From Barnesiella sp. WM24 (GTDB lineage Bacteria > Bacteroidota > Bacteroidia > Bacteroidales > Muribaculaceae), in assembly GCF_004570975.1 (NCBI RefSeq), contig NZ_SPPC01000004.1, forward strand, positions 62,001-126,000: a DNA stretch of 64,000 nt, read 5' to 3'. A program made the translations under genes and the position numbers. Every line of letters begins with the position of its first letter. The first letter of the stretch is position 1. Positions 1 through 64,000 of the stretch are shown here, piece by piece. The notes under the pieces were generated by a model, which saw only the letters and a program-made list of their open reading frames with translations, did not search any database and was not told the origin of the DNA.

Positions 1-72
1 ATCCGGGGGTATGTCCGCGGCAGCCTCCACCACCTTTACGAGGCGGCAATCATCAAATCCGGAAAACGATGA
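1..72 (+). CDS. C-terminal end of a phage protein (partial)
   Basis: An open frame enters from the window edge and ends at TGA 70-72 after 23 residues ending KSGKR. The stop overlaps the ATG of the next gene in an ATGA junction, so the two are probably translationally coupled. Too little is visible to assign a family. Confidence 0.55.
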   Translation: MRGYVRGSLHHLYEAAIIKSGKR

Positions 73-383
73 CCGCCCCTGACAAGATACTGACTGCCGT
101 GACCTGTGCCTTCGGTGTCGCCACTGCCGAGATTTCCGGGAAGAGTCGCCTCCGCCACATCACGGAGGCGCGGCAGGCGGCAATGCTGCTCATGCGCGAT
201 TTTGCCGGCATGACCCTGATGGAGATTGCCGCAGCGATGAACCGCACCCACCCTACGGTAATACACGGCATCGCCAATGCCCGGTTTCTTATCGGCATTG
301 ACATTCCGTTCACTGTTTGTTTCCATAAAGCGAGATGCTTGCTTGTATCCACTAATAAACTGCTTCATGAAAAAGAGATTTAG
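69..383 (+). CDS. DnaA domain IV-like small DNA-binding protein
   Basis: The 104-residue protein resembles the C-terminal DNA-binding domain of the replication initiator DnaA. Residues about 25-75 contain helices equivalent to the DnaA segment in which a basic loop follows 'EARQ' and an 'HPTVIHG' helix reads the DnaA box (here NRTHPTVIHGIANAR). The AAA+ ATPase part is absent, so it cannot be a full initiator. Such stand-alone domains occur in Bacteroidales phages, where they could recruit or block host initiation; that role is inference. It starts in an ATGA overlap with the preceding gene and overlaps the next small ORF. The last 25 residues have no recognised match. Confidence 0.72.
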   Translation: MTAPDKILTAVTCAFGVATAEISGKSRLRHITEARQAAMLLMRDFAGMTLMEIAAAMNRTHPTVIHGIANARFLIGIDIPFTVCFHKARCLLVSTNKLLHEKEI

Positions 384-534
384 ACTCAAGACCGTTGCCG
401 GCGCATCACCGGTCTATATAGTGCAGGTGCGCCTCTTTTGGTTCTGGGTAGATGTCAAGCCATTCTATGACCCATGGGATCCGGACTATGCCGCCCTTTG
501 TGCCACAGAGTTGCTTGACTTGCTCAGAGAGTAG
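367..534 (+). CDS. Small phage protein of unknown function (55 aa)
   Basis: ATG 367 opens a 55-residue ORF that overlaps the end of the DnaA-like gene by 17 bp. It begins with a basic stretch (MKKRFRLK), has an aromatic core (VRLFWFWVDVK) and ends with an acidic helix (ATELLDLLRE). Tandem terminators follow directly, so this is the last gene of the early unit. I cannot name a family. The overlap and terminator placement support a real gene. Confidence 0.5.
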   Translation: MKKRFRLKTVAGASPVYIVQVRLFWFWVDVKPFYDPWDPDYAALCATELLDLLRE

Positions 535-557
535 ATATTGTTGTTTCATTTTGACCG

Positions 558-620
558 GGCGTGGTAGACCTTTCAGTCTGCCGCGCCTGCTTTTTTTGCC
601 CGGAAACAGGGCATTTTTTT
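558..620 (+). terminator. Tandem intrinsic terminators ending the early unit
   Basis: The first hairpin has a 12-bp stem (558-569 with 576-587, two G-U pairs) followed by T7 at 591-597. The second is GCCC/GGGC (598-601 with 609-612) followed by a T-run to 620. They sit about 20 bp after the small ORF. Confidence 0.8.
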
Positions 621-667
621 TGTTTTTCCGAAATTGCGGTGTTTTTAGAATGGGACATATTTTTAAT

Positions 668-891
668 CTACATTGTCTACATTATCAACATTCTTAATAA
701 TCAATAGGTTAAAGTGTAGTTTTGCTGTATACAAAAATCTACACTTGACTACACTTGCCCGGTTTCGGCAAAAAAATCTACAAAACTACTACAAAATCTA
801 CGCTATTTCTACACTTTTTCAATAAGTGTAGTTTTGTAAGTGTTTGAAAATCAAGCGTATTTTAAAAGTGTAGTCAGTGTAGACCATGTAG
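668..891. repeat. Array of CTACA/TGTAG motifs (candidate origin iterons or operator cluster)
   Basis: Seven CTACA copies (starting 668, 677, 739, 749, 778, 789, 809) and five TGTAG copies (715, 827, 869, 878, 887), plus a CTACG at 798, lie in about 225 bp of AT-rich noncoding sequence. Many share the extension AAGTGTAG/CTACACTT. Neighbouring sites in a cluster are 9-11 bp apart, about one helical turn, as expected for a protein binding one DNA face. The array lies between the tandem terminators and the gene at 978. It could be a phage replication origin bound by an initiator, a regulator operator cluster, or recombinase arm sites. The sequence alone does not decide. Confidence 0.7.
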
Positions 892-977
892 ACGCCCACA
901 TGTGTGTCAACTTTTCGGAACAGAAAATATTTTTTTTACTGTCCGAAATGGCTAATTTTGTGTATAATCAATTATAT

Positions 978-1442
978 ATGAGTGACTTTGTTATATACGT
1001 GCCTCTTGAAAAGCACATCCGCCAATGGCTGACAGCCACTCTCGGCGACCCCGTCATGTTCCCGGCTTACTCCAATGAGAACGCCGTGATACGCTCTTTC
1101 ACCATAAAGACACCCCCGGGAGTCACCCCTGTCGACAACCGCTCCGGTATGGTAGCCATCAGGCTCCCTGACTCCAGCTCGAAGCCGCCGGAGACCTACA
1201 ATCATCTCGGTAAAAAGGGACAGATAGCCTTGCGCGAGGCTATCAAAGACCTTTTCATGCGCGCTCTCTGGAGCGACATCACGCCGCTCTGCGAGTCAAA
1301 GGTCGGGGTCAACAAGCTCATCGCTGCATGGTGTGAGTCCAAGGGCATTGACATTGATTCGGTCGAGACCGTGAGACAATGTTTCTATCGCCTCCGTAAA
1401 CAATATGCCCAAAACGGTATAAACATAAAAAAGTTCAAATAA
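978..1442 (+). CDS. Phage protein of unknown function downstream of the CTACA array
   Basis: The frame is open from 840, but ATG 978 is the better start: it gives a 154-residue protein and leaves the CTACA array noncoding. A hairpin (914-923 with 939-947) and a TAATTTTG -7-like box (953-960) lie just upstream. The N-terminal half is beta-rich with a conserved-looking NRSGMVAIRLPDS segment. The C-terminal half is helical and ends in a basic tail (YRLRKQYAQNGINIKKFK). The C-terminal part (VNKLIAAWCESKGI...VRQCFYRLRKQY) resembles a small DNA-binding helical domain. It is a candidate reader of the adjacent repeats, by position only. Confidence 0.6.
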   Translation: MSDFVIYVPLEKHIRQWLTATLGDPVMFPAYSNENAVIRSFTIKTPPGVTPVDNRSGMVAIRLPDSSSKPPETYNHLGKKGQIALREAIKDLFMRALWSDITPLCESKVGVNKLIAAWCESKGIDIDSVETVRQCFYRLRKQYAQNGINIKKFK

Positions 1443-1514
1443 AAACAACCACAACCCCCTGTCTGATAACGGAATGACAACCAAGACGACACAGACAGAC
1501 ACAACCGCAAACAA

Positions 1515-1958
1515 ATGAAACAGATTTTGCATAACATCATCCGTCTTGAGGCTGTCAGCCCTGATTCGCTGTCATCGGTGGTAATCGTGCCGTCGCGCGC
1601 TGCATTTGTGACTTCTGATGCAATACAAGGGACAGAACTCGACCTGGCGCGTCCGGCTTCTATCAGCCACACCACAAAGACAGTCGACCGTACAAAGGTA
1701 CACTCCGTGAAGCTGTCAGCCTCTCTTACCGAGCATGTCGATGTGGACGGTCACCCGTCATGTTATATCGCCACTTCCGCCGACGGCTCGCAGTGGCTTA
1801 TCGGCAACGCCTCCATGCCTTACCCGGTAAGCGACATCGAGGATGTCATGCCGTCACGCTACTCCGAGGCATCTGTGTGCAACCTCACTGTGGAGTGGAC
1901 AGGCACCGTAGGGTTACTGCCTCTTGTATTCAATGGAGAAATCAAGCATATTATTTAG
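1515..1958 (+). CDS. Phage protein of unknown function (147 aa)
   Basis: ATG 1515 opens a soluble, mostly beta-predicted 147-residue protein without signal peptide or membrane segments. It contains the segment SLTEHVDVDGHPSCYIATSAD and ends near a predicted new promoter. Similar 'LSASLTEH' proteins are found among Bacteroidales phage connector or tail genes, but I cannot make a firm match. It is 72 bp downstream of the previous gene on the same strand and is probably co-transcribed with it. Confidence 0.55.
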   Translation: MKQILHNIIRLEAVSPDSLSSVVIVPSRAAFVTSDAIQGTELDLARPASISHTTKTVDRTKVHSVKLSASLTEHVDVDGHPSCYIATSADGSQWLIGNASMPYPVSDIEDVMPSRYSEASVCNLTVEWTGTVGLLPLVFNGEIKHII

Positions 1959-2010
1959 AAATCTATAGTATATATTTGGACTTATCCGATTTTTCACTAT
2001 ATTTGCACTG

Positions 2011-2107
2011 GTATTGAGCAAAACGCACTACGTAATTTCATCCGTGCATTTTGTAAAATGGTCTATTTTAGTTTAAAGGTGGTGCGCGTGCCGGCGCATC
2101 ACTTTTT
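2011..2107 (+). ncRNA. Candidate ~97-nt small RNA with its own promoter and terminator
   Basis: A Bacteroidetes-type promoter is present (TTTG 1975-1978, 19-bp spacer, TATATTTG 1998-2005). About 75 bp beyond its predicted start is a strong terminator hairpin (2079-2087 with 2094-2102, one G-U) followed by T5 at 2103-2107. The body contains a short hairpin (CATTTT GT AAAATG) and no convincing ORF. A second hairpin with a 9-bp stem (CTGCTTGCC/GGCAGGCAG) lies at 2161-2182. The unit sits directly upstream of hicA and could encode a regulatory RNA. It could also be a 5' leader that attenuates HicAB expression. Confidence 0.45.
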
Positions 2108-2217
2108 ATAAAATCAGGATATTAGGATTATACATATGGCTTTATTGCAAATTATGGAGGCTGCTTGCCGTGAGGCAGGCAGCTCTTGTGTTTTTGTGCA
2201 ATTTTTCTCCTGATAAA

Positions 2218-2249
2218 TTTGCATATATGGAGCAAAAATGCTACCTTTG
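2218..2249 (+). promoter_or_regulatory. Promoter of HicAB module 1
   Basis: TTTG at 2218-2221 and TACCTTTG at 2242-2249 are separated by 20 bp, matching the Bacteroidetes -33/-7 promoter. The hicA start is 36 bp downstream. Confidence 0.7.
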
Positions 2250-2285
2250 TACTGTTGTTAACAACAAGAGAACATTTATTTTTTT

Positions 2286-2477
2286 ATGAAGTATTCTGAA
2301 TTGGAGGCTGAATTGACAGCCGCAGGATGCAAGGTCGTCAGGAAGGGTGGAAATCACCTTATATGGCTTTCGCCGATAACGGGTAAAAAATTTCCACTTG
2401 GACATCACGGTGCTAAAGAAGTGCCGCCCTCGACCGTCAGAAGTGTCCGCCGACTTGCCGGGATTAAGAAGTCCTGA
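2286..2477 (+). CDS. hicA: HicA toxin, mRNA interferase (module 1)
   Basis: The 63-residue protein has the HicA double-stranded-RNA-binding-like fold, with the catalytic-loop motif GGNHLIW (His24), the following SPITG turn and the C-terminal helix VRSVRRLAGI. HicA toxins cleave mRNA and are neutralised by HicB. The length is normal for the family (about 60-80 aa). It is followed after 130 bp by its antitoxin gene. Two hairpins separate the genes: CGGGGGATTATCCCCCG near 2500, and GGAGG/CCTCC around 2565-2582 followed by T4. These may lower antitoxin read-through. Confidence 0.92.
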   Translation: MKYSELEAELTAAGCKVVRKGGNHLIWLSPITGKKFPLGHHGAKEVPPSTVRSVRRLAGIKKS

Positions 2478-2607
2478 CAGTCGCAACCAAGGAGATGAGC
2501 CGGGGGATTATCCCCCGCTCATTACTTCATAACTAAACCATGTGTCGATTGTTGTTAAGAATAAAGGAGGATTGCAAGCCTCCTTTTAACAAGACATTAA
2601 TAATTTC

Positions 2608-3009
2608 ATGACGATGAAAGCAAACATAATTTTCGAGATGGCTAAAGATGGCGGGTGCTCGTGTTTCATGCAGGAGGATGTTCCTGATTTCGGATTGACC
2701 GGATACGGGACAACCCCGCAGGAGGCGAAAGTCGACATGCTTCAGGCCTATGAGGAGATTAAAAGTATGCTCAGAGAAGAAGGTAAAACGCCGGTTGAGC
2801 TGGAGTTTGTTTATCATTACGACATGAAATCATTCTTCGAGTACTTTGATTTCCTTAATGTGTCCAAGGTTGCGCAACGCGCCGGAATCAATCCATCGCT
2901 TATGCGTAAATACACATCCGGAGTCGCCAATGCCGGCGAGGGTCAGTATCTGAAGCTTCAGAAGGCAATTCATTCAATGGCGCAGGAACTTGCTGCTGCA
3001 AACTTTTAA
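2608..3009 (+). CDS. hicB: HicB antitoxin with C-terminal HTH (module 1)
   Basis: The 133-residue protein begins with the HicB partial RNase-H-like fold (beta strands with FMQEDVPDFGLTGYG, then the helix TPQEAKVDMLQAYEEIKSML). It ends with an Xre-like helix-turn-helix at residues about 83-130 (VSKVAQRAGINPSLMRKYTSG). HicB binds HicA and represses the operon through the HTH. ATG 2608 or ATG 2614 could be the start; the second gives the more usual MKAN N-terminus. It is the gene directly before leader module 1. Confidence 0.9.
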   Translation: MTMKANIIFEMAKDGGCSCFMQEDVPDFGLTGYGTTPQEAKVDMLQAYEEIKSMLREEGKTPVELEFVYHYDMKSFFEYFDFLNVSKVAQRAGINPSLMRKYTSGVANAGEGQYLKLQKAIHSMAQELAAANF

Positions 3010-3094
3010 GCAAACCCGGCCCGTGAGGGTCTACTTCATAAAATAAATGTTCTGCCGTGTCCCTTGAGGCACGGCTTTTTTTTGCACCGATATA

Positions 3095-3125
3095 TTGCAC
3101 AATCAAAATCTTTGACGTAGCTTTG
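3095..3125 (+). promoter_or_regulatory. Promoter of leader module 1
   Basis: TTG at 3095-3097 and TAGCTTTG at 3118-3125 are separated by exactly 20 bp. The block from TTGCACAATC to the -7 box is nearly identical in the three modules. The predicted transcription start falls at about 3130, the first base of leader element A. Confidence 0.8.
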
Positions 3126-3128
3126 CAG

Positions 3129-3342
3129 TGCGAAAATCATATAAGCGCATGTCGCTTCCGTCGGGCATCGGTCAATTGTCCGGACATAAGTCAGGGCATT
3201 TTTTATGCCCTTTCCATACACAGCCATAGCGGCTGTCATATCCTTTACAATTATTTGTCCTTCGGGGCGATGCTTGTATGGTTTTCGCGAACGGGATATG
3301 ACAGCCGTTTTTCTGTCTGATAACGCGAAAATCATACAAGCA
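3129..3342 (+). promoter_or_regulatory. Leader RNA of module 1 with A/B/C mutually exclusive pairing elements
   Basis: A is TGCGAAAATCATATAAGC (3129-3146), B is GCTTGTATGGTTTTCGCG (3272-3289), C is CGCGAAAATCATACAAGC (3324-3341), and the ATG is at 3343. B pairs with C over 18 positions (one G-U) and with A over 18 positions (three G-U). Between them lie a GGGCAT/ATGCCC hairpin (3194-3210), a perfect 14-bp inverted repeat (3230-3243 with 3294-3307) and a UUCG-capped 6-bp stem (3255-3270) just before B. If C pairs with B, the region before the start codon is closed; if A holds B, it is open. This reads as a translational switch. The signal is unknown. Confidence 0.75.
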
Positions 3343-3573
3343 ATGAAACAGACGATTTCATTAAAGGCACCGGGCAGAGCCTTAAATCTCCCGAAAGTGA
3401 CAGTCAGTGGCGCCACCCTGCGCCGGGTATCAACATTCGCAGCCACAGCCGGAACCGCCGGGGCATGGATATGCGCCATCGCCGACCGGCCCGTCGCCAC
3501 ATGTCTCTGCGCACTGCTCGTGACTGTGTGTGCAGCCGTCAATCACTCAAGCAAGGAAGGAGGCGAGATATGA
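3343..3573 (+). CDS. Module ORF1, small two-helix hydrophobic protein (copy 1)
   Basis: ATG 3343 lies one base after leader element C. The 76-residue protein has a basic N-terminus (MKQTISLKAPGRALNLPK) and two hydrophobic stretches (about residues 30-48 and 51-66). Helical-hairpin membrane insertion is plausible. It ends KEGGEI, where an AGGAGG-like stretch inside the codons may serve the next ORF. The stop overlaps the next ATG (ATGA). Nucleotide identity to the copies at 11675 and 25184 is very high, suggesting recent duplication or gene conversion. I recognise no family. It may be a leader-controlled coupling peptide rather than an effector. Confidence 0.65.
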   Translation: MKQTISLKAPGRALNLPKVTVSGATLRRVSTFAATAGTAGAWICAIADRPVATCLCALLVTVCAAVNHSSKEGGEI

Positions 3574-3869
3574 AACTCACAGCGACTACATATCTTGAGC
3601 GCATAAACGAGATAGAGGACATGGTCAACGAAGGCAAGCTGCCGGCTCAAATGGGAATCCTTGCCGCCTCTCTCACAAACCACCGGCCCGACCCTAATCC
3701 GGAACCCGACAGCGAGAAGCTTTCGTCAGCCGACATTCGCGACCGTCTCGCACTGGTGTGCGACCTCACTCTCAATGAAATCGCGGAGGTCATGACCGCC
3801 CTCGGCTACAGGGTATATGTCGACCCCATCTCCGGAGCTGAGTGGGCTGTCAGGGAAAATGCCGGATAA
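3570..3869 (+). CDS. Module ORF2, conserved 99-aa protein of unknown function (copy 1)
   Basis: ATG 3570 overlaps the ORF1 stop, giving 99 residues beginning MKLTATTYLERI. The protein is helical, with an acidic/proline linker (RPDPNPEPDSEKLSS) between an N-terminal helix pair and a C-terminal helix-turn-helix-like segment (LTLNEIAEVMTALGYRVYVDP). The copy at 11902 is almost identical, and the one at 25866 is a diverged paralogue that keeps the linker and the C-terminal segment. The C-terminal part hints at DNA or RNA binding, but that is inference. A strong terminator follows. Confidence 0.75.
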   Translation: MKLTATTYLERINEIEDMVNEGKLPAQMGILAASLTNHRPDPNPEPDSEKLSSADIRDRLALVCDLTLNEIAEVMTALGYRVYVDPISGAEWAVRENAG

Positions 3870-3880
3870 CTCTTTTCCAG

Positions 3881-3948
3881 GGACACATTTTTTTACATTT
3901 TTTTATATCACAGGACAGCCGCGCGCGATGCGTGGCTGTCTTTTTTTT
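3881..3948 (+). terminator. Intrinsic terminator of module 1
   Basis: An 11-bp stem (3914-3924 with 3930-3940, one G-U), a GCGAT loop and T8 follow an AT-rich GGACACAT-T7-ACATT block. The stem sequence GACAGCC/GGCTGTC also occurs in the 14-bp inverted repeat of the leader. Confidence 0.9.
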
Positions 3949-3993
3949 GCCGTTTCATGCGCGATAATTTAGCGGTAATCTTAACGAAACGCA

Positions 3994-5037
3994 ATGGATT
4001 ACCAGCTTATTATCGACTATATGATTGGGCGTTGGGGCTACTCTAAGCAGTTTGTCCGCAACAATCTCGCGCCATTCAAAGGCAAGCACGTCGATGTCTT
4101 GATCTCTTCACCGGGAGGTGACCTCGACCATGCCCTCGACATCCGCCAGCAGTTCGCCGACCATGGCGACGTGACTGTACACATCACCGGCTTCACCGCA
4201 TCTGCAGCTACAGTGATAGCGATGGGCGCGAAGCGTGTGTGCATGTCAAGATATGCGATGTTCAAGGTACACAAGTGTTCCAATTTCATTGACGTCTGGG
4301 GCAACTACAACGCCGATGAGATGCAGAAGCTTATCGAGGACCTCACCGAAAACAAGAAGGAAAATGACAAAATCGATGTCGTGCTCGCCAATCTCTATGC
4401 CACCCGCTGCAAAAAGAAGGTGTCTGACATCCTCGACATCCTTAAAGCCGACCGATGGCTCACAGCCCAAGAGGCGCTTGACCTCGGCTTTATCGATGAA
4501 ATCAGGGAAGCCGACGCCAATGAGGTGACCTGGACCTCCTGCAGCGCCGACACCGCGCGAAAGCTTAACGCGCTCGGTCTCGGCGTCGAGGGGATCCCTT
4601 CAGCCGCAGTCACCGATGAAGAGAAGGCGTCACTGTGGGAGAAACTGAAGAAGTCGCTTTTCCATAGCGAGGGCAGCAAGGAAAACACAGCCGATAATCA
4701 GCAGGGACAATCCGAAACCCTAACCAACACTACCACTGAGATGAAGACAATCAAGCTCACAGCCGCAATGGCTGCCGTTCTTGCCGTGGAATCCATCGAG
4801 GCTGACGACAAGGGGACTGTCACCCTTTCCGAGGCTCAGGTCAATGACATCGCCTCAAAGCTTGAGGCCTTGACCGCCGATGTCACCGCAAAGGAAAATT
4901 CCATCAAGGAACTTCAAGAAAAAGTGGCTTCCCTGGAGAAGCTTCCCGCTGACAGCACCGATGACGTAAAGGATGACGGCTCGGAAGAAAAGCTTAACGC
5001 ATCCGACATGTACAATTCCATAAAAGACATTCTCTGA
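3994..5037 (+). CDS. ClpP-like prohead protease fused to a scaffold domain
   Basis: Residues 1-170 are a ClpP/S49-type serine protease: ISSPGG at 37-42, nucleophile Ser70 in TGFTASAATVIAMG, His93 in FKVHKC, and LDLGFIDEI near the end of the domain. Residues about 250-347 are acidic and coiled-coil-like (AKENSIKELQEKVASLEK), as expected for capsid scaffold. The protease matures the prohead and degrades the scaffold. The major capsid gene starts three bases after the stop. An in-frame ATG at 4741 (MKTIKLTAAM) at the domain border could give a separate scaffold protein, as in lambda C/Nu3; that is inference. This is the first gene after module 1. Confidence 0.9.
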   Translation: MDYQLIIDYMIGRWGYSKQFVRNNLAPFKGKHVDVLISSPGGDLDHALDIRQQFADHGDVTVHITGFTASAATVIAMGAKRVCMSRYAMFKVHKCSNFIDVWGNYNADEMQKLIEDLTENKKENDKIDVVLANLYATRCKKKVSDILDILKADRWLTAQEALDLGFIDEIREADANEVTWTSCSADTARKLNALGLGVEGIPSAAVTDEEKASLWEKLKKSLFHSEGSKENTADNQQGQSETLTNTTTEMKTIKLTAAMAAVLAVESIEADDKGTVTLSEAQVNDIASKLEALTADVTAKENSIKELQEKVASLEKLPADSTDDVKDDGSEEKLNASDMYNSIKDIL

Positions 5038-5039
5038 TT

Positions 5040-6008
5040 ATGCCGCCTATCAACTGTACCGACCAGGATTTTCTCACCAGTGCGAGAAAATACCGCAAGG
5101 AGCTGCTCCGCCTGCCGGTTCTACGACTCCTTGATGTCCTTAAAAACAACTTTACGCTCCGTGCCGGTATCCGATTCGAGGAGAAGCTTTACTCGGTTGA
5201 CGCCGACATGCAGTTCGGTCCCTACGACCCGAAACGCACCGAGGAACTCGGCGTTGACATCGCGGCCCGCACATTGAAGACTTTCTTCGGATCCGTGCGC
5301 CGCGAGTTCGACCCCAACCAGTTCTATAAGACCGTGCTCGGGTCCTCGATCACCAAGGGAGAGGCCCTGAAAAACGTGGAGGTGGCGCGACTTGTGCTGT
5401 CTATCCTCTCCGGCAAGCTCGGCGACCACATCGCGCGCGAGATGTTCACTGCGGTGCGCAAGGATGACGGCACAACCACCCATGACCTGTTCAACGGCTT
5501 TGACACCATCACCGCCACAGAGATAACCGATGGTAACCTCGCTGTGGAAAAGGGCAACCTTTTTGAGTTTACCGACGCCATCGACTCGACCAATGCGGTG
5601 GACCTTGTCAAGGCTTTCCTCCGCTCCGGCGACGACTTCCTGATGTCGCAGGAGGGTCTCAAGCTTTACATGCCGTATAAGGTATGGTATGACTACATGG
5701 ACGACTACAAGATCACCACCGGAGCCATCTCCTACAACCAGTCTTACCGCCAGATCCATCCCGAGGGCTTTGAGAATGTCACTTTCGTGCCGATGTTCCA
5801 GAAGAAGGGCAGCGAGTTCCTTCAGCTCACCGACAAAAACAACATGCTTATCGGTGTCAACCAGACCGGCGAGGAGGAAAGCATCGTGGTCGAAAAGCAT
5901 GACGTGGTGCTGCTCACTTTCTTCGCCACCATTTTCTTTGGCTGCGACTACGAGTCGATCGACCCCACTCGCCTGCTCGTAGGAAAGCTCAAACAAGTTG
6001 AACCCTAA
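5040..6008 (+). CDS. Major capsid protein (probable HK97 fold)
   Basis: The 322-residue protein follows the protease/scaffold gene directly, where tailed phages place the major capsid gene. It has a helical N-terminus, a long central region with the spine-helix-like VEVARLVLSILSGKLGDHIAREMF, and a beta-rich C-terminus ending VLLTFFATIFFGCDYESIDPTRL. It has no signal peptide. The assignment rests on position, length and sequence pattern; the HK97 fold itself cannot be shown here. Strong, uninterrupted codon use suggests an intact late gene. Confidence 0.85.
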   Translation: MPPINCTDQDFLTSARKYRKELLRLPVLRLLDVLKNNFTLRAGIRFEEKLYSVDADMQFGPYDPKRTEELGVDIAARTLKTFFGSVRREFDPNQFYKTVLGSSITKGEALKNVEVARLVLSILSGKLGDHIAREMFTAVRKDDGTTTHDLFNGFDTITATEITDGNLAVEKGNLFEFTDAIDSTNAVDLVKAFLRSGDDFLMSQEGLKLYMPYKVWYDYMDDYKITTGAISYNQSYRQIHPEGFENVTFVPMFQKKGSEFLQLTDKNNMLIGVNQTGEEESIVVEKHDVVLLTFFATIFFGCDYESIDPTRLLVGKLKQVEP

Positions 6009-6022
6009 AACACGGACCCGCA

Positions 6023-6634
6023 ATGAAAAAGACTGACTGCTCCGCAAAGAGCCTGTATGAGTCGCTTCGATTCTGCCCCGGCGAGAACACCCTGCCAGGT
6101 CTTCGTCCCGAGGCTTACGCGATACCGAAGTCTCAGATACTGAAGTTCCCGAAGCGCAAGACCCCCGCCGATGCCGGTGCAAGCCTCGGCTCGCTCGTGA
6201 CCTATGACGGTGATTTCACCCTCGCGGCCGACGCCAAGTTCTTTGCCGTCGACATTGTGACCACTGCCTCCAATCTGAAGGCGGAGTCACAGGGCGAATA
6301 TCCCTCAAGCTCATTCCTCGTCTCCGTCACCCTCAAGTATGCGGGTGTCGATGAAGAGGCGACCGGATTCTGCATGATGGCTAACACTGACGACCTCGTG
6401 TATGTCGTGCGTCAGAAAAACGGCAAGTACCGCGTCATCGGCAACGATTTCGAGCGCACCACCACCAAGCCCTCCCAGGACTCCGGCATGGCTGTGACCG
6501 ACGCCTCCGGAACCAACCTCGAGGTGTCGGTGACCGACAAGTCGCCCGCCCCGTTCTACACCGGAAAGCTCGTGACCGAAGACGGTGTCATCGACTGCTC
6601 GACAGGGCTTATCGAGGAAGCCGCCGGTGCCTGA
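6023..6634 (+). CDS. Phage structural protein after capsid, possibly tail tube or decoration
   Basis: The 203-residue protein starts 14 bp after the capsid gene. Its core is predicted beta-rich (LVTYDGDFTLAADAKFFAV, then SSFLVSVTLKYAG), with a Ser/Thr-rich C-terminal stretch. This pattern fits a tail-tube or capsid-decoration protein. The position after capsid fits decoration; the beta sandwich fits either. No diagnostic motif is visible. Alternative explanations include a head-tail connector. Confidence 0.5.
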   Translation: MKKTDCSAKSLYESLRFCPGENTLPGLRPEAYAIPKSQILKFPKRKTPADAGASLGSLVTYDGDFTLAADAKFFAVDIVTTASNLKAESQGEYPSSSFLVSVTLKYAGVDEEATGFCMMANTDDLVYVVRQKNGKYRVIGNDFERTTTKPSQDSGMAVTDASGTNLEVSVTDKSPAPFYTGKLVTEDGVIDCSTGLIEEAAGA

Positions 6635-6718
6635 CCCTTATTTGACTGATAGTATTAATGTGAATCCGCGCGGCTGGCTGCATCTGACCATGTATGCCGC
6701 CGCGCTTTCTTCTTAAAA

Positions 6719-7501
6719 ATGAATTTTATGGCTAATATTGACCAAAAACTCACAGCGGCTATACAGGAATGGCTCAACACGCCGCAGGAGTCGCGCGACA
6801 TGGCTGCAGGCGCGGAGATGCTGCTGAAGCTTAACCGCAACATGGCGATGTACAACTCGGCAATGAGACGCCCGGAGAAATATGGTGACAAGGTCGCTTA
6901 CGAGCTCAGGAAGTATCTCAACATACGTCTGCGCGGTATGGCTGTCAGCGACGTGGTGGACCTTGAGCGCCGCGTGATGCCACGCGTGGCTGAGACCCTT
7001 GCGGAACCTGCCCCGGACACTGTGCTGCCTGTCGACGCGGAACACCCCGAGGCTAAGGTGGCGCGCGGCAGACGCGCCGACCATGACTCGCTGCCCGCGG
7101 AGATACAGGCTCTTTACACCGACAACCTTGACCGTCGCCGTCGCGTCGACCTCCTGTTTAACGAAATCAAGGCTATGAGCCACATGCAGCCGTGTGACCG
7201 CTTTGAGAAGCTGCACATGCTCGACGAGACCGAGAGCGAATACCGCAAGGCGTGGGCGGCCTACGACTCTTATGTTGCCGGGGAACCTGTGCCGGTTCCG
7301 GACGCGGAGGTGAAAAAGCGCCTTTCGGCGGCACGTAAGACAATATCAAAATATCGCTCCGTTTATGAGAAGAGCGCCGGTGACCGCCGTGAAGCTGCAG
7401 TAGCCAAGGTGCGTGACGCGGCGATGACGGTGCTGCAGCTCGGCGGCGACTTCTCTGACGAGACCAGGTTTGCACTCAAGGAGATGGGTGTCTCGCTGTG
7501 A
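6719..7501 (+). CDS. Helical phage protein of unknown function (260 aa)
   Basis: ATG 6719, or ATG 6728 which opens MANID, starts a highly charged, almost entirely helical protein with repeated Arg/Glu patterns (DRRRRVDLLFNEIKAM, KKRLSAARKTISKYRSVYEKSAGDRREAAVAKV). There are no membrane segments. The stop overlaps the start of the PLD-like gene (TGATG), so the two are probably coupled. Coiled-coil character and location in the head-gene block suggest an assembly or packaging accessory factor, but no family is recognised. Confidence 0.6.
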   Translation: MNFMANIDQKLTAAIQEWLNTPQESRDMAAGAEMLLKLNRNMAMYNSAMRRPEKYGDKVAYELRKYLNIRLRGMAVSDVVDLERRVMPRVAETLAEPAPDTVLPVDAEHPEAKVARGRRADHDSLPAEIQALYTDNLDRRRRVDLLFNEIKAMSHMQPCDRFEKLHMLDETESEYRKAWAAYDSYVAGEPVPVPDAEVKKRLSAARKTISKYRSVYEKSAGDRREAAVAKVRDAAMTVLQLGGDFSDETRFALKEMGVSL

Positions 7502-8007
7502 TGGAGCGCGCCGGTGCCGTGGCGGCGTTGCTCAGACCGCTGTCTTCTGCCGCCTGTCAGACTTATTTCTGCGACTCCCTGCAGCTTGCCGACATCATCG
7601 AGTGGACTGTCATGCAGTGCGGGGTCTCAACGCTGTCTGTCTCCTCTTTCTCTGCCGGGGAGGAGTTCCTGCGGCGGCTGTGGCGGCTCCGTGACTCGGG
7701 GATGGTCGATGGCTGCACGCTCATCCTCGACGCAAGGGCGATGAAAAAGACCGGGCTGCTCTCTGCCTTTCTGGATGAAGTGACCGACCGCGTCTATGTC
7801 GCGCGCAATCACTCCAAGGTGGTGCTTGTCGAGGGCTCGCTGATGTCAGCGGCGATCGTGACCTCGCAGAACCTTACCAGAGGCAACCGCACGGAGGCGG
7901 GTATGGTCATTTCTGACCATGACGCCGTAGACGGGATCAGACGCGGCATGACCGAATTAATCAATAAATCAACTCTTATCAATGGAACTAACTCAGGAAC
8001 AGATTGA
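7501..8007 (+). CDS. Phospholipase D-like (HKD) protein in the terminase block
   Basis: ATG 7501 overlaps the preceding stop; GTG 7498 is an alternative start. The 168-residue protein has one PLD-superfamily motif: His104 and Lys106 in NHSKVVLVEG, followed by Asn124 and Glu132 in SQNLTRGNRTEAG. One motif suggests it works as a dimer, like small bacterial nucleases of the superfamily. Upstream strands (VSTLSVSSFSAGEE, CTLILDARAM) fit the PLD fold. PLD-like proteins include nucleases as well as lipases, and a nuclease or DNA-end role near packaging genes is plausible but inferred. It overlaps the next gene by 26 bp. Confidence 0.75.
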   Translation: MERAGAVAALLRPLSSAACQTYFCDSLQLADIIEWTVMQCGVSTLSVSSFSAGEEFLRRLWRLRDSGMVDGCTLILDARAMKKTGLLSAFLDEVTDRVYVARNHSKVVLVEGSLMSAAIVTSQNLTRGNRTEAGMVISDHDAVDGIRRGMTELINKSTLINGTNSGTD

Positions 8008-8257
8008 CCGGATACGTGAATACGCGTCAGACCTTACCCCGGTGCGAGACATCGCCGCGCTCATGGAGCTTGACGAAGACTCGCTGCGCGCCGAAATTGA
8101 TTTTCCCGGCTCTGAGGTCGGGAAGGTGTATCGCAAGGCTGTGGCTGCTACAGCACTTGCCATACGCCGTCAGGAGATTCAGTTTGCCCGCATGGGGGCG
8201 CCGGCGGCGGTGCAGTCGGCTTCTGCCTATGTGGCTTCATTGCTTACCGATGTCTGA
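7982..8257 (+). CDS. Small HTH-like phage protein upstream of terminase
   Basis: A 91-residue helical protein beginning MELTQEQIDRIREYAS. Residues 18-45 (LTPVRDIAALMELDEDSLRAEI) resemble a helix-turn-helix. The C-terminus is helical and Ala-rich. It overlaps the end of the PLD-like gene and ends 3 bp before the small terminase candidate. DNA recognition for packaging is a reasonable guess, but no family is identified. Confidence 0.55.
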   Translation: MELTQEQIDRIREYASDLTPVRDIAALMELDEDSLRAEIDFPGSEVGKVYRKAVAATALAIRRQEIQFARMGAPAAVQSASAYVASLLTDV

Positions 8258-8260
8258 GTC

Positions 8261-8908
8261 ATGGCACTGCCGAGAATCGCCGATGTCGCCCTCTCCCACC
8301 TGTTCACCCCCTACGAACGCATGCTGCAGGAAGGGGTGCCGGAGGTTACTGCCAACAGGATAATGAGGCTGCGCGCCGCCTATGACCACTGGCTCGCATT
8401 TCCGAAGAAGCGTGACCGCGAGATTATCGCGTTTCTCACTTCCCGCTACGGCGTGGCTTCTTCGACTGCCTATGAGGATCTTGCCATAGTCAAGAACCTG
8501 CTCGGCAATCTTCAGAAGTCATCCAAGGATTATAACCGTTACCTGGTGATACAGCGCCTTAACACGGCTTATGACCTCGCCTATGCCAAGGGGGACATTA
8601 AAAATATGATACTCGCCACCGACCGCCTCGCCAAATACACGCAGCTTGACAAGGAGGACGAGAGGGATGCCGACTGGGATGCAATCGTGCCGCAGCGTTT
8701 TATTTTCACCGACAACCCCGAGGTGCTCGGCTTCCGCCGCATGTCAAACGTCAAGGAGCGTAAGGCCGCGCTCATGAAGAAGTATTTCACCGAGGATGTG
8801 AAAGAAGTCGATTTTGAGGAGATTGACTTTGACCAGGAGTCCCTGTTTAAGCCTAACCATGTCAATGCCGATGGAACAGCCAAAGACCGACCAGCAGGTA
8901 TATCTTAA
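8261..8908 (+). CDS. Terminase small subunit (probable)
   Basis: The 215-residue protein lies directly before, and overlaps by 50 bp, the large terminase gene. It is helical, with an HTH-like N-terminal half (FLTSRYGVASSTAYEDLAIVKNLLGNLQ) and an acidic C-terminus (EDVKEVDFEEIDFDQESLF), as in TerS proteins that bind pac or cos DNA and contact TerL. Position and architecture support the call; sequence motifs are not diagnostic. Confidence 0.72.
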   Translation: MALPRIADVALSHLFTPYERMLQEGVPEVTANRIMRLRAAYDHWLAFPKKRDREIIAFLTSRYGVASSTAYEDLAIVKNLLGNLQKSSKDYNRYLVIQRLNTAYDLAYAKGDIKNMILATDRLAKYTQLDKEDERDADWDAIVPQRFIFTDNPEVLGFRRMSNVKERKAALMKKYFTEDVKEVDFEEIDFDQESLFKPNHVNADGTAKDRPAGIS

Positions 8909-10502
8909 CGATGTGCAGCGCGACATCACCACTGTCGTACAGGCGAAAGACACCATACTCGTTGCCGGTCGCGCCTTCGGCAAGGGTCCCGTGCATGCTC
9001 TGTGGAACCTTCGCAACTTCCAGCGCATGCCTGGCTCTATCACCGGTATCGTGTCGGCTAACATCAAACGTGCGCTCACCAACACCCTCCCGTCGATGCT
9101 CGTGCACTGGGAGAGGTGGGGCTACAAGCGCAACCGCCACTGGTGTATCGGCATCAAGCCCCCTAAGGCTTGGGGATGGGGAAAGCCCATATTTCCGGTG
9201 CAGAACTTTGAGAATGTACTGTCGTTTTATAACGGCTCGGTCGGGTATATCATTTCCCAGGACCGGTCCGGCACATCCAATTCCCAAAGCTATGACGCCC
9301 TCGACTGCGACGAGGCAAAGTTTATTGACTTCGAGCAGTTCAAGGATGAGACGCTGCCGGCGCTGCGTGGCAACCGCCAGTATTTCGGCAAGCACTTCTT
9401 CCATCACTCGATGCTGATCACCTCCGACATGCCGGTGACCCGCAAGGGATCCTGGTTCCTGGACTACCGCGAGAAGTGTGACCCGGAGGTCATAGAGATG
9501 ATAAGGACGCTCGCCTATGATATAGCACAGATGGAAAGGCGGTGCCGCGAGCTGCGTGCCAAGGGAGTGGAGCCATCCCGCTGCATCAAGGGTGAGCTAC
9601 GCCGCATGCACCGCGAGCTGTGCCAGTTCCGCTCTGTGGCGGTGGACTACCGGGAGGTGTCATCGATTGAAAACCTGGAGGTGCTGGGCGAGGCGTTTAT
9701 CAAGCAGCTCAAGCGTGACCTGCCCCCGCTGACGTTCCAGACTTCGGTGCTGTGCAAGCGCATCGGTCTGTCGCGCGACGGGTTCTATTCGTCTATGACC
9801 GAGAGCCATAAGTATTCCGCCACCAACTTCTCTTATCTCGACTCCCTGGAATATCAGTTTGACAAGATCAAGGAGCCGTCGTCGCTCATGGACGCCGATG
9901 TCGACCCGGCTCAGCCCTTGTGTGTCGCCTTCGACTTCAACGCCAATATCAACTGGCTGGTGACCGGACAGCCGCGCGGCAGGAAACTGCTCGTGCTGAA
10001 ATCATTCTATGTCAAGTATGAGAGGAAGCTGCGTGAGCTCGTGGCTGACTTCTGCCAGTATTACCGCCACCACAAGAACAAGCGCGTGATTTTCTACTTC
10101 GACGCCACGGCAAAGCAGGGTAGCTATGCCGTCGACAACACTACCTTCATGACGGTTATAGCGTCGGCTTTCAGGCTTAACGGCTGGTCGGTGACCCTCA
10201 AGGACATCGGAAAGCCCATGATGCAGCCGGTGAAACACCTGCTCATCAACCGCATGTTTGCCGGGCAGGGCAAGCTCATGCCGATGATAAACCGCGAGAA
10301 CAACGAAGACCTTATACTGTCCATACAGACAGCCGGTATATATAACGGGGGAAAGGACAAACGTGCCGAGAAGCTCGCCGAGTCCGACGAGTCTCCGCTG
10401 GAGCTCCGCACTGACGGTAGTGACGCCTTCGACACACTGTGCATCGGGTGTGAGAAGTACCCGGTGTCTAACTCTATGGTGTCGGTGGTCTCTTCTTTCT
10501 GA
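8859..10502 (+). CDS. Terminase large subunit (packaging ATPase/nuclease)
   Basis: ATG 8859 gives 547 residues; ATGs at 8865 and 8871 are alternatives. The frame is open further upstream but overlaps TerS. The ATPase domain has a Walker-A-like GRAFGKG (37-43) and Walker B ALDCDEA with Asp151/Glu152. The RNase-H-like nuclease domain starts with VAFDFNANINW (Asp359) and continues with VIFYFDATAKQG. TerL drives DNA into the prohead through the portal and cuts it. It is the last gene of the capsid/packaging block; a terminator-like hairpin follows at 10.56 kb. Confidence 0.92.
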   Translation: MSMPMEQPKTDQQVYLNDVQRDITTVVQAKDTILVAGRAFGKGPVHALWNLRNFQRMPGSITGIVSANIKRALTNTLPSMLVHWERWGYKRNRHWCIGIKPPKAWGWGKPIFPVQNFENVLSFYNGSVGYIISQDRSGTSNSQSYDALDCDEAKFIDFEQFKDETLPALRGNRQYFGKHFFHHSMLITSDMPVTRKGSWFLDYREKCDPEVIEMIRTLAYDIAQMERRCRELRAKGVEPSRCIKGELRRMHRELCQFRSVAVDYREVSSIENLEVLGEAFIKQLKRDLPPLTFQTSVLCKRIGLSRDGFYSSMTESHKYSATNFSYLDSLEYQFDKIKEPSSLMDADVDPAQPLCVAFDFNANINWLVTGQPRGRKLLVLKSFYVKYERKLRELVADFCQYYRHHKNKRVIFYFDATAKQGSYAVDNTTFMTVIASAFRLNGWSVTLKDIGKPMMQPVKHLLINRMFAGQGKLMPMINRENNEDLILSIQTAGIYNGGKDKRAEKLAESDESPLELRTDGSDAFDTLCIGCEKYPVSNSMVSVVSSF

Positions 10503-10560
10503 CCCCGGAATTTTTATTACTGCCTTTTTTTGATTTGTTTTATTGGTTTATTAAGGTAAG

Positions 10561-10590
10561 GGGCATCTGCTGTGAAGCATGTGCCCTTTT
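10561..10590 (+). terminator. Probable terminator after terminase
   Basis: GGGCA pairs with TGCCC (10561-10565 with 10582-10586), with partial inner pairing, followed by T4 and G-T5. It ends the unit begun at module 1. Confidence 0.5.
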
Positions 10591-10636
10591 GTTTTTCGGC
10601 AAAATCTTGAATACTCCTTTTTCAGGGCGACTTTTT

Positions 10637-10674
10637 TTAAAGAGAAAGCCCCTGCATGGCTCGTTATGCAGGGG
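10637..10674 (-). terminator. Terminator of the minus-strand DUF5053 unit
   Basis: A 9-bp perfect stem (10649-10657 with 10666-10674) is followed on the minus strand by a pyrimidine-rich CTTTCTCTTT tract. It lies 22 bp past the DUF5053 stop. Confidence 0.6.
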
Positions 10675-10696
10675 CGGTGTAATCAAAACTAACGCC

Positions 10697-11104
10697 TTAA
10701 TAAGACAGGCGGGTCGAGCCTATTATCCTTGACATGTCGGCAAGGGCATGATTGAATGTCTCAAGCTCTGCTTCGGTAAATCTTGCCTGCTTCCCGTTGA
10801 CATCATTGCCGTTGATGCGCTGCGACAACCATGCGCGCGACTTATTGAAATAAGTGCGAGCTATATAACTGAGGTTTACCATCTCACATATAGAGCCGAG
10901 CTGCAGCTTCAATGTCTCCTCGTGCAGGTCGCTTATCTCGCCGCTTAGCCGCTCGATATTACTTGAGATAAACCTGTCAATGGCAGCGCTGTCTGCTTCA
11001 GTAGTTGCTTGTGCTTTTATGTCAGCCATCATCCTGTAGGCTTCCGGAGTTATGCCTTTGTCGATTAATGTCTGTAGTTCGTCAAGTCTCTGCATTATAT
11101 CCAT
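10697..11104 (-). CDS. DUF5053 protein (copy A)
   Basis: The 135-residue protein has a helical N-terminal half and the DUF5053 core in the C-terminal half: LSYIARTYFNKSRAWLSQRI, then NGKQARFTEAELETFNHAL. DUF5053 is common in Bacteroidales phages and has no established function; the core looks like a helix-turn-helix. Two paralogues are in this window (22893 plus, 24182 minus). It follows a 56-aa gene on the minus strand, and the pair is divergent from leader module 2, with promoters about 40 bp apart. Confidence 0.85.
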   Translation of the reverse strand: MDIMQRLDELQTLIDKGITPEAYRMMADIKAQATTEADSAAIDRFISSNIERLSGEISDLHEETLKLQLGSICEMVNLSYIARTYFNKSRAWLSQRINGNDVNGKQARFTEAELETFNHALADMSRIIGSTRLSY

Positions 11105-11149
11105 AGTGGTACTGTTTTATGCCCCGGTCGCCCGGGGCTTGATTAGTAT

Positions 11150-11320
11150 TCATTCCTTTTCGAGTTCATTCAATATGCGCTCTATCTCGTTGATTCTGTC
11201 AAGCAGCTTGTCAAGCTCTCTTTGGTGTCTTACCGGCGAGGCTATCTTGAAAAATTCAAGTCTCGCCTTGGCTTCCATCTTCTTGTGGATGAGCATCTGA
11301 ATTAATTCTCTTTTGTCCAT
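11150..11320 (-). CDS. Small charged protein upstream of DUF5053 (56 aa)
   Basis: The minus-strand ATG is at 11318-11320 and TGA at 11150-11152. The protein is strongly charged and helical (MDKRELIQMLIHKKMEAKAR...LDKLLDRINEIERILNELEKE) and probably coiled-coil. It is the first gene of the minus-strand unit, 23 bp after the -7 box at 11344-11351. The same arrangement, a tiny helical gene before DUF5053, recurs at 24669-24842. That makes a real gene likely despite its size. Confidence 0.65.
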   Translation of the reverse strand: MDKRELIQMLIHKKMEAKARLEFFKIASPVRHQRELDKLLDRINEIERILNELEKE

Positions 11321-11343
11321 AACGTTAGTTTTTGATTACAATA

Positions 11344-11374
11344 CAAAGATAATAAACATTTCGTTATTGCGCAA
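11344..11374 (-). promoter_or_regulatory. Divergent promoter for the DUF5053 unit, with palindrome in the spacer
   Basis: On the minus strand TTG (11372-11374) and TATCTTTG (11344-11351) are 20 bp apart. The spacer carries the imperfect palindrome AATAAACATTTCGTTATT, a possible operator. Confidence 0.75.
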
Positions 11375-11414
11375 GTTTTTGTCTGACTATTTTTGCATCG
11401 GGCTTATTTTTTTC

Positions 11415-11445
11415 TTGCACAATCAAAATCTTTGATGTAGATTTG
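11415..11445 (+). promoter_or_regulatory. Promoter of leader module 2
   Basis: TTG (11415-11417) and TAGATTTG (11438-11445) are 20 bp apart, with a spacer nearly identical to that of module 1. The predicted start lies at element A (11449). Confidence 0.8.
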
Positions 11446-11448
11446 CAG

Positions 11449-11674
11449 TGCTAAAACATCAACGGTGTTAGTCACCGCCGAGAGCATCGGTTAACTGCTC
11501 GACATAAGTCAGGGCTTTTTTTTATGCCCCTTTACATACGCAGCCTTATCGGCTGTCATATCCACAACTTTATCACGCTCCGGCGTGACCACTGTTGATG
11601 TTTTAGCGGACGGGATATGACAGCCGTTTTTCTGTCTAATAACATCTAATTAATCACGCTAAAACATCAACAGT
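11449..11674 (+). promoter_or_regulatory. Leader RNA of module 2 with its own A/B/C set
   Basis: A is TGCTAAAACATCAACGGT (11449-11466), B is ACTGTTGATGTTTTAGCG (11591-11608), C is CGCTAAAACATCAACAGT (11657-11674), and the ATG follows immediately at 11675. B:C is a perfect 18-bp complement; A:B has two G-U pairs. The 14-bp inverted repeat is unchanged (11550-11563 with 11613-11626). The stem before B has fully different bases from module 1 but pairs just as well (TCACGC TCCG GCGTGA, 11573-11588). Covariation at two independent helices is strong evidence for RNA structure. Confidence 0.78.
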
Positions 11675-11905
11675 ATGAAACAGACGATTTCATTAAAGGC
11701 ACCGGGCAGAGCCTTCAATCTCCCGAAAGTGACAGTCAGTGGCGCCACCCTGCGCCGGGTATCAACATTCGCAGCCGTAGCCGGAACTGCCGGGGCATGG
11801 ATATGCGCCATCGCCGACCGACCCGTCGCCACATGTCTCTGCGCACTGCTCGTGACAGTGTGTGCAGCAGTAAATCACTCAAGCAAGGAAGGAGGCGAGA
11901 TATGA
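11675..11905 (+). CDS. Module ORF1, small two-helix hydrophobic protein (copy 2)
   Basis: This copy is 76 residues and nearly identical to copy 1, with an Ala/Val change in the first hydrophobic stretch (STFAAVAGTAGAWICAIA). ATG 11675 directly abuts leader element C, which fixes the start. It ends in an ATGA overlap with ORF2. The function is unknown; the hydrophobic pattern suggests membrane association or simply a coupling peptide. Confidence 0.65.
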   Translation: MKQTISLKAPGRAFNLPKVTVSGATLRRVSTFAAVAGTAGAWICAIADRPVATCLCALLVTVCAAVNHSSKEGGEI

Positions 11906-12201
11906 AACTCACAGCGACCACATATCTTGAGCGCATAAACGAGATAGAGGACATGGTCAACGAAGGCAAGCTGCCGGCTCAAATGGGAATCCTTGCCGCC
12001 TCTCTCACAAACCATCGACCCGACCCTAATCCGGAACCCGACAGCGAGAAGCTTTCGTCAGCCGACATTCGCGACCGTCTCGCCCTGGTGTGCGACCTCA
12101 GCCTCAATGAAATCGCGGAGGTCATGACCGCCCTCGGCTACAGGGTATATGTCGACCCCATCTCCGGAGCTGAGTGGGCAGTCAGGGAAAATGCCGGATA
12201 A
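11902..12201 (+). CDS. Module ORF2, conserved 99-aa protein (copy 2)
   Basis: This protein differs from copy 1 (3570) by a single visible residue near position 68 (LSLNEIAEV for LTLNEIAEV). That points to purifying selection or recent gene conversion, because the leaders upstream have diverged in their A/B/C segments. The helical protein has a proline/acid linker and a possible HTH C-terminus. The terminator remnant after it has lost its T-tract. Confidence 0.72.
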   Translation: MKLTATTYLERINEIEDMVNEGKLPAQMGILAASLTNHRPDPNPEPDSEKLSSADIRDRLALVCDLSLNEIAEVMTALGYRVYVDPISGAEWAVRENAG

Positions 12202-12246
12202 CTCTTTTCCACGGACACATTTTTTTACATTTTTTTTATATCGTAG

Positions 12247-12337
12247 GACAGCCGCGCGCGATGCGTGGCTGTCTCCCTCTCACACTCACCCTCCATTACC
12301 ACCTGGGCGGCTCGGATTACCGAGCCGCTTTTTTTTT
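12247..12337 (+). terminator. Degenerate module terminator plus an intact second terminator
   Basis: The module hairpin (12247-12257 with 12263-12273) is intact but is followed by TCCCTCTCAC rather than a T-run. A second hairpin, GCGGCTCGG ATTA CCGAGCCGC (12307-12328), with T9 lies 34 bp on and would take over termination. Confidence 0.8.
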
Positions 12338-12444
12338 GTGTCCACCTGTCGATGATGTTGACCGTGGGGCTGTCATATACCGCCTTTTTCGGGGTGGTAA
12401 TCGGCGGTAATGCGTAGGGCGCCGTGGGGCTGTGCTTCGTCACA

Positions 12445-12587
12445 TTCGGGCTTCGCCCGAAAATTTCGCCGGCTAAATGACTTATTCACAAGCCATTTAG
12501 CCGGAATGGAGCGGAAAAGCGTCGGAAAATGCCGCTTTTTGCCCGTAAAAACACAGGCGACATTCTTGTGCATCAGGTTTTTACGGG
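12445..12587. repeat. Noncoding segment with three consecutive inverted repeats
   Basis: Three hairpins lie in 143 bp: TTCGGG/CCCGAA (12445-12461), CCGGCTAAATG/CATTTAGCCGG (12469-12479 with 12494-12504, 11 bp) and CCCGTAAAAAC/GTTTTTACGGG (12542-12552 with 12577-12587, 11 bp). No ORF fits. Nearby, at 12367-12380, GGGCTGTCATATACC resembles one arm of the leader 14-bp repeat. The segment could be a structured 5' UTR of the following operon, a binding region or a recombination scar. Confidence 0.55.
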
Positions 12588-12655
12588 TCCCGGTGCCTGT
12601 TGTCTTTTTTCTCGGCTTCCCGCATGCCTAACTTCGGGCTATCTAATTGAATGAT

Positions 12656-13681
12656 ATGGCAACTACGCTCGTGACTAACATTGACAGCCTTGTTTTCCTC
12701 TCTGACCTGGAGGTGATACAGATGTCGTCCAACGAGACATCGGTCGCAGTGACCGTGTGTGACTCCCGACGACAGGCACTGTTCAGCACTGTGCTCTATC
12801 CCCACTCCAACGGGTCGGTGTCGCTGTTTGACATAGACAGGATTATTAAGAACTCACTGCGTGACTCAGCGACCGGCTCTTTCTCTATATGGGTCAACGG
12901 GGAGGCGATATGCTTCATGACCGTAATCCGCTCCGACGTGAAACTGTCACTCCCGGCTACGGAATGGGCACGGCGGAGATTCCTGACTGCGATGACAGGC
13001 GAACGTGACACCGCAGTCGGGCGGCTGGAGACGCTTTCCTGCTATAATCCGGACAGGCTGCCGTGTCGCGCCGACTGCCTGTACCTGTCGCCCGCCGGCA
13101 GGATTGTCGCCCGACAGGTAGCCATCGGCGCCACGGAGACCACAGGCGACGTGACCGAGTATGACGTGTCGCCGCGCCGATTTGTGCGCGACGGCTACGA
13201 GCTGGTGCACTTCACGGTGAGGGTCGGCGACATGGCGCAGGCATACCGCGTGATTGTGTCGCCTCCGCCACTTACCGGCGCTTTCCTTTTCCGGAACAAC
13301 TTCAACTGCTGGGAGACCCTGCACTGTCATGGAGAGGTCACCGCCGACCCTCAGTATTCAAGGGTGACGGCTATGGTCAACGGCAGTTTTGAGGCTTACG
13401 ACATCGGCGAGACCGACAAGCACGTGGCTTCGACAGGGGTCATGAGGTTCGGGGCGGAGTCGATAGCCCGCGACCTCGCGCGCTCCGGCTCGGTCTACCT
13501 GCTAAACCCCGACGGGACTCCGGGCGAGAGGGTCATCATCACCGACTGTTCTGTCGCCGACAGCAACGCCTATGACTTCACGCCGAGCTTCTCTTTCACC
13601 TACCGTCTCGCCCGCCGTGGCGCGTCGGACCTTGACGGTTTCAGGATATTTGACCACACTTTTGACCCGACATATGAATAA
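12656..13681 (+). CDS. Phage protein of unknown function, probable structural (341 aa)
   Basis: ATG 12656 (MATTLVTNIDSL) is preferred to the in-frame TTG at 12647. The soluble protein is beta-rich throughout (VYLLNPDGTPGERVIITDC, FTYRLARRGASDLDGFRIFDH) and opens the connector/tail block after module 2. Beta-rich proteins at this place in Bacteroidales phages are usually virion components, perhaps tail or neck. No motif gives a precise role. It overlaps the next gene by 8 bp. Confidence 0.6.
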   Translation: MATTLVTNIDSLVFLSDLEVIQMSSNETSVAVTVCDSRRQALFSTVLYPHSNGSVSLFDIDRIIKNSLRDSATGSFSIWVNGEAICFMTVIRSDVKLSLPATEWARRRFLTAMTGERDTAVGRLETLSCYNPDRLPCRADCLYLSPAGRIVARQVAIGATETTGDVTEYDVSPRRFVRDGYELVHFTVRVGDMAQAYRVIVSPPPLTGAFLFRNNFNCWETLHCHGEVTADPQYSRVTAMVNGSFEAYDIGETDKHVASTGVMRFGAESIARDLARSGSVYLLNPDGTPGERVIITDCSVADSNAYDFTPSFSFTYRLARRGASDLDGFRIFDHTFDPTYE

Positions 13682-13922
13682 GAGACCCATAAAAATGATG
13701 CACTGGCTTGACGCCCTCGCCCTGCTGGAGTCGGGCGAGCCATGCGACCTGAAGGTGTGGAAGCTGTCGACCGGCGACATCATCGAATACCGCAGGGCGG
13801 TGTGCATCGGCTGGTCGTTCCGCCGCGGCACACACCGCATATTGACCTCGGCAAGCAACCTGCCGAGGGAGTTCCGTGACATAACACTTTTTGAGATAAA
13901 TGGATACGAAATCATCAGGTAG
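13674..13922 (+). CDS. Small phage protein (82 aa)
   Basis: ATG 13674 overlaps the end of the previous gene and gives an 82-residue protein. A basic N-terminus (MNKRPIKMMHWLDALALLESGEP) is followed by a compact beta-rich stretch (VWKLSTGDIIEYRRAV, HRILTSASNLPREFRDITLFEINGY). It overlaps the portal gene start by 23 bp. The pattern WKLSTGDII recurs in small Bacteroidales phage proteins next to portal genes. The function is unknown. Confidence 0.6.
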   Translation: MNKRPIKMMHWLDALALLESGEPCDLKVWKLSTGDIIEYRRAVCIGWSFRRGTHRILTSASNLPREFRDITLFEINGYEIIR

Positions 13923-15282
13923 CGCCGCATCAGGGCGCAGACAGGTCGAGACCGTGATTCTCGACTTCAAGGTAAATGACGCATCTGCCGGCGTGACCGA
14001 CACCGCCGACGTGTTTGAGGAGGATTACCTGGTCCCGGAGGGGAAGGTGGTGCCCGGCTATCCGTCATTCAGGTACGTGCCTTTTGGAGGCTCCGACGAC
14101 CTGCCCCACGAGATTCTAAGGCACATCGGCATGGACGAGGTGCTTTCCCAGAACCTCCTGTTTAACGTGCTGACAGCCTACGGCTCCGGCGTGGAATATA
14201 CCGACCCGGAGACCAATCGTCCGACTAAAGACCCGGAGATATGCGGATTCATGCGAGCCAACTCGCTCAAGAGGTTTTATCTTGAGCAATGCACCGACAT
14301 GAAGCACTTCTTTTTCTCGGTAGCCGTGATTGTCCTGAACAGGAAACGTGACCGGATTGTGCAGGTAAGGCACAAGGATGCCTGCTTCTGCCGCTTTGAG
14401 AAGGCTAACTCGTCGGGGAAGGTGTGCCACCTTTTCTATGCCAACTGGAACAGGACGAGGTCGCTCGGCAAGAAGGACGTGGAGATGCTTGAGTTGCTTG
14501 ACGAGCGAGACCCGCTGGGCGACCTGCGCGTGAAGCTCGGGCTGGACTACGGTATTGACGGTGTCAGGAAGGTCAGGACGTCGGCTTACAAGTTTGCTGT
14601 GGTGATGCGGTTTCCCACACCCGGCAACCGCTATTACCCGATGCCCTACTATACGTCGCTGTTCCGGGGCGACTGGTTTGACATAAAGAGGCTTATCGGG
14701 AAGGGTAAAAAGGCGAAGATTCGCAACCATGCCGCCATAAGATACCAGGTGGAGGTGCATGCCGACTACTGGGAGCATATATGCGAGCGTGAGAATATAA
14801 CCGACCCGGTGGAGAAGGAGGCGCGCATCAAGAAGGAGCAGGAGAACATACGCGACTTCGTGACCGGCATCCACAACTCGGGGAAGGTATGGATAACGGG
14901 GTATTATGTCGACGCCTACGGTCATGAGATTCATATGGTGAAAATCAGCGTCATCGACACCGGCAAGGAGGGCGGCGACTGGAGCGAGGACACCCAGGAG
15001 GCGTCAAACATGCTCTGCTACGGCACCAACATACATCCTAACCTCGTGGGCGCGGTGCCCGGAAAGTCGCAGAGCAACAACTCGGGTTCCGACAAGCGCG
15101 AGCTGTTCACGCTCAAACAGTCGCTTGAGACCGCCTTCCGCGACATGCTGCTCGGCGTGCATGAGCTTATAATATGGTTTAACGGGTGGCAGGATAAAGC
15201 GGCGCCGACTGTGCCCATGGTGCTGCTGACCACCCTTGACAAGGGCACTGACGCCAAGAGTGTCAATCCTAAGATTTCTTGA
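13900..15282 (+). CDS. Portal protein (probable)
   Basis: The 460-residue protein has a portal-like layout: an N-terminal region with strands and helices around LLFNVLTAYGSGVEYTDPE, a middle 'wing' domain, and a C-terminal helical stem. The stem region resembles portal proteins (NIHPNLVGAVPGKSQSNNSG, then ELFTLKQSLETAFRDMLLG). Portals form the dodecameric DNA entry ring and work with TerL. Separation from the terminase by module 2 is unusual but the strand is the same. Sequence identity is suggestive rather than diagnostic. Confidence 0.75.
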   Translation: MDTKSSGSAASGRRQVETVILDFKVNDASAGVTDTADVFEEDYLVPEGKVVPGYPSFRYVPFGGSDDLPHEILRHIGMDEVLSQNLLFNVLTAYGSGVEYTDPETNRPTKDPEICGFMRANSLKRFYLEQCTDMKHFFFSVAVIVLNRKRDRIVQVRHKDACFCRFEKANSSGKVCHLFYANWNRTRSLGKKDVEMLELLDERDPLGDLRVKLGLDYGIDGVRKVRTSAYKFAVVMRFPTPGNRYYPMPYYTSLFRGDWFDIKRLIGKGKKAKIRNHAAIRYQVEVHADYWEHICERENITDPVEKEARIKKEQENIRDFVTGIHNSGKVWITGYYVDAYGHEIHMVKISVIDTGKEGGDWSEDTQEASNMLCYGTNIHPNLVGAVPGKSQSNNSGSDKRELFTLKQSLETAFRDMLLGVHELIIWFNGWQDKAAPTVPMVLLTTLDKGTDAKSVNPKIS

Positions 15283-15284
15283 GT

Positions 15285-16103
15285 ATGGATATTTCAATTG
15301 ATTTTTTTCACAAGGTCTGTCCTGCGGCTGTCGAGCCGTCGGGCAAGATATTCAGGGCTGTCGCCGGCTTTTTTGAGGAGACATCCCGCCGGTGGCTCTC
15401 TATGGTGGGCCCGGGGCTGATGGCTGACATCATGTCACAGGAAGAGTATGGGGAGGTCGCAGACCTGATGAAGCGCTTTGTTTGCCTCCATTCGCTGTAC
15501 CGCGCGGTGCCGCAGCTTGACCTGGTGCTGACCCCTACGGGCTTCGGGGTGGTCAGCAGCGACTCGATGGCGCCTGCAAGCGCGGAGCGTGTGCGCGCAC
15601 TGAGGGATTCTCTCGCCCTCGAGGCGGGGATGGCGTTTGACGCCACGCTTGAGGCGCTGAGCCGCATCGAGAGGTGGAGGGCCTCCGAAACGGCACAACG
15701 CATGGTCTGGACGATGTTCCCCGGATGCCGTGACATCGCCGATATATCAGGCAAGCCGGTAAACATCGCCCTGAGGGGCGAGTGGATGCCGGAGATCAAC
15801 GGCGCGGAGCGCGCTCTTGCCTGCCGCCTTTCTCCGGAGCTTATGCAGCGCCTCCGCGACGGGGTGAGGTGCGGTGACCTTTCCGATGCCGAGGCGGAGC
15901 TGCGGGGAATGATAAAGGGCTTTGTCCGCGCATGGGTGCGCCATGACGGGTCGGCAGACCGGATGGACTACAGGATCCTGGAATTTGTGGAATCGAGAAT
16001 CGGGGAGTTTCCTGCCTATGCGGGCTCGCAGACTTTCCGGGCTAATCATTTTGAACGGTATGAGAACAAAAAAGATGACTCGTGTTTCTTTTTCGGACGG
16101 TGA
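15285..16103 (+). CDS. Phage head-tail connector-region protein (272 aa)
   Basis: ATG 15285 follows the portal stop by 2 bp; a TTG at 15279 is less likely. The protein is helical, with a run of amphipathic helices (ERVRALRDSLALEAGMAFDATLEALSRI). This is compatible with a connector or adaptor role like gp6/gp15-type proteins, but no family signature is visible. It overlaps the next gene by 44 bp, and tight overlap with portal and tail genes suggests morphogenesis. Confidence 0.55.
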   Translation: MDISIDFFHKVCPAAVEPSGKIFRAVAGFFEETSRRWLSMVGPGLMADIMSQEEYGEVADLMKRFVCLHSLYRAVPQLDLVLTPTGFGVVSSDSMAPASAERVRALRDSLALEAGMAFDATLEALSRIERWRASETAQRMVWTMFPGCRDIADISGKPVNIALRGEWMPEINGAERALACRLSPELMQRLRDGVRCGDLSDAEAELRGMIKGFVRAWVRHDGSADRMDYRILEFVESRIGEFPAYAGSQTFRANHFERYENKKDDSCFFFGR

Positions 16104-16830
16104 GGTGCGCATCTCCCTGCCCCGCTGCTGGGAGGAGCTTACGCAGAGTGAGCTGGCGGCTGTGTACCGCGTCAAGGCTGCATGCTCGGAGACCGGGAGT
16201 GAGTCGGTGACGGCTCTCGCCTTCGCTGCGATTTCCGGAATGAAGGTGCTTTTCCGCCGTGACGGGAGATTTGCATGCAGGTTCCGGAGCGGCCGCCGCC
16301 GTGTCGACATATGGGTCTCGCCGGATCTGCTCGCCGAGCAGCTTGACCCGCTCGAGTTTATCAACGAGCCGGGGGCGGTGCCCGTGAGGCTCGACCGCAT
16401 GCAGGGACGCGACGCAATCGACGCCCGGCTGCTCGGTGTGACATTTGGCTCCTATCTCAGGCTTGAGAACCTTTATCAGGGCTTCCTCGCCTCAAGGGAT
16501 GCCGGGGTGCTTGCCGAGATTGCAGCCCTGCTCTACCCCGGAGGGGGATTTGACAGGCTTGAGGGCTACGAGCAGGTGAACGTGCTTAACTGGATGGTGC
16601 AGGTCAAAAACATGTTTGCCGCCGAGTTCCGTAACTTCTTCCGTCCCGCCGCCGGCTCTTCCGAGGTGTCGATGCTCGACGTGATGAACTGCGAGATACG
16701 CGCCCTCACCGGCGGGGATGTCACCAAGGAGGACATGATCCTGGAGATTGAATGTCGCCGCGCCCTGACGGAGCTTGACTTCCTCGCCCGTGAGGCGGAG
16801 GAACGGAAACGCGATCTTAAACGGAGCTGA
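16060..16830 (+). CDS. Phage morphogenesis protein, possibly tail assembly chaperone
   Basis: ATG 16060 or ATG 16075 (MTRVSFSDG) starts a protein of about 250-256 residues that overlaps the previous gene. Strands at the N-terminus (FSDGEVRISLPRCWEELTQSEL) are followed by helices; LLYPGGGFDRLEGYEQ and VLNWMVQVKNMFAAEF are notable. The opening 'W-EELTQSEL' resembles the start of tail-assembly-chaperone-like proteins. The usual chaperone frameshift is not evident here. The assignment is weak. Confidence 0.45.
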   Translation: MRTKKMTRVSFSDGEVRISLPRCWEELTQSELAAVYRVKAACSETGSESVTALAFAAISGMKVLFRRDGRFACRFRSGRRRVDIWVSPDLLAEQLDPLEFINEPGAVPVRLDRMQGRDAIDARLLGVTFGSYLRLENLYQGFLASRDAGVLAEIAALLYPGGGFDRLEGYEQVNVLNWMVQVKNMFAAEFRNFFRPAAGSSEVSMLDVMNCEIRALTGGDVTKEDMILEIECRRALTELDFLAREAEERKRDLKRS

Positions 16831-16832
16831 AC

Positions 16833-17342
16833 ATGGACGCAAAAAACTATTTTGACGCGGAGACCTATTTCAGGGAGATGTGCGAGAGCAACCGTCTCGC
16901 CTCCGACTCCGGCTTTACCTTCTGTACCTGCTCGGGGCTGACGGCCCTGCAGGGCATGCTCGACGAGTTCCGCACGTCGAAGGCGTTTTTCTGCCTTGAC
17001 GACACCAACGACGGCAACCTTTTCAGGGGACGCTCCGGCGGATGGTTCAAGAAGCGCACCTTCACGGTGTTTATCATGCACCTGTATGACTACAGCGACA
17101 TGAGGTCCTATGCCTCGGCGCTGGGACTGTGCCGGACATTGTTCTCTCAGGTGATGTCGCGCCTTATCGTCGACGCCGACGACCCCGCCAACGAGCTCGT
17201 CTACCTCCACACGGAGAATGTGCTGTGTCGCGAGCTGGGGAAACATTCGCTTAACGGCTGCACGGGGCTATATTTCATGATAGATGTCTCGGAGCCTGTG
17301 GACCTGACTTATGACCGCTCGCTATGGCAGAAAAAGCCCTGA
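16833..17342 (+). CDS. Phage protein, possible tail-completion factor (169 aa)
   Basis: A 169-residue alpha/beta protein with TFTVFIMHLYDYSDM and LFSQVMSRLIVDADD segments, starting 2 bp after the previous stop and overlapping the next gene by 19 bp. Compact alpha/beta proteins of this size between connector genes and tail genes often act in tail completion or neck formation. No characteristic motif can be cited, so the role is positional. Confidence 0.5.
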   Translation: MDAKNYFDAETYFREMCESNRLASDSGFTFCTCSGLTALQGMLDEFRTSKAFFCLDDTNDGNLFRGRSGGWFKKRTFTVFIMHLYDYSDMRSYASALGLCRTLFSQVMSRLIVDADDPANELVYLHTENVLCRELGKHSLNGCTGLYFMIDVSEPVDLTYDRSLWQKKP

Positions 17343-17815
17343 TCACCGACCTCCACGCTTATTCGGAGGCGTGGACCGACAAGATGATAGAGATATGGCT
17401 GGAGAAGATCGAGCGCCGACGTATCGTCGACACCGGCGCGCTGCATGAGTCGTTCAGCTCTCAGGTGGGCTACCTGTCTACCGGGGCCACTATCGAGATG
17501 AAGTTTCTTGAGTACGGGCTGGCGCAGGAGTTCGGTGTCGGCAACGGGTACACCCGTGGCAACGGCGGCGACCTGCAGATACTCGACCCGGACTATCGCG
17601 AGGCCCACGGTCTTGACCGCAAGCGCCGCGCCGGGGCACGCTCCCATCCTAACATGACATCGGGAAAGCCGCGCTCCCGCCGCCCGTGGTTTAACGCAAA
17701 GTATCTCGCCTCTGTCAGAGCCATGGTCGAGGCTCTCGCCCGTATAGGGGGCGAGCACGCCGCAGCCTCCATCGCCGACTCGCTGTCGTCATCAATCGGG
17801 TCAGGCGACCTTTGA
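17324..17815 (+). CDS. HK97 gp10-like head-tail joining/minor structural protein (probable)
   Basis: The 163-residue protein has an N-terminal helix, then RIVDTGALHESFSSQV (the 'D-G-L-S-S' turn typical of gp10-like proteins) and strands TIEMKFLEYGLAQEFGVG. A C-terminal RRPWFNAKYLASVRAM follows. Gp10-like proteins join head to tail or cap tails. It is the last small gene before the tail spike. Confidence rests on the DTGALxxS and RPWF pattern. Confidence 0.6.
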   Translation: MAEKALITDLHAYSEAWTDKMIEIWLEKIERRRIVDTGALHESFSSQVGYLSTGATIEMKFLEYGLAQEFGVGNGYTRGNGGDLQILDPDYREAHGLDRKRRAGARSHPNMTSGKPRSRRPWFNAKYLASVRAMVEALARIGGEHAAASIADSLSSSIGSGDL

Positions 17816-17859
17816 TGTCTTTTTTCTGATGACTGTCTTTACCGATATTCGCTACTGTT

Positions 17860-20800
17860 ATGGACAAGAATACTTTATACGCAAAGGCACGCAAAATCCG
17901 TGACGCGAGCCTGCTGAGAGAGAACACGGCAAGCCGTGTCGGCTCTATGTTTGTGGAAATCATTGACAACATCCCGGAGGTCGACCCCGCTGATGTCGCA
18001 GGGAAAGCCGACAAGGCGACGACGCTTGAGGGCTACGGCATCACTGACGCATACACGATGGAGGAGACGGAGATGCTGCTGAGCCTGGAAAGTCGCAGGT
18101 TAAGCGACGGACTCTCACCGGGCCTGGTGATGGAGTTTCACGGCTTCATGACCAGGGCGGAGCTGATGGCTGCCACTGCCGGCAAGCTTGACAGCTCCTT
18201 GAAATGGGACTTCTCGAAGGATTCAAGGATGAGAGTCTACTGGGTGGCTGACGCGCTTGACTACAGCGCGTCCTATCAGGAGGGCGGACAGTGGGCGCTC
18301 CACGACACGGTGAAAGACCTGTGGAACTACGGCAGTATCGGCACATACTGGCATTGCCGCTCCTCAAACCCGTGGACTTACATGCACGGCCCCGACTTCT
18401 ACCGTCTTGAGAATCTTACCGAGGGGGCTGTCGGTGCCAACCACCGCCATGAGCTAAGATACATCGGCTCGCTTACATCAGGCTCGGGGGTGACGGCGTT
18501 TGCAGGGGTGGTGGAATATGACCACCTGTATTATCCCGACACGGAGACTGTCATCTCCGACCCTGACCGTATAATCTTTGTAAAGGACAATCCCGACCCT
18601 GACTATGACCCGATGGAGTTTAACGGCGGGTTCCTGGCTGAGAAAGACGGGGCGTGGTACACGCTCTGGGAAGACGCGGGACACGTCGGTGAGGCACAAA
18701 ACGGGGTGTACCGCCCGGTGCAGGGACGGATTTATCTCGACACGTCGACATGCCGCCTGTATGTCGGTGACAGCGAATCAGGGCTGACGGCGGCTGACGC
18801 TTTCGCCCATGACGGGGTCGTGGAGCTGAAGCCCGTGGTCGCGGCAATCCGCTCGAGGGTGATAAACCACGAGCCGTCGCTGCTGCCGCCTGTGGCGGGA
18901 ATCATGGACACTGTGCCTGACATTACGGAGGGTGAACCCCCGGTCTACGCCGCTATGTCGCCGCCGGAGGTGTGGGTCGTGCGCCCGACTGTGGATGTCA
19001 ACGGCTATCAGACTGTCGGAACCAAGCCGCCCATGAACAAGATGCTCGCGGTCAAGTATCGCGGCATCAAGATAGGCGACACGGATGAAAAATGGGTCAC
19101 CGGCGAGGAATGGCTGCGCGAGCGTGGCTACCTTAATGCCGAACGCTATATCATCAACGACTCGGTGTATGTCGTGAGGGCGACAACTGTGTCGGGCGAC
19201 TCCGGGCTTGGCACGCTCGCAAAGACCCGCTATACATGGACGCTGCTCGGCAGCCTCTATCTTCCCGACGGGGGCGCCGTGGCGGCCCACAGGCTCGCGC
19301 CCGATGACTTCGAGACGGCTTTGCGCACTGCGCTCGCCTATGCCAAGGCTAACGGGCTGTCAACGGTGGACTGCACATGGTTCACCGGCGAGTGGCGCTG
19401 CAAGGAGCGGTTTATTGTGGATTTTCCGGTCAACATTCGTCTCGGAAACGTGACCGTGACGATGGAGGACACTCTGTTTTTCGACATCCGGAGCAACAAC
19501 GTGAAGATACAGGGCGTGAACCGACAGACCGACAGGACAGTCAACGACAGCAACGCCACTGTGCTGGTGCTTGAGGGCGTCTCAAACCTTAGCACGGAGG
19601 GCTACCATATATATTCGCGTGGCAACAAGAACTGCCAGTACCGGGACATGGTGCTGAGAGGGACGCAGACCTCGTCGGGGCGGCAGTGTAACAACGCGTC
19701 ATACCCTATCGACGGGACGGGCGGAATTTATATCGAGAAGGGGAATCCCGGCACTACAAGCTCCGGAAACACCATTAACGCCACCATCCTCGACAACCTG
19801 CTTATCGACGGGACCAAGGCTCATGCCATATATCTTGACACGCCTATCCTGTCGATGATACGCGACGTGCGTATCTCCTATGCCGGAGGGCACGGGGTGT
19901 TTATCTCCGGAGGCACATCGACCACGCTTGAATCGGTCTATGTGGCTTCGGCTCGTTATGCCGGGTTCTGCCTGCAGGGCATCACCTATTGCACCGTGTT
20001 CAACTCCGTGGCTGAGAACTGCGGCTGCGGATGGTGGCTGCGCTCGGTATTCAACACCTCGCTTTTCTCGCCGGGCGTCGAGACCACCTACAACTATGGT
20101 CTGAACCCCTGGGCTGGCGCCTACCGCGTGTCGAAACGCTACGGGCTCGCCGTGGACACCACCGCTGCCGACGGCACACCGGTTAGGATTACCGACGTGC
20201 CCGACGACAGCTGGGCGATGGGGTCGCGCAGCATCCACGCCCGCTCGCTCTTCTGCGGCTACGCATTTGTCATCACAGGAGGACGTAACGTGGACATATA
20301 CTCGCCCTACTGTATCTCGATCGCAAACGAGCTGAGCCCGGCAAGCCCGCTGCTTGACGCGGTGAAAGACCAGCTCTGCCTGATGATGATACTCGGCAAC
20401 AGCCGCGCGGTGAAGGTGTCAAACGCAATGTTTCAGGAGCGCAACACCTCGCCGATACCGGCGGCTATACGCCACGAGATAGAAATCGCCGCGGAGGCTT
20501 CGGGCATGGACCTGTCGTATAACCCCGACAGCTCGATGATGCCGTCATGGACGGCGATGAGCCCGGTGACCGACGACGAGACCAAGACCGCGCCGGTGCT
20601 GTGCCTGTCAAAGTCGGCGCTGGTGCATTGCGGCAACCGCTTTTACACCAACGTCCAGTTTCTGGGTAACATCGAGATTGGCGGGGCGGCGCAGATTGCC
20701 GGGCAGATTGTGACCGACACGGGCATCATCACGAAGGGTCCGATAATCAACTATGACGAGGCGGCGCTGAATCTTCAGTATGTCATAAGCCCCGACAGCT

Positions 20801-21417
20801 CCGAGATTGACTACTCCTACAACGGCACGGAGTTCCGCGTGGTGCCGAAAGCCACGTTTGCGCTCGACAACGTGACAGCCGACACAAGATTCTCCCTGCT
20901 TGTCGACGGCGTGGAGCTCGCTTCCACCACCGGCGGAAACGAGATGTCGTTCAAGCTGTCGAGCCCGGGCGCTCACAGTATCGTGCTGCATGCCGCTTAC
21001 GGTGACAAGACAGCCGATACCGAGCCGCGCATTGTGACCGTCAGGGAACCGGCAAACCTGCCCATCGAGTTCCGGTCCACCACGATGCTGAAAGCGGAGG
21101 ACAAGGCGGTCACGCTGCATATCACATACCGGGGCACATACCAGGTGACCGAGGCGGGTATCGCGTATTCAAGCAACAACCAGTCGCCCACGACTTCGCA
21201 GAACTCGCAGAAGCTCGCGTCGCTCGACCTCATTCAGGATTCGACCGACGGGCTGCTGCATAAATATACTATCGACCTGCCGAGAACCAACGCTTCGACA
21301 GTGCGGTACGTGCGCGGCTATGTGAGGGCGAAGGAGGATGCCGACGCGACATCCGCCTATGCCTACTACGACACCGCCGTCTACAAGGTGGTGGGTGACA
21401 CGATAGAGAAGTTATAA
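17860..21417 (+). CDS. Tail spike/receptor-binding protein with parallel beta-helix
   Basis: 1,185 residues. The N-terminus (1-70, MDKNTLYAKARKIRDAS...) contains a virion-anchor-like segment with KATTLEGYGITDAYT, a fragment seen in fibre proteins. Residues about 530-740 carry short strand repeats typical of right-handed beta-helices (NVKIQGVN, IYSRGNKNCQYRDMVLRG, TINATILDNLLIDG, IRDVRISYAGGHGVFISGG). A glycine- and cysteine-rich NCGCGWWLRS follows. The C-terminus (about 1,000-1,185) has Ig/FN3-like strands. Such spikes bind and may degrade host capsule polysaccharide. No catalytic residues can be assigned. It lies before the lysis cassette, far from the distal tail genes. Confidence 0.8.
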   Translation: MDKNTLYAKARKIRDASLLRENTASRVGSMFVEIIDNIPEVDPADVAGKADKATTLEGYGITDAYTMEETEMLLSLESRRLSDGLSPGLVMEFHGFMTRAELMAATAGKLDSSLKWDFSKDSRMRVYWVADALDYSASYQEGGQWALHDTVKDLWNYGSIGTYWHCRSSNPWTYMHGPDFYRLENLTEGAVGANHRHELRYIGSLTSGSGVTAFAGVVEYDHLYYPDTETVISDPDRIIFVKDNPDPDYDPMEFNGGFLAEKDGAWYTLWEDAGHVGEAQNGVYRPVQGRIYLDTSTCRLYVGDSESGLTAADAFAHDGVVELKPVVAAIRSRVINHEPSLLPPVAGIMDTVPDITEGEPPVYAAMSPPEVWVVRPTVDVNGYQTVGTKPPMNKMLAVKYRGIKIGDTDEKWVTGEEWLRERGYLNAERYIINDSVYVVRATTVSGDSGLGTLAKTRYTWTLLGSLYLPDGGAVAAHRLAPDDFETALRTALAYAKANGLSTVDCTWFTGEWRCKERFIVDFPVNIRLGNVTVTMEDTLFFDIRSNNVKIQGVNRQTDRTVNDSNATVLVLEGVSNLSTEGYHIYSRGNKNCQYRDMVLRGTQTSSGRQCNNASYPIDGTGGIYIEKGNPGTTSSGNTINATILDNLLIDGTKAHAIYLDTPILSMIRDVRISYAGGHGVFISGGTSTTLESVYVASARYAGFCLQGITYCTVFNSVAENCGCGWWLRSVFNTSLFSPGVETTYNYGLNPWAGAYRVSKRYGLAVDTTAADGTPVRITDVPDDSWAMGSRSIHARSLFCGYAFVITGGRNVDIYSPYCISIANELSPASPLLDAVKDQLCLMMILGNSRAVKVSNAMFQERNTSPIPAAIRHEIEIAAEASGMDLSYNPDSSMMPSWTAMSPVTDDETKTAPVLCLSKSALVHCGNRFYTNVQFLGNIEIGGAAQIAGQIVTDTGIITKGPIINYDEAALNLQYVISPDSSEIDYSYNGTEFRVVPKATFALDNVTADTRFSLLVDGVELASTTGGNEMSFKLSSPGAHSIVLHAAYGDKTADTEPRIVTVREPANLPIEFRSTTMLKAEDKAVTLHITYRGTYQVTEAGIAYSSNNQSPTTSQNSQKLASLDLIQDSTDGLLHKYTIDLPRTNASTVRYVRGYVRAKEDADATSAYAYYDTAVYKVVGDTIEKL

Positions 21418-21435
21418 CCTTAGACTATACGGTTT

Positions 21436-21726
21436 ATGAGACATTTAAAACAGGAATTTGACAAACTCACCTTTAAGGAGGTGCTTGTCTACACTATGGC
21501 TATAGTGTCAATGACGGCGGGGCTTGTGATGCTGTTTCTCTGCGTCTACATCCCGCCCGAGGGGCTGATTCATGAGTCGATTCTGACGGCGTTTGGCATC
21601 ATATGCGTGTTCTCGGCTTCGCTGCTGGGAATTTCGATGCACTACGCCAGCGAGCTTGATCGGTTTAAAGAACAGGTGGGGCGGCAGATTGCCGAGCTCG
21701 CCACAGGGAAAGGAGGTGAACAATGA
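21436..21726 (+). CDS. Holin-like protein (96 aa)
   Basis: Two hydrophobic segments (residues about 16-37, VLVYTMAIVSMTAGLVMLFL, and 50-68, LTAFGIICVFSASLLGISMH) flank a short loop. The C-terminus is charged (ELDRFKEQVGRQIAELATG). This two-helix topology, the small size and the ATGA overlap with an endolysin gene identify the holin slot of a lysis cassette. Holins puncture the inner membrane at the programmed lysis time. The call rests on topology and context. Confidence 0.8.
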   Translation: MRHLKQEFDKLTFKEVLVYTMAIVSMTAGLVMLFLCVYIPPEGLIHESILTAFGIICVFSASLLGISMHYASELDRFKEQVGRQIAELATGKGGEQ

Positions 21727-22118
21727 AGTATTTCTCTTTTCAGGAATTTGAGCGGAGCGAGACAGCCTACCGCCACGGCATCGACAACACGGCGCCGGAG
21801 AGCGCACGCAGGAACATCGCGGCGCTTGTCGACATGGTGCTTGACCCTCTGCGCGAGGCGTGGGGCAAGCCGATAACCGTGACATCGGGCTACCGGTGTC
21901 CGGAACTGAACAGGAGAGTCGGCGGAGTGTCCGGGTCGATGCACCTTACAGGATGTGCCGCCGACATATCCACCGGAAACGCGGTCGACAACCGCCGCCT
22001 GTATCAGCTCGTGCAAGACTTGAACCTGCCATACTTTGAGCTCATCGGCAAGAAGTATGATTTCAGATGGCTGCACATAAGCTACAACCCCGAAAGGGCT
22101 AAACGTAATCCGTCATGA
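21723..22118 (+). CDS. Endolysin, peptidase M15 (D-Ala-D-Ala carboxypeptidase-like)
   Basis: The 131-residue protein has the M15 zinc-peptidase signature: SGYRCPELN (55-63), SMHLTGCAADI with His74 and Asp81 as metal ligands, and WLHISY with His118 as third ligand. The family cleaves peptidoglycan stem peptides. There is no signal peptide, so export needs the holin just upstream. It is linked by ATGA to the holin before it and to the spanin after it. Length and motifs are complete. Confidence 0.93.
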   Translation: MKYFSFQEFERSETAYRHGIDNTAPESARRNIAALVDMVLDPLREAWGKPITVTSGYRCPELNRRVGGVSGSMHLTGCAADISTGNAVDNRRLYQLVQDLNLPYFELIGKKYDFRWLHISYNPERAKRNPS

Positions 22119-22507
22119 CGCGGTGCATATTGTTTGCCGCGCTGCTGGCGGCTGTGATATGCGGATGCACCCGCACGGTGTATGAGCCGGTGGAGACTGT
22201 CAGGACGGAGAAAGACGTGGTGACGCGATGGCTCACCGACACGGTGATACAGAATGACACCCGTTTTATCTTTGTCAAGGGAGACACGGTGATTGACTGG
22301 CGTGACCGATGGCGCGAGCGCACCAAAGAGGTGCATGACACTGTGTACGTCGAGCGCACTGACTCGGTGCCGGTACCCTATCCGGTGGAGCGTGAGCTGT
22401 CGCGATGGGAGCGCGTCAAGGTGGATTATGGCGGCTTCGCCCTGGGGCTTGTAGGCTCGGTGCTTGCCGTAGCAGTGATTTGGCTCGCGAAAAAATTTCG
22501 CAGATAA
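22115..22507 (+). CDS. Probable unimolecular spanin (outer-membrane disruption)
   Basis: The 130-residue protein begins with a lipoprotein signal (MTRCILFAALLAAVICGC, lipidated Cys18) and ends with a transmembrane helix (about 107-124, FALGLVGSVLAVAVIWLA) and a basic tail. The region between is periplasmic, with repeated Val/Thr strands. An outer-membrane lipid anchor plus an inner-membrane helix in one chain defines a u-spanin, which fuses the two membranes at the last lysis step. It is coupled to the endolysin gene by ATGA. The topology is visible; function is inferred from known u-spanins. Confidence 0.75.
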   Translation: MTRCILFAALLAAVICGCTRTVYEPVETVRTEKDVVTRWLTDTVIQNDTRFIFVKGDTVIDWRDRWRERTKEVHDTVYVERTDSVPVPYPVERELSRWERVKVDYGGFALGLVGSVLAVAVIWLAKKFRR

Positions 22508-22549
22508 AAATTTTACGCCTATCTTTGCTGTCAAGGAGAGAAGGTTGCC

Positions 22550-22578
22550 CCGGTTGTCGCATGTGAGTGCGTCGCCGG
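22550..22578 (+). terminator. Terminator containing a 29-nt repeat also at 23240-23268
   Basis: The 29 bases starting CCGGTTGTCGCATGTGAGTG are identical at both sites. Here a 7-bp GCCCCGG/CCGGGGC stem closes the hairpin and T5 follows. It ends the lysis cassette. A TATCTTTG box at 22520-22527 lies just upstream. Confidence 0.7.
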
Positions 22579-22627
22579 GGCTTTTTCTTTACTGCCATCA
22601 TTTTTTTGAAAAATAATCGCTTGTTTA

Positions 22628-22659
22628 TTTGCTCACTACGAAAATTCGTAGTATATTTG
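22628..22659 (+). promoter_or_regulatory. Promoter with palindromic operator candidate
   Basis: TTTG (22628-22631) and TATATTTG (22652-22659) are 20 bp apart. The spacer ends in the inverted repeat CTACGAA AA TTCGTAG (22636-22651). Confidence 0.75.
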
Positions 22660-22686
22660 TATTGTCAAATTAAACAAAGCAATACA

Positions 22687-22842
22687 ATGAAACGACGAAG
22701 AAAAGAAAGAATTAGACTCTCTCAAAAAGAAGAAGAGCTGATAAGAGCAATCAGAAATTACCGACTCAGTTATCCCAACGGTTATCCGCAACTGCTCTAC
22801 TTCATTCAGCAACTGGTCGACGAACTGACCGACCTGCCCTAA
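22687..22842 (+). CDS. Small basic regulatory-like protein (51 aa)
   Basis: ATG 22687 gives a 51-residue protein with a basic N-terminus (MKRRRKERIRLSQKEEELIR) and a helical C-terminus (LLYFIQQLVDELTDL). The frame is open further upstream but crosses the promoter, so this start is preferred. It is followed by a hairpin (CCCTCCC/GGGAGGG around 22855) and a DUF5053-like gene. The basic helix could bind nucleic acid. No family is recognised. Confidence 0.6.
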   Translation: MKRRRKERIRLSQKEEELIRAIRNYRLSYPNGYPQLLYFIQQLVDELTDLP

Positions 22843-22892
22843 AAAATCACCAACCCTCCCTTGAAAAAGGGAGGGTACAAAACAATAAAAGT

Positions 22893-23147
22893 ATGGAAAC
22901 AATCATGCAAAACAAGACACTCGTCACAGATATGAGACAGAAGATGTCAGATATATTAATCGACATATCTTGGCGTGAAATCGCCCGTAACTATTTCGGA
23001 AAGTCAAGCTCATGGCTATACCATAAGCTTGATGGAATCGATGGCAACGGCGGTGTCGGGGGCTTTTCTCCTGAGGAGGCGCAACAGCTCAAAGGGGCGT
23101 TGTGCGACCTGTCAGCCCGTATCCGCAAGGCTGCCGACTCAATCTGA
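22893..23147 (+). CDS. Short DUF5053-like protein (copy B)
   Basis: The 84-residue protein lacks the N-terminal half of the DUF5053 proteins at 10697 and 24182 but has the same core: ISWREIARNYFGKSSSWLYHKL, then FSPEEAQQLKGALCDLSARI. This is the only plus-strand copy. Position in an autoregulation-like cassette (22628-23147) and the HTH-like core suggest a transcriptional regulator; that is inference. ATG 22893 or the in-frame ATG at 22905 could be the start. Confidence 0.75.
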   Translation: METIMQNKTLVTDMRQKMSDILIDISWREIARNYFGKSSSWLYHKLDGIDGNGGVGGFSPEEAQQLKGALCDLSARIRKAADSI

Positions 23148-23201
23148 TATGCCTTGTTTAATTTGACACTGTCCGCATCAAGGCGGCGGACACCGCTCAC
23201 C

Positions 23202-23230
23202 CTCGCCATCTCGGCGGGGGTGACTTTTTA
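23202..23230 (+). terminator. Terminator after the DUF5053-like gene
   Basis: An 8-bp stem (CCCTCGCC with GGCGGGGG, one G-U) is followed by TGAC-T5. A second hairpin (TGTCCGC/GCGGACA) lies just upstream, and the 29-nt repeat terminator follows at 23240-23268 with T6. Confidence 0.7.
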
Positions 23231-23325
23231 TGTGTGATTCCGGTTGTCGCATGTGAGTGCGTCGCCGGTTTTTTATGGGCTGTGACATAAAAAATATTTT
23301 CCTATCATGTTTTTTGTGTAAATTA

Positions 23326-23357
23326 TTTTGCTAAATAAAAATTTAGCATTATCTTTG
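23326..23357 (+). promoter_or_regulatory. Promoter of HicAB module 2 with palindromic operator candidate
   Basis: TTTG (23326-23329) and TATCTTTG (23350-23357) are 20 bp apart. The spacer holds the perfect inverted repeat GCTAAAT AAAA ATTTAGC (23329-23346), well placed for repression by the HicB HTH. Confidence 0.82.
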
Positions 23358-23381
23358 TATCGTAAATCAAACGAGAGAACA

Positions 23382-23570
23382 ATGAAATATAAAGAATTGC
23401 ACAAATTACTCCGCAAGGCAGGATGCCGGGACACGGGTCGACAACGAGGCGGACATCCGCTGTGGTACTCCCCGATTACCGGAAACTACTTCAAGACAAG
23501 CAACCACGGCTCGGAAGAAGTCAAGTCAGGCACTTTGAAATCAATTCTCCGCGATGCCGGGATTAAGTAA
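23382..23570 (+). CDS. hicA: HicA toxin, mRNA interferase (module 2)
   Basis: ATG 23382 gives 62 residues: MKYKELHKLLRKAGCR, then the catalytic GGHPLWYSP (His25), ITGNYF, and the C-terminal helix LKSILRDAGI. It is a diverged paralogue of the module at 2286. It lies 25 bp after its -7 box. A hairpin (GGGAGGGG/CCCCTCCC, 23573-23593) separates it from hicB, as in module 1. Confidence 0.92.
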   Translation: MKYKELHKLLRKAGCRDTGRQRGGHPLWYSPITGNYFKTSNHGSEEVKSGTLKSILRDAGIK

Positions 23571-23655
23571 ACGGGAGGGGGTTTAGCCCCTCCCTTCCTG
23601 ACAGGAAGAGACCAAATTTGTTTAACAATTCAGAGTATAGAGTATATTATATAGT

Positions 23656-24063
23656 ATGAAAACAGTGAGAGTATTTATTGAAAGAGGCAAGGATGGCACT
23701 TATGGTGCATACATGCCCGATGACAATCATCTTGGCTGGGGCGTCCACGGCGACGGTGCTACTGCCAGTGACGCTATTGCAGAATTTAAAACCGAGTATG
23801 AGGACATGAAGTCTTTCTTCAAGGAAGAGGGAAAGCCTTTTGAAGAAGTGGAGTTTGCTTTCTCCTACGACCTTCCTTCATTCCTTGTCTATTACGCGGA
23901 TTTAATCTCGTACAAAGGTCTTGCAAAACTCACGGGAATTTCTGCAGCACAGCTCTCGCAGTACATCTCCGGCTACCGTACACCGTCGGCCAGGACAACG
24001 GAAAAAATTCAGAATGCACTTCACGCATTCGGTAAAGAGCTAAGCCAGTTGCAGCTTGTTTGA
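23656..24063 (+). CDS. hicB: HicB antitoxin with C-terminal HTH (module 2)
   Basis: The 135-residue protein has the HicB fold (VRVFIERGKDGTYGAYMPDD, then GDGATASDAIAEFKTEYEDM) and an Xre-like HTH (residues about 88-133, KGLAKLTGISAAQLSQYISG). It probably represses the promoter at 23326 and neutralises HicA. It differs from module 1 enough in the fold and HTH to bind a different toxin and operator. Confidence 0.92.
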   Translation: MKTVRVFIERGKDGTYGAYMPDDNHLGWGVHGDGATASDAIAEFKTEYEDMKSFFKEEGKPFEEVEFAFSYDLPSFLVYYADLISYKGLAKLTGISAAQLSQYISGYRTPSARTTEKIQNALHAFGKELSQLQLV

Positions 24064-24093
24064 TTTACACTTTTACATTGTTCGCACTGGTTA

Positions 24094-24127
24094 CACCCTC
24101 GCCATCACGGTGAGGGTGACTTTTTTT
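24094..24127 (+). terminator. Terminator of HicAB module 2
   Basis: A stem of about 10 bp (24094-24103 with 24109-24118, loop ATCAC) is followed by AC-T7. It is closely related in sequence to the terminator at 23202. Confidence 0.85.
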
Positions 24128-24132
24128 ATAAA

Positions 24133-24169
24133 GAGAACGCCCGGCATCGGGGTGATGTCGGGCGTTCTC
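24133..24169 (-). terminator. Terminator of the minus-strand DUF5053 unit
   Basis: An 11-bp perfect stem (24133-24143 with 24159-24169) lies 12 bp past the stop of the DUF5053 gene, followed on the minus strand by TTTAT. Confidence 0.6.
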
Positions 24170-24181
24170 GGCGTCTTAAAC

Positions 24182-24583
24182 TTAATGAGTTAAATTAATT
24201 GAGGTTTGGTGGATGATATTGCTTATCTCCTGAAGGGAGTCGGATAATATCCTGAGTTCTGAGTCGGTGAACGCCACCGGCTTGCCGTTGACCTTAGCCT
24301 GATTGATGCGCTGATAGAGCCATGTACGATCTTTGTCGAAATATTGTTTGGCAATCTGGGCGAGGTTAAGATAGGGTGCTGCATCGCCGAGTATAGACTT
24401 CACATCCACGTCGTGACGCTTACGTCTACGCAGCCCGTCTCGCAGCCGGGTCATCGCTTCCTTCTTCTCTTCCGGCGTATCTGCGAGGGCAAATGCCTTG
24501 TTCATGAGCGTGTCGGTCTCCTCTGCCGAGAGTGTCGGCTGGGCGATAATCTTATCGATGGCGTCTTGCAGTTCCTGTTTCAT
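24182..24583 (-). CDS. DUF5053 protein (copy C)
   Basis: The 133-residue protein has a charged helical N-terminal half (EKKEAMTRLRDGLRRRKRHDVD) and the DUF5053 core YLNLAQIAKQYFDKDRTWLYQR, then FTDSELRILSDSLQEIS. It is on the minus strand, preceded by a 57-aa gene and divergent from leader module 3. This is the same arrangement as copy A with module 2. The repeated pairing suggests the DUF5053 unit and the leader modules are functionally connected. Confidence 0.85.
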   Translation of the reverse strand: MKQELQDAIDKIIAQPTLSAEETDTLMNKAFALADTPEEKKEAMTRLRDGLRRRKRHDVDVKSILGDAAPYLNLAQIAKQYFDKDRTWLYQRINQAKVNGKPVAFTDSELRILSDSLQEISNIIHQTSINLTH

Positions 24584-24668
24584 ATCTTGTCGTTTTATAT
24601 CATCAAAAAAAATGTCTTAATCGTTAGAGTACTTTAAGGAGTCCCGTGTTACCGGGACTCCAAAGCTG

Positions 24669-24842
24669 TCACTTCTCGGTTAACAGTAACGCGGCATACT
24701 CTCTGATGATTTCCTCCACGGTTTCCAAGAAGTCCGACTCGGTCATCCACCCCTCTTCAAGGAGTCTTTGCTCGTTTCGGAGATAGAACCTCAATTGGTT
24801 GAGTAATTCTATCCGGTCATTTAAACCTGTTAAAGTACTCAT
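24669..24842 (-). CDS. Small helical protein upstream of DUF5053 (57 aa)
   Basis: The minus-strand start is ATG 24840-24842 and the stop is TGA 24669-24671. The acidic helical protein (MSTLTGLNDRIELLNQLRFY...EEGWMTESDFLETVEEIIREYAALL) occupies the same place as the 56-aa gene at 11150-11320 but shares little sequence. It starts 16 bp after a good -7 box. Equivalent position in two cassettes makes it likely to be real. Confidence 0.6.
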   Translation of the reverse strand: MSTLTGLNDRIELLNQLRFYLRNEQRLLEEGWMTESDFLETVEEIIREYAALLLTEK

Positions 24843-24858
24843 GTCGTTTAAGACAATG

Positions 24859-24889
24859 CAAATTTAATACTCTTTTGATTATTATGCAA
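24859..24889 (-). promoter_or_regulatory. Divergent promoter for the second DUF5053 unit
   Basis: On the minus strand TTG (24887-24889) and TAAATTTG (24859-24866) are 20 bp apart. The spacer carries TAATA...TATTA half-sites, comparable to the palindrome at the module 2 divergent promoter. Confidence 0.75.
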
Positions 24890-24938
24890 GTTTTTCGACA
24901 ATAAAAATTCGCTTTTGATTATTTTTTTTGTGCTGCTC

Positions 24939-24969
24939 TTGCACAATCCGATTCTTTGACGTAGATTTG
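24939..24969 (+). promoter_or_regulatory. Promoter of leader module 3
   Basis: TTG (24939-24941) and TAGATTTG (24962-24969) are 20 bp apart. Element A begins four bases later, as in the other modules. Confidence 0.8.
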
Positions 24970-24972
24970 CAG

Positions 24973-25183
24973 TGCTAAACTTAAACGAGCGTATATCGCT
25001 TCCGTCGGGCATCGGTCAATTGTCCGGACATAAGTCAGGGCTTTTTTTATGCCCTATACATACACAGCCATTACGGCTGTCATATCCAATAACATCTTTG
25101 TCCTTCGGGGCGACGCTTGTTTGAGTTTAGCGACGGGATATGACAGCCGTTTTTCTGTCTACAACGCTAAACTCAAACAAGCA
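24973..25183 (+). promoter_or_regulatory. Leader RNA of module 3 with its own A/B/C set
   Basis: A is TGCTAAACTTAAACGAGC (24973-24990), B is GCTTGTTTGAGTTTAGCG (25115-25132), C is CGCTAAACTCAAACAAGC (25165-25182), and the ATG is at 25184. B:C is a perfect 18-bp complement; A:B keeps all 18 pairs with three G-U. The 14-bp inverted repeat (25074-25087 with 25136-25149) and the UUCG stem (25098-25113) match module 1. The distance A to ATG is 211 nt. Confidence 0.78.
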
Positions 25184-25411
25184 ATGAAAGCGATTTCATT
25201 AAAGGCACCGGGCAGAGCCTTAAATCTCCCGAAAGTGACAGTCAGTGGCGCCACCCTGCGCCGGGTATCAACATTCGCAGCCGCAGCCGGAACCGCCGGG
25301 GCATGGATATGCGCCATCGCCGACCGACCCGTCGCCACTTGCCTCTGCGCACTGCTCGTGACTGTGTGTGCAGCAGTCAATCACTCAAGCAAGGAAGGAG
25401 GCGAGATATGA
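25184..25411 (+). CDS. Module ORF1, small two-helix hydrophobic protein (copy 3)
   Basis: A 75-residue protein (MKAISLKAPGRALNLPK...) with two small changes from copies 1 and 2. It has the same two hydrophobic stretches and the same KEGGEI end with an ATGA junction. The junction here leads into a different gene (25408), not ORF2. ORF1 and its leader therefore behave as a unit that can sit in front of different second genes. Confidence 0.65.
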   Translation: MKAISLKAPGRALNLPKVTVSGATLRRVSTFAAAAGTAGAWICAIADRPVATCLCALLVTVCAAVNHSSKEGGEI

Positions 25412-25833
25412 AATATTTTGTGACCCTGAATATCCTGAAGTCGACCACCAAGCTCGGGCAGTTGCTTACCGACATCGTGGTCAAGCGCTATGACAACGCC
25501 CTAATTCTTGACGAAGAGGCTTCGTCAATCCCCCAATTCCTGGAGGAAAAGATTAAGGAATTGTGTGCCGCAAACCCGCGTCTGAAACCGATGGTGGTGC
25601 ATGCCACCGGATTTACTGCCGATAAGCGTATGCTGCACCGCTGGGCTTCAGCACAAATTTTTGTATGCACTAAAGACGGGGACAAGGCATGGACCGACAA
25701 CCGCCCTTTCACCATACAGCTTACCCCTGTATCGCATGACCGAACATCCTCCAAGGGCAACCGCCCCGGTGACTGCGGGGCGGAGGAACCATCATTATAT
25801 CAATCCTCCGGAAGCGATGTATCGAAGAAGTAA
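25408..25833 (+). CDS. Protein of unknown function inserted between ORF1 and the ORF2 paralogue
   Basis: ATG 25408 overlaps the ORF1 stop, so it takes the coupled position that ORF2 holds in modules 1 and 2. The 141-residue protein has an alpha/beta N-terminal part (MKYFVTLNILKSTTKLGQLL, RYDNALILDEEASSIPQF). A polar Ser/Gly-rich C-terminus follows (PVSHDRTSSKGNRPGDCGAE). No family is recognised. The similar start (MKYF versus MKLT) at the ATGA seam suggests recombination at the junction. Confidence 0.6.
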   Translation: MKYFVTLNILKSTTKLGQLLTDIVVKRYDNALILDEEASSIPQFLEEKIKELCAANPRLKPMVVHATGFTADKRMLHRWASAQIFVCTKDGDKAWTDNRPFTIQLTPVSHDRTSSKGNRPGDCGAEEPSLYQSSGSDVSKK

Positions 25834-25865
25834 TCTATCATTAACACTACTGACACTTTTAAAAT

Positions 25866-26168
25866 ATGGAACTTAAAGCAACAACATATACAGAGAGAAT
25901 CAACGAAATAGTCAATCTTGTCAACGAGGGGAAGCTGCCTGTGCAGATGGGAGTGCTTGCCGCCTCTCTTGTCAACGATCGACCCGACCCTAATCCCGAT
26001 CCAGACAGTGAAAACCTCTCTTCCGCCGAGCTTCGCAACCGCGTGGGCGAGATGTGTGACATCTCTCTTAATGAAGTAGCCGAGGTGATGATGGCGCTCG
26101 GATACAGCCTCTTTATCGACCCTATATCCGGGCCGCTATGGGCGATTACCGGGGAACAAGCCGACTGA
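25866..26168 (+). CDS. Module ORF2 paralogue (100 aa, diverged)
   Basis: This protein resembles the ORF2 proteins at 3570 and 11902 over its full length (MELKATTYTERINEIVNLVNEG...), keeping the acidic/proline linker (RPDPNPDPDSENLSS) and the C-terminal segment SLNEVAEVMMALGYSLFIDP. It is clearly more diverged than copies 1 and 2 are from each other. It starts 32 bp after the previous gene without overlap, unlike the coupled copies. The module terminator follows. Confidence 0.75.
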   Translation: MELKATTYTERINEIVNLVNEGKLPVQMGVLAASLVNDRPDPNPDPDSENLSSAELRNRVGEMCDISLNEVAEVMMALGYSLFIDPISGPLWAITGEQAD

Positions 26169-26207
26169 TAAGCAAAGGACACATTTTTTTTACATTTTTA
26201 TATCGAG

Positions 26208-26238
26208 GACAGCCGCGCGCGATGCGTGGCTGTCTTTT
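26208..26238 (+). terminator. Intrinsic terminator of module 3
   Basis: Same 11-bp stem and GCGAT loop as modules 1 and 2 (26208-26218 with 26224-26234), followed by T4. An AT-rich GGACACAT-T8-ACATT block precedes it at 26178-26197. Confidence 0.85.
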
Positions 26239-26251
26239 CCCTTACAAAATA

Positions 26252-26283
26252 TTTGGATTTTTCACATAAAAGTGTTAAATTTG
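26252..26283 (+). promoter_or_regulatory. Promoter of the 72-aa membrane protein gene
   Basis: TTTG (26252-26255) and TAAATTTG (26276-26283) are 20 bp apart, starting 14 bp after the module 3 terminator. The gene start is 24 bp downstream. Confidence 0.75.
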
Positions 26284-26306
26284 AACTGAACATAAATATT
26301 ATCGAC

Positions 26307-26525
26307 ATGACACCCTTGATGACAACATTGCATTACGTGTTCCAATCCGACGGCACTCTGTTGTGGATTATAATACTTATGGGGGCAGCTATATTTGCAT
26401 TTGCCGCAGTCATAATATGTGTGCGTGCAGTCAAATATATGATTATTGAACTATATGAAGGTATAAAATTCACTATAGAATATTGGCGCGATAAGGATGG
26501 AAGAAAAAGAGGGATGTATGATTAG
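26307..26525 (+). CDS. Single-helix membrane protein (72 aa)
   Basis: ATG 26307 follows its promoter; the frame extends upstream across the promoter, which argues against an earlier start. Residues about 18-41 form one transmembrane helix (LLWIIILMGAAIFAFAAVIICV), followed by a charged tail (YWRDKDGRKRGMYD). A terminator (26568-26592) isolates it from the tape measure gene. Its own promoter and terminator suggest expression as a single-gene unit, perhaps from the lysogen. The function is unknown; an immunity-type or superinfection-exclusion protein is possible. Confidence 0.6.
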   Translation: MTPLMTTLHYVFQSDGTLLWIIILMGAAIFAFAAVIICVRAVKYMIIELYEGIKFTIEYWRDKDGRKRGMYD

Positions 26526-26567
26526 CCACATGCACTAAATAGTTAACTTCAGTTTAATTATATTTAA

Positions 26568-26592
26568 GACAGTCGTGTGACTGTCTTTTTTT
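26568..26592 (+). terminator. Terminator before the tape measure gene
   Basis: GACAGTC GTGT GACTGTC (26568-26585) is followed by T7. Confidence 0.88.
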
Positions 26593-26637
26593 GTTTTTAA
26601 CCGACCGGTAATTTAGCGATGATAAATTATCGTAACC

Positions 26638-29600
26638 ATGTCACAGACAACACAAAGGAGAGCCGAGGTGACCATCGACCTCGACACCTCAGGCTCGGAA
26701 AGCAAGATTGACAAGCTGAAGGCGAAGGCGACCGAGCTGCGCAAGGCATTCGCCGACGCGACAAAGGCAGGCGACACCAAGGAGGTGAGCCGGCTTACCC
26801 GCGAGATAAACAAGACCAATTCGGAGATACGCCGTCTGCAGACCAATGCCGAACGCGTACGCGACGCCATGGTGTCGCTTGACAAGGCGACGCCGAAGCA
26901 GCTCCGGAACACAATCAAGATGATTAACGCGGAGCTTAACTCCGGACGCGTGGCGCGAGGCTCGCGCGAGTGGAACAACTACGTGAAGCAGCTGCAGCGC
27001 GCTCAGGCGGAGCTAAAGAAGGTAAATATCGAGATGGGAACAGTGTCCAAGTCGCAAGGGGGCATGCTTTCAAGCGTTGCCGGGGTGTTCACCAAATGGT
27101 GGGGAACCTATACAATATTGTCCGATACTATCAATCGCGTCAATACTAAACTTGCCGACCTGAAGAAAAGCTACACCGAGAAAGATGCCTCACAAAAAAA
27201 TCTCAAGGCATTGACCGGCCTTGATGACGCAGATATCGACTGGCTCACGAAACAGGCTGAAAGGCTTTCCGTCGCCATGGACGAGACCGGGCTTCGTGTC
27301 ACCCAATCGAGCAAGGAGATACTTGAGGCATACATGCTCGTCGGCTCAAACAAGCCGGAATTGCTCACCGACAAAGAGGCTCTTAACGCCGTCACAGTGG
27401 AGACCATGCGCCTGTCATCAGCGGCACAGATGGGGCTCAAACAGGCAGTTGACGCTACAACAACCGCACTTAATCAATATAGTGCCGGAGCCGACCAGGC
27501 GGCGAAATATGTGAATGTACTTGCCGCCGGCTCGAAATTCGGAGCTGCTAATGTGGAGCAACAAGCGGCGGCAATTCTTAAATCCGGTACTGCAGCGGCT
27601 TCCGCGGATGTGCCTATCGAGGAACTCGTCGGCTCTATAGAGACTCTTGGTGAGTTTGGCGTAAAGGGTGAGATTGCCGGCACGGGATTAAAGAAATTTT
27701 TCCTGACGCTCCAGACAGGAGCCGCCGACACCAACCCAAAGGTAGTGGGGCTCATGACCGCAGTCGACAACCTGAAAAAGAAAGTCGACGAGGCGGAGAG
27801 CAAGAGTGTCGGAGGGGGCGCGGCATTCCTTAAGAAAATGTTTGGCGAGGAGGGATTTTCCATCGCCTCCATCATCACGGCCAACACTGAGAAGCTGCGT
27901 GACTATACCGAGGCGGTGACCGGCACTTCCGTCGCGATGGAACAGGCGGCAATCAACTCCGACTCTCTCGCGGCAAAAAAAGCTCAGCTGAAAAACAAGA
28001 TGGAGGAAGCAGGGAATGTGCTTATTGAGAAACTCAATCCCGCGCTGGAGATGCTCGTAAGCTGGCAGTCAAAGCTAATCGGGTCTTTGCCCGATGTCAT
28101 TGATTTCATTGAAAAGAATAAGCGTGCATTGCTGACTTTGGCGGCAGCATATGCAGGCTATATCATCTATGTCAAGGGAGCGGCAGCCGCACATAGTTTA
28201 CTCAACGGCATCACTAAAATTACCACAGCCCTAACCGCAACAGGGACTGCAGTAGTGAATCTTGCATCGTTTGCATGGAACACCTTTACAGGAAATACAA
28301 TAAAGGCATCAATAGCAATGAAGGCGTTTAATGCCGCATGTGCATCAAACCCCGTAGGCGCGGTCATCGCGGTATTGACGACAGCTGCTATCGCTTTCGG
28401 AATGTATAAAGAGTCAGTCGACAAGACTACAAAAGAGCAGGAAGAACTGCGCCGGAAACAGGGGGAATACCGGCAGTCACTCCGTAAAGTCGCCGAAGAC
28501 CACGAAAAGGCGGCACGCAAGGAAATCAAGAATATTGATGCTCTTGTCAATGCCGCCAAAGATGAAAACCGGTCTCGCAAGGAAAGGCTTGAAGCTGTCG
28601 AGTCCTTGAAAAGGCAGTACCACGACTATTTCGGGAAGCTGTCGACTGAGCAAATTATGGTCGGAGACACCAAGGACGCTTACGACAAGCTCGTGACCTC
28701 GATTCTTCAGGCTGCGAGGGTACGAGCCTATGCCGACAAAATCATAGAGAATGAAGATGCCGAATATGACCTCGACAAGAAAATCGCCGAAGCTGAAGCC
28801 CGCAGGGAAGAAATCAGGGAGCAGTCCCAGGCGTGGTATAAGACCCTGCAAGACTTGGAGTCTCAGGTAGATTGGGAAGGGTCGAGCATATCGAAAGAGG
28901 TGGCAAAAAAACAGGTCGAGGAACTTTCTAAACAAGAAAAGCAGATTCGACAAGAGATATCCGACCTCTATGACCAGCGCGCAGAAATTACCAAGGCTAA
29001 CGAGGAGTTGAAGGAGCGCGGCGGTCTGTCTGACAAAGCTCTTGAGGACTCTCGCAAAACCAGTCTGACCGCCACGCCGACCGTGACCCCGCAGCTCGGC
29101 GAGACTGACAAGCAGCGCAAGGCGCGCGAGAAGGCTGAGCGCGAGGCCGAGCGGAAACGGAAGGAAGAACTAAAGAAGGCTCTCGATGAAGAGAAAGCCA
29201 TCTATCAGAAGTCGGTGGCAGAGACCACGGCTCTTTACTCCACCGCCGGCATCGACTACCGCGAGTATCTTACACGCATGGCTGCTGCTGATGACGAGTA
29301 TCTGAAAGGGCGCAAAAAGGTCTACACAGACCGCCATCAGGAAGAGAGTGCCGAATACGCATCACTTCTCCGGGAAGAGGAAGAGACAAAGAGGAAGCAT
29401 GTCGAGTCGATGCGCAAGCTTGACATAAAGACTCTTGACCGCAACAGGGCTACCGCCGCCGACAACGCCACTTCCGATTTTTTCGACCCGCGCTCTGCGG
29501 CGTTTCAAAATCAGAAGGCACTTGACAAGCGTCTGCTCGATGCCGATGTCGAGTATCTTCAGGCAAAACTGAAGCTTTATGAAGAGGGGTCGGAGGAGTA

Positions 29601-30852
29601 TCTGTCGGTAGAGGCGGAGCTTGAAAAACGACTTGCCGATGACCGTAACGCAAAGCGGAGGGAGACCGCCGAGGCTTACATGCAGTTTATCGAGCGTTTC
29701 GGCAAGTCGTCGGGGTCATTTCGCGAACAGGCCGAGATCGCCATCCTTGAAGAGCTACATAAACAAGGTCTTATCAGCGAGGAGCAATATCAGAAGGCGC
29801 TCGCGGAGATAAAGAAGAAGTATCGGAAGGAGGACAGGGAAAAGGCACGTGCCGAGGCATTTGACGCCAAGCGCAGCGACAAATGGGAGGAACTGCTTGA
29901 CGGGGCATACACAAGCACCGGGGAGTTTGACCGTATCATCATGGATCTGTATCAGTCGTTTCACGACCTGTTTGACAATGTGACCTATGACAATGATTCT
30001 TTCTGGGAGCGTTTCCAAGGTGCCGCCACGTCATCGCTTGCCGCAGTGTCGGCGGGATTGAGCATGGCGACCTCCTACATGCAGGCATGTCAGGACGCGG
30101 AACTGGCGAAGATAGAGAGCCGCTATGACCGTGAGATAGAGGCGGCGGGCAACAACACCAGGAAGACCGCGAAACTGGAACGCCAGAAGGAGGAGGAGAT
30201 TGCCCGAATAAAGAAAAGATACAATGACCGAGCCATGAAGATGGAGCTTGCCCAGGCTATCGCACAGACAGCGACCAATGCCCTCGGGGCTTACGGGGCT
30301 ATGGTGGAGATCCCGGTAGTGGGGCCCGCACTGGCTGCCGCCGCCGCTGCCATGGCGATTGCCGCCGGAATGGTGCAGGTTGCCACCATCAAGAAGCAGC
30401 ATGAGGCTCAGGCGGCAGGCTATTTCGCCGGAGGCTTCACCTCGCGTGACCCTGACAACCGCAGGGAGGTGGGCGTTGTGCATGCCAACGAGTTTGTAGC
30501 CAATCACAAGGCTGTGGCTAACCCCGCTATAGCGCCTGTGCTGCGGCTCATCGACCGCGCCCAGAGAAGTAACACTGTGGGCTCGCTTACAGCCGATGAC
30601 GTGAGCCATGCCCTCGGCAGAAGCCCGGGGGTGAGCGCGAGAGGGGGCGGCTCTTCTCCCTCAGAGTCCGGGAATATGGGCGAGGCGCTCTCTAATCTAT
30701 ATGGCGTGACGGCAGCATCAAGGAAAGCTATCGACCGCCTGGCTGACCTGATCAGCGAAGGACTCCCCGCCTACATGGTGATGGATGGCGAGAATGGATT
30801 TGACCGCAAATACAGGAATTTTCAAAAGACAATCAAAAGGACAAAGGTATGA
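26638..30852 (+). CDS. Tail tape measure protein (TP901-like)
   Basis: 1,404 residues, mostly helical. The N-terminal 120 residues are a coiled coil (KLKAKATELRKAFADATKAG). Residues about 190-460 carry the TP901 tape-measure core (AVTVETMRLSSAAQMGLKQA, SGADQAAKYVNVLAAGSKFG). A hydrophobic region (about 495-620) precedes long charged coiled coils, and a Gly/Ala-rich membrane-like stretch (VVGPALAAAAAAMAIAAGMV) lies near residue 1,230. The protein sets tail length and helps DNA entry. It is coupled by ATGA to the next tail gene. Confidence 0.95.
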   Translation: MSQTTQRRAEVTIDLDTSGSESKIDKLKAKATELRKAFADATKAGDTKEVSRLTREINKTNSEIRRLQTNAERVRDAMVSLDKATPKQLRNTIKMINAELNSGRVARGSREWNNYVKQLQRAQAELKKVNIEMGTVSKSQGGMLSSVAGVFTKWWGTYTILSDTINRVNTKLADLKKSYTEKDASQKNLKALTGLDDADIDWLTKQAERLSVAMDETGLRVTQSSKEILEAYMLVGSNKPELLTDKEALNAVTVETMRLSSAAQMGLKQAVDATTTALNQYSAGADQAAKYVNVLAAGSKFGAANVEQQAAAILKSGTAAASADVPIEELVGSIETLGEFGVKGEIAGTGLKKFFLTLQTGAADTNPKVVGLMTAVDNLKKKVDEAESKSVGGGAAFLKKMFGEEGFSIASIITANTEKLRDYTEAVTGTSVAMEQAAINSDSLAAKKAQLKNKMEEAGNVLIEKLNPALEMLVSWQSKLIGSLPDVIDFIEKNKRALLTLAAAYAGYIIYVKGAAAAHSLLNGITKITTALTATGTAVVNLASFAWNTFTGNTIKASIAMKAFNAACASNPVGAVIAVLTTAAIAFGMYKESVDKTTKEQEELRRKQGEYRQSLRKVAEDHEKAARKEIKNIDALVNAAKDENRSRKERLEAVESLKRQYHDYFGKLSTEQIMVGDTKDAYDKLVTSILQAARVRAYADKIIENEDAEYDLDKKIAEAEARREEIREQSQAWYKTLQDLESQVDWEGSSISKEVAKKQVEELSKQEKQIRQEISDLYDQRAEITKANEELKERGGLSDKALEDSRKTSLTATPTVTPQLGETDKQRKAREKAEREAERKRKEELKKALDEEKAIYQKSVAETTALYSTAGIDYREYLTRMAAADDEYLKGRKKVYTDRHQEESAEYASLLREEEETKRKHVESMRKLDIKTLDRNRATAADNATSDFFDPRSAAFQNQKALDKRLLDADVEYLQAKLKLYEEGSEEYLSVEAELEKRLADDRNAKRRETAEAYMQFIERFGKSSGSFREQAEIAILEELHKQGLISEEQYQKALAEIKKKYRKEDREKARAEAFDAKRSDKWEELLDGAYTSTGEFDRIIMDLYQSFHDLFDNVTYDNDSFWERFQGAATSSLAAVSAGLSMATSYMQACQDAELAKIESRYDREIEAAGNNTRKTAKLERQKEEEIARIKKRYNDRAMKMELAQAIAQTATNALGAYGAMVEIPVVGPALAAAAAAMAIAAGMVQVATIKKQHEAQAAGYFAGGFTSRDPDNRREVGVVHANEFVANHKAVANPAIAPVLRLIDRAQRSNTVGSLTADDVSHALGRSPGVSARGGGSSPSESGNMGEALSNLYGVTAASRKAIDRLADLISEGLPAYMVMDGENGFDRKYRNFQKTIKRTKV

Positions 30853-32783
30853 CAGAACTTTCTATCAACGGGAAGCCGGTGGCGCTTAAAGAGGGACTTT
30901 CATTAAAGATTACGGTAGCCAACCCGTTTTTCACCGACTCCGACAGTTTCTCCTATGACTTTGAGATCCCGGTGACCGACGCCCGTAACTCCGACATCTT
31001 CGGGCAGCTCAACAGGATGGACTCAAACAAGGAGCCTGACGAATATGCGGCGCGGCTGACTGTGGACAATGTGGTGCTGCTCGACGGCAGCGCCGTTGTC
31101 ACGGCTGTGACCGACTCTTCGGTCAAGGTGCAGCTGCTTGGCGACCGCACTGCCTATAACTACGAGTCGGCGACCGACGGTATATATGTCGACGAGCTCA
31201 GCCTGGGGGCAATACGCACGGAGGATGTCACCGCACCCGGGGCGGGCGGTTCCGGAGGAAACGGGTCATGGGGGTCGACCTCGGGTGACCGTAACCCGGG
31301 GTCGACCGGAGACACGGGCACAGACACGGCGCCGGAGGGTGTCACATATCATGACCCCGAGGGCAGATGGGTGCGCTATCCGGTGATGAACACCAACACC
31401 GACAGGATTGCCAACGACTACCTGTTTTATCAGGACAAGAGCGGCACGGTGCATTACGGCATGGTCAACGTCAGACCTGACCCGGCAGCTCACGAGACCG
31501 ACTCCCGCATGTCATACAGGACTATTCAGCCTAAGCTGTGGTGGATATGCCAGCTCGTGGCGGAGGCCACGGGATGCACCCTGAGCAAGGAGGACAACGG
31601 GATGTACACCGACACGTTTTTACGCAAGATATTCATAGCAAACACCGTCCCTAACTGCCCCGTAGCATATGTCCTGCCTCACTGGACGGTAGCCGAGTTC
31701 TGGCAGTATGTGCGCGAGGCTTTCGGGGTGGTCGCGCATAAGTCGGGCGACACAATGAAGCTCGTGCCGCGGTCGGCATTTTATGCGGATGACTCCACCA
31801 TCCAGTCCATAGGAAGGGTGATCGACGAGTATTCATGCGACATGGATGACGAGGAGGCTGCAGATGTGTCGACAAGCAATGTCGCTTTCGCCTCGTTCGA
31901 GCATGACCCCTGTGACCTGCTTGACAGCTCTGTGACAGAGGTCGCGAATATCGACGAGTCACACGCAAGCCTCATGGAGCTTCGCTTCTGGTGGAGCACG
32001 TTGTCAGACCAACAGAAAGCGGGATATAAAGGCACAATATTCAAATGCAGGGACGGAAGGGAATATATCTATTTCTCCGAACGGTTTGAACGCCCCGCCC
32101 TCGTGCAGGTCAACCAGTTTGCACCGCGTGTGACCGACTCCGGGCGCGATGCCTCCGAAATATCCCTGAAGTTCGTGCCATGCTCCTACCACGAACATCA
32201 GATCGATGTCGCCTGTTATGTCGACCAAAGGGGCGGAGGGTATTACGTATACGCCTCCGAAAAAGCGCCCGGCACTCACGACATCCTCGCGAGACCCGAC
32301 CGGGACCAGTACAGGTATGTAGCCCCGAGCCTTGAGGACATCATCGACGGCGAGGACAGCGGACCGGAGACAAAGGACGATGTAGCCTACATCGCCCTCG
32401 AGGGCGGGATGGTGGCTGCCGTTGCCAAGGCGGGGGATGCCCCGGGGGAATGGCTGACGGTAGACTACCCGGACCCGTCGCTCCGCGAGCGGTGGATATG
32501 CTATGAAGGCGGGGATGTGAGCTGCGAACACCGGGGCGACTCACTGGGGCTGCTGCTGCACAAGGGCTCGCATAACCTCGGGGAAAACGCATTGGGAGGG
32601 CGTGTCTCCATTTACACCAAGGCGAAGATGTGCGTGAGGTTCATACAGGACACGATACCGGATCCTACGCATCTTTTCAATATCCGCAACAGGCTTTATG
32701 CGTGCGAGAGACTGGAGGTCACTGTCGATTCAGAGGGCAGACAGCCGGTGATTACAGGCTACTTCTTCCCGGCGTTCCTATAA
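30849..32783 (+). CDS. Distal tail/baseplate protein (644 aa)
   Basis: The gene overlaps the tape measure stop by 4 bp. The protein starts MTELSINGKPVALKEGLSLK, followed by DSDSFSYDFEIPV, a pattern seen in Bacteroidales phage tail-tip proteins. A Gly/Ser/Thr-rich linker lies at residues 128-160, after which the protein is beta-rich (WVRYPVMNTNTDRIANDY, FRYVAPSLEDI-like segments). It presumably forms the tail tip around the tape measure end. No host-binding domain is identified. It meets the integrase gene tail to tail with a 6-bp overlap and no terminator between. Confidence 0.7.
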   Translation: MTELSINGKPVALKEGLSLKITVANPFFTDSDSFSYDFEIPVTDARNSDIFGQLNRMDSNKEPDEYAARLTVDNVVLLDGSAVVTAVTDSSVKVQLLGDRTAYNYESATDGIYVDELSLGAIRTEDVTAPGAGGSGGNGSWGSTSGDRNPGSTGDTGTDTAPEGVTYHDPEGRWVRYPVMNTNTDRIANDYLFYQDKSGTVHYGMVNVRPDPAAHETDSRMSYRTIQPKLWWICQLVAEATGCTLSKEDNGMYTDTFLRKIFIANTVPNCPVAYVLPHWTVAEFWQYVREAFGVVAHKSGDTMKLVPRSAFYADDSTIQSIGRVIDEYSCDMDDEEAADVSTSNVAFASFEHDPCDLLDSSVTEVANIDESHASLMELRFWWSTLSDQQKAGYKGTIFKCRDGREYIYFSERFERPALVQVNQFAPRVTDSGRDASEISLKFVPCSYHEHQIDVACYVDQRGGGYYVYASEKAPGTHDILARPDRDQYRYVAPSLEDIIDGEDSGPETKDDVAYIALEGGMVAAVAKAGDAPGEWLTVDYPDPSLRERWICYEGGDVSCEHRGDSLGLLLHKGSHNLGENALGGRVSIYTKAKMCVRFIQDTIPDPTHLFNIRNRLYACERLEVTVDSEGRQPVITGYFFPAFL

Positions 32784-33929
32784 GTCGCCGTGAAAGGTCT
32801 TGGTCTCTTCGCGTACCGGAAGGTCGCGCCCCTGGAGGTAATGATTTGTCGTGGAGATGTCGGAGTGGCGCGCCTGATCGCGGGCGACGACGATGCCGGC
32901 ACTGTTGGCGAGGTCTCTGATGCCGGAGTCCTTCAGTGAGTAGAACTGATACTCGTCGCCCCATTTCAGCGCCTTTCGTATCTTCAGCCACCGGCGCCGG
33001 AACTGCTCGCTGCTGCCCTTGGTGGGACAGGTGCGCATCTGGTCGCCGAAGAGATACCAATCTCCGGGCTTGGTAAGCACACCAAGGTCGACCATGAGCC
33101 TGACGAGGTCGGCATTGAGCCCCACCTTACCGTCTCGCTTGTTCTTGCTGTTGGCGGCGGGGATGAAGACGGTCTGCTCCTTGACAGAGATGTCTTTAAT
33201 CTTGACCGACACAAGTTCCTGGGGACGGATGAATGTGTAATATTCCATCCTGCACGCGAGCAGCATCATGGGGTCATTTTTCTCAAGATATTCACTCAGC
33301 CTCCGGAGCATGCGGCCGTCGAGCGGCTGCCGCTTCTTCGGGTCTTCCGGAATCGGCTTGATTTTCTCGACAGGGTTGCTGCTGCAATAGTCGCGCTCCA
33401 TGAAGAACGCCATCAGCGATGAACACCATATGCGGTAGTTATTCCTGGTCCTTGCCGAGACCTCCTTGTCATAATAGAGAAAATCAAGGAACTCGGCGAA
33501 GAATCCCACGTCCATCTGATAGATGTATTTGGGCTTCAGTAAAAGCCCGTCCATATAGGACATCAGCTGATTAAGAAAAGATGTATAGCTTTTTTGTGTG
33601 CTGTATTTGGGGATTTTTTCAAGATATTTCCTGTATCTTTCAACTGCCCGCTCGATGGGGATATAGTTCCTGCTATCGTTTTCACCCACCCATGGCGACC
33701 ATCCCTGGCGCAGCATCAACGTTATCCGCTCGATTAATTCAGAGGCGCGTCGCCGGCGGTCGGTAATCTTCTTTATGCCGTCAAGGTGATACTTCTTTCG
33801 CTTCATCCTACCCTCCGCAGGGTCATAGGAATTAAAATCAACATACCATTTTTTGCCGGTATGGAGCCTCGGGTAAGTGAACGGGAGAACCTCACTTCTA
33901 AAAGTCTTTTGTCTGTGTGCCGGGCACAT
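32778..33929 (-). CDS. int: Tyrosine recombinase, phage integrase
   Basis: 383 residues: an N-terminal arm-binding region, a SAM-like core-binding domain (about 95-190) and a catalytic domain. Catalytic residues visible are Arg235 in FIRPQE, Lys262/264 in NSKNKR, His355 in ARHSDISTTNHYL and Tyr364. The usual HxLR motif reads YSLKDSGIR (330-338), a variant seen in Bacteroidales integrases. It mediates integration into and excision from the tRNA-Ser gene next to it. The start MCPAHRQ follows an A-rich block shared with the module 3' ends. Confidence 0.93.
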   Translation of the reverse strand: MCPAHRQKTFRSEVLPFTYPRLHTGKKWYVDFNSYDPAEGRMKRKKYHLDGIKKITDRRRRASELIERITLMLRQGWSPWVGENDSRNYIPIERAVERYRKYLEKIPKYSTQKSYTSFLNQLMSYMDGLLLKPKYIYQMDVGFFAEFLDFLYYDKEVSARTRNNYRIWCSSLMAFFMERDYCSSNPVEKIKPIPEDPKKRQPLDGRMLRRLSEYLEKNDPMMLLACRMEYYTFIRPQELVSVKIKDISVKEQTVFIPAANSKNKRDGKVGLNADLVRLMVDLGVLTKPGDWYLFGDQMRTCPTKGSSEQFRRRWLKIRKALKWGDEYQFYSLKDSGIRDLANSAGIVVARDQARHSDISTTNHYLQGRDLPVREETKTFHGDL

Positions 33930-34065
33930 TTTTTTTACATTCTTTAGCTACAAAGAATGTCGGTTCATACTATGCGGCAGCTCGCATTATGTCTACAATC
34001 TGTCTACGTCAAAAACATCAAATCCCCGCAACTCGATGAGCTACAGGGACTTGCGTTGTTTTGAG

Positions 34066-34152
34066 CGGAGAGGACGAGATTCGAACTCGTGGTAGGATTG
34101 CTCCTACGTCAGTTTAGCAAACTGGTGGTTTCAGCCACTCACCCACCTCTCC
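34066..34152 (-). tRNA. tRNA-Ser (anticodon GCT)
   Basis: The 87-nt gene has an acceptor stem GGAGAGG/CCTCTCC, a T-arm with GTTCGAAT and a long variable arm, as expected for serine. The anticodon loop TTTGCTAAA gives GCT, decoding AGC/AGU. The CCA end is not encoded. The 3' end faces the integrase and is the likely attachment core. Confidence 0.95.
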
Positions 34153-34407
34153 TTCAGCGTGGGTCATTTCTGACTTAGCGGTGCAAAGTTAGACATTACT
34201 TTTGATATTTGCAAACTTTTTTGAAACTTTTCTTTTGCAACATATTTTATGTCGGTGTCACGGAATAGGCAGCAACGCTGCGCATGAAGTCATGCAGAAT
34301 TTACACATGCATGATACTGAATATTTTATATGCAGTTTTGTTTGATTTCAGTTGTGTTTATATACATTTTTCGTAACTTTACGTCATAACTCAAAATTCA
34401 TCATCAT

Positions 34408-35106
34408 ATGCGTGACTATATTCTTATCGAGGACCTTGCCGCCGATGACCGACCGCGTGAAAAGGCGCTCCACAACGGCATCGGGTCGTTAAGCAACGCG
34501 GAGCTTATCGCCATTATTTTCGGGAATGGCATGAAGGGGAAGTCGGTACTTACCATGAGCCAGGAACTGATAGCACGCAATAACGGCAGGCTCTCCGACA
34601 TAGCGCGCAAAAGTATCAGGGAAATCGTGAAAGAGAATCAAGGCATCGGTCCTGCAAAAGCGATATCTCTTGCGGCTGCAATAGAACTCGGGATGCGTTG
34701 TCAGGCGGAGCAACCGCCGGAGCGTACACGCATCACCGGAAGCAGCTCTGTCTACGACCTTATGAGAGCCAAGCTACAGCTGCTCAACCATGAGGAGTTC
34801 TGGATTGTGTTGCTATCGCGCTCAAATCTTGTCATTGACACTGTAAGGCTCAGTCAGGGCGGAAGTTCCGGCACAGTTGTCGACAACAAGCTGCTGTTCA
34901 AGAGGGTCCTTGAACAGGGCGACGTGGTGTCAGGGATAATCCTCGTACACAATCACCCGTCGGGCAACCTGCGTCCAAGCGTTGAGGATGACGCTTTGAC
35001 CCGACGCATAAAAAGCGGTGGCGAGCTACTCGACATCAGAGTGCTCGACCACCTTATCATAAGCCCTACATCATATTACTCCTACAATGACGAAGGCAGG
35101 CTATAG
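34408..35106 (+). CDS. radC: RadC-family JAMM-motif protein
   Basis: The 232-residue protein has the helix-hairpin-helix-like N-terminal region of RadC (residues 1-110) and a C-terminal MPN/JAMM metalloprotease-like domain. The motif HNHPSGN (181-187) with Ser191 and Asp194 completes HxHx7Sx2D. RadC was linked to DNA repair historically, but the function is not settled. Length and motif are complete. It is the first chromosomal gene after the tRNA and is convergent with the methionine synthase-like gene, with a 1-bp gap. Confidence 0.95.
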   Translation: MRDYILIEDLAADDRPREKALHNGIGSLSNAELIAIIFGNGMKGKSVLTMSQELIARNNGRLSDIARKSIREIVKENQGIGPAKAISLAAAIELGMRCQAEQPPERTRITGSSSVYDLMRAKLQLLNHEEFWIVLLSRSNLVIDTVRLSQGGSSGTVVDNKLLFKRVLEQGDVVSGIILVHNHPSGNLRPSVEDDALTRRIKSGGELLDIRVLDHLIISPTSYYSYNDEGRL

Positions 35107-35107
35107 T

Positions 35108-36244
35108 TCAACACAACACAGGCGCTTGCCATAGTCTTTTTGCGGTATCCATTATCAGTCCGATCTTGTCCCACTGATAATTCTCGGCAAGCGCAGTCAT
35201 CTCGTCGCTGTGAAATCCACACCGCGGGCCAACACCGATTCTGTCTATATCGACATAATTAGCAGCGGCATAAACGCTTTCAACGAGTTTCTCAAGATTT
35301 TCCATCTGAGGATGATGAGAAGCGACAAGCCCGAGCACAACCTCGACACCTTCAGGCAGATACCTGAGCGGAGAGAAGTCATTGTCAAGAGTGATGTCAA
35401 ACTCCAGTAAAAGCCGGTCAACATGGACGCCTGCAAACAAAAAAGGTGCTATCAGGTTGTAATCACCCGCGGGAACCCACGGGGAATGATGATTGCCACG
35501 ACAAATATGGGCGGCGACAAACATGTCGCCGGGCAGACTGTCAATGACCCTGTTGTTTATATCAATCAGTCCTGCAATCTCGCTTTCTACATCAATACCG
35601 CTTATTATCTTGCGGTCAATGTAGTCGGGGTCGCAAAAGCGCCCCAAGGAATTGTCATCAAACTGCACATGACGACACCCGATGTCATACAGCGTCTTTA
35701 CTGTCGCCACATAGGCATCCACTATATCGGCAGCCAATTCACTGTCAGATCCGTAATAATGGATTACATTCCCGTTATGAGACTTCAAGGTCACAAACAA
35801 TTGCGACGGTGAAGGGAGTGTCTGCTTTACTGCTGCACCATGTGCCACTTCTTTCAAAAATCGGAAATGACTAAAAAACGGATGCGCGGGATTATACTTG
35901 ACCTTACCCGATAAAAGCACTATATCGGTCAACACTTCCTGCGACTGATAAAGATGCCCTCCTCTGATATTTACCTTATCAATTCCGGCTAAACCGCAAA
36001 AGAAATCATTTGCCCAGTGCATGCGCCGGTATTCACCGTCAGTCACCACCGAGAGTCCCGCCTTTTTCTGACGGGCTACAAGTTCTGTCACACACTCATT
36101 TTCTACGGCACTCAGCTGTTGAGAATCTATTATCCCGGAGGCATGCCGTGCCCGTGCCTCCTTTAATCGTTCAGGCAGAATGAAACTGCCCACTACTTCG
36201 GCATGACTTGATGCCGACATGAATTTATGAAAAGCTTTTTCCAT
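35108..36244 (-). CDS. Core-MetE-like cobalamin-independent methionine synthase family protein
   Basis: The 378-residue protein belongs to the MetE C-terminal/YxjG family, with DGEYRRMHWANDF, the metal-site region (HICRGNH; His and Cys ligands), and a later GLVASHHPQMENLE and GVGPRCGFHS. MetE-type enzymes transfer a methyl group to homocysteine with zinc. The short form lacks the N-terminal domain, and its methyl donor may differ from that of MetE (inference from related short families). A cobalamin riboswitch lies directly upstream, as expected for a B12-independent alternative that is shut off when B12 is available. Confidence 0.85.
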   Translation of the reverse strand: MEKAFHKFMSASSHAEVVGSFILPERLKEARARHASGIIDSQQLSAVENECVTELVARQKKAGLSVVTDGEYRRMHWANDFFCGLAGIDKVNIRGGHLYQSQEVLTDIVLLSGKVKYNPAHPFFSHFRFLKEVAHGAAVKQTLPSPSQLFVTLKSHNGNVIHYYGSDSELAADIVDAYVATVKTLYDIGCRHVQFDDNSLGRFCDPDYIDRKIISGIDVESEIAGLIDINNRVIDSLPGDMFVAAHICRGNHHSPWVPAGDYNLIAPFLFAGVHVDRLLLEFDITLDNDFSPLRYLPEGVEVVLGLVASHHPQMENLEKLVESVYAAANYVDIDRIGVGPRCGFHSDEMTALAENYQWDKIGLIMDTAKRLWQAPVLC

Positions 36245-36284
36245 GACAAATATATGTGTTTGCCAATTGAAAAATATTTTCGCA

Positions 36285-36475
36285 TCGCGTGCCTAACCCA
36301 CGAGTTCACGCGACCTTTAAGAGAAGGCAGGTCTTCTGACTTATTCCGGAGCGGCAAACCCTTCCCAAATTGTCAATTCAGTGGATATGTATCACCGTCC
36401 TTTGATAGAACTTACAGCAGCGGGACTGTCCGGGATTTTCACCCGATTCCCTATTAATGCCTGTCGGGGCAACCT
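36285..36475 (-). promoter_or_regulatory. Cobalamin riboswitch with downstream hairpin platform
   Basis: On the minus strand the leader contains the conserved core GGAATCGGGTGAAAATCCC, the CCCGCTGCTGTAAG segment and, near the 3' side, the B12 box GTCAGAAGACCTGCC (about 36325-36475). Downstream, TCGCGTG/CACGCGA (36285-36291 with 36307-36313) forms a hairpin 41 bp before the methionine synthase-like start and could be the expression platform. Cobalamin binding is predicted to lower expression. Confidence 0.92.
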
Positions 36476-36628
36476 TTTCTGAGTGCAAAATTATACATTA
36501 TGACAGAATGCCGAGCCTACAGACTGTAAAATTTAGTTAATGAAGCTTTAGGACTATTTGCCCGACAGGCGATAACAACATAGCCACAGGGGACGACGAT
36601 CAGCCATCACCCCCTCTGTGACACAATA

Positions 36629-37942
36629 TTACCGGCACGCAGCCGCGGCCGAATGAAGTATTTCAGATAGCGACGGATGGGCATGAATAGCCGAAGCCAC
36701 ATTATCGACAGTGACACCTGCCGACATGGCAAGCGCCGCCTCCTGAACAAGATCGGCGGCATGGCAGCCACATACATGACATCCGAGTATAAGCCGGCTG
36801 TCAACATCTACGATGAGCTTCAGCAAGCCGTCAGTGTCGCCCATCGCCTGCGCCTTGCCATTTGCCCGAAACAACGACTTGACAGCCTTATAGTTTAATC
36901 CCGACTCCTTGCAACGCTCTTCAGTAAGACCGACCATCGCACATTCAGGCAAAGTAAACGCGACAGCCGGCACAACCGACAGATTTATGTCATCGCCCAT
37001 AACGGCGGCAGCCTGAGCCGAAGCCACATGGGCAAGCATCATGCGGGCATTCACATCACCGATTGCATAGATACCGGGGACAGTCGTAGCAAAAGTCTCA
37101 TCAGTGACAATCGCTCCACGCTCCACGTTTATTCCGGCCGCCTCCACCCCTTCAGGTATAACAGGCCGGCGTCCGACAGCCATAAGCACCTCGGCGGCCT
37201 CTACCGTCGCAGCATTGCCTTTGACAGTATATTCCACCTTCTTGCCCGGAGCTATAGAAGTCACCTGCGCCCCGGTAATTATCTTCACTCCAAGACGCGA
37301 CAAGGAACTGCGCAGACGCTTCGCTATGTCTTTGTCAAAGCCCGGCAATATCTCCTTGCAATACTCAATAACTGTCACATCAACTCCAAATGCCGACAGG
37401 ATGCAGGCAAATTCCATGCCTATCACCCCACCCCCTATTATCACTATCGAAGCGGGAAGCTCCTTTAACTCAAGAATCGCGTCACTGTCTATGGCAAGAT
37501 CGGCTCCGGGGATGTCAAGTGAGGCCGGAGACGAGCCGGTGGCTATAACGATACGCGGAGCGGCATAGACCTCCCCGTTTACCTCCACATGTCGTGAGTC
37601 GGTGAAGCGTGCCTCCCCTTCGACAATATGCGCCTTTGACAGCATCATCGCCACATTATCACGCAGCCCGTTAACAACCTGCTCTTTACGGTCTAAAACA
37701 CGGTTATAGTCCAGCGAAAACGAACTCACATCAACCCCGAGGTCAGAGGCCGAACCTATAGCGCGCATAAGTGAGGCAGAGCTGCATAAAGCCTTTGTCG
37801 GTATGCAGCCACGGTTCAGGCATGTTCCTCCAAGGCGCTCCCGCTCAATAAGAGTGACCGAGAGACCGCGGCGCAGAGCCCCGGCGGCAACCTCCATGCC
37901 GCCGGGTCCGCTGCCTATCACTATTATATCACTGTTGTACAT
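36629..37942 (-). CDS. lpdA: Dihydrolipoyl dehydrogenase (L-protein)
   Basis: ATG 37942 ([15 protein letters not shown]) gives 437 residues; a TTG six bases upstream is the alternative. The FAD motif GSGPGG (10-15), the redox disulfide [13 protein letters not shown] (Cys41/Cys46), an NAD-binding GGGVIGMEF and the C-terminal His-Glu region HAHPSLSE are all present. It reoxidises dihydrolipoamide on GcvH. It is the last gene of the gcv operon, overlapping gcvPB by 14 bp. Confidence 0.97.
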
Positions 37943-39404
37943 TATCAATCAACTCTTTATATGTCACTACCGGATGTAATGCCGCATTAGTGTCATCGGG
38001 ATGACCTACCGGCGTATTGTGCGGCGCACTTTTCACCACGTCAGGCGACTCCGCAGCTTCACGCGCGATATCGTGCATCACTCTGATAAAATCGTCAAGC
38101 GTCTCCTTGCTCTCCGTTTCGGTCGGCTCAATCATGAGCGATTCATGAAACAGCAACGGGAAATATATAGTCGGCGCATGATAGCCGTGGTCAAGCAACC
38201 GCTTGGCTACATTCAACGTTGTCACTCCGCCGGACTTGTCGATAAGACCGTCAAACACAAATTCATGCTTGCACACTCCATCAACAGGAAGCAGATAGGC
38301 ATCGCGCAATGACTCCTTGACATAATTGGCATTCAGCGTTGCGAGACGCCCCACCATGTCCAGTCCATCGCAGCCAAGCGAAAGAATATAGCTCAAAGCA
38401 CGCACAGCCACTGCAAAATTGCCAAGCGTGCCCGTAACCTGACCGAGAGAACAATCGGAATAGCTGATGTCAAATGTCCCGTCATCTTTCTTGACCACTC
38501 GCGGATTTGGAAGCAGATGTTCAAGACCCTTCCTGACACCCACGGGACCGGCACCGGGACCGCCTCCGCCATGAGGCGTGGAGAAGGTCTTATGCAGATT
38601 TATATGCATCACGTCAAATCCCATGTCGCCCGGACGCGCCACGCCCACAAGCGGATTAAGATTGGCTCCGTCATAATACAGCAAAGCCCCTGCTTCATGC
38701 ACAAGCGATGCAATCTCGGGTATATTGCGCTCAAAAATGCCAAGTGTGTTGGGATTGGTCATCATGACCGCAGCCACCGTATCGTCAAGCAAAGGGCGCA
38801 GGTCTTCGACATCGACAGTCCCGTCTTCACGGCTTTTCACCTCCACCACCTTCAGCCCGGCGACAGCCGCACTTGCCGGATTTGTGCCGTGGGCGGAATC
38901 AGGTACAATCACCTTCACACGCCGGTCATCGCCACGTCCGGCATGATAGGCACGTATCACCATCAGTCCCGTCAATTCACCATGAGCACCCGCGTAAGTA
39001 TTCAGCGTAAACTCGCTCATGCCGCCAATCTCCGAAAGCGTCTGCTGAAGAGTATAATACAATTCCAGCACGCCCTGTACCGTAGCCGAAGGCTGATAAG
39101 GATGCAGCGAAGCGATTGTCTCGTCGGCAGCCATCTCCTCGTTAATCTTCGGATTATATTTCATCGTGCATGATCCGAGAGGATAAAAACCGGTGTCAAC
39201 GCCAAAATTATTGGTACTCATGTTATTGTAATGCCTCACCACTGTAGGCTCGTCTACCTCGGGAAGTTCCGGTGCGGTCCGGCGCAACAGCACCTCCGGC
39301 AACTCATCGACCGAAGGAGTGCAGCCATTGGATGGCAAGCGGTAGCCTCCGCGTCCTTTTCGCGAAAGCTCAAATATCAATTTGCCGTAACATTCTCTAT
39401 TCAT
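37929..39404 (-). CDS. gcvPB: Glycine dehydrogenase (decarboxylating) subunit 2
   Basis: ATG 39404 ([17 protein letters not shown]) gives 491 residues; the frame extends 51 bp upstream into gcvPA, which is less likely. The PLP-lysine motif [16 protein letters not shown] and the [10 protein letters not shown] segment are intact. Together with GcvPA it forms the split P-protein, which decarboxylates glycine and passes the aminomethyl group to lipoyl-GcvH. It starts 10 bp after the gcvPA stop. Confidence 0.97.
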
Positions 39405-39414
39405 AACAACCAGT

Positions 39415-40740
39415 TTACAATGATGACACAATCTCGATATAACGGTCAATATCACGGCGCGACTGCATCTCGGTCACCGCAATCATTATCTCATGTTCGC
39501 CAAGCTTCACCCCGGGGAGTATCCCTTCTGCCACGCAAGCCGCCATCACATCGTCAACCTTGTCGACGGTAGTCATGACAAACTCATTGAGATAAGGAGC
39601 GTCAGGATAACTTAGCGACATCTTGCCTGTAGCCTCAAGCTCTTTAGCAAGATAATGGGCGCCGGCATATCCCACCCTGTTTACCTCATCAAGCCCGCGC
39701 GCACCGAGCAAAGAGAGATAGACACTCACAAAGAGCGCCATCAGCCCCTGGTTGGAACAGATGTTGCTCGTCGCTTTCTCGCGCCTGATATGCTGTTCGC
39801 GCGCCTGCAGGGTCAGGACAAAGACTCTCTGTCCGCGGTCGTCGACGGTAGCGCCGACAATACGTCCCGGCATCTTGCGCATCAATGCCTTTGTCGCACA
39901 CAGATAGCCCAGATAAGGACCTCCGAAATCAAGAGGCATTCCGAGCGACTGTGCATCGCCGGCTGCGATGTCGGCACCCCACTCTCCCGGCGATTTTATC
40001 GAGCCCAGAGCCGATGCAGGGGCGTTCATCACAAGAAGAGCCTTTGACTTGTGGACAGTGTCGGCAAGACCGGTGTAGTCTTCAAGAATACCGAGACGGT
40101 TTGGCGTGGCGACAATCACCCCTGCCACATCGCCTTCGGCAAGCATACGGTCAAGATGGTCACGCGATGTCACCCCGCCCGCCTCCGGCACCACGTCAAG
40201 GCGAATGCCGTGGTAACGCGCATAGGTGGCAAGCACAGCTTTCACCTGAGGAAGCACTGTGTCGGAGACAAGCACCCTGTCACGCTTGCGCGACGCAGCG
40301 ACACACATGAGCATAGCCTCGGCTGTCGCCGTGGCACCGTCATACATTGACGCGTTTGAGACGTCAAGTCCGGTCAGCGATGTCATCATTGACTGGTATT
40401 CAAAGATATATTGCAGTGTCCCCTGAGAAATCTCCGGCTGATAAGGAGTGTAGGCGGTGAGAAATTCCGACCTTGACAATACGGATTTCACCACCGCCGG
40501 CGTATAATGGTCATAATATCCGGCTCCGGCAAAACATATCAGACGGCGATTGTTGTCGCTCAACGACTTGAAAAAGTCGCGCACCTCTTTCTCACTCATC
40601 TGCTCCGGAAGCTCATACCTGCGCTTGAGCAGCAATTCATCGGGGACATCAGCACACAGCTCGTCAAGCGACTTCAAGCCGCAAGCAGCGAGCATCTCCG
40701 CTATATCCTCCGGTGTATGGGGCAAATAACGATGTAGCAT
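39415..40740 (-). CDS. gcvPA: Glycine dehydrogenase (decarboxylating) subunit 1
   Basis: 441 residues covering the N-terminal half of the P-protein: [18 protein letters not shown] at the start, [16 protein letters not shown], and [20 protein letters not shown]. It is the structural and regulatory partner of GcvPB. Splitting GcvP into two genes is one of two common arrangements. It lies between gcvH and gcvPB in the operon. Confidence 0.97.
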
Positions 40741-40774
40741 AGGCTGTCAGAATAAAGCGTTTATCCCTCACCTA

Positions 40775-41140
40775 TCAATGACACAGCTCGCTGTAAGCGG
40801 CTTCATCAAGCAGGGCGTCAAGCTCGGCGGGGTCATCAATGCTCACCTTGATAATCCAGTTGACCATAGGATCCTTGTTCACAAGCCCTGGCTCGTCGAC
40901 AAGCGCGGAGTTGACCTCTTCCACCTTTCCGGTCACAGGCGAGATAAGGTCGCTCGCCGCCTTCACGCTCTCGATTGCTCCGAAATCCTCACCTGCCGCC
41001 ACATCGTCATCGACCTCGGGCATGTCAACATATACTACATTTCCAAGCTGTTTCTGGGCATACTCGGTGATGCCTATATAGCCTGATGTTCCTTCTACTC
41101 TTATATATTCGTGACTGGGAGAATAATAAATCTTGCTCAT
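40775..41140 (-). CDS. gcvH: Glycine cleavage H protein
   Basis: The 121-residue lipoyl carrier has the modified Lys60 in GAIESVKAASDLISPV. It shuttles the aminomethyl group between the P, T and L proteins. The family length is normal and the sequence is complete. Confidence 0.98.
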   Translation of the reverse strand: MSKIYYSPSHEYIRVEGTSGYIGITEYAQKQLGNVVYVDMPEVDDDVAAGEDFGAIESVKAASDLISPVTGKVEEVNSALVDEPGLVNKDPMVNWIIKVSIDDPAELDALLDEAAYSELCH

Positions 41141-41192
41141 AGTTTAATATGAATTTAGGTTATTAATATTTTTTTACGCAGTTAACCGCGCA

Positions 41193-42290
41193 TTAGTTTT
41201 TATAGCTCTTCTTATAGAATTTTTTATTCACGACGACGGCAGGAAACGTCTTGCGGCGTATTCTCACCAACAATGGAGTCCCGACAGCCGCATGTCCGGC
41301 GTCAATCAGGGCAAGCGCAAGGCTCTTGTCGATGGAAATCGCATGATAGCCCGTAGTGACGACCCCTACAGCCTCACCCGATTCATCGAGCACTTCATAG
41401 CCGTGGCGCGGAATCGCACGGTCAAGCAACTCTATACCGACAAGCTTACGGCTTACACCGGCAGCCTTCAGTGACTCGGTGGCATCCTTGCCTATAAACT
41501 CCTCTTTGTCAAGTTTCACAAAAACACCGAGTCCTGACTCAAGCGGCGAAATGTCATCGGCAAGCTCATTGCCATAAAGCGGCAATCCCACCTCAAATCG
41601 AAGAGTGTCACGACAACCAAGCCCACACGGCTCCACCTTTCCGCTGTCAATAAGCTTGTCCCAAAGACGGTTGATCAGGTCATGGGAGGCATATACCTCA
41701 AAACCGTCCTCACCCGTGTAACCGGTGCGGCTGACGATAACGCTCTCTCCGTCGATGTCAATAGTCTTAAACGTGTAAAACGCCAGTTCCCCGCAGTCGA
41801 TGCCGAGTACTTCCGTCATCACCTCTTCTGACAGCGGACCCTGCACGGCAATCTCTCCGAGACAGTCGCTCATGTCGTCAATCATCACGTCGTAGCCTGC
41901 AGCGCAATCCTTTATCCACGCCACATCCTTGTCAATGTTGGAGGCATTGATCACGAGAAAGAAATCATCGTCATCGCGCTTGTAGACAAGAAGGTCGTCG
42001 ACCACCCCGCCTACAGGATTGAGCATCATTCCATAAAAGCACTTTCCGGGAGCGCCTGTCGTGACATCATTTGTAAATATGTGATTGACAAACTTCTCCG
42101 CATCGGCTCCGGTCACCGAGACCTCACCCATGTGAGACACATCAAACACTCCGCAGGCATTGCGCACGGCATTATGCTCTTCTACAATCCCTTTATACTG
42201 TATCGGCATGACAAATCCGCCGAAAGGACTCATCTGTGCGCCGAGAGCCACATGCTTGTCATAGAGACATGTCCTTTTCTCATTATCCAT
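41193..42290 (-). CDS. gcvT: Glycine cleavage T protein (aminomethyltransferase)
   Basis: 365 residues starting at ATG 42290. Motifs include GGFVMPIQYKGIVEEHNAVR, CGVFDVSHMGEV, RTGYTGEDGFEVY and RDTLRFEVGLPLYGNE. It transfers the methylene group from H-protein to tetrahydrofolate and releases ammonia. The start overlaps the lplA stop by 8 bp, consistent with one operon. Confidence 0.98.
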   Translation of the reverse strand: MDNEKRTCLYDKHVALGAQMSPFGGFVMPIQYKGIVEEHNAVRNACGVFDVSHMGEVSVTGADAEKFVNHIFTNDVTTGAPGKCFYGMMLNPVGGVVDDLLVYKRDDDDFFLVINASNIDKDVAWIKDCAAGYDVMIDDMSDCLGEIAVQGPLSEEVMTEVLGIDCGELAFYTFKTIDIDGESVIVSRTGYTGEDGFEVYASHDLINRLWDKLIDSGKVEPCGLGCRDTLRFEVGLPLYGNELADDISPLESGLGVFVKLDKEEFIGKDATESLKAAGVSRKLVGIELLDRAIPRHGYEVLDESGEAVGVVTTGYHAISIDKSLALALIDAGHAAVGTPLLVRIRRKTFPAVVVNKKFYKKSYKN

Positions 42291-43266
42291 TGTTATCAGG
42301 TATTATTAGGTTTATAAGTTGGTCACGGTCAATCGAGGCTATTACTTCAGGAGGATTGATGTCGCCAAGCGCCTCGTCAACTGCGTCGCGCGAATATCTA
42401 ACTCCACGCAACGGCTCTATTATCTTCAGGTCGATATCGCCTACCGGGAAATAATCGCCGGCTATGTTAAGGTCAAGTATGCAGTCGCCTTTAAGCTCAA
42501 TCTCAACAAGAAACTCACCGACACCCTCAAGCCTCACCGCGTGACGGCGTGAGTAGCGGGGATTCTTGCCATAAATCCAGCGGTCAGTATAATATTGCCT
42601 CGACATCTCCTCTATCCGCTCCACGTCATCGGCGCCGAGCGCGATTTCTCCGTCACATAATGTAGCCCTCACATATTGTTTGAACTCATCTATCGACATG
42701 TCGGTATATTCACGCAACACTGTTATATGGCTTTTCACCGAGTCCACTCCCTTCGACCTCAGTTTTGCACCCGACGGCGAGATTGCCGCCGACATGTGGG
42801 CAATATCCGTGTCATAAAGCATGGTACCGTGGACGATACTACGTCCCGGTATGTGGTAAAAAGCGTTTCCCGACACTTTACGTCCGCCAATGGTGACATC
42901 ATTCCTGCCGCTGCTTCGGGCGTCAATTCCAAGTCCGCGAAGCATCTCCGCCACCCTGCCGGTATAGTCAGAGAAAGTAGTCACCACGTCATCGCCCGAC
43001 ACTATATAGCTGAACATTATATTATCCATGTCGGCATAGACACACCCGCCACCGCTCTTACGCCGGTAAAACTCTATACCGTGGTCGCGGCAGTATGACA
43101 GGTTCACTTCATTATCGATAAGCTGGTTTCGTCCAAAAATCACAGTGGGATTCACCTGCCACATGAAAAAAATCTCATCAGAGAAACGGCGGGCAACATA
43201 TTCCTCCATCGTAAGATAAAACGGAAGAGGACGCACGTCATTATCCGGTAAGGAAACGTACTTCAT
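42283..43266 (-). CDS. lplA: Lipoate-protein ligase A
   Basis: The 327-residue enzyme has the ligase motifs FGRNQLIDNEVN, YRRKSGGGCVYAD, a lysine-containing GGRKVSGNAF, and HGTMLYD. It attaches lipoate to GcvH. Being the first gene of the gcv operon couples lipoylation to its substrate. A promoter lies 34 bp upstream of the start. Confidence 0.95.
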   Translation of the reverse strand: MKYVSLPDNDVRPLPFYLTMEEYVARRFSDEIFFMWQVNPTVIFGRNQLIDNEVNLSYCRDHGIEFYRRKSGGGCVYADMDNIMFSYIVSGDDVVTTFSDYTGRVAEMLRGLGIDARSSGRNDVTIGGRKVSGNAFYHIPGRSIVHGTMLYDTDIAHMSAAISPSGAKLRSKGVDSVKSHITVLREYTDMSIDEFKQYVRATLCDGEIALGADDVERIEEMSRQYYTDRWIYGKNPRYSRRHAVRLEGVGEFLVEIELKGDCILDLNIAGDYFPVGDIDLKIIEPLRGVRYSRDAVDEALGDINPPEVIASIDRDQLINLIIPDNNG

Positions 43267-43299
43267 TGAATCGTGTTTTCGTGGTTAATGTTAACTTTC

Positions 43300-43330
43300 C
43301 AAAGTTATATAATGTTTTTGACATTTTCAA
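43300..43330 (-). promoter_or_regulatory. Promoter of the lplA-gcv operon
   Basis: On the minus strand TTG (43328-43330) and TAACTTTG (43300-43307) are 20 bp apart. The AATGTCAAAAACATT repeat in the spacer is a possible operator. No glycine riboswitch motif is visible. Confidence 0.75.
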
Positions 43331-43469
43331 TTTTATCCGCCTGATTTTTCACCTCGATTTCAGCCGGCGCTTACTTAATGTTTTCATCGGTGACGGAATC
43401 TCTATATCCACCGATTTCATCGGCATCGGTAACGATTACGCCAAAAGTAACCATCAGGTGTCTTTTCAA

Positions 43470-43973
43470 TTATTCAACCCATGATGTTATCGGCTCTGGT
43501 CGCCTTATAAATTTACCGTCTTCTTTCACATACCATATTACATCGCCGGTCCACCAGCTTGTCCTTCTCATTACTGCGATTAAATTGTCAGCATAGTGAA
43601 TATTGGTAATAATCGGAAACGAGGTAAACCACCAATAACCACCCCAATGACCATAATCCACCGGAATATACTTCTTTAGTTTATTGACATTCTTCTTATT
43701 GATATTTCCTATCTTATCACCATTCTTTAATCCGCCTGCAAATGACGACAGTTTCTTGTTTATGTCCGGTGTCAGATACAGACCTCGCCACGGCAGAACA
43801 GGCGTCACGCTGTCAACATCATATTGTTCGTCTCTCAAATCTTCTATAAATTCCGGAAAACCATGGCAAAGTTTCGCCATCACGGTATCGACATCGAGGT
43901 AATACCTTTCAATTTCAATTGTCCGGGGTATTTATTCAGATTAGATGGCTTATTTATTATCAGTCAGTTTCAT
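43470..43973 (-). pseudogene. Possibly frameshifted gene, remnant of a membrane-array member
   Basis: An intact 136-137 aa frame runs from ATG 43880 (or GTG 43883) to 43470 (AKLCHGFPEFIEDLRDEQ...WWFTSFPIITNIHYADNL). In-frame codons upstream (ERYYLDVDT) look coding but have no start. Upstream, ATG 43973 opens MKLTDNK, the typical N-terminus of neighbours at 46768 and 47819, but hits a stop after seven codons. The two parts fit one ancestral gene broken by frameshifts. The downstream part might still be translated. No TM helix or known domain is clear in it. Confidence 0.4.
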
Positions 43974-44751
43974 TTCTTTTTTGTGCTTCAACAAATTCCT
44001 GTTTGCCTGGAAAAGTCTGTGCTCCTAATACTCCGGGACTAAACTCGAAGACAGTTGAGTCATTATATACTATCAGGCATGGATCGGCGTTTATGCTGTC
44101 CTGCTGGTCATACGAGAGAGGGTGATTATAAAGACGATATGAGTACATTCCCATATTCATACGTCGGAATCGGATAGTTGAATACTCTGAATTGGGATAA
44201 TTGTTGACATCTATCCCTATACAACCTAAGTAGTCCAAACGTTCTTTTAGTTTCTTCATTTCAAACTCGCCTAAAATATCGGATTGTGACACTTCGTCGT
44301 TATCAAATTCAAAAACCAGTCGTGTGCTGTCAGGCAGCATGTCGCGATAACGATCTACTGTATTCCACATCCAGAAAACAGGCTCTCCGTTGTAACATTC
44401 AGCCATAATGAAAGCATCGCATTTCATAGGTGGTCTATTAAGTAGATAAACTATACCCCCAAGCAGTAACAAATCGGCGATATGGAACCATAAAAGAATC
44501 TTGTCTGTTTTTGTGCGTCGCCTTACGGCCTTGACAAAAGAGTAAATCCAAAATCCGATAAGAGGAACTGTTACAAGGAATACGAAAATCAAGAACACAA
44601 TGACACCGACCGCCCGAAAATCTTCTTTATCGGCAGATGCAATCAAAAACGCAAGCAACCAAACCGTGACAACTGCCACTGAAAGATACCGCATAAATCG
44701 GATGAATCGTTGTCGTTTATTTATCGGCTTACTTATTTCTTTATTCTCCAT
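43960..44751 (-). CDS. Multi-span membrane protein of the array (263 aa)
   Basis: ATG 44751 is preferred to the TTG two codons upstream. Three transmembrane helices lie in the N-terminal part (LSVAVVTVWLLAFLIASA, GVIVFLIFVFLVTVPLIGFW, FHIADLLLLGGIVYLL). A soluble domain follows from about residue 110 (VFWMWNTVDRYRDMLPDSTR...GCIGIDVNNYPNSEY). It overlaps the previous gene by 11 bp and the remnant after it. No family is recognised. Confidence 0.7.
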   Translation of the reverse strand: MENKEISKPINKRQRFIRFMRYLSVAVVTVWLLAFLIASADKEDFRAVGVIVFLIFVFLVTVPLIGFWIYSFVKAVRRRTKTDKILLWFHIADLLLLGGIVYLLNRPPMKCDAFIMAECYNGEPVFWMWNTVDRYRDMLPDSTRLVFEFDNDEVSQSDILGEFEMKKLKERLDYLGCIGIDVNNYPNSEYSTIRFRRMNMGMYSYRLYNHPLSYDQQDSINADPCLIVYNDSTVFEFSPGVLGAQTFPGKQEFVEAQKRNETD

Positions 44752-45298
44752 ACTCAATGTTGCGGTTTAATGCGTATTCTTTGGCTTTCTCTTTATCAAA
44801 CGAATCGTCAAGGGGGAGTATTGCCACGCCATCCTCTGTTGTTCCGCCATTATAGAAATCTCCGTAAATCACAATCGCCCCGATTGAGTCCAACGGGGTG
44901 AAGGATTTTGGATGAACAAACTTATATCGCTGTTTCTCTACTTCAAGCAGACCCTTCTTTTCATAAAGAATGGCACTGTCAAAGCCTATTATCTCTGACG
45001 GCTCCTTCATGATATATTTATCCGTTTCGCAATACACTTTATCAAATGTCAGGAATGTAAAGATTAAGCCTGCAACCGAGAGAAGCACCCAACCAATAGC
45101 ATATATCCGAGAAATAGTATTATACATTGATTTGCCACTCCGCATGAAATATATCGCAATGCCCGACAGAGCGGTTATCCAAAACAGCACATAGCCTAAC
45201 CGCCAACGCAACTGCAAACTGTTCAACACCACAAAGAGGAACAGAGCCAGCATCATGTCATGAAAAGCCACCAACAATATCTTATGCCACTTATTCAT
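44741..45298 (-). CDS. Four-helix membrane protein of the array (185 aa)
   Basis: Helices at residues about 8-28, 32-52 and 66-86, with LLVAFHDMMLALFLFVVLNS at the start. A C-terminal soluble domain follows (KQRYKFVHPKSFTPLDSIGA, YGDFYNGGTTEDG). It overlaps the genes on both sides by 8-11 bp, so the three genes 46259 to 43960 form one transcript. The function is unknown. Confidence 0.7.
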   Translation of the reverse strand: MNKWHKILLVAFHDMMLALFLFVVLNSLQLRWRLGYVLFWITALSGIAIYFMRSGKSMYNTISRIYAIGWVLLSVAGLIFTFLTFDKVYCETDKYIMKEPSEIIGFDSAILYEKKGLLEVEKQRYKFVHPKSFTPLDSIGAIVIYGDFYNGGTTEDGVAILPLDDSFDKEKAKEYALNRNIEYGE

Positions 45299-46259
45299 AA
45301 CACCTGTGTTTCATCTGTTCAGTACGAATTTTTTCGGCAACCATAATGCTGTCTTTTTCCCGGGCTGAAAGCGGACCAACATATTTATCTCCATAACTCA
45401 ACCGATTATCAACTGCTGTGACTATCCACCAATAATCATTGTTTTGCTCAATGATTATTGTAGAATCATTCCACCATACTTGTCGGACATTTGCAATGAA
45501 TGGCGGTGCATCTTTATAACCGAGTTTTGAAACGAATACAGGGTAATCTTCCTCACTTTCTCCATATAATCCTTCACCATAAGTGAATACAGAGTAATTC
45601 TCAGTCAGGTCATGACGATTGTTGCAGGACAAGAGTGCGAATAGTACAAACAAACCAATAGCGAATAGGATTATCCTGCCGAGATACATGTTTTGTGCAT
45701 GTGATGATTGGCTATCATAAACTTCTGAGCCGCCGAATTGCTCAATGGCGTTGATGACATTTTTGTTGCGACAGTACATCCCGGATAGTCTGACCGAAAT
45801 TCCATTGGCATCAATTCTAAGGTAGTCACGACCGAATCGGGAATATTTGAAGACATACACCAATGTGAATATTCCGAAAAACGATGTACCAACGATTGCT
45901 CCAACAGGCCAAACGTCAGAGCAAACACAATAGATGTTGAATGCCAAACAGACAAGGCATAAAAGAGGAAACGTAAACGCCTCTTTCGCCGTATAGCAAT
46001 AATATCGTTTCTTTCGTAAAAGCAACCACCATAAAGCGGCGAGTCCGAGAATGAACATGGCTGAAAATAATATTTTCACATCAAATTTCTTCAAATCAAT
46101 AATATCTGTAACATCAGCCAAAATCATTACAAAACCGATTATCCCCAAAATCGGACATAGGACACTGAACACAGCTAACAGAGGAACGAAGAATCCATCC
46201 TGTTCCTGTCGCATCTGTAACCAATAATATTGGTAGAATAAGGTCCTTAGCCGTTTCAT
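45291..46259 (-). CDS. Multi-span membrane protein of the array (322 aa)
   Basis: Several hydrophobic helices (FFVPLLAVFSVLCPILGIIG, IIDLKKFDVKILFSAMFILG, ALWWLLL) are followed by a predicted PH-like or soluble segment (FKYSRFGRDYLRIDANGISV). One more helix comes before a polar C-terminus. It heads its own transcript: a minus-strand TATATTTG box lies at 46284-46291, though no -33 is clear. It is more AT-rich than the gcv operon beside it. Confidence 0.68.
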   Translation of the reverse strand: MKRLRTLFYQYYWLQMRQEQDGFFVPLLAVFSVLCPILGIIGFVMILADVTDIIDLKKFDVKILFSAMFILGLAALWWLLLRKKRYYCYTAKEAFTFPLLCLVCLAFNIYCVCSDVWPVGAIVGTSFFGIFTLVYVFKYSRFGRDYLRIDANGISVRLSGMYCRNKNVINAIEQFGGSEVYDSQSSHAQNMYLGRIILFAIGLFVLFALLSCNNRHDLTENYSVFTYGEGLYGESEEDYPVFVSKLGYKDAPPFIANVRQVWWNDSTIIIEQNNDYWWIVTAVDNRLSYGDKYVGPLSAREKDSIMVAEKIRTEQMKHRCYE

Positions 46260-46408
46260 GTGAGTCTATTATCTGTAATATCGCAAATATAAGAAGAATA
46301 ATCGACATTGGATGTGACAGATGTCACAAATGTGCGTGAAAATCAGCATTTAAACGGCATTTTTTATGATTTGTCAAATTTAGGTGTCGGCAAAGGCATT
46401 TCTGGCAC

Positions 46409-46768
46409 TCATTTCGTCATAAATGTTCGGAAGTATATCCATGAGATGATAAGAAAAGGTATAAATGAAGCAATTAATAACATAAATCCAAACAATAAGA
46501 TATATCCCTGTATAGCAGCTTGTTTGCCAATGGACAAAAGAAGTAACCCTCCGGTAAGTATAATGTTGTAACTTAACCAGACAGCAAAGGACATTTTTAA
46601 TACTGATGTGTGTCCTATTTTGAAGCCTATAAGTCCGCTCATTGCACCGGAAATTAGAAATGTTGCGATAAGCTCAACATCTTCTCCCCATATCCAGATT
46701 CCTAAAAGGCAGGATATAATCGCTATAAGCAATTCAAAAATCCAAAATCGTTTATCGTTCAGTTTCAT
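46409..46768 (-). CDS. Membrane protein of the array (119 aa, MKLNDKRFW type)
   Basis: ATG 46768 gives MKLNDKRFWIFELLIAIISC, which matches the N-terminus at 48577 (MKLTHRRFWKFE). The frame is open to 46801 but the shared motif fixes this start. Four hydrophobic helices fill the rest of the protein. It overlaps the upstream gene end by 17 bp at the AATGAAACTGA seam. It is probably a small integral membrane protein of unknown role. Confidence 0.65.
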   Translation of the reverse strand: MKLNDKRFWIFELLIAIISCLLGIWIWGEDVELIATFLISGAMSGLIGFKIGHTSVLKMSFAVWLSYNIILTGGLLLLSIGKQAAIQGYILLFGFMLLIASFIPFLIISWIYFRTFMTK

Positions 46769-47819
46769 TTTCAATTTCAAGTCTATTGCCCATTTTGTCA
46801 ATCCAATACCAGTTGTCGCTCACCCAGTAATGATATTCTCCGTCACTGCCTTTTACTTCTTCAAGATGCCCGCTGTCGGTCACTTTTGCACGCCCATTCT
46901 TAAACGGAAATCCAAATGCAAAGCGAGGCGATATTATCACCGCATTGTTTGCTGTGGCATATCCTATTTTACCATCGCAATCTACAATTCTATAGCGACC
47001 GTCGGACACGTAATCATCGCCATTATCATATTGATATGGTTTGAATCCCGCTCTTGACACTGATGGATAATGTCGGTCGGTGGTGACGACAAGCATTTTT
47101 TTTGCTTTTCCGCATGAAGTAGGTAAGATTTTCTCGCGGTCAAGTGCGACGGCATCTATTACACTGTCAATCCGTAGTGTATTAGAGGCATAGTTTATTG
47201 CTCCGTCTTTCCCTGCAAACAGTCCGGGACGTTCTGTTATGATACCGCGATTTTCACCATCAACTATTACCTGCACGGTGGTCGGTTTTGTATCTACCCG
47301 ACATAATCCGGTGTATAGAATGTTGCCAAAGCAAATGGTTGAGTCTATAAAATCTACTTTTTCGATATCATATTCTCGCAACACAGGCATCGCTTCACAG
47401 ACTAATGATTCCAATGTGACATCACCAAATGGCGATTGATACCATATATCCGGGTAATTCACGTCAGCGATTAAACTGTCTACAATCCACAATGGATTTT
47501 TCCACTCTCCACCATCTGCCAGCTCAATTAGTAGGTTTGACTTTGCGAGAGCAAATGTATCCTTGTAACCCATATATTGAAATCGTAATAGCTTATTCTC
47601 CGGAACTGACACCGTGAACAATCCCACAGTATCCGCTACTGCCATTAGACTGTCTTTTTTATCGGTATAAGCGGCATATACGCAAGCCCCTATCAGCGGC
47701 TCGCCATTATATTTGTCAACCACACGTCCGCAGACACTGACATTACGGGCATAAATACCTATACACACCGACAGCATCACCCCACAGATAATCACATATT
47801 TTGTATCAGTCAGTTTCAT
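46752..47819 (-). CDS. Secreted protein with carboxypeptidase-regulatory-like and WG-repeat-like regions
   Basis: 355 residues: a signal-peptide-like N-terminus (YVIICGVMLSVCIGIYA), then a CarboxypepD-reg-like domain (about 27-95: CGRVVDKYNGEPLIGACVY, GLFTVSVPENKLLRFQYMGY), as found at the N-terminus of TonB-dependent transporters. A plug-like stretch follows (NILYTGLCRVDTKPTTVQVI). The C-terminus has WG-like repeats (YRIVDCDGKIGYATANNAVI, YHYWVSDNWYWIDKMGN). There is no barrel, so it is not a transporter. It is coupled by ATGA to the gene before it. Confidence 0.7.
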   Translation of the reverse strand: MKLTDTKYVIICGVMLSVCIGIYARNVSVCGRVVDKYNGEPLIGACVYAAYTDKKDSLMAVADTVGLFTVSVPENKLLRFQYMGYKDTFALAKSNLLIELADGGEWKNPLWIVDSLIADVNYPDIWYQSPFGDVTLESLVCEAMPVLREYDIEKVDFIDSTICFGNILYTGLCRVDTKPTTVQVIVDGENRGIITERPGLFAGKDGAINYASNTLRIDSVIDAVALDREKILPTSCGKAKKMLVVTTDRHYPSVSRAGFKPYQYDNGDDYVSDGRYRIVDCDGKIGYATANNAVIISPRFAFGFPFKNGRAKVTDSGHLEEVKGSDGEYHYWVSDNWYWIDKMGNRLEIENETER

Positions 47820-48577
47820 AGTTCATTGGTCCTTATGTAGATGAATGAATCAAGTTTATCAAGTTCCGATATTGGAACATTTGAGAACTCGCAAATCTCT
47901 GTTGTTCTCGGAATCTTATCAGGAGGGCAATCTGATATTATCTCTCCGGCAATATCGCTCAACAGTTCTTTATCCTGTTCGGATGGGAAAGAATCAAGAT
48001 AGCATTTCAGCGTGAGGCGATTATATCTATAACCTATGGCAATGGCTCTGACATTCGACTGGAGATTTCCTTGTATTGCTCTGCTTGCGGAATCAACAAT
48101 CCACCCATGTCCTTGATTATCTTTTATAATCCATCGCTTTGAAAGATACGATGTAAATACTACCGGAATAATGAGTGACATCGCCCATCCGACACAAATG
48201 ATAACAGCAAATTCATTATCTGTAAAGAATGTGCCTTCATCAATAGGTATATTTTCCGGTCGCATATTTGCAGTAGCCGGATTCCAGTCATACATGAATG
48301 TCATTATTGGCGCAATCACCAACAAAGAGGAAATAAAATACAAATATCCGGCAAGTTTCATCCATGAACCTCCGTTATATAGCAGCCAAGTAGGAATGCC
48401 ACAGATCGCAAAGTAAAGCAGAAAAATTGGGAATAGCAGTATTAGAATTATGCCACTGCCCGAATCAATTTCCGCACCGTTACATATAAGAGCACTGCAT
48501 AACAGGCAGAACAACAATACTCCGCAGAGTAGCATCATTGCCTCGAATTTCCAAAATCGTCTATGGGTCAGCTTCAT
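47816..48577 (-). CDS. Four-helix membrane protein with C-terminal immunity-like domain (253 aa)
   Basis: The N-terminus MKLTHRRFWKFEAMMLLCG is shared with 46768. Four transmembrane helices span residues about 15-165. The soluble tail (about 170-253) resembles small immunity or sensor domains (RLTLKCYLDSFPSEQDKELL, SDIAGEIISDCPPDKIP, ISELDKLDSFIYIR). I compare it with polymorphic-toxin immunity proteins only loosely. It overlaps the genes on both sides by 4 bp (ATGA). Confidence 0.62.
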   Translation of the reverse strand: MKLTHRRFWKFEAMMLLCGVLLFCLLCSALICNGAEIDSGSGIILILLFPIFLLYFAICGIPTWLLYNGGSWMKLAGYLYFISSLLVIAPIMTFMYDWNPATANMRPENIPIDEGTFFTDNEFAVIICVGWAMSLIIPVVFTSYLSKRWIIKDNQGHGWIVDSASRAIQGNLQSNVRAIAIGYRYNRLTLKCYLDSFPSEQDKELLSDIAGEIISDCPPDKIPRTTEICEFSNVPISELDKLDSFIYIRTNEL

Positions 48578-49125
48578 AGTTGTTGAGGAGTTTTGGGGTT
48601 ATATTTCATTATCATAATGGCTGACACCGTGAACACAATCACAGCACCGATAACGGCACAAAGACTTGCAACAGCCATAGTTTCTAAATCACCGGACTTA
48701 TTACGGAACCATAGGAAACCTTGATATTGATTAGCCCATATAGTCGAAAACATCAGATTTGAGCAGCCAGTAAATAAAGAAACAATGTCGTTGGAATACC
48801 TAAATATCGCATATCCCAATATCAGTTGGAATATTGGCAAAGTCATACAGACGGAGGCTCCCCAGCTATAGAAGGCTGCACAATACAGAATTTGAATATA
48901 TGTAGCGACACAAACTATGAAGATTGGAATTATAGCCTTATAATTGCCTTGGTTGCCTTTTACCAACAATGCCAAACTTACAAGTATGGCTAAAAATAAC
49001 GCGATTACCAACGATATTTTCATATTGATTTCATCAGCATTGGCTTTGGGAACTGCGTATAGCATTATTATTGCTTCTATAAGAAACAATCCGACCATAT
49101 ATAGGTTAATTTGCCACCGCTTCAT
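48574..49125 (-). CDS. Multi-span membrane protein of the array (183 aa)
   Basis: Five or six hydrophobic helices (MVGLFLIEAIIMLYAV, ISLVIALFLAILVSLALLV, YKAIIPIFIVCVATYIQILY). The protein starts with a basic MKRWQINLY and has a very short soluble part. It overlaps the next gene by 4 bp and is 1 bp from the previous one. No family is recognised. Like its neighbours it is AT-rich. Confidence 0.65.
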   Translation of the reverse strand: MKRWQINLYMVGLFLIEAIIMLYAVPKANADEINMKISLVIALFLAILVSLALLVKGNQGNYKAIIPIFIVCVATYIQILYCAAFYSWGASVCMTLPIFQLILGYAIFRYSNDIVSLFTGCSNLMFSTIWANQYQGFLWFRNKSGDLETMAVASLCAVIGAVIVFTVSAIMIMKYNPKTPQQL

Positions 49126-49126
49126 A

Positions 49127-49561
49127 TTACTTTCTATAAAACTGTGAATTTATAAATATCTGAATCAAATAAACTAATAAGAAAACCAAAACTACATCAA
49201 AAATGGCTATGACGTAAATCTCTCCTGCTCCACTAAATAGATACAGTGAAATAAAATATGGTATAAAGTTTATGGGATTCTCTGTATGGAACATCACATA
49301 CAATAAGAAAGGGTAAAGAAAGAGAGTCAACGAAGAATATATCTTATAAGCAATAGGACGAGTTCTGATAGCTTTATAATAAAATATCAGTATCATTATC
49401 GCAAAAATAATCCGACCATTGAAATAGGAAATATGAAGAACATTATGAGATATATCATCAATACCCGCATCCGGCAGTATTGGGGATAGAAAAAGCATCA
49501 ATAAAAATACCACTACGATTAAGTATGGCATATATTTGAGTATATCGGAGCAATTGTTCAT
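49127..49561 (-). CDS. Small multi-span membrane protein of the array (144 aa)
   Basis: Four helices (YLIVVVFLLMLFLSPIL, ISYFNGRIIFAIMILIFYY, SLTLFLYPFLLYVMF, FDVVLVFLLVYLIQIF) with short loops. There is 1 bp between this stop and the next start. The role is unknown. The lack of any soluble domain separates it from the neighbours with C-terminal domains. Confidence 0.65.
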   Translation of the reverse strand: MNNCSDILKYMPYLIVVVFLLMLFLSPILPDAGIDDISHNVLHISYFNGRIIFAIMILIFYYKAIRTRPIAYKIYSSLTLFLYPFLLYVMFHTENPINFIPYFISLYLFSGAGEIYVIAIFDVVLVFLLVYLIQIFINSQFYRK

Positions 49562-49593
49562 AAATGAAATATTTTTAGACTTTTACCTATCAT

Positions 49594-49842
49594 TTAATTG
49601 GCTATTAAAATCAGAAAAATCGCAAAAACAAGAAAGCCGAGAAAGCCATTTGCAAGGTTGTTGTCGGCATGGTCTATGTTGCTGAAATCGTCCGAACCAT
49701 AACGTATTTGCTTGTATGATACTTTACGCCCTCGACGGAACAGTCGCAGACATCCATACCGAAGCCCGGCTCCGATATGCAGAATTGCCGCTCCGAACCA
49801 TGAACGGATAAACATCGCTATAAATTCCATCATAAGTTCCAT
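49594..49842 (-). CDS. Small membrane protein (82 aa)
   Basis: ATG at 49840-49842 overlaps the stop of the upstream gene (TAATG); a second in-frame ATG lies 12 bp downstream. There are two hydrophobic segments (MEFIAMFIRSWFGAAILHIG and ANGFLGFLVFAIFLILIAN), with a charged region between containing RRGRKVSYKQIRYGSDD. The function is unknown. Confidence 0.6.
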   Translation of the reverse strand: MELMMEFIAMFIRSWFGAAILHIGAGLRYGCLRLFRRGRKVSYKQIRYGSDDFSNIDHADNNLANGFLGFLVFAIFLILIAN

Positions 49843-50558
49843 TATTTCAATCCATGTTGTGACTTGAAGACTTCCTCCTCGATAAAATTTTCAAGCAAGG
49901 CTCGGCAAGCATCATTCTCGGTAAGATGATTGCTTAAAGTTTTGCCGGCACCTCTATCATCTATATAGATCAGTTTGTAACGGTCGCCATCGCGCATCAC
50001 CACCATACAATCCGGTTTACTTGTCGTATCGAAGTCAAAACACCATGGTTCGATACCCATCGTCAAGAGATACTTTGTTACAAACGCTCTGTTCAATGGC
50101 TGTGATAACATTGGTTGTGACCAAAATTTTTCTAACCGCTCGTTGAGCATATCACACACTTTTCCGACAGGGACAAGAGTATTCACTATCCCTGTATTTT
50201 TACTGACTCCGGTCAGGTAGTCGGCTCTTATGAGTTTTGCGCCCACTTTTACTGTCACAAACATTTCGACATATAGAAACGGAATAATCTCATACTTCAT
50301 TTTTGCCGGTATCAGATATTCGAGCCTGTTGTCATATATCCTTGCAAGCGGCTTTCGCATTGCGCTCAATATCAGCCAGACAAATCCAATAATAACAACT
50401 AACGAAAAGAAGACAATTCCGAAATAGCCGATGAGTTTATCTATACCTGCACGAGGATGTATAGTCCTGAGATAACAACCCACGACAAACAATGAGCCGG
50501 CAAGTATAATGCCAATTATTCGCCAGATACTCGGATATATGTCAATTCGATTTTTCAT
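49842..50558 (-). CDS. STM3941-like membrane protein with C-terminal immunity-like region (238 aa)
   Basis: The N-terminus (IDIYPSIWRIIGIILAGSLF) and the two helices up to residue 65 resemble the STM3941 family, followed by a PH-like domain (AMRKPLARIYDNRLEYLI...VEMFVTVKVG). The last about 60 residues (CMVVMRDGDRYKLIYIDDRG, TENDACRALLENFIEE) resemble a small family of toxin-immunity domains with strand-strand-helix order. I place both by pattern only. STM3941-type proteins are often found in effector/immunity neighbourhoods, which supports reading this array as polyimmunity-like. Confidence 0.55.
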   Translation of the reverse strand: MKNRIDIYPSIWRIIGIILAGSLFVVGCYLRTIHPRAGIDKLIGYFGIVFFSLVVIIGFVWLILSAMRKPLARIYDNRLEYLIPAKMKYEIIPFLYVEMFVTVKVGAKLIRADYLTGVSKNTGIVNTLVPVGKVCDMLNERLEKFWSQPMLSQPLNRAFVTKYLLTMGIEPWCFDFDTTSKPDCMVVMRDGDRYKLIYIDDRGAGKTLSNHLTENDACRALLENFIEEEVFKSQHGLK

Positions 50559-50611
50559 TCAAAACCAGTTGTTAATGCGTTAACCGTATAATTCCAACAT
50601 GACATATAGTT

Positions 50612-51466
50612 TCATCGCTTGCCTCCTTTCAGTTGAGATATGAATTGTTGGACTTGGGTCGGTGACATATGGGGTACGGAATCGTTATGTAATCTGATTT
50701 CTTTCCATTGGGGATGATAGAAGATAACAGATACGCTATCCGGTTGACCATACTCAATCTTACATGATATCGAGTCGGTCAGCAGAACATTGCCATGAGT
50801 ATAGTCTATACGTGTGAAACATTCGGGAAGAATAAACGTAGCCTCATCATTGTCAATCCATTCTCCATGCGTGAAATAAAGACTGTCAATCAAATGATAG
50901 ACATATTCCTTGTTTTTTGCATATTTCCCGTAATGAACCGGAACCACCCATGTTCGCGAGCCATTTTGACGGATATTATATATCTTAGACCCGTAAAATA
51001 CTCCTCTTTCATTATCTATTCGATAGTCGCTATCTTTCAGTCGCCTCCCCTCATAAGGAGATAAATCATAGATTGTTTCCATCAATAATCCTGATTTACG
51101 CGCAAGATAAGCGCTTCTGTTTGCCACAATACCATCAGAGTGATAAATGATGTATTCATCATTCTCTGCAATAGTGGCAGGAATAAATGCCGAAAAGAAA
51201 TAAAGTACAGGCAGCATCAAGATTACAGTGAACGTAAAGTCGACACGTAGCCACCATTTAAGCAGTCGCGGTTTGTCAAGATCTCCACCAAGAGGAAGCG
51301 CCACGACTCCAAGCATAAAACCTGCTATGAAAACCCATGCGTCAATTCCCCATCGCCACGACTGACTATGGCTGACAAGATATACCATACATAACCATAC
51401 CGGCAGCAGTGCAATCTGCACCCATACCGACCCGAGCAGTATTTTATATCGGAGAGAATCTGACAT
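50612..51466 (-). CDS. Membrane protein with large soluble domain, array head gene (284 aa)
   Basis: First gene of the array. Three or four helices lie in the first 110 residues (ILLGSVWVQIALLPVWLCMV, AWVFIAGFMLGVVALPLGG, FTFTVILMLPVLYFFSAF). A soluble domain of about 170 residues follows (NDEYIIYHSDGIVANRSAYL, VLLTDSISCKIEYGQPDSVS). Domain topology matches 43960 and 44741, though sequences differ. There is no recognised family. A 53-bp gap separates it from the next gene. Confidence 0.65.
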   Translation of the reverse strand: MSDSLRYKILLGSVWVQIALLPVWLCMVYLVSHSQSWRWGIDAWVFIAGFMLGVVALPLGGDLDKPRLLKWWLRVDFTFTVILMLPVLYFFSAFIPATIAENDEYIIYHSDGIVANRSAYLARKSGLLMETIYDLSPYEGRRLKDSDYRIDNERGVFYGSKIYNIRQNGSRTWVVPVHYGKYAKNKEYVYHLIDSLYFTHGEWIDNDEATFILPECFTRIDYTHGNVLLTDSISCKIEYGQPDSVSVIFYHPQWKEIRLHNDSVPHMSPTQVQQFISQLKGGKR

Positions 51467-51600
51467 TGCGGTTTAAGTTAGGGTTAGCTGTACTGTCGTT
51501 CCGTTCAAATTTCTCTAATATACGAATAATAATTGAATTTCAGTAGAACGACATCATAAACTGCCATTAAAATGTCATAAGAAAGACGTTTCAATCATAG

Positions 51601-52245
51601 TCAAAAATTATAGGATAGCGACAGATAGGCTCCCTGCATAAATGGTTTACGAGGATAAAAGTCTCTGAAGGAAATTCCATTATAGGATAAATGCCGATAT
51701 TGGCTATATACATCATGGTTAGACATCAAATATCCGGCACTTACACCGCAAGGTCCACACTCAAGGCTTACACCTACGCGCAAATCCCAAGCAAGCCATT
51801 GACCTTGTGATGTGCTGACGTAATCATATTCTACATAAGGAAAATTTGATGTTGATTCAATGCCGACACGCTGATAGAGAATATTCAACATGACTCCTGA
51901 CTCCGCGAAAAGCGACCATGAGCAACCACTGTAATTCAAGGCGGGCGTTTTTAAAATGACCGACGGACGGATATAAAAATTACACGGCTTGTTGTCATCC
52001 TCGTCTATATTCCAGTTTTTGCCGGATGCCCAACCTTCTTCATACCAGACTTTCCATGAACCGACAGAGCCGCCCAAACCAATGTAGTCGTTGAACATAT
52101 AATGATAAGAGAACTCAAGCAGCCAGGAATAGGAAGAGGTCAACGCTCCGTTGAACCCCACCCTATGGTGTGTCTTATTTTCATCATTATCAGCAGGAAG
52201 TATCAACGGATTGACAAGTAAAACCAATAATAGCAATTTTCTCAT
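51601..52245 (-). CDS. Outer membrane beta-barrel protein (214 aa)
   Basis: A signal peptide (MRKLLLLVLLVNPLILPAD) is followed by repeating amphipathic strands (HHRVGFNGALTSSYSWLLEF, YHYMFNDYIGLGGSVGSWKV). It ends ...AYLSLSYNF, the C-terminal phenylalanine signature of outer membrane barrels. The size fits an 8-10-strand barrel. It is the last gene after the large barrel gene (27 bp gap) and is likely co-transcribed with it. Confidence 0.8.
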   Translation of the reverse strand: MRKLLLLVLLVNPLILPADNDENKTHHRVGFNGALTSSYSWLLEFSYHYMFNDYIGLGGSVGSWKVWYEEGWASGKNWNIDEDDNKPCNFYIRPSVILKTPALNYSGCSWSLFAESGVMLNILYQRVGIESTSNFPYVEYDYVSTSQGQWLAWDLRVGVSLECGPCGVSAGYLMSNHDVYSQYRHLSYNGISFRDFYPRKPFMQGAYLSLSYNF

Positions 52246-52272
52246 GACACATTACGATGAGTGACTGACAGA

Positions 52273-54372
52273 TTATTTCATGATGGCTGAATTTGCGCCG
52301 GATTGTACGCCAACTTCATTGCCGCGCTGTACTTTTTTACCGTAGTCAAATGTATAAGTCACAGATAAATTTATGCGCGGATGATAGTAATTGCCATAGT
52401 TGGTCCGCACTTCGGAGTATAGAGGTGTAGCGAGCTCCCACGTGGAAGTCTCCCAACCTTTGTTAAGCACATTATATGCCGAAATGCTTATATTCCAGTC
52501 TGAGTTTGACCACCCGGCAGTGAGGCTGTAAAAATTCCGGTTCTTATATAAAGTATTGCTATTGTAGCGTACTCCCTTTTGCGGAGTTTCGTAATATGCT
52601 TTGAAATAGAACTGTCTTAGGAAATAGACAGCCTGTATAATAAGCGCAAAAGGATTATAGCTCAACGGACAAGAACCTGTTATCTTGTTGAATCTCATTT
52701 CCGGATTTGCATAGAATTGCAAATCCCCATTCAGTAGTTTCCAGTTGAAAGCCAAGCCCGCCGACCCTGACAGATAATCGCCATCGTTTACCCAGTTTCT
52801 TATCAAAGCCGTCCCTCCGTTATAAAGAGAGTAAGTACGGAACATCCGGTCATACAGTCCAAAGAACTGTCCATAAGCACTCAATCCAAAACTATTTGAA
52901 GGCATCCATGTATAGGCAAGATTAAAGGTAGTATGACGGCTGTTCTTCAGGTTTGGATTACCCGATATATACATCAGCTCATTTTCCTGAAAAATATCTG
53001 ACGCTTTCTCCATAATTCCGGCAGTGTTGCTTGCATATTGAAAATATACGGAAAACATATTTTTGTTGTCAAGTGAATACCTCACGTTGATGTGGGTAAA
53101 CGGATACCAGTCATCATTCTTTAATCCATTGATATCACTGTTTTCCCAGGCAATTCCGCCATCGACATTGACTGCTATTTTCTGTGTTCGGTAATTGTAG
53201 CCCACCAGTCCTGCGGCAAAAGCATTGCTGAATTTGTCGTGATACGTATTGGAGCCTGTATAATGAAGGTTATTGCTCCATTGACCTCCGTTGACTCCCG
53301 CCATGAATGAATGATTTTGACCGACCTGCTTCCTAAGATAACCGTCTATCCGGTAATTGTAAGCATCTTCCCGTGCCTTGCGAATGATATTGATGGAATT
53401 ACCTGCCGAGTAGTCAGTGACGGCATTCGTATGTGTGTAATTGAAAACCGGTGAAACATCAAAAGAGAAGTTTCGGGGAAAGGAGAAGAAGAATGAGCCT
53501 GAATATGACGCCGAGTTGTTACACTGTGGAGCATTCTGCTCGTAAGAGTAGTTGCCTGATGACTCTGATCCGTAGTCAAGCCTGCCGCTTCTGTAAATCT
53601 GCGGATTGGCAATGTGCTGAAACGAGACAGTGTTGCGAATCTGTATCTTATCAGAGCTATAGGTTGCGCGCAAAGTCACGGGATATTGATTCTGCTTGAA
53701 TTTCGAGCTTTCGAGAATCTCGTTTCTATCCAGATTGTAAGGCTCGCCGTCCTTGATTAAAGAGCAAATGCTTTTGGTTGTGCCGCCATCGTGATTATGC
53801 TTCCAATTATTGGCGGCAACGTAGAAGTCGTAGGTCATCCTCTTATCTGACAACCTGGAATATACATTTGCCTGACTTGACAATCCTAAAAGAAAGTTTT
53901 CATCAACTGACATTTTAGTATATCCTCCATACAAATATTCCTGCACAATAATGTTCACCACTTTCTGCTGACCGCGAAAACGGGGATCTGTGGGAAACTC
54001 AAGATATTCCACTTTTCTGACGTCGGCGGTACGCAACCCATCCATTTCCTCCTTTGATGCCTGAAGGTAGTTGATGAATATGGCGACATCACCTCCAAAG
54101 TTATCAATGACTTTCTCCTCTATAGGATCAATCCTGAGCTGAGGTATTGCCATTACTTGCAGAAGGCTTATGACATTATTGGCGGCACTCTTCTGCTTTC
54201 CTGTCGGTATAAAGGAAGTAGAAACCGTTGAAAGCTGTTGCATCTGAGCTTCCACCACCACCTCGTTTAGCTCCTGAGTCTTGATGGAATCCGGCTCGGC
54301 TGATTGCGCCGTTGCAATCAATGGCATAACGGCGAGAGCCGGAAGCAGAATAATGTACTTTACTATTCCCAT
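52273..54372 (-). CDS. Outer membrane beta-barrel protein, TonB-dependent-receptor-like fold (699 aa)
   Basis: A signal peptide (IILLPALAVMPLIATAQS) is followed by a plug-like region: LNEVVVEAQ near residue 35 as in TonB-family receptors, then SLLQVMAIPQLRIDPIEE and VAIFINYLQASKEEM. A long barrel (about 200-690) ends NLSVTYTFDYGKKVQ. The family is the outer-membrane-receptor type without a nutrient-binding carboxypeptidase-reg domain. The substrate is unknown. It follows a lipoprotein gene by 25 bp, a possible surface-lipoprotein/barrel pair as in SusCD-like systems, though no SusD family member is recognisable. Confidence 0.8.
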   Translation of the reverse strand: MGIVKYIILLPALAVMPLIATAQSAEPDSIKTQELNEVVVEAQMQQLSTVSTSFIPTGKQKSAANNVISLLQVMAIPQLRIDPIEEKVIDNFGGDVAIFINYLQASKEEMDGLRTADVRKVEYLEFPTDPRFRGQQKVVNIIVQEYLYGGYTKMSVDENFLLGLSSQANVYSRLSDKRMTYDFYVAANNWKHNHDGGTTKSICSLIKDGEPYNLDRNEILESSKFKQNQYPVTLRATYSSDKIQIRNTVSFQHIANPQIYRSGRLDYGSESSGNYSYEQNAPQCNNSASYSGSFFFSFPRNFSFDVSPVFNYTHTNAVTDYSAGNSINIIRKAREDAYNYRIDGYLRKQVGQNHSFMAGVNGGQWSNNLHYTGSNTYHDKFSNAFAAGLVGYNYRTQKIAVNVDGGIAWENSDINGLKNDDWYPFTHINVRYSLDNKNMFSVYFQYASNTAGIMEKASDIFQENELMYISGNPNLKNSRHTTFNLAYTWMPSNSFGLSAYGQFFGLYDRMFRTYSLYNGGTALIRNWVNDGDYLSGSAGLAFNWKLLNGDLQFYANPEMRFNKITGSCPLSYNPFALIIQAVYFLRQFYFKAYYETPQKGVRYNSNTLYKNRNFYSLTAGWSNSDWNISISAYNVLNKGWETSTWELATPLYSEVRTNYGNYYHPRINLSVTYTFDYGKKVQRGNEVGVQSGANSAIMK

Positions 54373-54397
54373 ATCGAGTATAATTTAGCTGTCTCTA

Positions 54398-55642
54398 TTA
54401 TCTATAATTAGCCTCGACAAGAAGGTAATATCCCTCAGGCGCAGTTTCTGACGGCAATTCGTGAAGCAATGCAATCCTTGTTGTCTTGTTTTCCCAGACC
54501 AGTTCAGCCTCTATTCCTTCCGGAATACACTTGAACACATCCGTTTTTCCTTGAGCCGACATGCCATCTCCTATGTTTTCTTTCATCAGTTTTATAAGCG
54601 CCTCCTTTGAAAATGAAAGAAAGTTATCGTCAGACAGATATTTATGATTCCAGACATGAATCTCACAATATCGTGTGTCGTTAATTTCCTGAACATCTAC
54701 AACATTATATTCACGTCTCTTATCAAGCAAGCAATAAATCCCGGTCGTGTAAGGATTTATCAGCGCGACACTTCCCCGCGCCCAGTCGAAGCAAAGAAAA
54801 TCACGTTCATAAGTGTAAATCCTCAACGAATCGGAATATATCACCTTGCCCTCACTGTAACCTTTGGCATAACTCATCAGCCCGCTGCCTGAAGTGAAAA
54901 AATGCGTTGACCACCGAGATGTAAACTTCTCCTCCAGGCTATTTTCATCGGAATTCCGCTCATAGATACGGTATGTATCGGGCATCCCTTTGGCGCTCCA
55001 AACTATGGAATCATAGGGTTCCACAAACTCCGGAATTCCTAACGGGCTATATCGGTCAAGATAATCAAGTAATCTGAACGACAGATTGTCAAATGGTGCC
55101 GGGACCTGGAAATCATCATTCATAAATGGCATGAACCCGGCTTTTGCAAGTCTGAACCGATATTTGTCGGGAATACCTTCAAGCTTGTCGGTCGAGAGTT
55201 CGCCAAACGACCGCGTTACCCACAGGAGTGTATTGCACACTGCCGGTTTGCCGTCTGCATTGGTTACTGTAATAAGGTCGGTTTCTTCCGGTTTTCCGGA
55301 AGCATTCTCATCAAAATGGACCCTGAGAGTGTTATTGTCCACCATTGAGATTGCGAAACCCATATCAGGATTGGTGTAAGAATCGTTAGCACCTGCTAAA
55401 AGTCGGCTGATCGGATGGTTTACACAACGAAGTTCAATATCGCCGGATTTGTAGCCGGCATGCACCCGAATGTTGGCGGATGATGAAAAACTGTCATCCG
55501 TGTCAATAGATACTACTATCATATCGGCATCCGAGTTGGAAACGAGTTCCCACACCACATTACCATTCTCTTCCTCATCGTTACAACCGCTGAAAGCAAG
55601 TGCAATCAAAGTGAATAATGCTATTACCGGATATTTTTTCAT
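54398..55642 (-). CDS. Surface/periplasmic lipoprotein (414 aa)
   Basis: The lipoprotein signal MKKYPVIALFTLIALAFSGC (Cys20) is followed by an acidic DEEENGN stretch, the kind of export signal seen in Bacteroidetes surface lipoproteins. The body is beta-rich (WELVSNSDADMIVVSIDTDD, GYKSGDIELRCVNHPIS; GVVDVQEIND-like segment) and ends LLVEANYR. It is the first gene of the outer-membrane operon. No domain family is recognised. Confidence 0.75.
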   Translation of the reverse strand: MKKYPVIALFTLIALAFSGCNDEEENGNVVWELVSNSDADMIVVSIDTDDSFSSSANIRVHAGYKSGDIELRCVNHPISRLLAGANDSYTNPDMGFAISMVDNNTLRVHFDENASGKPEETDLITVTNADGKPAVCNTLLWVTRSFGELSTDKLEGIPDKYRFRLAKAGFMPFMNDDFQVPAPFDNLSFRLLDYLDRYSPLGIPEFVEPYDSIVWSAKGMPDTYRIYERNSDENSLEEKFTSRWSTHFFTSGSGLMSYAKGYSEGKVIYSDSLRIYTYERDFLCFDWARGSVALINPYTTGIYCLLDKRREYNVVDVQEINDTRYCEIHVWNHKYLSDDNFLSFSKEALIKLMKENIGDGMSAQGKTDVFKCIPEGIEAELVWENKTTRIALLHELPSETAPEGYYLLVEANYR

Positions 55643-56202
55643 GTCAATTACTATATTTTATTGAGTTACATATTTTGAGTAACCAAGCTATGTAATAGCG
55701 ATTTATGAAGAAGCCCGCTCTCTATCGGCAGTTGACGGTCAGCTTCATTGACAACATAGCCCCAAAGCACTCGATAAGCATAACGTTTCTTACTATTTCA
55801 TACGCATTTGCAAACCTTTGGCTTGCAATGGCGAAGTTATCAATTATTTCGGAATTACATACACATGAATCCAAAAAATATGCAATTTCAACACTTATCT
55901 CATGGGCTTTGGTCAATATTGAGAACCCCAAATGACGGCAGGTAAAGGTGGCTCAGGGATAAAATAAAATCCGGATACGCTCGCGCGCCGCCGGATTTCA
56001 AACCTATGATTCACTTATTTGTTGTTGCTTTGTATTCTCAGTTAAATATCACTTTTCCAGTCGCCGTCAGGTAACTGTTAAAACTTCGTTAATGTTAAAT
56101 AGAAAGTCTTTCTCCAGTATCTGATAGGCATTGGCAAATATAGCCTTTGTGAGCAAACAATGCAAACACAAAGGCTATATTTAATAAATTTTAACTAAAT
56201 AT
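55643..56202. other. 560-bp gap between the lipoprotein operon and the DUF4831 gene
   Basis: No convincing gene is present. Frames at 55705-55935 (+) and 55722-55931 (-) are short, mutually overlapping and without recognised motifs. A hairpin (AAATCCGG/CCGGATTT, 55967-55974 with 55991-55998) followed on the minus strand by TTTTATTTTA is a likely terminator for the DUF4831 gene. The part from 55643 to 55700 is AT-rich and probably holds the lipoprotein promoter. Confidence 0.6.
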
Positions 56203-57282
56203 TTATTTAGTACCCAGCTCTTTTATCGCACCTGTGACAGGATTGAGAAGCAGATAGGCAGGCGACTTCTTGTCGGTAAACATCTTCGGGTCGAGACCGA
56301 AAGTTATGCCATACTGCGAGGCATCAATGCTGCCCTCCCAATATGTCTTGCCATTATAGTCAATCTCCAGCGATGCTGTGCCGGGAATACAATAAGCCAC
56401 CCCACCCTTGGGAAACGCCTTCTCTTCTCCTTTTTCATTTACAGGTATCTCTCCGCGCGAAGTCACTTTAAGAGTCAGCATAACCGGGTCGCCTGAAAGA
56501 TCAGACGCGTCAACAATGCCGTCAAACGCGGATATTCTGGCAATGACATGATTCTTCACGGCATCACCGGGAACATAGGTAAACGTGCGCACAGCCGTCG
56601 AATGTTGCTCCGTGCCGACAAACATCGCGGTAAGCGCTGCCTCCTGGGCGGCAATCTGGTCCATCACAAGCTGCATGGCGGCACCGTCGGGCGGCATCTG
56701 GTCAGCCTGACCAGTGATAAGGTCGTTACGGCTCTGACGCAGCTCGTAGATGCGCTGCGCGGCAAGTTCCGCACGCTTTGCCGATGACTGGCTCTGCAAC
56801 ATCTCTTCGCTCACGACCTGACGCGCAGCCGAAGTCTCAAGCGGAGTTGGCGCAGCCTTTACCGGCTCGGGAAGCACAGGCGAATCAGGCACCTCCACAT
56901 CCTCATAGTTTATGGCAAGCGGGAGATTATTCTCATCCATTATAAGGAAAGGCGAAAAGCCTCCCTTGAATTCCATCAGATAGCGATTGTCATTGTCAGC
57001 GACGCCACGCGCGTTTACTATCACCTGCTTTACCGACCATGACTCCGACGGCTCCGCGACAGGATTGTCGACATTAAGATATTTTTTGGCATATTTATAA
57101 AATTCGCCCGGCTTCTTCACCACTCGCTCAGCCTCGACCGTGATGTCGAGCACAGTGACCGGAAGCGAATACACGAGTCCGTAGTCATTAGCCTTTGTGG
57201 CGGTGAACTTCTGAGTGGTCTGCGCCGACAGTCCACCGGCGATACCCACAGAGCAAGCAAGCGCAATTACAGTCTTCTTCAT
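56203..57282 (-). CDS. DUF4831 family secreted protein (359 aa)
   Basis: The signal peptide MKKTVIALACSVGIAGGLSAQ is followed by the DUF4831 pattern: YGLVYSLPVTVLDITVEAER, then YKYAKKYL and the acidic/Ala-rich helix SAKRAELAAQRIYELRQSRN. The family is common in Bacteroidales and has no known function. A terminator-like hairpin lies about 200 bp downstream. The length is normal. Confidence 0.85.
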   Translation of the reverse strand: MKKTVIALACSVGIAGGLSAQTTQKFTATKANDYGLVYSLPVTVLDITVEAERVVKKPGEFYKYAKKYLNVDNPVAEPSESWSVKQVIVNARGVADNDNRYLMEFKGGFSPFLIMDENNLPLAINYEDVEVPDSPVLPEPVKAAPTPLETSAARQVVSEEMLQSQSSAKRAELAAQRIYELRQSRNDLITGQADQMPPDGAAMQLVMDQIAAQEAALTAMFVGTEQHSTAVRTFTYVPGDAVKNHVIARISAFDGIVDASDLSGDPVMLTLKVTSRGEIPVNEKGEEKAFPKGGVAYCIPGTASLEIDYNGKTYWEGSIDASQYGITFGLDPKMFTDKKSPAYLLLNPVTGAIKELGTK

Positions 57283-57324
57283 AATCTCATATTTATTATT
57301 GCTGTATTATTGTTAATGTTACCT

Positions 57325-58836
57325 TCATCTCATTATATCACGTATCGCTGTCCCGACATAATCGGCAATATCCGAGGCAAGCACCCCATACTCCCCATGT
57401 TCCTCAGCGGCAAGAGTCCCGGCATAACCGTGGATATAAGCGCCGAGCGTCGCGGCAAGGTCGGGCGAATAGCCCTGGGCAAGCAATCCGGCTATAACAC
57501 CGGTCAGCACGTCGCCGCTTCCGGGAGTGGCAAGTGCCGGAGAGCCGCTTGCCGTAAAAAAGATGCGATGATCGGGTCTCACGATAGTAGTGTAATGACC
57601 TTTCAGCAGAATCACGATATTGTAAGTCTGAGCTTTCTGCATTGCTGTCATTATACGTGCCTCGTCAGACATATGCTCGCCGAAAAGACGGTCAAACTCG
57701 CCTGCGTGGGGAGTGATGACCGACATAGGTGGTATCGTGTCGAGTATCATCGGTCGCTGCGCTATACAGTTGAGTCCGTCGGCATCAATAAGAAGCGGCT
57801 TGGTAGAGTGGTTTATGAAAGTCTCGACGGCGCGCACTGTAAGGTCATGTGTTCCCATGCCGGGACCCATGGCTATCGCGTCATATTCATGACGCAGGTT
57901 AATCTCCGTTATACCGCTGTCATTATGGTCGACCTGCACCATAGCCTCCGGTACAGCTGTCTGCATTACGGTAAATCCACATCGCGGCACATGCACCGTA
58001 AGCTTCCCTACTCCGGCGCGCAAGGCACCGCGGGCGGCAAGCTGCGCAGCTCCGAGCATGCCGAAACTTCCGCCTACGATAAGCGCCGACCCGTAGTCGG
58101 CTTTGGATGAGAACTCGCCGCGCTGATGAAGCACCCTGCGGGCGTCATGCTTTTCAAGCAGGAAAAACTGCGTGGTCGTATTTTTTATCTCAGTCGAGCT
58201 AAGCCCTATGTCAAGCACCTTCCACTCGCCCAGAAATTCAGCGTTGTCGGAGATGAAAAACGACAACCGTGGAAACTGGATGGCAAGCGTGAGATCGGCA
58301 TGTATAATGTTTCGCCGCAGGTTATCCTCATTCCACTCGGCAAAAAGTCCGGAAGGCACATCGATTGACACAATCTTAGCCTTTGAATTGTTGATATAGT
58401 CGACAAGCGAGCGGAACCCGCCGGTAAGCGATTCCCTGAGTCCGGAGCCAAACAGCCCGTCAATCACAACGGCACCCTGAGTAATCACCGGTGGAGTGAA
58501 GTCGCCCGTAACCTCGATAAAATTGGCGGCACCCGACTCAAGCAGACGCTTGCGGGCATAGGCACATCCTTCGCTCAAGCGATTGAACACATTGAAGAGA
58601 AGCACCTCCACCTCATATCCCTGCTCGATAAGCAGACGCGCCACGACAAGGGCGTCGGCGCCATTATTACCGTGTCCGGCAAACACCCACACTTTCTTAT
58701 CGACACCCCACCGAGCCACAATCTCCGCGGTTATCGCAGAAGCCGCACGCTCGATCAGCGCAATAGATGACACACCCTCTTTCTCTATAGTATATTGCTC
58801 GATAGCTCTTATCTGTTCGTTAGTAAATATTTTCAT
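57325..58836 (-). CDS. nnr: Bifunctional NAD(P)H-hydrate epimerase / ADP-dependent dehydratase
   Basis: ATG 58836 gives 503 residues (MKIFTNEQIRAIEQYTIEKE); the frame extends 45 bp upstream, without a likely start. The N-terminal epimerase (about 1-210) has VWVFAGHGNNGADALVVARL. The C-terminal dehydratase (about 225-500) has LIVGGSFGMLGAAQLAARGA, AMGPGMGTHDL, ITPHAGEFDRLFG and GSPALATPGSGDVLTGVIAG. It repairs hydrated NADH and NADPH. It is divergent from hpt. Confidence 0.95.
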   Translation of the reverse strand: MKIFTNEQIRAIEQYTIEKEGVSSIALIERAASAITAEIVARWGVDKKVWVFAGHGNNGADALVVARLLIEQGYEVEVLLFNVFNRLSEGCAYARKRLLESGAANFIEVTGDFTPPVITQGAVVIDGLFGSGLRESLTGGFRSLVDYINNSKAKIVSIDVPSGLFAEWNEDNLRRNIIHADLTLAIQFPRLSFFISDNAEFLGEWKVLDIGLSSTEIKNTTTQFFLLEKHDARRVLHQRGEFSSKADYGSALIVGGSFGMLGAAQLAARGALRAGVGKLTVHVPRCGFTVMQTAVPEAMVQVDHNDSGITEINLRHEYDAIAMGPGMGTHDLTVRAVETFINHSTKPLLIDADGLNCIAQRPMILDTIPPMSVITPHAGEFDRLFGEHMSDEARIMTAMQKAQTYNIVILLKGHYTTIVRPDHRIFFTASGSPALATPGSGDVLTGVIAGLLAQGYSPDLAATLGAYIHGYAGTLAAEEHGEYGVLASDIADYVGTAIRDIMR

Positions 58837-58945
58837 CTTTGATAAAGAATATTTATACGCCTCACATGAAGGCAGCCACAAATTTACAAAAATATATGGC
58901 GAGAAATGACAAAAAATGCGTAAATTTGCGCAAACAAAAAGAACA

Positions 58946-59488
58946 ATGGATAAAGTGACCTACAACGGCTTGACTTTCGAGCCATATATCACTCATGAAA
59001 CTATACAAAGCCGCATCAGCGAGATAGCGGCTCAGATTGACAAAGACTACGCAGGCAAGCAGCCTCTGTTTCTGTGTGTGCTTACCGGTGCATTCCCGTT
59101 TGCCGCCGACCTTTTCAGGGCGGTTGACATTGACGCCGAGATTTCCTTCATACGCCTGAAAAGCTATGAGGGCACGTCCACTTCAGGAAAGGTAAAGGAA
59201 GTGATGGGGCTGACAGAAGACCTTACCGGCAGGGACATAATCATTGTCGAGGACATAATCGACACAGGAGCCACAATCAAAAAGCTTGTCGAAGACCTCG
59301 AAAAGAAAAATCCCGCATCGGTCAAGGTAGCGACACTGCTGTTGAAGCCGGAATCGCTCCAACACAAGCTTAACCCCGACTATGTAGGCTTCACCATCGA
59401 CCCCAGATTCATAATCGGATTCGGACTTGACCTCGACGGACTCGCACGCAACCTGCGCGACATCTATCAACTGAAACAGGAATCATAA
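58946..59488 (+). CDS. hpt: Hypoxanthine phosphoribosyltransferase
   Basis: ATG 58946 (MDKVTYNGLTFEPYITHETI) gives 180 residues. The PRPP-binding motif IIIVEDIIDTGATI and the flexible-loop region LKSYEGTSTSGKVKEV are intact. It salvages hypoxanthine and guanine with PRPP. A TAAATTTG -7 box lies at 58921-58928, though no clear -33. The upstream extension of the frame overlaps that box and is rejected. Confidence 0.95.
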   Translation: MDKVTYNGLTFEPYITHETIQSRISEIAAQIDKDYAGKQPLFLCVLTGAFPFAADLFRAVDIDAEISFIRLKSYEGTSTSGKVKEVMGLTEDLTGRDIIIVEDIIDTGATIKKLVEDLEKKNPASVKVATLLLKPESLQHKLNPDYVGFTIDPRFIIGFGLDLDGLARNLRDIYQLKQES

Positions 59489-59572
59489 GAATTCCCTGAC
59501 AAATAAAAAAACCTATGTTTTCTCAATAAATGACATTGAGATTATCTATTCAATATATTTTAAATTCTTGTC

Positions 59573-60151
59573 ATGTTTAATATTGTTATTTTCGGTGCCC
59601 CCGGGAGTGGAAAAGGCACCCAAAGTGAGCGCCTGATTGATGAGTACGGGCTATATCACATTTCAACAGGAGAAGTGCTCCGCGACCATATCGCACGCGG
59701 CACCGACCTCGGAAAAGTTGCGGAAACCTATATTTCACAGGGTCAGCTCATACCCGACGACCTAATGGTTGACATCCTCGCTCATGTGCTTGACAACAAC
59801 CCCGAGACATCCAAGGGAGTGATTTTTGACGGATTTCCCCGCACGATTCCTCAGGCAAAAGCCCTGAAAAAGATGCTTGCCGACCGTAATTCAAAGGTGC
59901 ATGCGGTAGTAGGACTTGAGGTTGACGACAAAGAACTTGTAGACCGTCTTATAAAGCGCGGTCAGGAGTCAGGCCGCAGCGACGACAATCTTGACACAAT
60001 CAACCGCCGCCTTGAAGTGTACCACAACCAGACCTCGCCTTTGCGCGAATACTACCAGGGCGAAGGAAAATATCACGCCATCCCCGGCAGCGGAAAGGTC
60101 GACGAGATTTTTGAGACCATCAAGGATTCATTGAAGAAAGTACAGGAATAA
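59573..60151 (+). CDS. adk: Adenylate kinase (short form)
   Basis: The 192-residue enzyme has the P-loop GAPGSGKGTQ (8-17), the AMP-site segment HISTGEVLRDHI, and FDGFPRTIPQAK. The LID is reduced to GQESGRSDDNLDTINRRL, so this is the short, zinc-free type. It equilibrates AMP, ADP and ATP. It follows hpt by 84 bp. Confidence 0.97.
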   Translation: MFNIVIFGAPGSGKGTQSERLIDEYGLYHISTGEVLRDHIARGTDLGKVAETYISQGQLIPDDLMVDILAHVLDNNPETSKGVIFDGFPRTIPQAKALKKMLADRNSKVHAVVGLEVDDKELVDRLIKRGQESGRSDDNLDTINRRLEVYHNQTSPLREYYQGEGKYHAIPGSGKVDEIFETIKDSLKKVQE

Positions 60152-60164
60152 CCACCAATCAATC

Positions 60165-60743
60165 ATGGAAGAAAGCCCTATCAACAACGCGATATCAGAT
60201 ATTTATTCCGCCCTGTCAGGCAACAGCCTTGTCGAGGCGTCGATGCTCGCTGAAGAGGTGTTGGGCGACATCTTCCGTCAATGGCAAAAGCATAAGGGCG
60301 ACAACGAGGCGTGTGAACTCGTTGCCGCCACTTGTGCCTATGTCGCTGTCATGACAGCCATGCAACGCCAGCAGGAAGCATATGCCGCGTGCATGACCGC
60401 ATTTGCCTACACTGTTCCTTATAAAGTAGACCCCGCCGGGCTGCTGTCGTTAAGCCTGATGACATGGAACATACTTGAACAGACACTCAACGCTACACAA
60501 CCTGCCGACAGCACAGCGGCACGCGAGCATGTAGCGGCAATCACCTCGGCGATCGGCAGCCTGATGTATAAATATTACTATGCCACCGGAAATGACAATC
60601 CCGATGACCCTGCGCTTTCCGATGCCTATCAGGCACTGCGCTTAATCACCGGGCTTGTCGACATAAATCCATCGCTTGCCGACACAAAAAGCACCATAAG
60701 CGACCTGTTGCGTCACAGCGAAGCGATAGGACTTATTCAATAA
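60165..60743 (+). CDS. Helical protein of unknown function after adk (192 aa)
   Basis: The protein is helical and tetratricopeptide-like in texture (EASMLAEEVLGDIFRQWQKH, ACELVAATCAYVAVMTAMQR, SLMTWNILEQTLNATQP). There is no signal peptide or membrane helix. It follows adk by 13 bp, so co-transcription is likely, but adk has no known partner of this kind and no family match is seen. Confidence 0.6.
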   Translation: MEESPINNAISDIYSALSGNSLVEASMLAEEVLGDIFRQWQKHKGDNEACELVAATCAYVAVMTAMQRQQEAYAACMTAFAYTVPYKVDPAGLLSLSLMTWNILEQTLNATQPADSTAAREHVAAITSAIGSLMYKYYYATGNDNPDDPALSDAYQALRLITGLVDINPSLADTKSTISDLLRHSEAIGLIQ

Positions 60744-60748
60744 CAGCT

Positions 60749-62050
60749 CTATTTTTTCAGATTATCCATTATCCACCGGTAGTGGCCGCGCTCGGTCTCT
60801 TCCGATGTCCAGTGTTCATTAACCGGAGTCAGCAGCGACTCTTTGGGCGACGATATAAGATTATACACGATATAGCTCGTCGAGGGAGGGCATGTATTGT
60901 CATTGAATCCCCACGTCATCCTTACGGGACACTTGAGATTGCGCGCAAAATTGACCACATCATAATAGCTGTACGTGCGCAACAGTTCCGGAGTGGCAAG
61001 CGAAGGGTCTTTCCTTATATGGTGAGGATAGCCGCCACCCTTACCGTCAACATAGCGTGACATGTCGGACAAAGCGGGATGATTTGCCACACAGCCGGTC
61101 ACGCGCGGGTCAAGCATGGCTGTGGTAATCGCGAGCGCACCGCCCTGACTACCTCCCTGCGTAAACAGATTCTGCCCGTCCCAGCAAGGCAACGACGTTA
61201 GCAAGTCAAGAAAACGACGGCATCCGAGATACACATCCTTCATATAATAAGTGTCACGGTCATCAACGCCGGTCAGCATGTATTCGCCGATCTCTTTGCG
61301 ATGGGCGGCAAACTGCCCTTCAGTCAATCCGGGATGAAGCCCGTGAATCTCTATCTCAAGGCGTATCACCCCACCCTCGCCATAGTAACGGTGACGCATC
61401 GGATCCTTGATGGTCTTTACTCCGGCACCGGGAGGTGTAAGCACGGCAGGGTATCTGCCATCGCCCTTGGGAACAAACAGATAGCCATACATGGCACGTC
61501 CCTCCGGATTGAGTTGAAGCTTCACGAGGCTACACGACATCTTGTCGGTCGAATATTCCTCTACCGGCTCTGAGGTGTAAGTGAGAGGAAACTCCTTGTC
61601 CTTTTCCACGGCAGCCCGCCAATAGTCAAGGAAGTCGTCAGGCTGACGCGTATAAGGCTCCAGCAATTCAGGAGAAAACCCCACCTTGACGTGATGAGAG
61701 CTCTTTACGCCGTCAATCATCGCAGTAAGACGCAAGTCACGGAAACCGGGCTCATCCATTGTCCCCATGTCAACAGTGGCGCGCCCGTTTCTTATCAGGA
61801 GCTTCCCTTCTGTATCGGAAGGCATCTCGTCATCACCTACAGCGTAGTCTACGACAAGCGAGTCAACAGGCATCCCGTAATGATACAACTGAACGTCAAC
61901 GACTGCATTTTCCCCGGTCTTGTAAAGCCAGTCGGCATGGTCGGGCACAGTGACCCAAAGCATGTCGTCACGATAAGGATAATTTTCAGCCACCGCACCC
62001 ACAGAGACAGTCACGGCAGCAGAGATTAAAATACACTTGGTTAGATTCAT
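60749..62050 (-). CDS. Acetyl-xylan-esterase-like alpha/beta hydrolase, exported
   Basis: ATG 62050 gives 433 residues with a signal peptide (CILISAAVTVSVGAVAE). The hydrolase domain (about 130-433) has the nucleophile Ser301 in TQGGSQGGALAI, an Asp near WGFNDNTCPPS and a His in VNEHWTSEE. The N-terminal about 125 residues are an Ig-like domain. The family includes cephalosporin-C deacetylase and xylan esterases. A role in dietary glycan de-esterification is plausible, substrate unknown. It is convergent with the adk unit. Confidence 0.88.
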   Translation of the reverse strand: MNLTKCILISAAVTVSVGAVAENYPYRDDMLWVTVPDHADWLYKTGENAVVDVQLYHYGMPVDSLVVDYAVGDDEMPSDTEGKLLIRNGRATVDMGTMDEPGFRDLRLTAMIDGVKSSHHVKVGFSPELLEPYTRQPDDFLDYWRAAVEKDKEFPLTYTSEPVEEYSTDKMSCSLVKLQLNPEGRAMYGYLFVPKGDGRYPAVLTPPGAGVKTIKDPMRHRYYGEGGVIRLEIEIHGLHPGLTEGQFAAHRKEIGEYMLTGVDDRDTYYMKDVYLGCRRFLDLLTSLPCWDGQNLFTQGGSQGGALAITTAMLDPRVTGCVANHPALSDMSRYVDGKGGGYPHHIRKDPSLATPELLRTYSYYDVVNFARNLKCPVRMTWGFNDNTCPPSTSYIVYNLISSPKESLLTPVNEHWTSEETERGHYRWIMDNLKK

Positions 62051-62130
62051 GGTTAAAAGACGATAAAAAAACAGATGAGGACACTTCAACCTAATGAGTG
62101 TCCTCATGCTTATAACACAATTATACGGTT

Positions 62131-62745
62131 TTAAAACAGATAAGCGGCTGTAATGGTCCAGAAACGGTCCTTACCCTTTACATCGGTAGTAGTGACGCCT
62201 GAATCTACATATTTTACAGCATTGTTGATTCCGAAGCCATAGCTTGCAGCAACCTGCACATGCTTCAGAAGCTCTACACCAAGACCGAAGTTCCATGAAA
62301 CATCACATTTCTTGCGCTTCATGTCTTCTATCGTCTGCTTGCTGCAAAGGAAATCAAACTCAGGACCGGTTGTCAGGAACGGGGTCACGATATGACCGAC
62401 GGCTGGAATACCGATTTTCCACTTCAAGTTGATAGGCACACCGATATAGTTACGGTTATTCTTATCAACGATAACTTCTCCGGCCTCAACATACTTGTTG
62501 ACGCCTTCACGACGCACATACATCACCGACGCATCAAGACCGATACCAATGATGGGCACTGTAAATTCAGCCATAAGACCGCCTGTAAAGCCGGTGCGGT
62601 TTTCAGCGTCAAACACCTTGTCGTTCAAATGCAGCTGGTTGACTGTGATACCTACACGCGGACCGATGTGGAACTGAGCGGCAGCCGGAACTGAAAAACC
62701 TGCTACCATAACGATAGCCAATAAAAGAGTTTTAATAGTCTTCAT
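62131..62745 (-). CDS. Outer membrane beta-barrel protein, porin-family fold (204 aa)
   Basis: A signal peptide (MKTIKTLLLAIVMVAGFSVPAAAQ) precedes strands FHIGPRVGITVNQLHLND, GFTGGLMAEFTVPIIGIG, ASVMYVRREGVN and the terminal ITAAYLF. This is the small OMP_b-brl_2-type barrel common in Bacteroidales. It ends with a phenylalanine, as outer membrane barrels do. The function is unknown. Confidence 0.88.
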   Translation of the reverse strand: MKTIKTLLLAIVMVAGFSVPAAAQFHIGPRVGITVNQLHLNDKVFDAENRTGFTGGLMAEFTVPIIGIGLDASVMYVRREGVNKYVEAGEVIVDKNNRNYIGVPINLKWKIGIPAVGHIVTPFLTTGPEFDFLCSKQTIEDMKRKKCDVSWNFGLGVELLKHVQVAASYGFGINNAVKYVDSGVTTTDVKGKDRFWTITAAYLF

Positions 62746-62876
62746 AATTTAATTATATTAATGATTATGATAAGTGTCACTTTTAAACAATGACACGACC
62801 GCCCACTTTTACGAGAGCGATCGCGCAATGATAAGTCAAAACGATTTCCAACGACCCACTTGCAGGTCACTCACAA

Positions 62877-63149
62877 TTAGTTGAGCTTATTGGAAATCTC
62901 GGCACCCGGCTTAAATTTAACGACCTTGCGGGCAGGAATGTCGATAGTTTCTTTTGTACGGGGATTGATACCTGTACGGGCAGCTTTTTCTGTTACAGAG
63001 AATGTTCCAAATCCGATAAGTGCCACCTTGTCATTATTTTCCAACGCACCGGTAATAGCTTCAAGGCATGCGTCAAGAGCGTTTTTTGCATCTACTTTGG
63101 TCAGGTTTGCCTTTTCAGCAATCGCATTGACGAGGTCTGTTTTATTCAT
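62877..63149 (-). CDS. HU-family DNA-binding protein
   Basis: 90 residues with the HU signature GTFSVTEKAARTGINPRTKE and the intercalating-loop proline in the IDIPARKVVKFKPG segment. It binds and bends DNA as a dimer. A TATATTTG -7 box on the minus strand (63191-63198) lies 42 bp upstream of the start. Bacteroidales carry several HU paralogues, so I do not assign a specific gene symbol. Confidence 0.95.
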   Translation of the reverse strand: MNKTDLVNAIAEKANLTKVDAKNALDACLEAITGALENNDKVALIGFGTFSVTEKAARTGINPRTKETIDIPARKVVKFKPGAEISNKLN

Positions 63150-63342
63150 AACTGTGTTTTTAAAATAGATTTACGTTGTGTTATTTGTCACAAATATAGA
63201 TGTAAAATTTTAAATAAAAGTATTTTTCTTAAAAAAAATGCGAAAATTCTTTTCAAAATTGGTCAAAATGAAGCATCGAGGTCAAAAAACGGGATATTTT
63301 GCCTAAATTTGCAGCCAATAAATAACCAAACAGGATAGTTAA

Positions 63343-64000
63343 ATGATACGAAACAGCGGCTCATTTTTCAGCGCGATTCCGCCGGTGACAAAAAATCTCA
63401 TCATTATCAATTTCATCATATGGTTGGCAATGATGCTCATCCCCGGCACTATCGGAGCCAATTTCACGGAATACGGCGGTCTGCACTATATAGGCGCATC
63501 GGATTTCAACATCGCACAGATTGTAACCTACATGTTCATCCACTCGACAGGCGGCATAGCCCACTTGTTTTTCAACATGTTCACCCTGTTCATGTTTGGA
63601 ATCACCCTCGAGCGTGTACTTGGCGGCAAGCGCTTTTTGTTCTATTACCTGTCATGTGGCATCGGAGCGGCGATAATCCAGGAAGCCACATGGGCGCTCA
63701 TGATTGACTCCTTTGTAAACAACAATCTTGAGATGACCATTGCCAATTTCGCCCATGCCAACCACCTCAGCATGGAACAGGCTTATCAATATGTCACCCC
63801 CTCACAGCTTGCCACATTGCGCGCCTCTATCGAAAACGCGCTTGTCACCGTAGGAGCCTCGGGAGCGATTTACGGTGTGCTTCTTGCATTCGGCATGATT
63901 TTCCCCAATCGCCCGCTTTACCTGATGTTTGTACCGGTGCCAATCAAGGCAAAATGGATGGTGCTCGGCTATGGTCTTATCGAGCTTGCTCTCGGTCTTG
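63343..64000 (+). CDS. Rhomboid-family intramembrane serine protease (partial, 3' end outside window)
   Basis: The frame opens at ATG 63343 and runs to the window edge without a stop (219 residues). It has six or so hydrophobic segments, the cytoplasmic/loop elements FMFIHSTGGIAHLFFNMFTL-like (His and Asn) and the catalytic serine motif VGASGAIYGVLL. Rhomboids cleave transmembrane substrates. A long insertion of about 50 residues sits between helices 3 and 4 (about 115-165), as seen in Bacteroidetes rhomboids. A TAAATTTG box lies at 63304-63311. Confidence 0.9.
   Translation, partial: MIRNSGSFFSAIPPVTKNLIIINFIIWLAMMLIPGTIGANFTEYGGLHYIGASDFNIAQIVTYMFIHSTGGIAHLFFNMFTLFMFGITLERVLGGKRFLFYYLSCGIGAAIIQEATWALMIDSFVNNNLEMTIANFAHANHLSMEQAYQYVTPSQLATLRASIENALVTVGASGAIYGVLLAFGMIFPNRPLYLMFVPVPIKAKWMVLGYGLIELALGL

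Follow-up and report, generated by a model that had tools for sequence, protein, structure and literature searches.

Three leaders in a 64,000-nt stretch of Barnesiella sp. WM24 (contig NZ_SPPC01000004.1; the window, whose positions give all coordinates below) carry three short strands each, the middle one of which, B, is complementary both to A near the predicted RNA 5' end and to C at the start codon of the first open reading frame (ORF1). At the sequence level, comparison of homologous leaders shows that the covarying A:B and B:C complementarity, a terminator-like stem (P1), the choice of this stem between two partners and the position of C at the ATG are real features. The window units are small operons of two or three ORFs, each served by a predicted promoter of its own and ending in a terminator-like hairpin; they are flanked by blocks of structural genes in a prophage. 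A Pfam search of ORF1, ORF2 and the extra ORF of copy 3 found no family. The promoter motif of copy 1 was read in the sequence, and we take it to be of the Bacteroidetes type; strands A, B and C were placed by scripted pairing.

Copy 1
3095..3125 (+): predicted Bacteroidetes-type promoter (TTGCACAA / TAnnTTTG)
3129..3147 (+): strand A, near predicted RNA 5' end
3163..3181 (+): hairpin H1, conserved
3194..3210 (+): hairpin H2, conserved (GGGC, T-run, GCCC)
3230..3243 (+): P1 5' arm
3257..3268 (+): hairpin H3
3271..3289 (+): strand B
3294..3312 (+): P1 3' arm and U-tract, terminator-like
3313..3317 (+): CTGTC, alternative partner (P2) for GACAG of the P1 3' arm, from covariation
3324..3342 (+): strand C, ending at the ORF1 ATG
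3343..3573 (+): ORF1, 76 aa, middle hydrophobic by eye
3570..3869 (+): ORF2, 99 aa
3913..3948 (+): unit-closing terminator-like hairpin with T8
Copy 2
11415..11445 (+): predicted promoter
11449..11467 (+): strand A
11550..11563 (+): P1 5' arm
11590..11608 (+): strand B
11613..11636 (+): P1 3' arm, U-tract and CTGTC, from covariation
11657..11674 (+): strand C
11675..11905 (+): ORF1, 76 aa
11902..12201 (+): ORF2, 99 aa
12246..12281 (+): hairpin matching the unit-closing one, its tail interrupted by a C
Copy 3
24939..24969 (+): predicted promoter
24973..24992 (+): strand A
25074..25087 (+): P1 5' arm
25113..25132 (+): strand B
25136..25159 (+): P1 3' arm, U-tract and CTGTC, from covariation
25165..25182 (+): strand C
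25184..25411 (+): ORF1, 75 aa
25408..25833 (+): extra ORF between ORF1 and ORF2, 141 aa
25866..26168 (+): ORF2, 100 aa
26207..26243 (+): unit-closing terminator-like hairpin

A scripted recomputation reproduced the coordinates and pairing of A, B and C that a sequence-only reading had reported for all three copies. All 18 A:B and all 18 B:C positions can pair in each copy, and C ends 0, 0 and 1 base 5' of the ORF1 ATG in copies 1, 2 and 3, as the claimed gap of 0-1 base had it. The reported G-U counts held for B:C (1, 0 and 0), while those for A:B (3, 2 and 3) vary with the register, being 4, 2 and 3 in helices of 19-20 bp and 3, 1 and 2 in the 18-base register. The 14-bp repeat which that reading named and left unused is stem P1 (in copy 1, 3230-3243 with 3294-3307).

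Homologous leaders were collected in two sets. Fifty-three candidate sites yielded 32 unique leaders, the 21 dropped sites being the strand opposite a leader or unrelated pattern matches. A second search model, built on 28 of the 32 with A and C excluded (four length or sequence outliers were omitted), gave 114 rows, which removal of 6 same-place repeats and 24 weak opposite-strand echoes reduced to 84; once one more repeat and 16 members of the first set had been taken out, 67 further leaders remained, for a whole collection of 99. Dysgonomonas sp. HGC4 is a candidate for a lysogen with such a leader.

Among the 32 unique leaders, 490 of 576 A:B cells (85%) and 534 of 576 B:C cells (93%) are paired, against approximately 60% on shuffling, and two-sided changes occur in 14 of the 18 columns of each helix. 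The covariation claimed from the window copies therefore extends to 32 differing leaders, in which the three strands keep their complementarity rather than varying independently. G-U pairs number 53 in A:B and 15 in B:C, which argues for pairing as RNA rather than as DNA. Out of sample, the best partner of B was its own A-side segment in 58 and its own C-side segment in 49 of the 67 further leaders. The A placed from the predicted -7 box coincides with the A that pairs best in 26 of 32 leaders. C adjoins the ATG (-9 to +3 bases) in 84 of the 89 ORF-bearing leaders out of 99, with the ATG sought from -9 to +37 and an ORF taken as at least 30 aa or open at the stretch end.

Own duplexes have mean energies of -26.6 (A:B) and -27.4 kcal/mol (B:C) in the 32 leaders, compared with -10.4 and -10.3 for mixed pairs, and only 7 of 992 mixed A:B pairs are as strong as the weakest own A:B. 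Chance pairing was rejected on the own-helix energies, the out-of-sample partners and the covariation. The proposal that a weaker A:B helix forms first and a stronger B:C helix later fails as a rule, since A:B is weaker than B:C in just one of the three window copies (A:B minus B:C is +3.3, -1.2 and -0.3 kcal/mol in copies 1, 2 and 3) and in 21 of the 32 leaders (median 0.55, p = 0.052). When either helix is forced in whole-leader folds, the difference between the two states never exceeds 1.2 kcal/mol for the window leaders; means over the 32 are -68.6 (A:B) and -71.2 (B:C), with gaps of up to about 16 where A has a bulge, which the forced register disregards. From the sequence-only reading, the exclusive pairing, the covariation and the site of C at the start codon are thus supported and the strength and timing rule is not, and P1, its second choice and the extension of A:B had been missed.

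P1 is a terminator-like 14-bp stem with a U-tract, and B lies inside its loop. Its 3' arm has a second, covarying choice of partner (P2), and a further helix lengthens A:B. A downstream CTGYC able to pair with GRCAG of the P1 3' arm is present in 61 of the 71 leaders with a readable arm, out of 99, compared with 8% of random 40-base stretches. The variable positions of the two motifs combine as A-T (23), G-C (34) and G-T (4), never as A-C (p = 5e-13). Such covarying hairpins point to an element acting at the RNA level, and P1, its second choice and the A:B extension suggest that the early decision may fall on transcription too.

In folds of the RNA up to the U-tract, A:B formed and P1 was absent in 32 of 32 leaders, and blocking A gave P1 in all 32; the folding program bars pseudoknots, so that A:B and B:C each exclude P1 partly by rule and coexistence is possible. 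P1 appeared in 1 of 233 folds with control blocks starting at base 45 or later. Blocks between A and base 45 produced it in 0 to 20 of 32, and those beside A, with starts from base 15 to 35, in 20, 8, 5, 8 and 2 of 32, which means that A is not the sole possible input. Of the 67 further leaders, 7 lack a usable A; among the 60 that have one, A:B formed in 54, and P1 appeared in 58 when A was blocked but in 5 when a control block was used. Full-length folds contained B:C in 18 and A:B in 14 of the 32 leaders, and B:C in 31 of 32 with A blocked. As far as folding predicts, A:B would outcompete P1 up to the U-tract, a block of A would lead to P1, and A:B and B:C would be about evenly matched in the full-length RNA. 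A:B looks like an antiterminator that may also free the start codon.

We propose a three-strand switch, a reading to which we give about an even chance. B would choose between A near the predicted 5' end and C at the ORF1 start codon. Formation of A:B would prevent P1 and leave the start codon accessible, turning the gene on, whereas with A occupied P1 would form, B would pair with C and the gene would be off. Our best guess for the occupant of A is a B strand of the same type acting in trans. P1 would end transcription, yielding a truncated RNA of about 180 bases that spans A to the U-tract, and B:C would shut off translation. As own A would hold own B in a terminated RNA, a source of free B is required, and copy-specific B might come from a terminated leader or from a second transcript copy, comparable to the CI RNA of phage P4. 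It seems improbable that the OFF state also propagates itself, with the terminated transcript exposing B in the P1 loop, where it would capture the A strand of a following transcript; B has a mean unpaired probability of 0.48 (range 0.35-0.69) in the terminated fold with A blocked.

The cognate B 20-mer brought about P1 in 31 of 32 cofolds, and non-cognate B did so in 203 of 992 (20%). Within the window, cross-copy helices (-4.9 to -16.3 kcal/mol) are weaker than own helices (-26.4 to -30.0 kcal/mol), partly in line with the claim that different 18-mers prevent cross-pairing; in cofolds, however, non-cognate B still flips a window leader in one of six combinations. Among 32 co-resident pairs there are 11 whose strongest cross helix is at least as strong as the weakest own helix, some of these cases stemming from misassigned A strands. 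A search of the host genome for other targets of B, taken as sites resembling C (at most 3 mismatches) and lying outside the leaders, gave 3, 14 and 2 for copies 1, 2 and 3, against 1, 28 and 3 for reversed-pattern controls; a single copy 2 site has 2 mismatches and every other site has 3. Among co-resident copies, A/B/C divergence averages 0.40 (17 pairs) and that of free spacer 0.44 (11 of those pairs), A/B/C being the more divergent in 4 of 11. Co-resident pairs show no greater A/B/C divergence than other leader pairs (84 of 99 leaders used; ORF divergences of 0.00 from gapped alignments of unrelated ORFs were discarded). Faster A/B/C evolution is not supported as evidence for diversifying selection, as these two controls undo the contrast with ORF1 and lend no support to selection for copy specificity. 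With its own code, each copy would largely answer to its own kind.

Less probable than the three-strand switch, but still a serious possibility, is a bistable leader working only in cis, in which the input, be it a protein, a ligand, temperature or transcription speed, would act via H1 and H2 and no trans RNA would be needed. H1 and H2 are conserved and have a small part in the pairing choice, the window states lie so close in energy that a small input might tip them, and A/B/C diverge no faster than free spacer, all of which would suit such a leader. On the other hand, no Rfam aptamer family matches the window or leader 1, and the diverse downstream genes give no hint of a ligand.

In their logic, the leaders come nearest to the immunity RNA of phage P4 and to IsrK. 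In the immunity region of P4, a satellite phage, one RNA strand is complementary to upstream and downstream sequences, and pairing causes premature termination, as described in PMC4825925. By that description, seqA, CI RNA and seqC of P4 are arranged as A, B and C are, with a middle strand complementary to both sides within one leader, and both systems are phage-borne. The Bacteroidales leaders differ in having a U-tract stem around B and C right at the start codon, in numbering up to five matches per genome and in preceding, in the window, small ORFs. Silencing by a resident leader RNA of same-type genes of an incoming phage would fit this arrangement and strands that vary from phage to phage. 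We nevertheless consider such superinfection immunity unlikely, as the window genes, small ORFs with no Pfam family and terminator-like ends, include no recognised replication gene of the kind that P4 immunity controls, and one phage holds three types. The c4 RNA of phages P1 and P7 (RF01695) is comparable in being a phage antisense RNA, going by PMC2864571.

Very unlikely is activation in the manner of IsrK, with the terminated leader opening the readthrough mRNA in trans: in Gifsy-1 (IsrK - orf45 - anrP), a terminator likewise separates a small RNA from an ORF that is reached by readthrough, as outlined in PMC4825925, and the terminator-like P1 holds the corresponding place, but IsrK activates a readthrough mRNA that is otherwise inactive, whereas occupation of A by trans B is predicted to promote P1 and B:C and to close the gene. 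That the repeats serve protein binding or recombination on DNA, with incidental RNA pairing, is hardly credible: A and C as near-direct repeats and B as an inverted one hold for DNA as well, but the 53 G-U pairs in A:B, the location between predicted promoter and ATG and the covarying hairpins speak for RNA.

Transcription attenuators choose between two exclusive folds, one of which closes with a U-tract stem. The leaders share this feature: in silico, with pseudoknot-free folding, an antiterminator and a U-tract terminator exclude each other 5' of the gene. They differ from attenuators in that a third strand, C, extends the choice to the start codon and in that the strands vary widely with pairing preserved.

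The leader family was present in 50 of 297 genomes sampled from the window's own family, and three-strand leaders occur in Bacteroidales genomes and viral contigs. No Rfam family, RF01695 included, matched the window at the gathering cutoff or leader 1 up to E = 5, and membership of a known Rfam family was rejected on these grounds. Searches of annotated phages gave no match to the window unit; a relative's leader had two partial matches in unannotated phage records and none in plasmids. As far as these searches show, the RNA family is undescribed, in agreement with the earlier statement that no such element was known: none was found in Rfam 15 or in the openly licensed literature searched.

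A single choice of strand would join two checkpoints, termination and access to the start codon, and the highly variable yet complementary strands would make up a natural collection of RNA switches, most of them specific. Should the OFF state propagate itself after all, it would resemble a hybridisation chain reaction with a code of its own for each gene copy, and would amount to an RNA-only, copy-specific memory with same-type immunity in gut prophages. In our view, RNA-level self-recognition between gene copies or phages becomes testable in Bacteroidales, and the strands offer parts for synthetic regulation.

The three leaders reported by the sequence-only reading are present in the window at 3129-3342, 11449-11674 and 24973-25183 (copies 1 to 3). 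Each holds a strand A near the predicted 5' end of the RNA, a complementary strand B in the middle and a strand C, which repeats A, at the ORF1 start codon. All three units begin with a predicted promoter (TTGCACAA plus TAnnTTTG, identically spaced in the three copies), which is followed by the leader, an ORF1 of 75-76 aa and an ORF2 of 99-100 aa; a terminator-like hairpin closes each unit, and copy 3 contains one additional ORF. The tail of this closing hairpin is T8 in copy 1 and is interrupted by a C in copies 2 and 3. The units sit inside a prophage, whose genes include the following.

3994-5037, head maturation protease
21723-22118, endolysin
from 26638, tape measure protein
32778-33929, integrase, adjoining a tRNA-Ser

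A HicA-type toxin gene (2286-2477) lies upstream of leader 1 and is followed by an ORF without clear family (2608-3009), which by position would be its antitoxin. Leaders 2 and 3 are each preceded by a divergently oriented DUF5053 gene on the minus strand (10697-11104 and 24182-24583), and a cobalamin riboswitch (36309-36492, minus strand) is found past the tRNA-Ser end of the prophage. About 11 kb to the left of the window, sequence resembling the leader hairpins H1 and H2 occurs at G000:C35:50590-50640 (locus L005) in the same genome; A, B, C and P1, the terminator-like stem described below, are absent from it, and it is a decayed leader remnant.

A DNA search of 61 genomes, including the source genome, turned up related leaders in G007, G015, G024 and G029, and a fifth match, in G044, without A/B/C. 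A search for the P1 pattern yielded 15 loci in viral contigs and 15 in genomes, partly identical places. Together with the window copies these loci make up 32 unique leaders. From 28 of them a covariance model was built that covers the middle of the leader and excludes A and C. In sets of genomes drawn from the family, the order and the phylum it matched 50 of 297, 9 of 393 and 3 of 395 respectively, the source genome being counted each time; the other two phylum matches were weak, and one of them (L126) had no convincing A, B or C. Several genomes had more than one match (five in G188, four each in G024 and G076), and at L095, L086, L102 and L101 two or three matches lie about 0.3 to 1.2 kb apart, one of those at L101 scoring only 30 bits. 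Contigs carrying leaders are labelled Muribaculaceae, Porphyromonadaceae, Barnesiella, Bacteroides and Dysgonomonas; the labels Clostridium and Staphylococcus on two metagenome-assembly contigs we regard as doubtful.

Differing first genes recur downstream of the leader (L006, L021, L032, L086, L090, L043, L094, L007); they include genes for small hydrophobic proteins, a family characterised by a motif resembling GNTFEIHLEGGTINIS and, at L007, what we take to be a Rha-like protein. The leader apparently moves from one gene to another.

The proposal that A:B and B:C pair in a mutually exclusive manner was borne out and generalised, as both pairings are kept in the 32 leaders well above the shuffled level. 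Of 576 cells per helix, 490 are paired in A:B and 534 in B:C, with A placed by the promoter motif, C and the B end by best fit, and the ungapped count depressed by a one-base bulge in A of some leaders; shuffling B gave about 60% for either helix (maximum 66-67%). Both-sided changes occur in 14 of the 18 columns, and own duplexes average -26.6 (A:B) and -27.4 kcal/mol (B:C), as against -10.4 and -10.3 for mixed ones. Among 67 new leaders found with the model, the own A-side segment, which includes 22 model bases and hence also the extending-helix strand, outranked those of the 66 other leaders in 58 cases, and the own C-side segment did so in 49; leaders below 60 bits account for 6 of the 9 A-side and 13 of the 18 C-side misses. 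Of all 99 leaders, 89 have an ORF, and in 84 of these C adjoins the start codon (-9 to +3).

B is also enclosed, together with hairpin H3, by the 14-bp P1. At least five T occur in the eight bases after the P1 3' arm in 68 of 71 readable leaders of the 99, a count to which the search pattern and the model themselves contribute. CTGYC, which neither of them covers, is found downstream of the arm in 61 of 71 and covaries with it (A-T 23, G-C 34, G-T 4, A-C 0), while the P1 arms at the same position covary less cleanly (24 A-T, 24 G-C, 12 G-T, 3 A-C). This pattern points to P1 and a small predicted hairpin P2, made of the 3' arm and CTGYC, as a second exclusive choice. The A:B helix is itself extended by pairing of the bases after A with the H3 region, at -18.1 kcal/mol for own and -13.6 for mixed combinations; in all 32 leaders the own combination beat the median mix, but it topped all mixes in only 4, which we attribute to a conserved core. 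By eye, and uncounted, a local hairpin seems to form between the A 3' end and the bases after it. H1 and H2 (3163-3210 and matching places in other leaders) are conserved alongside P1 itself, although the pairing choice hardly needs them, and could act as the binding site of a protein or ligand.

When the RNA was folded up to the U-tract, A:B was present and P1 absent in 32 of 32 leaders; with A blocked, P1 appeared in all 32. A sliding block gave P1 in 32 of 32 at starts 0, 5 and 10, in 20, 8, 5, 8 and 2 at starts 15 to 35, in none at 40 and in 1 of 233 folds from 45 on. In the new set, A:B formed in 54 of 60, and P1 in 58 of 60 with A blocked and 5 of 60 with a control block. Full-length folds contained B:C in 18 leaders and A:B in 14, and with A blocked B:C in 31 of 32 and P1 in one. 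The blocking and full-length folds point to A as the main input deciding termination and start-codon access within the energy model, which excludes pseudoknots such as A:B or B:C alongside P1; from loop lengths we judged B:C together with P1 feasible.

Cofolding with a B 20-mer flipped leaders to P1 in 31 of 32 cognate and 203 of 992 non-cognate combinations, and the matrix for the window copies was diagonal except for copy 1 B on leader 2. No clear other B target was found in the host genome. None of 32 co-resident pairs shared A/B/C (least divergence 0.21), and sharing is rare elsewhere too (10 of 3454 pairs below 0.2). A/B/C divergence (0.40, 17 pairs) is close to that of free spacer (0.44, 11 pairs), and ORF1 third codon positions diverge by 0.08; this contrast leaves selection for specificity unproven, since the ORFs may be homogenised.

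Systems considered for comparison include P4, where CI RNA pairs with the flanking seqA and seqC to cause termination, and IsrK of Gifsy-1, a terminated small RNA acting on its own readthrough mRNA (both in PMC4825925), as well as the c4 antisense RNA, tabulated in PMC2864571. The leader would resemble a phage antisense/attenuator leader in its working, and it is a member of no family tested. A scan of the window at the Rfam gathering cutoff gave no matching family for the leaders, and the seven matches of leader 1 up to E = 5 (six microRNAs, one sRNA), far below family cutoffs, look like chance. No description of the element was found in searches of open-licence literature.

The sequence-only interpretation, in which A:B leaves the start codon open and B:C closes it, was partly right: A:B would still be the on state, with P1 now joining B:C as the off state, a division to which comparative and folding evidence points. 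To the whole model we give even chances, marginally lower than they would be if blocking windows beside A did not flip some leaders too. Under this model A would be the main input of the leader, and we infer that its likely occupant would be a B of the same type acting in trans.
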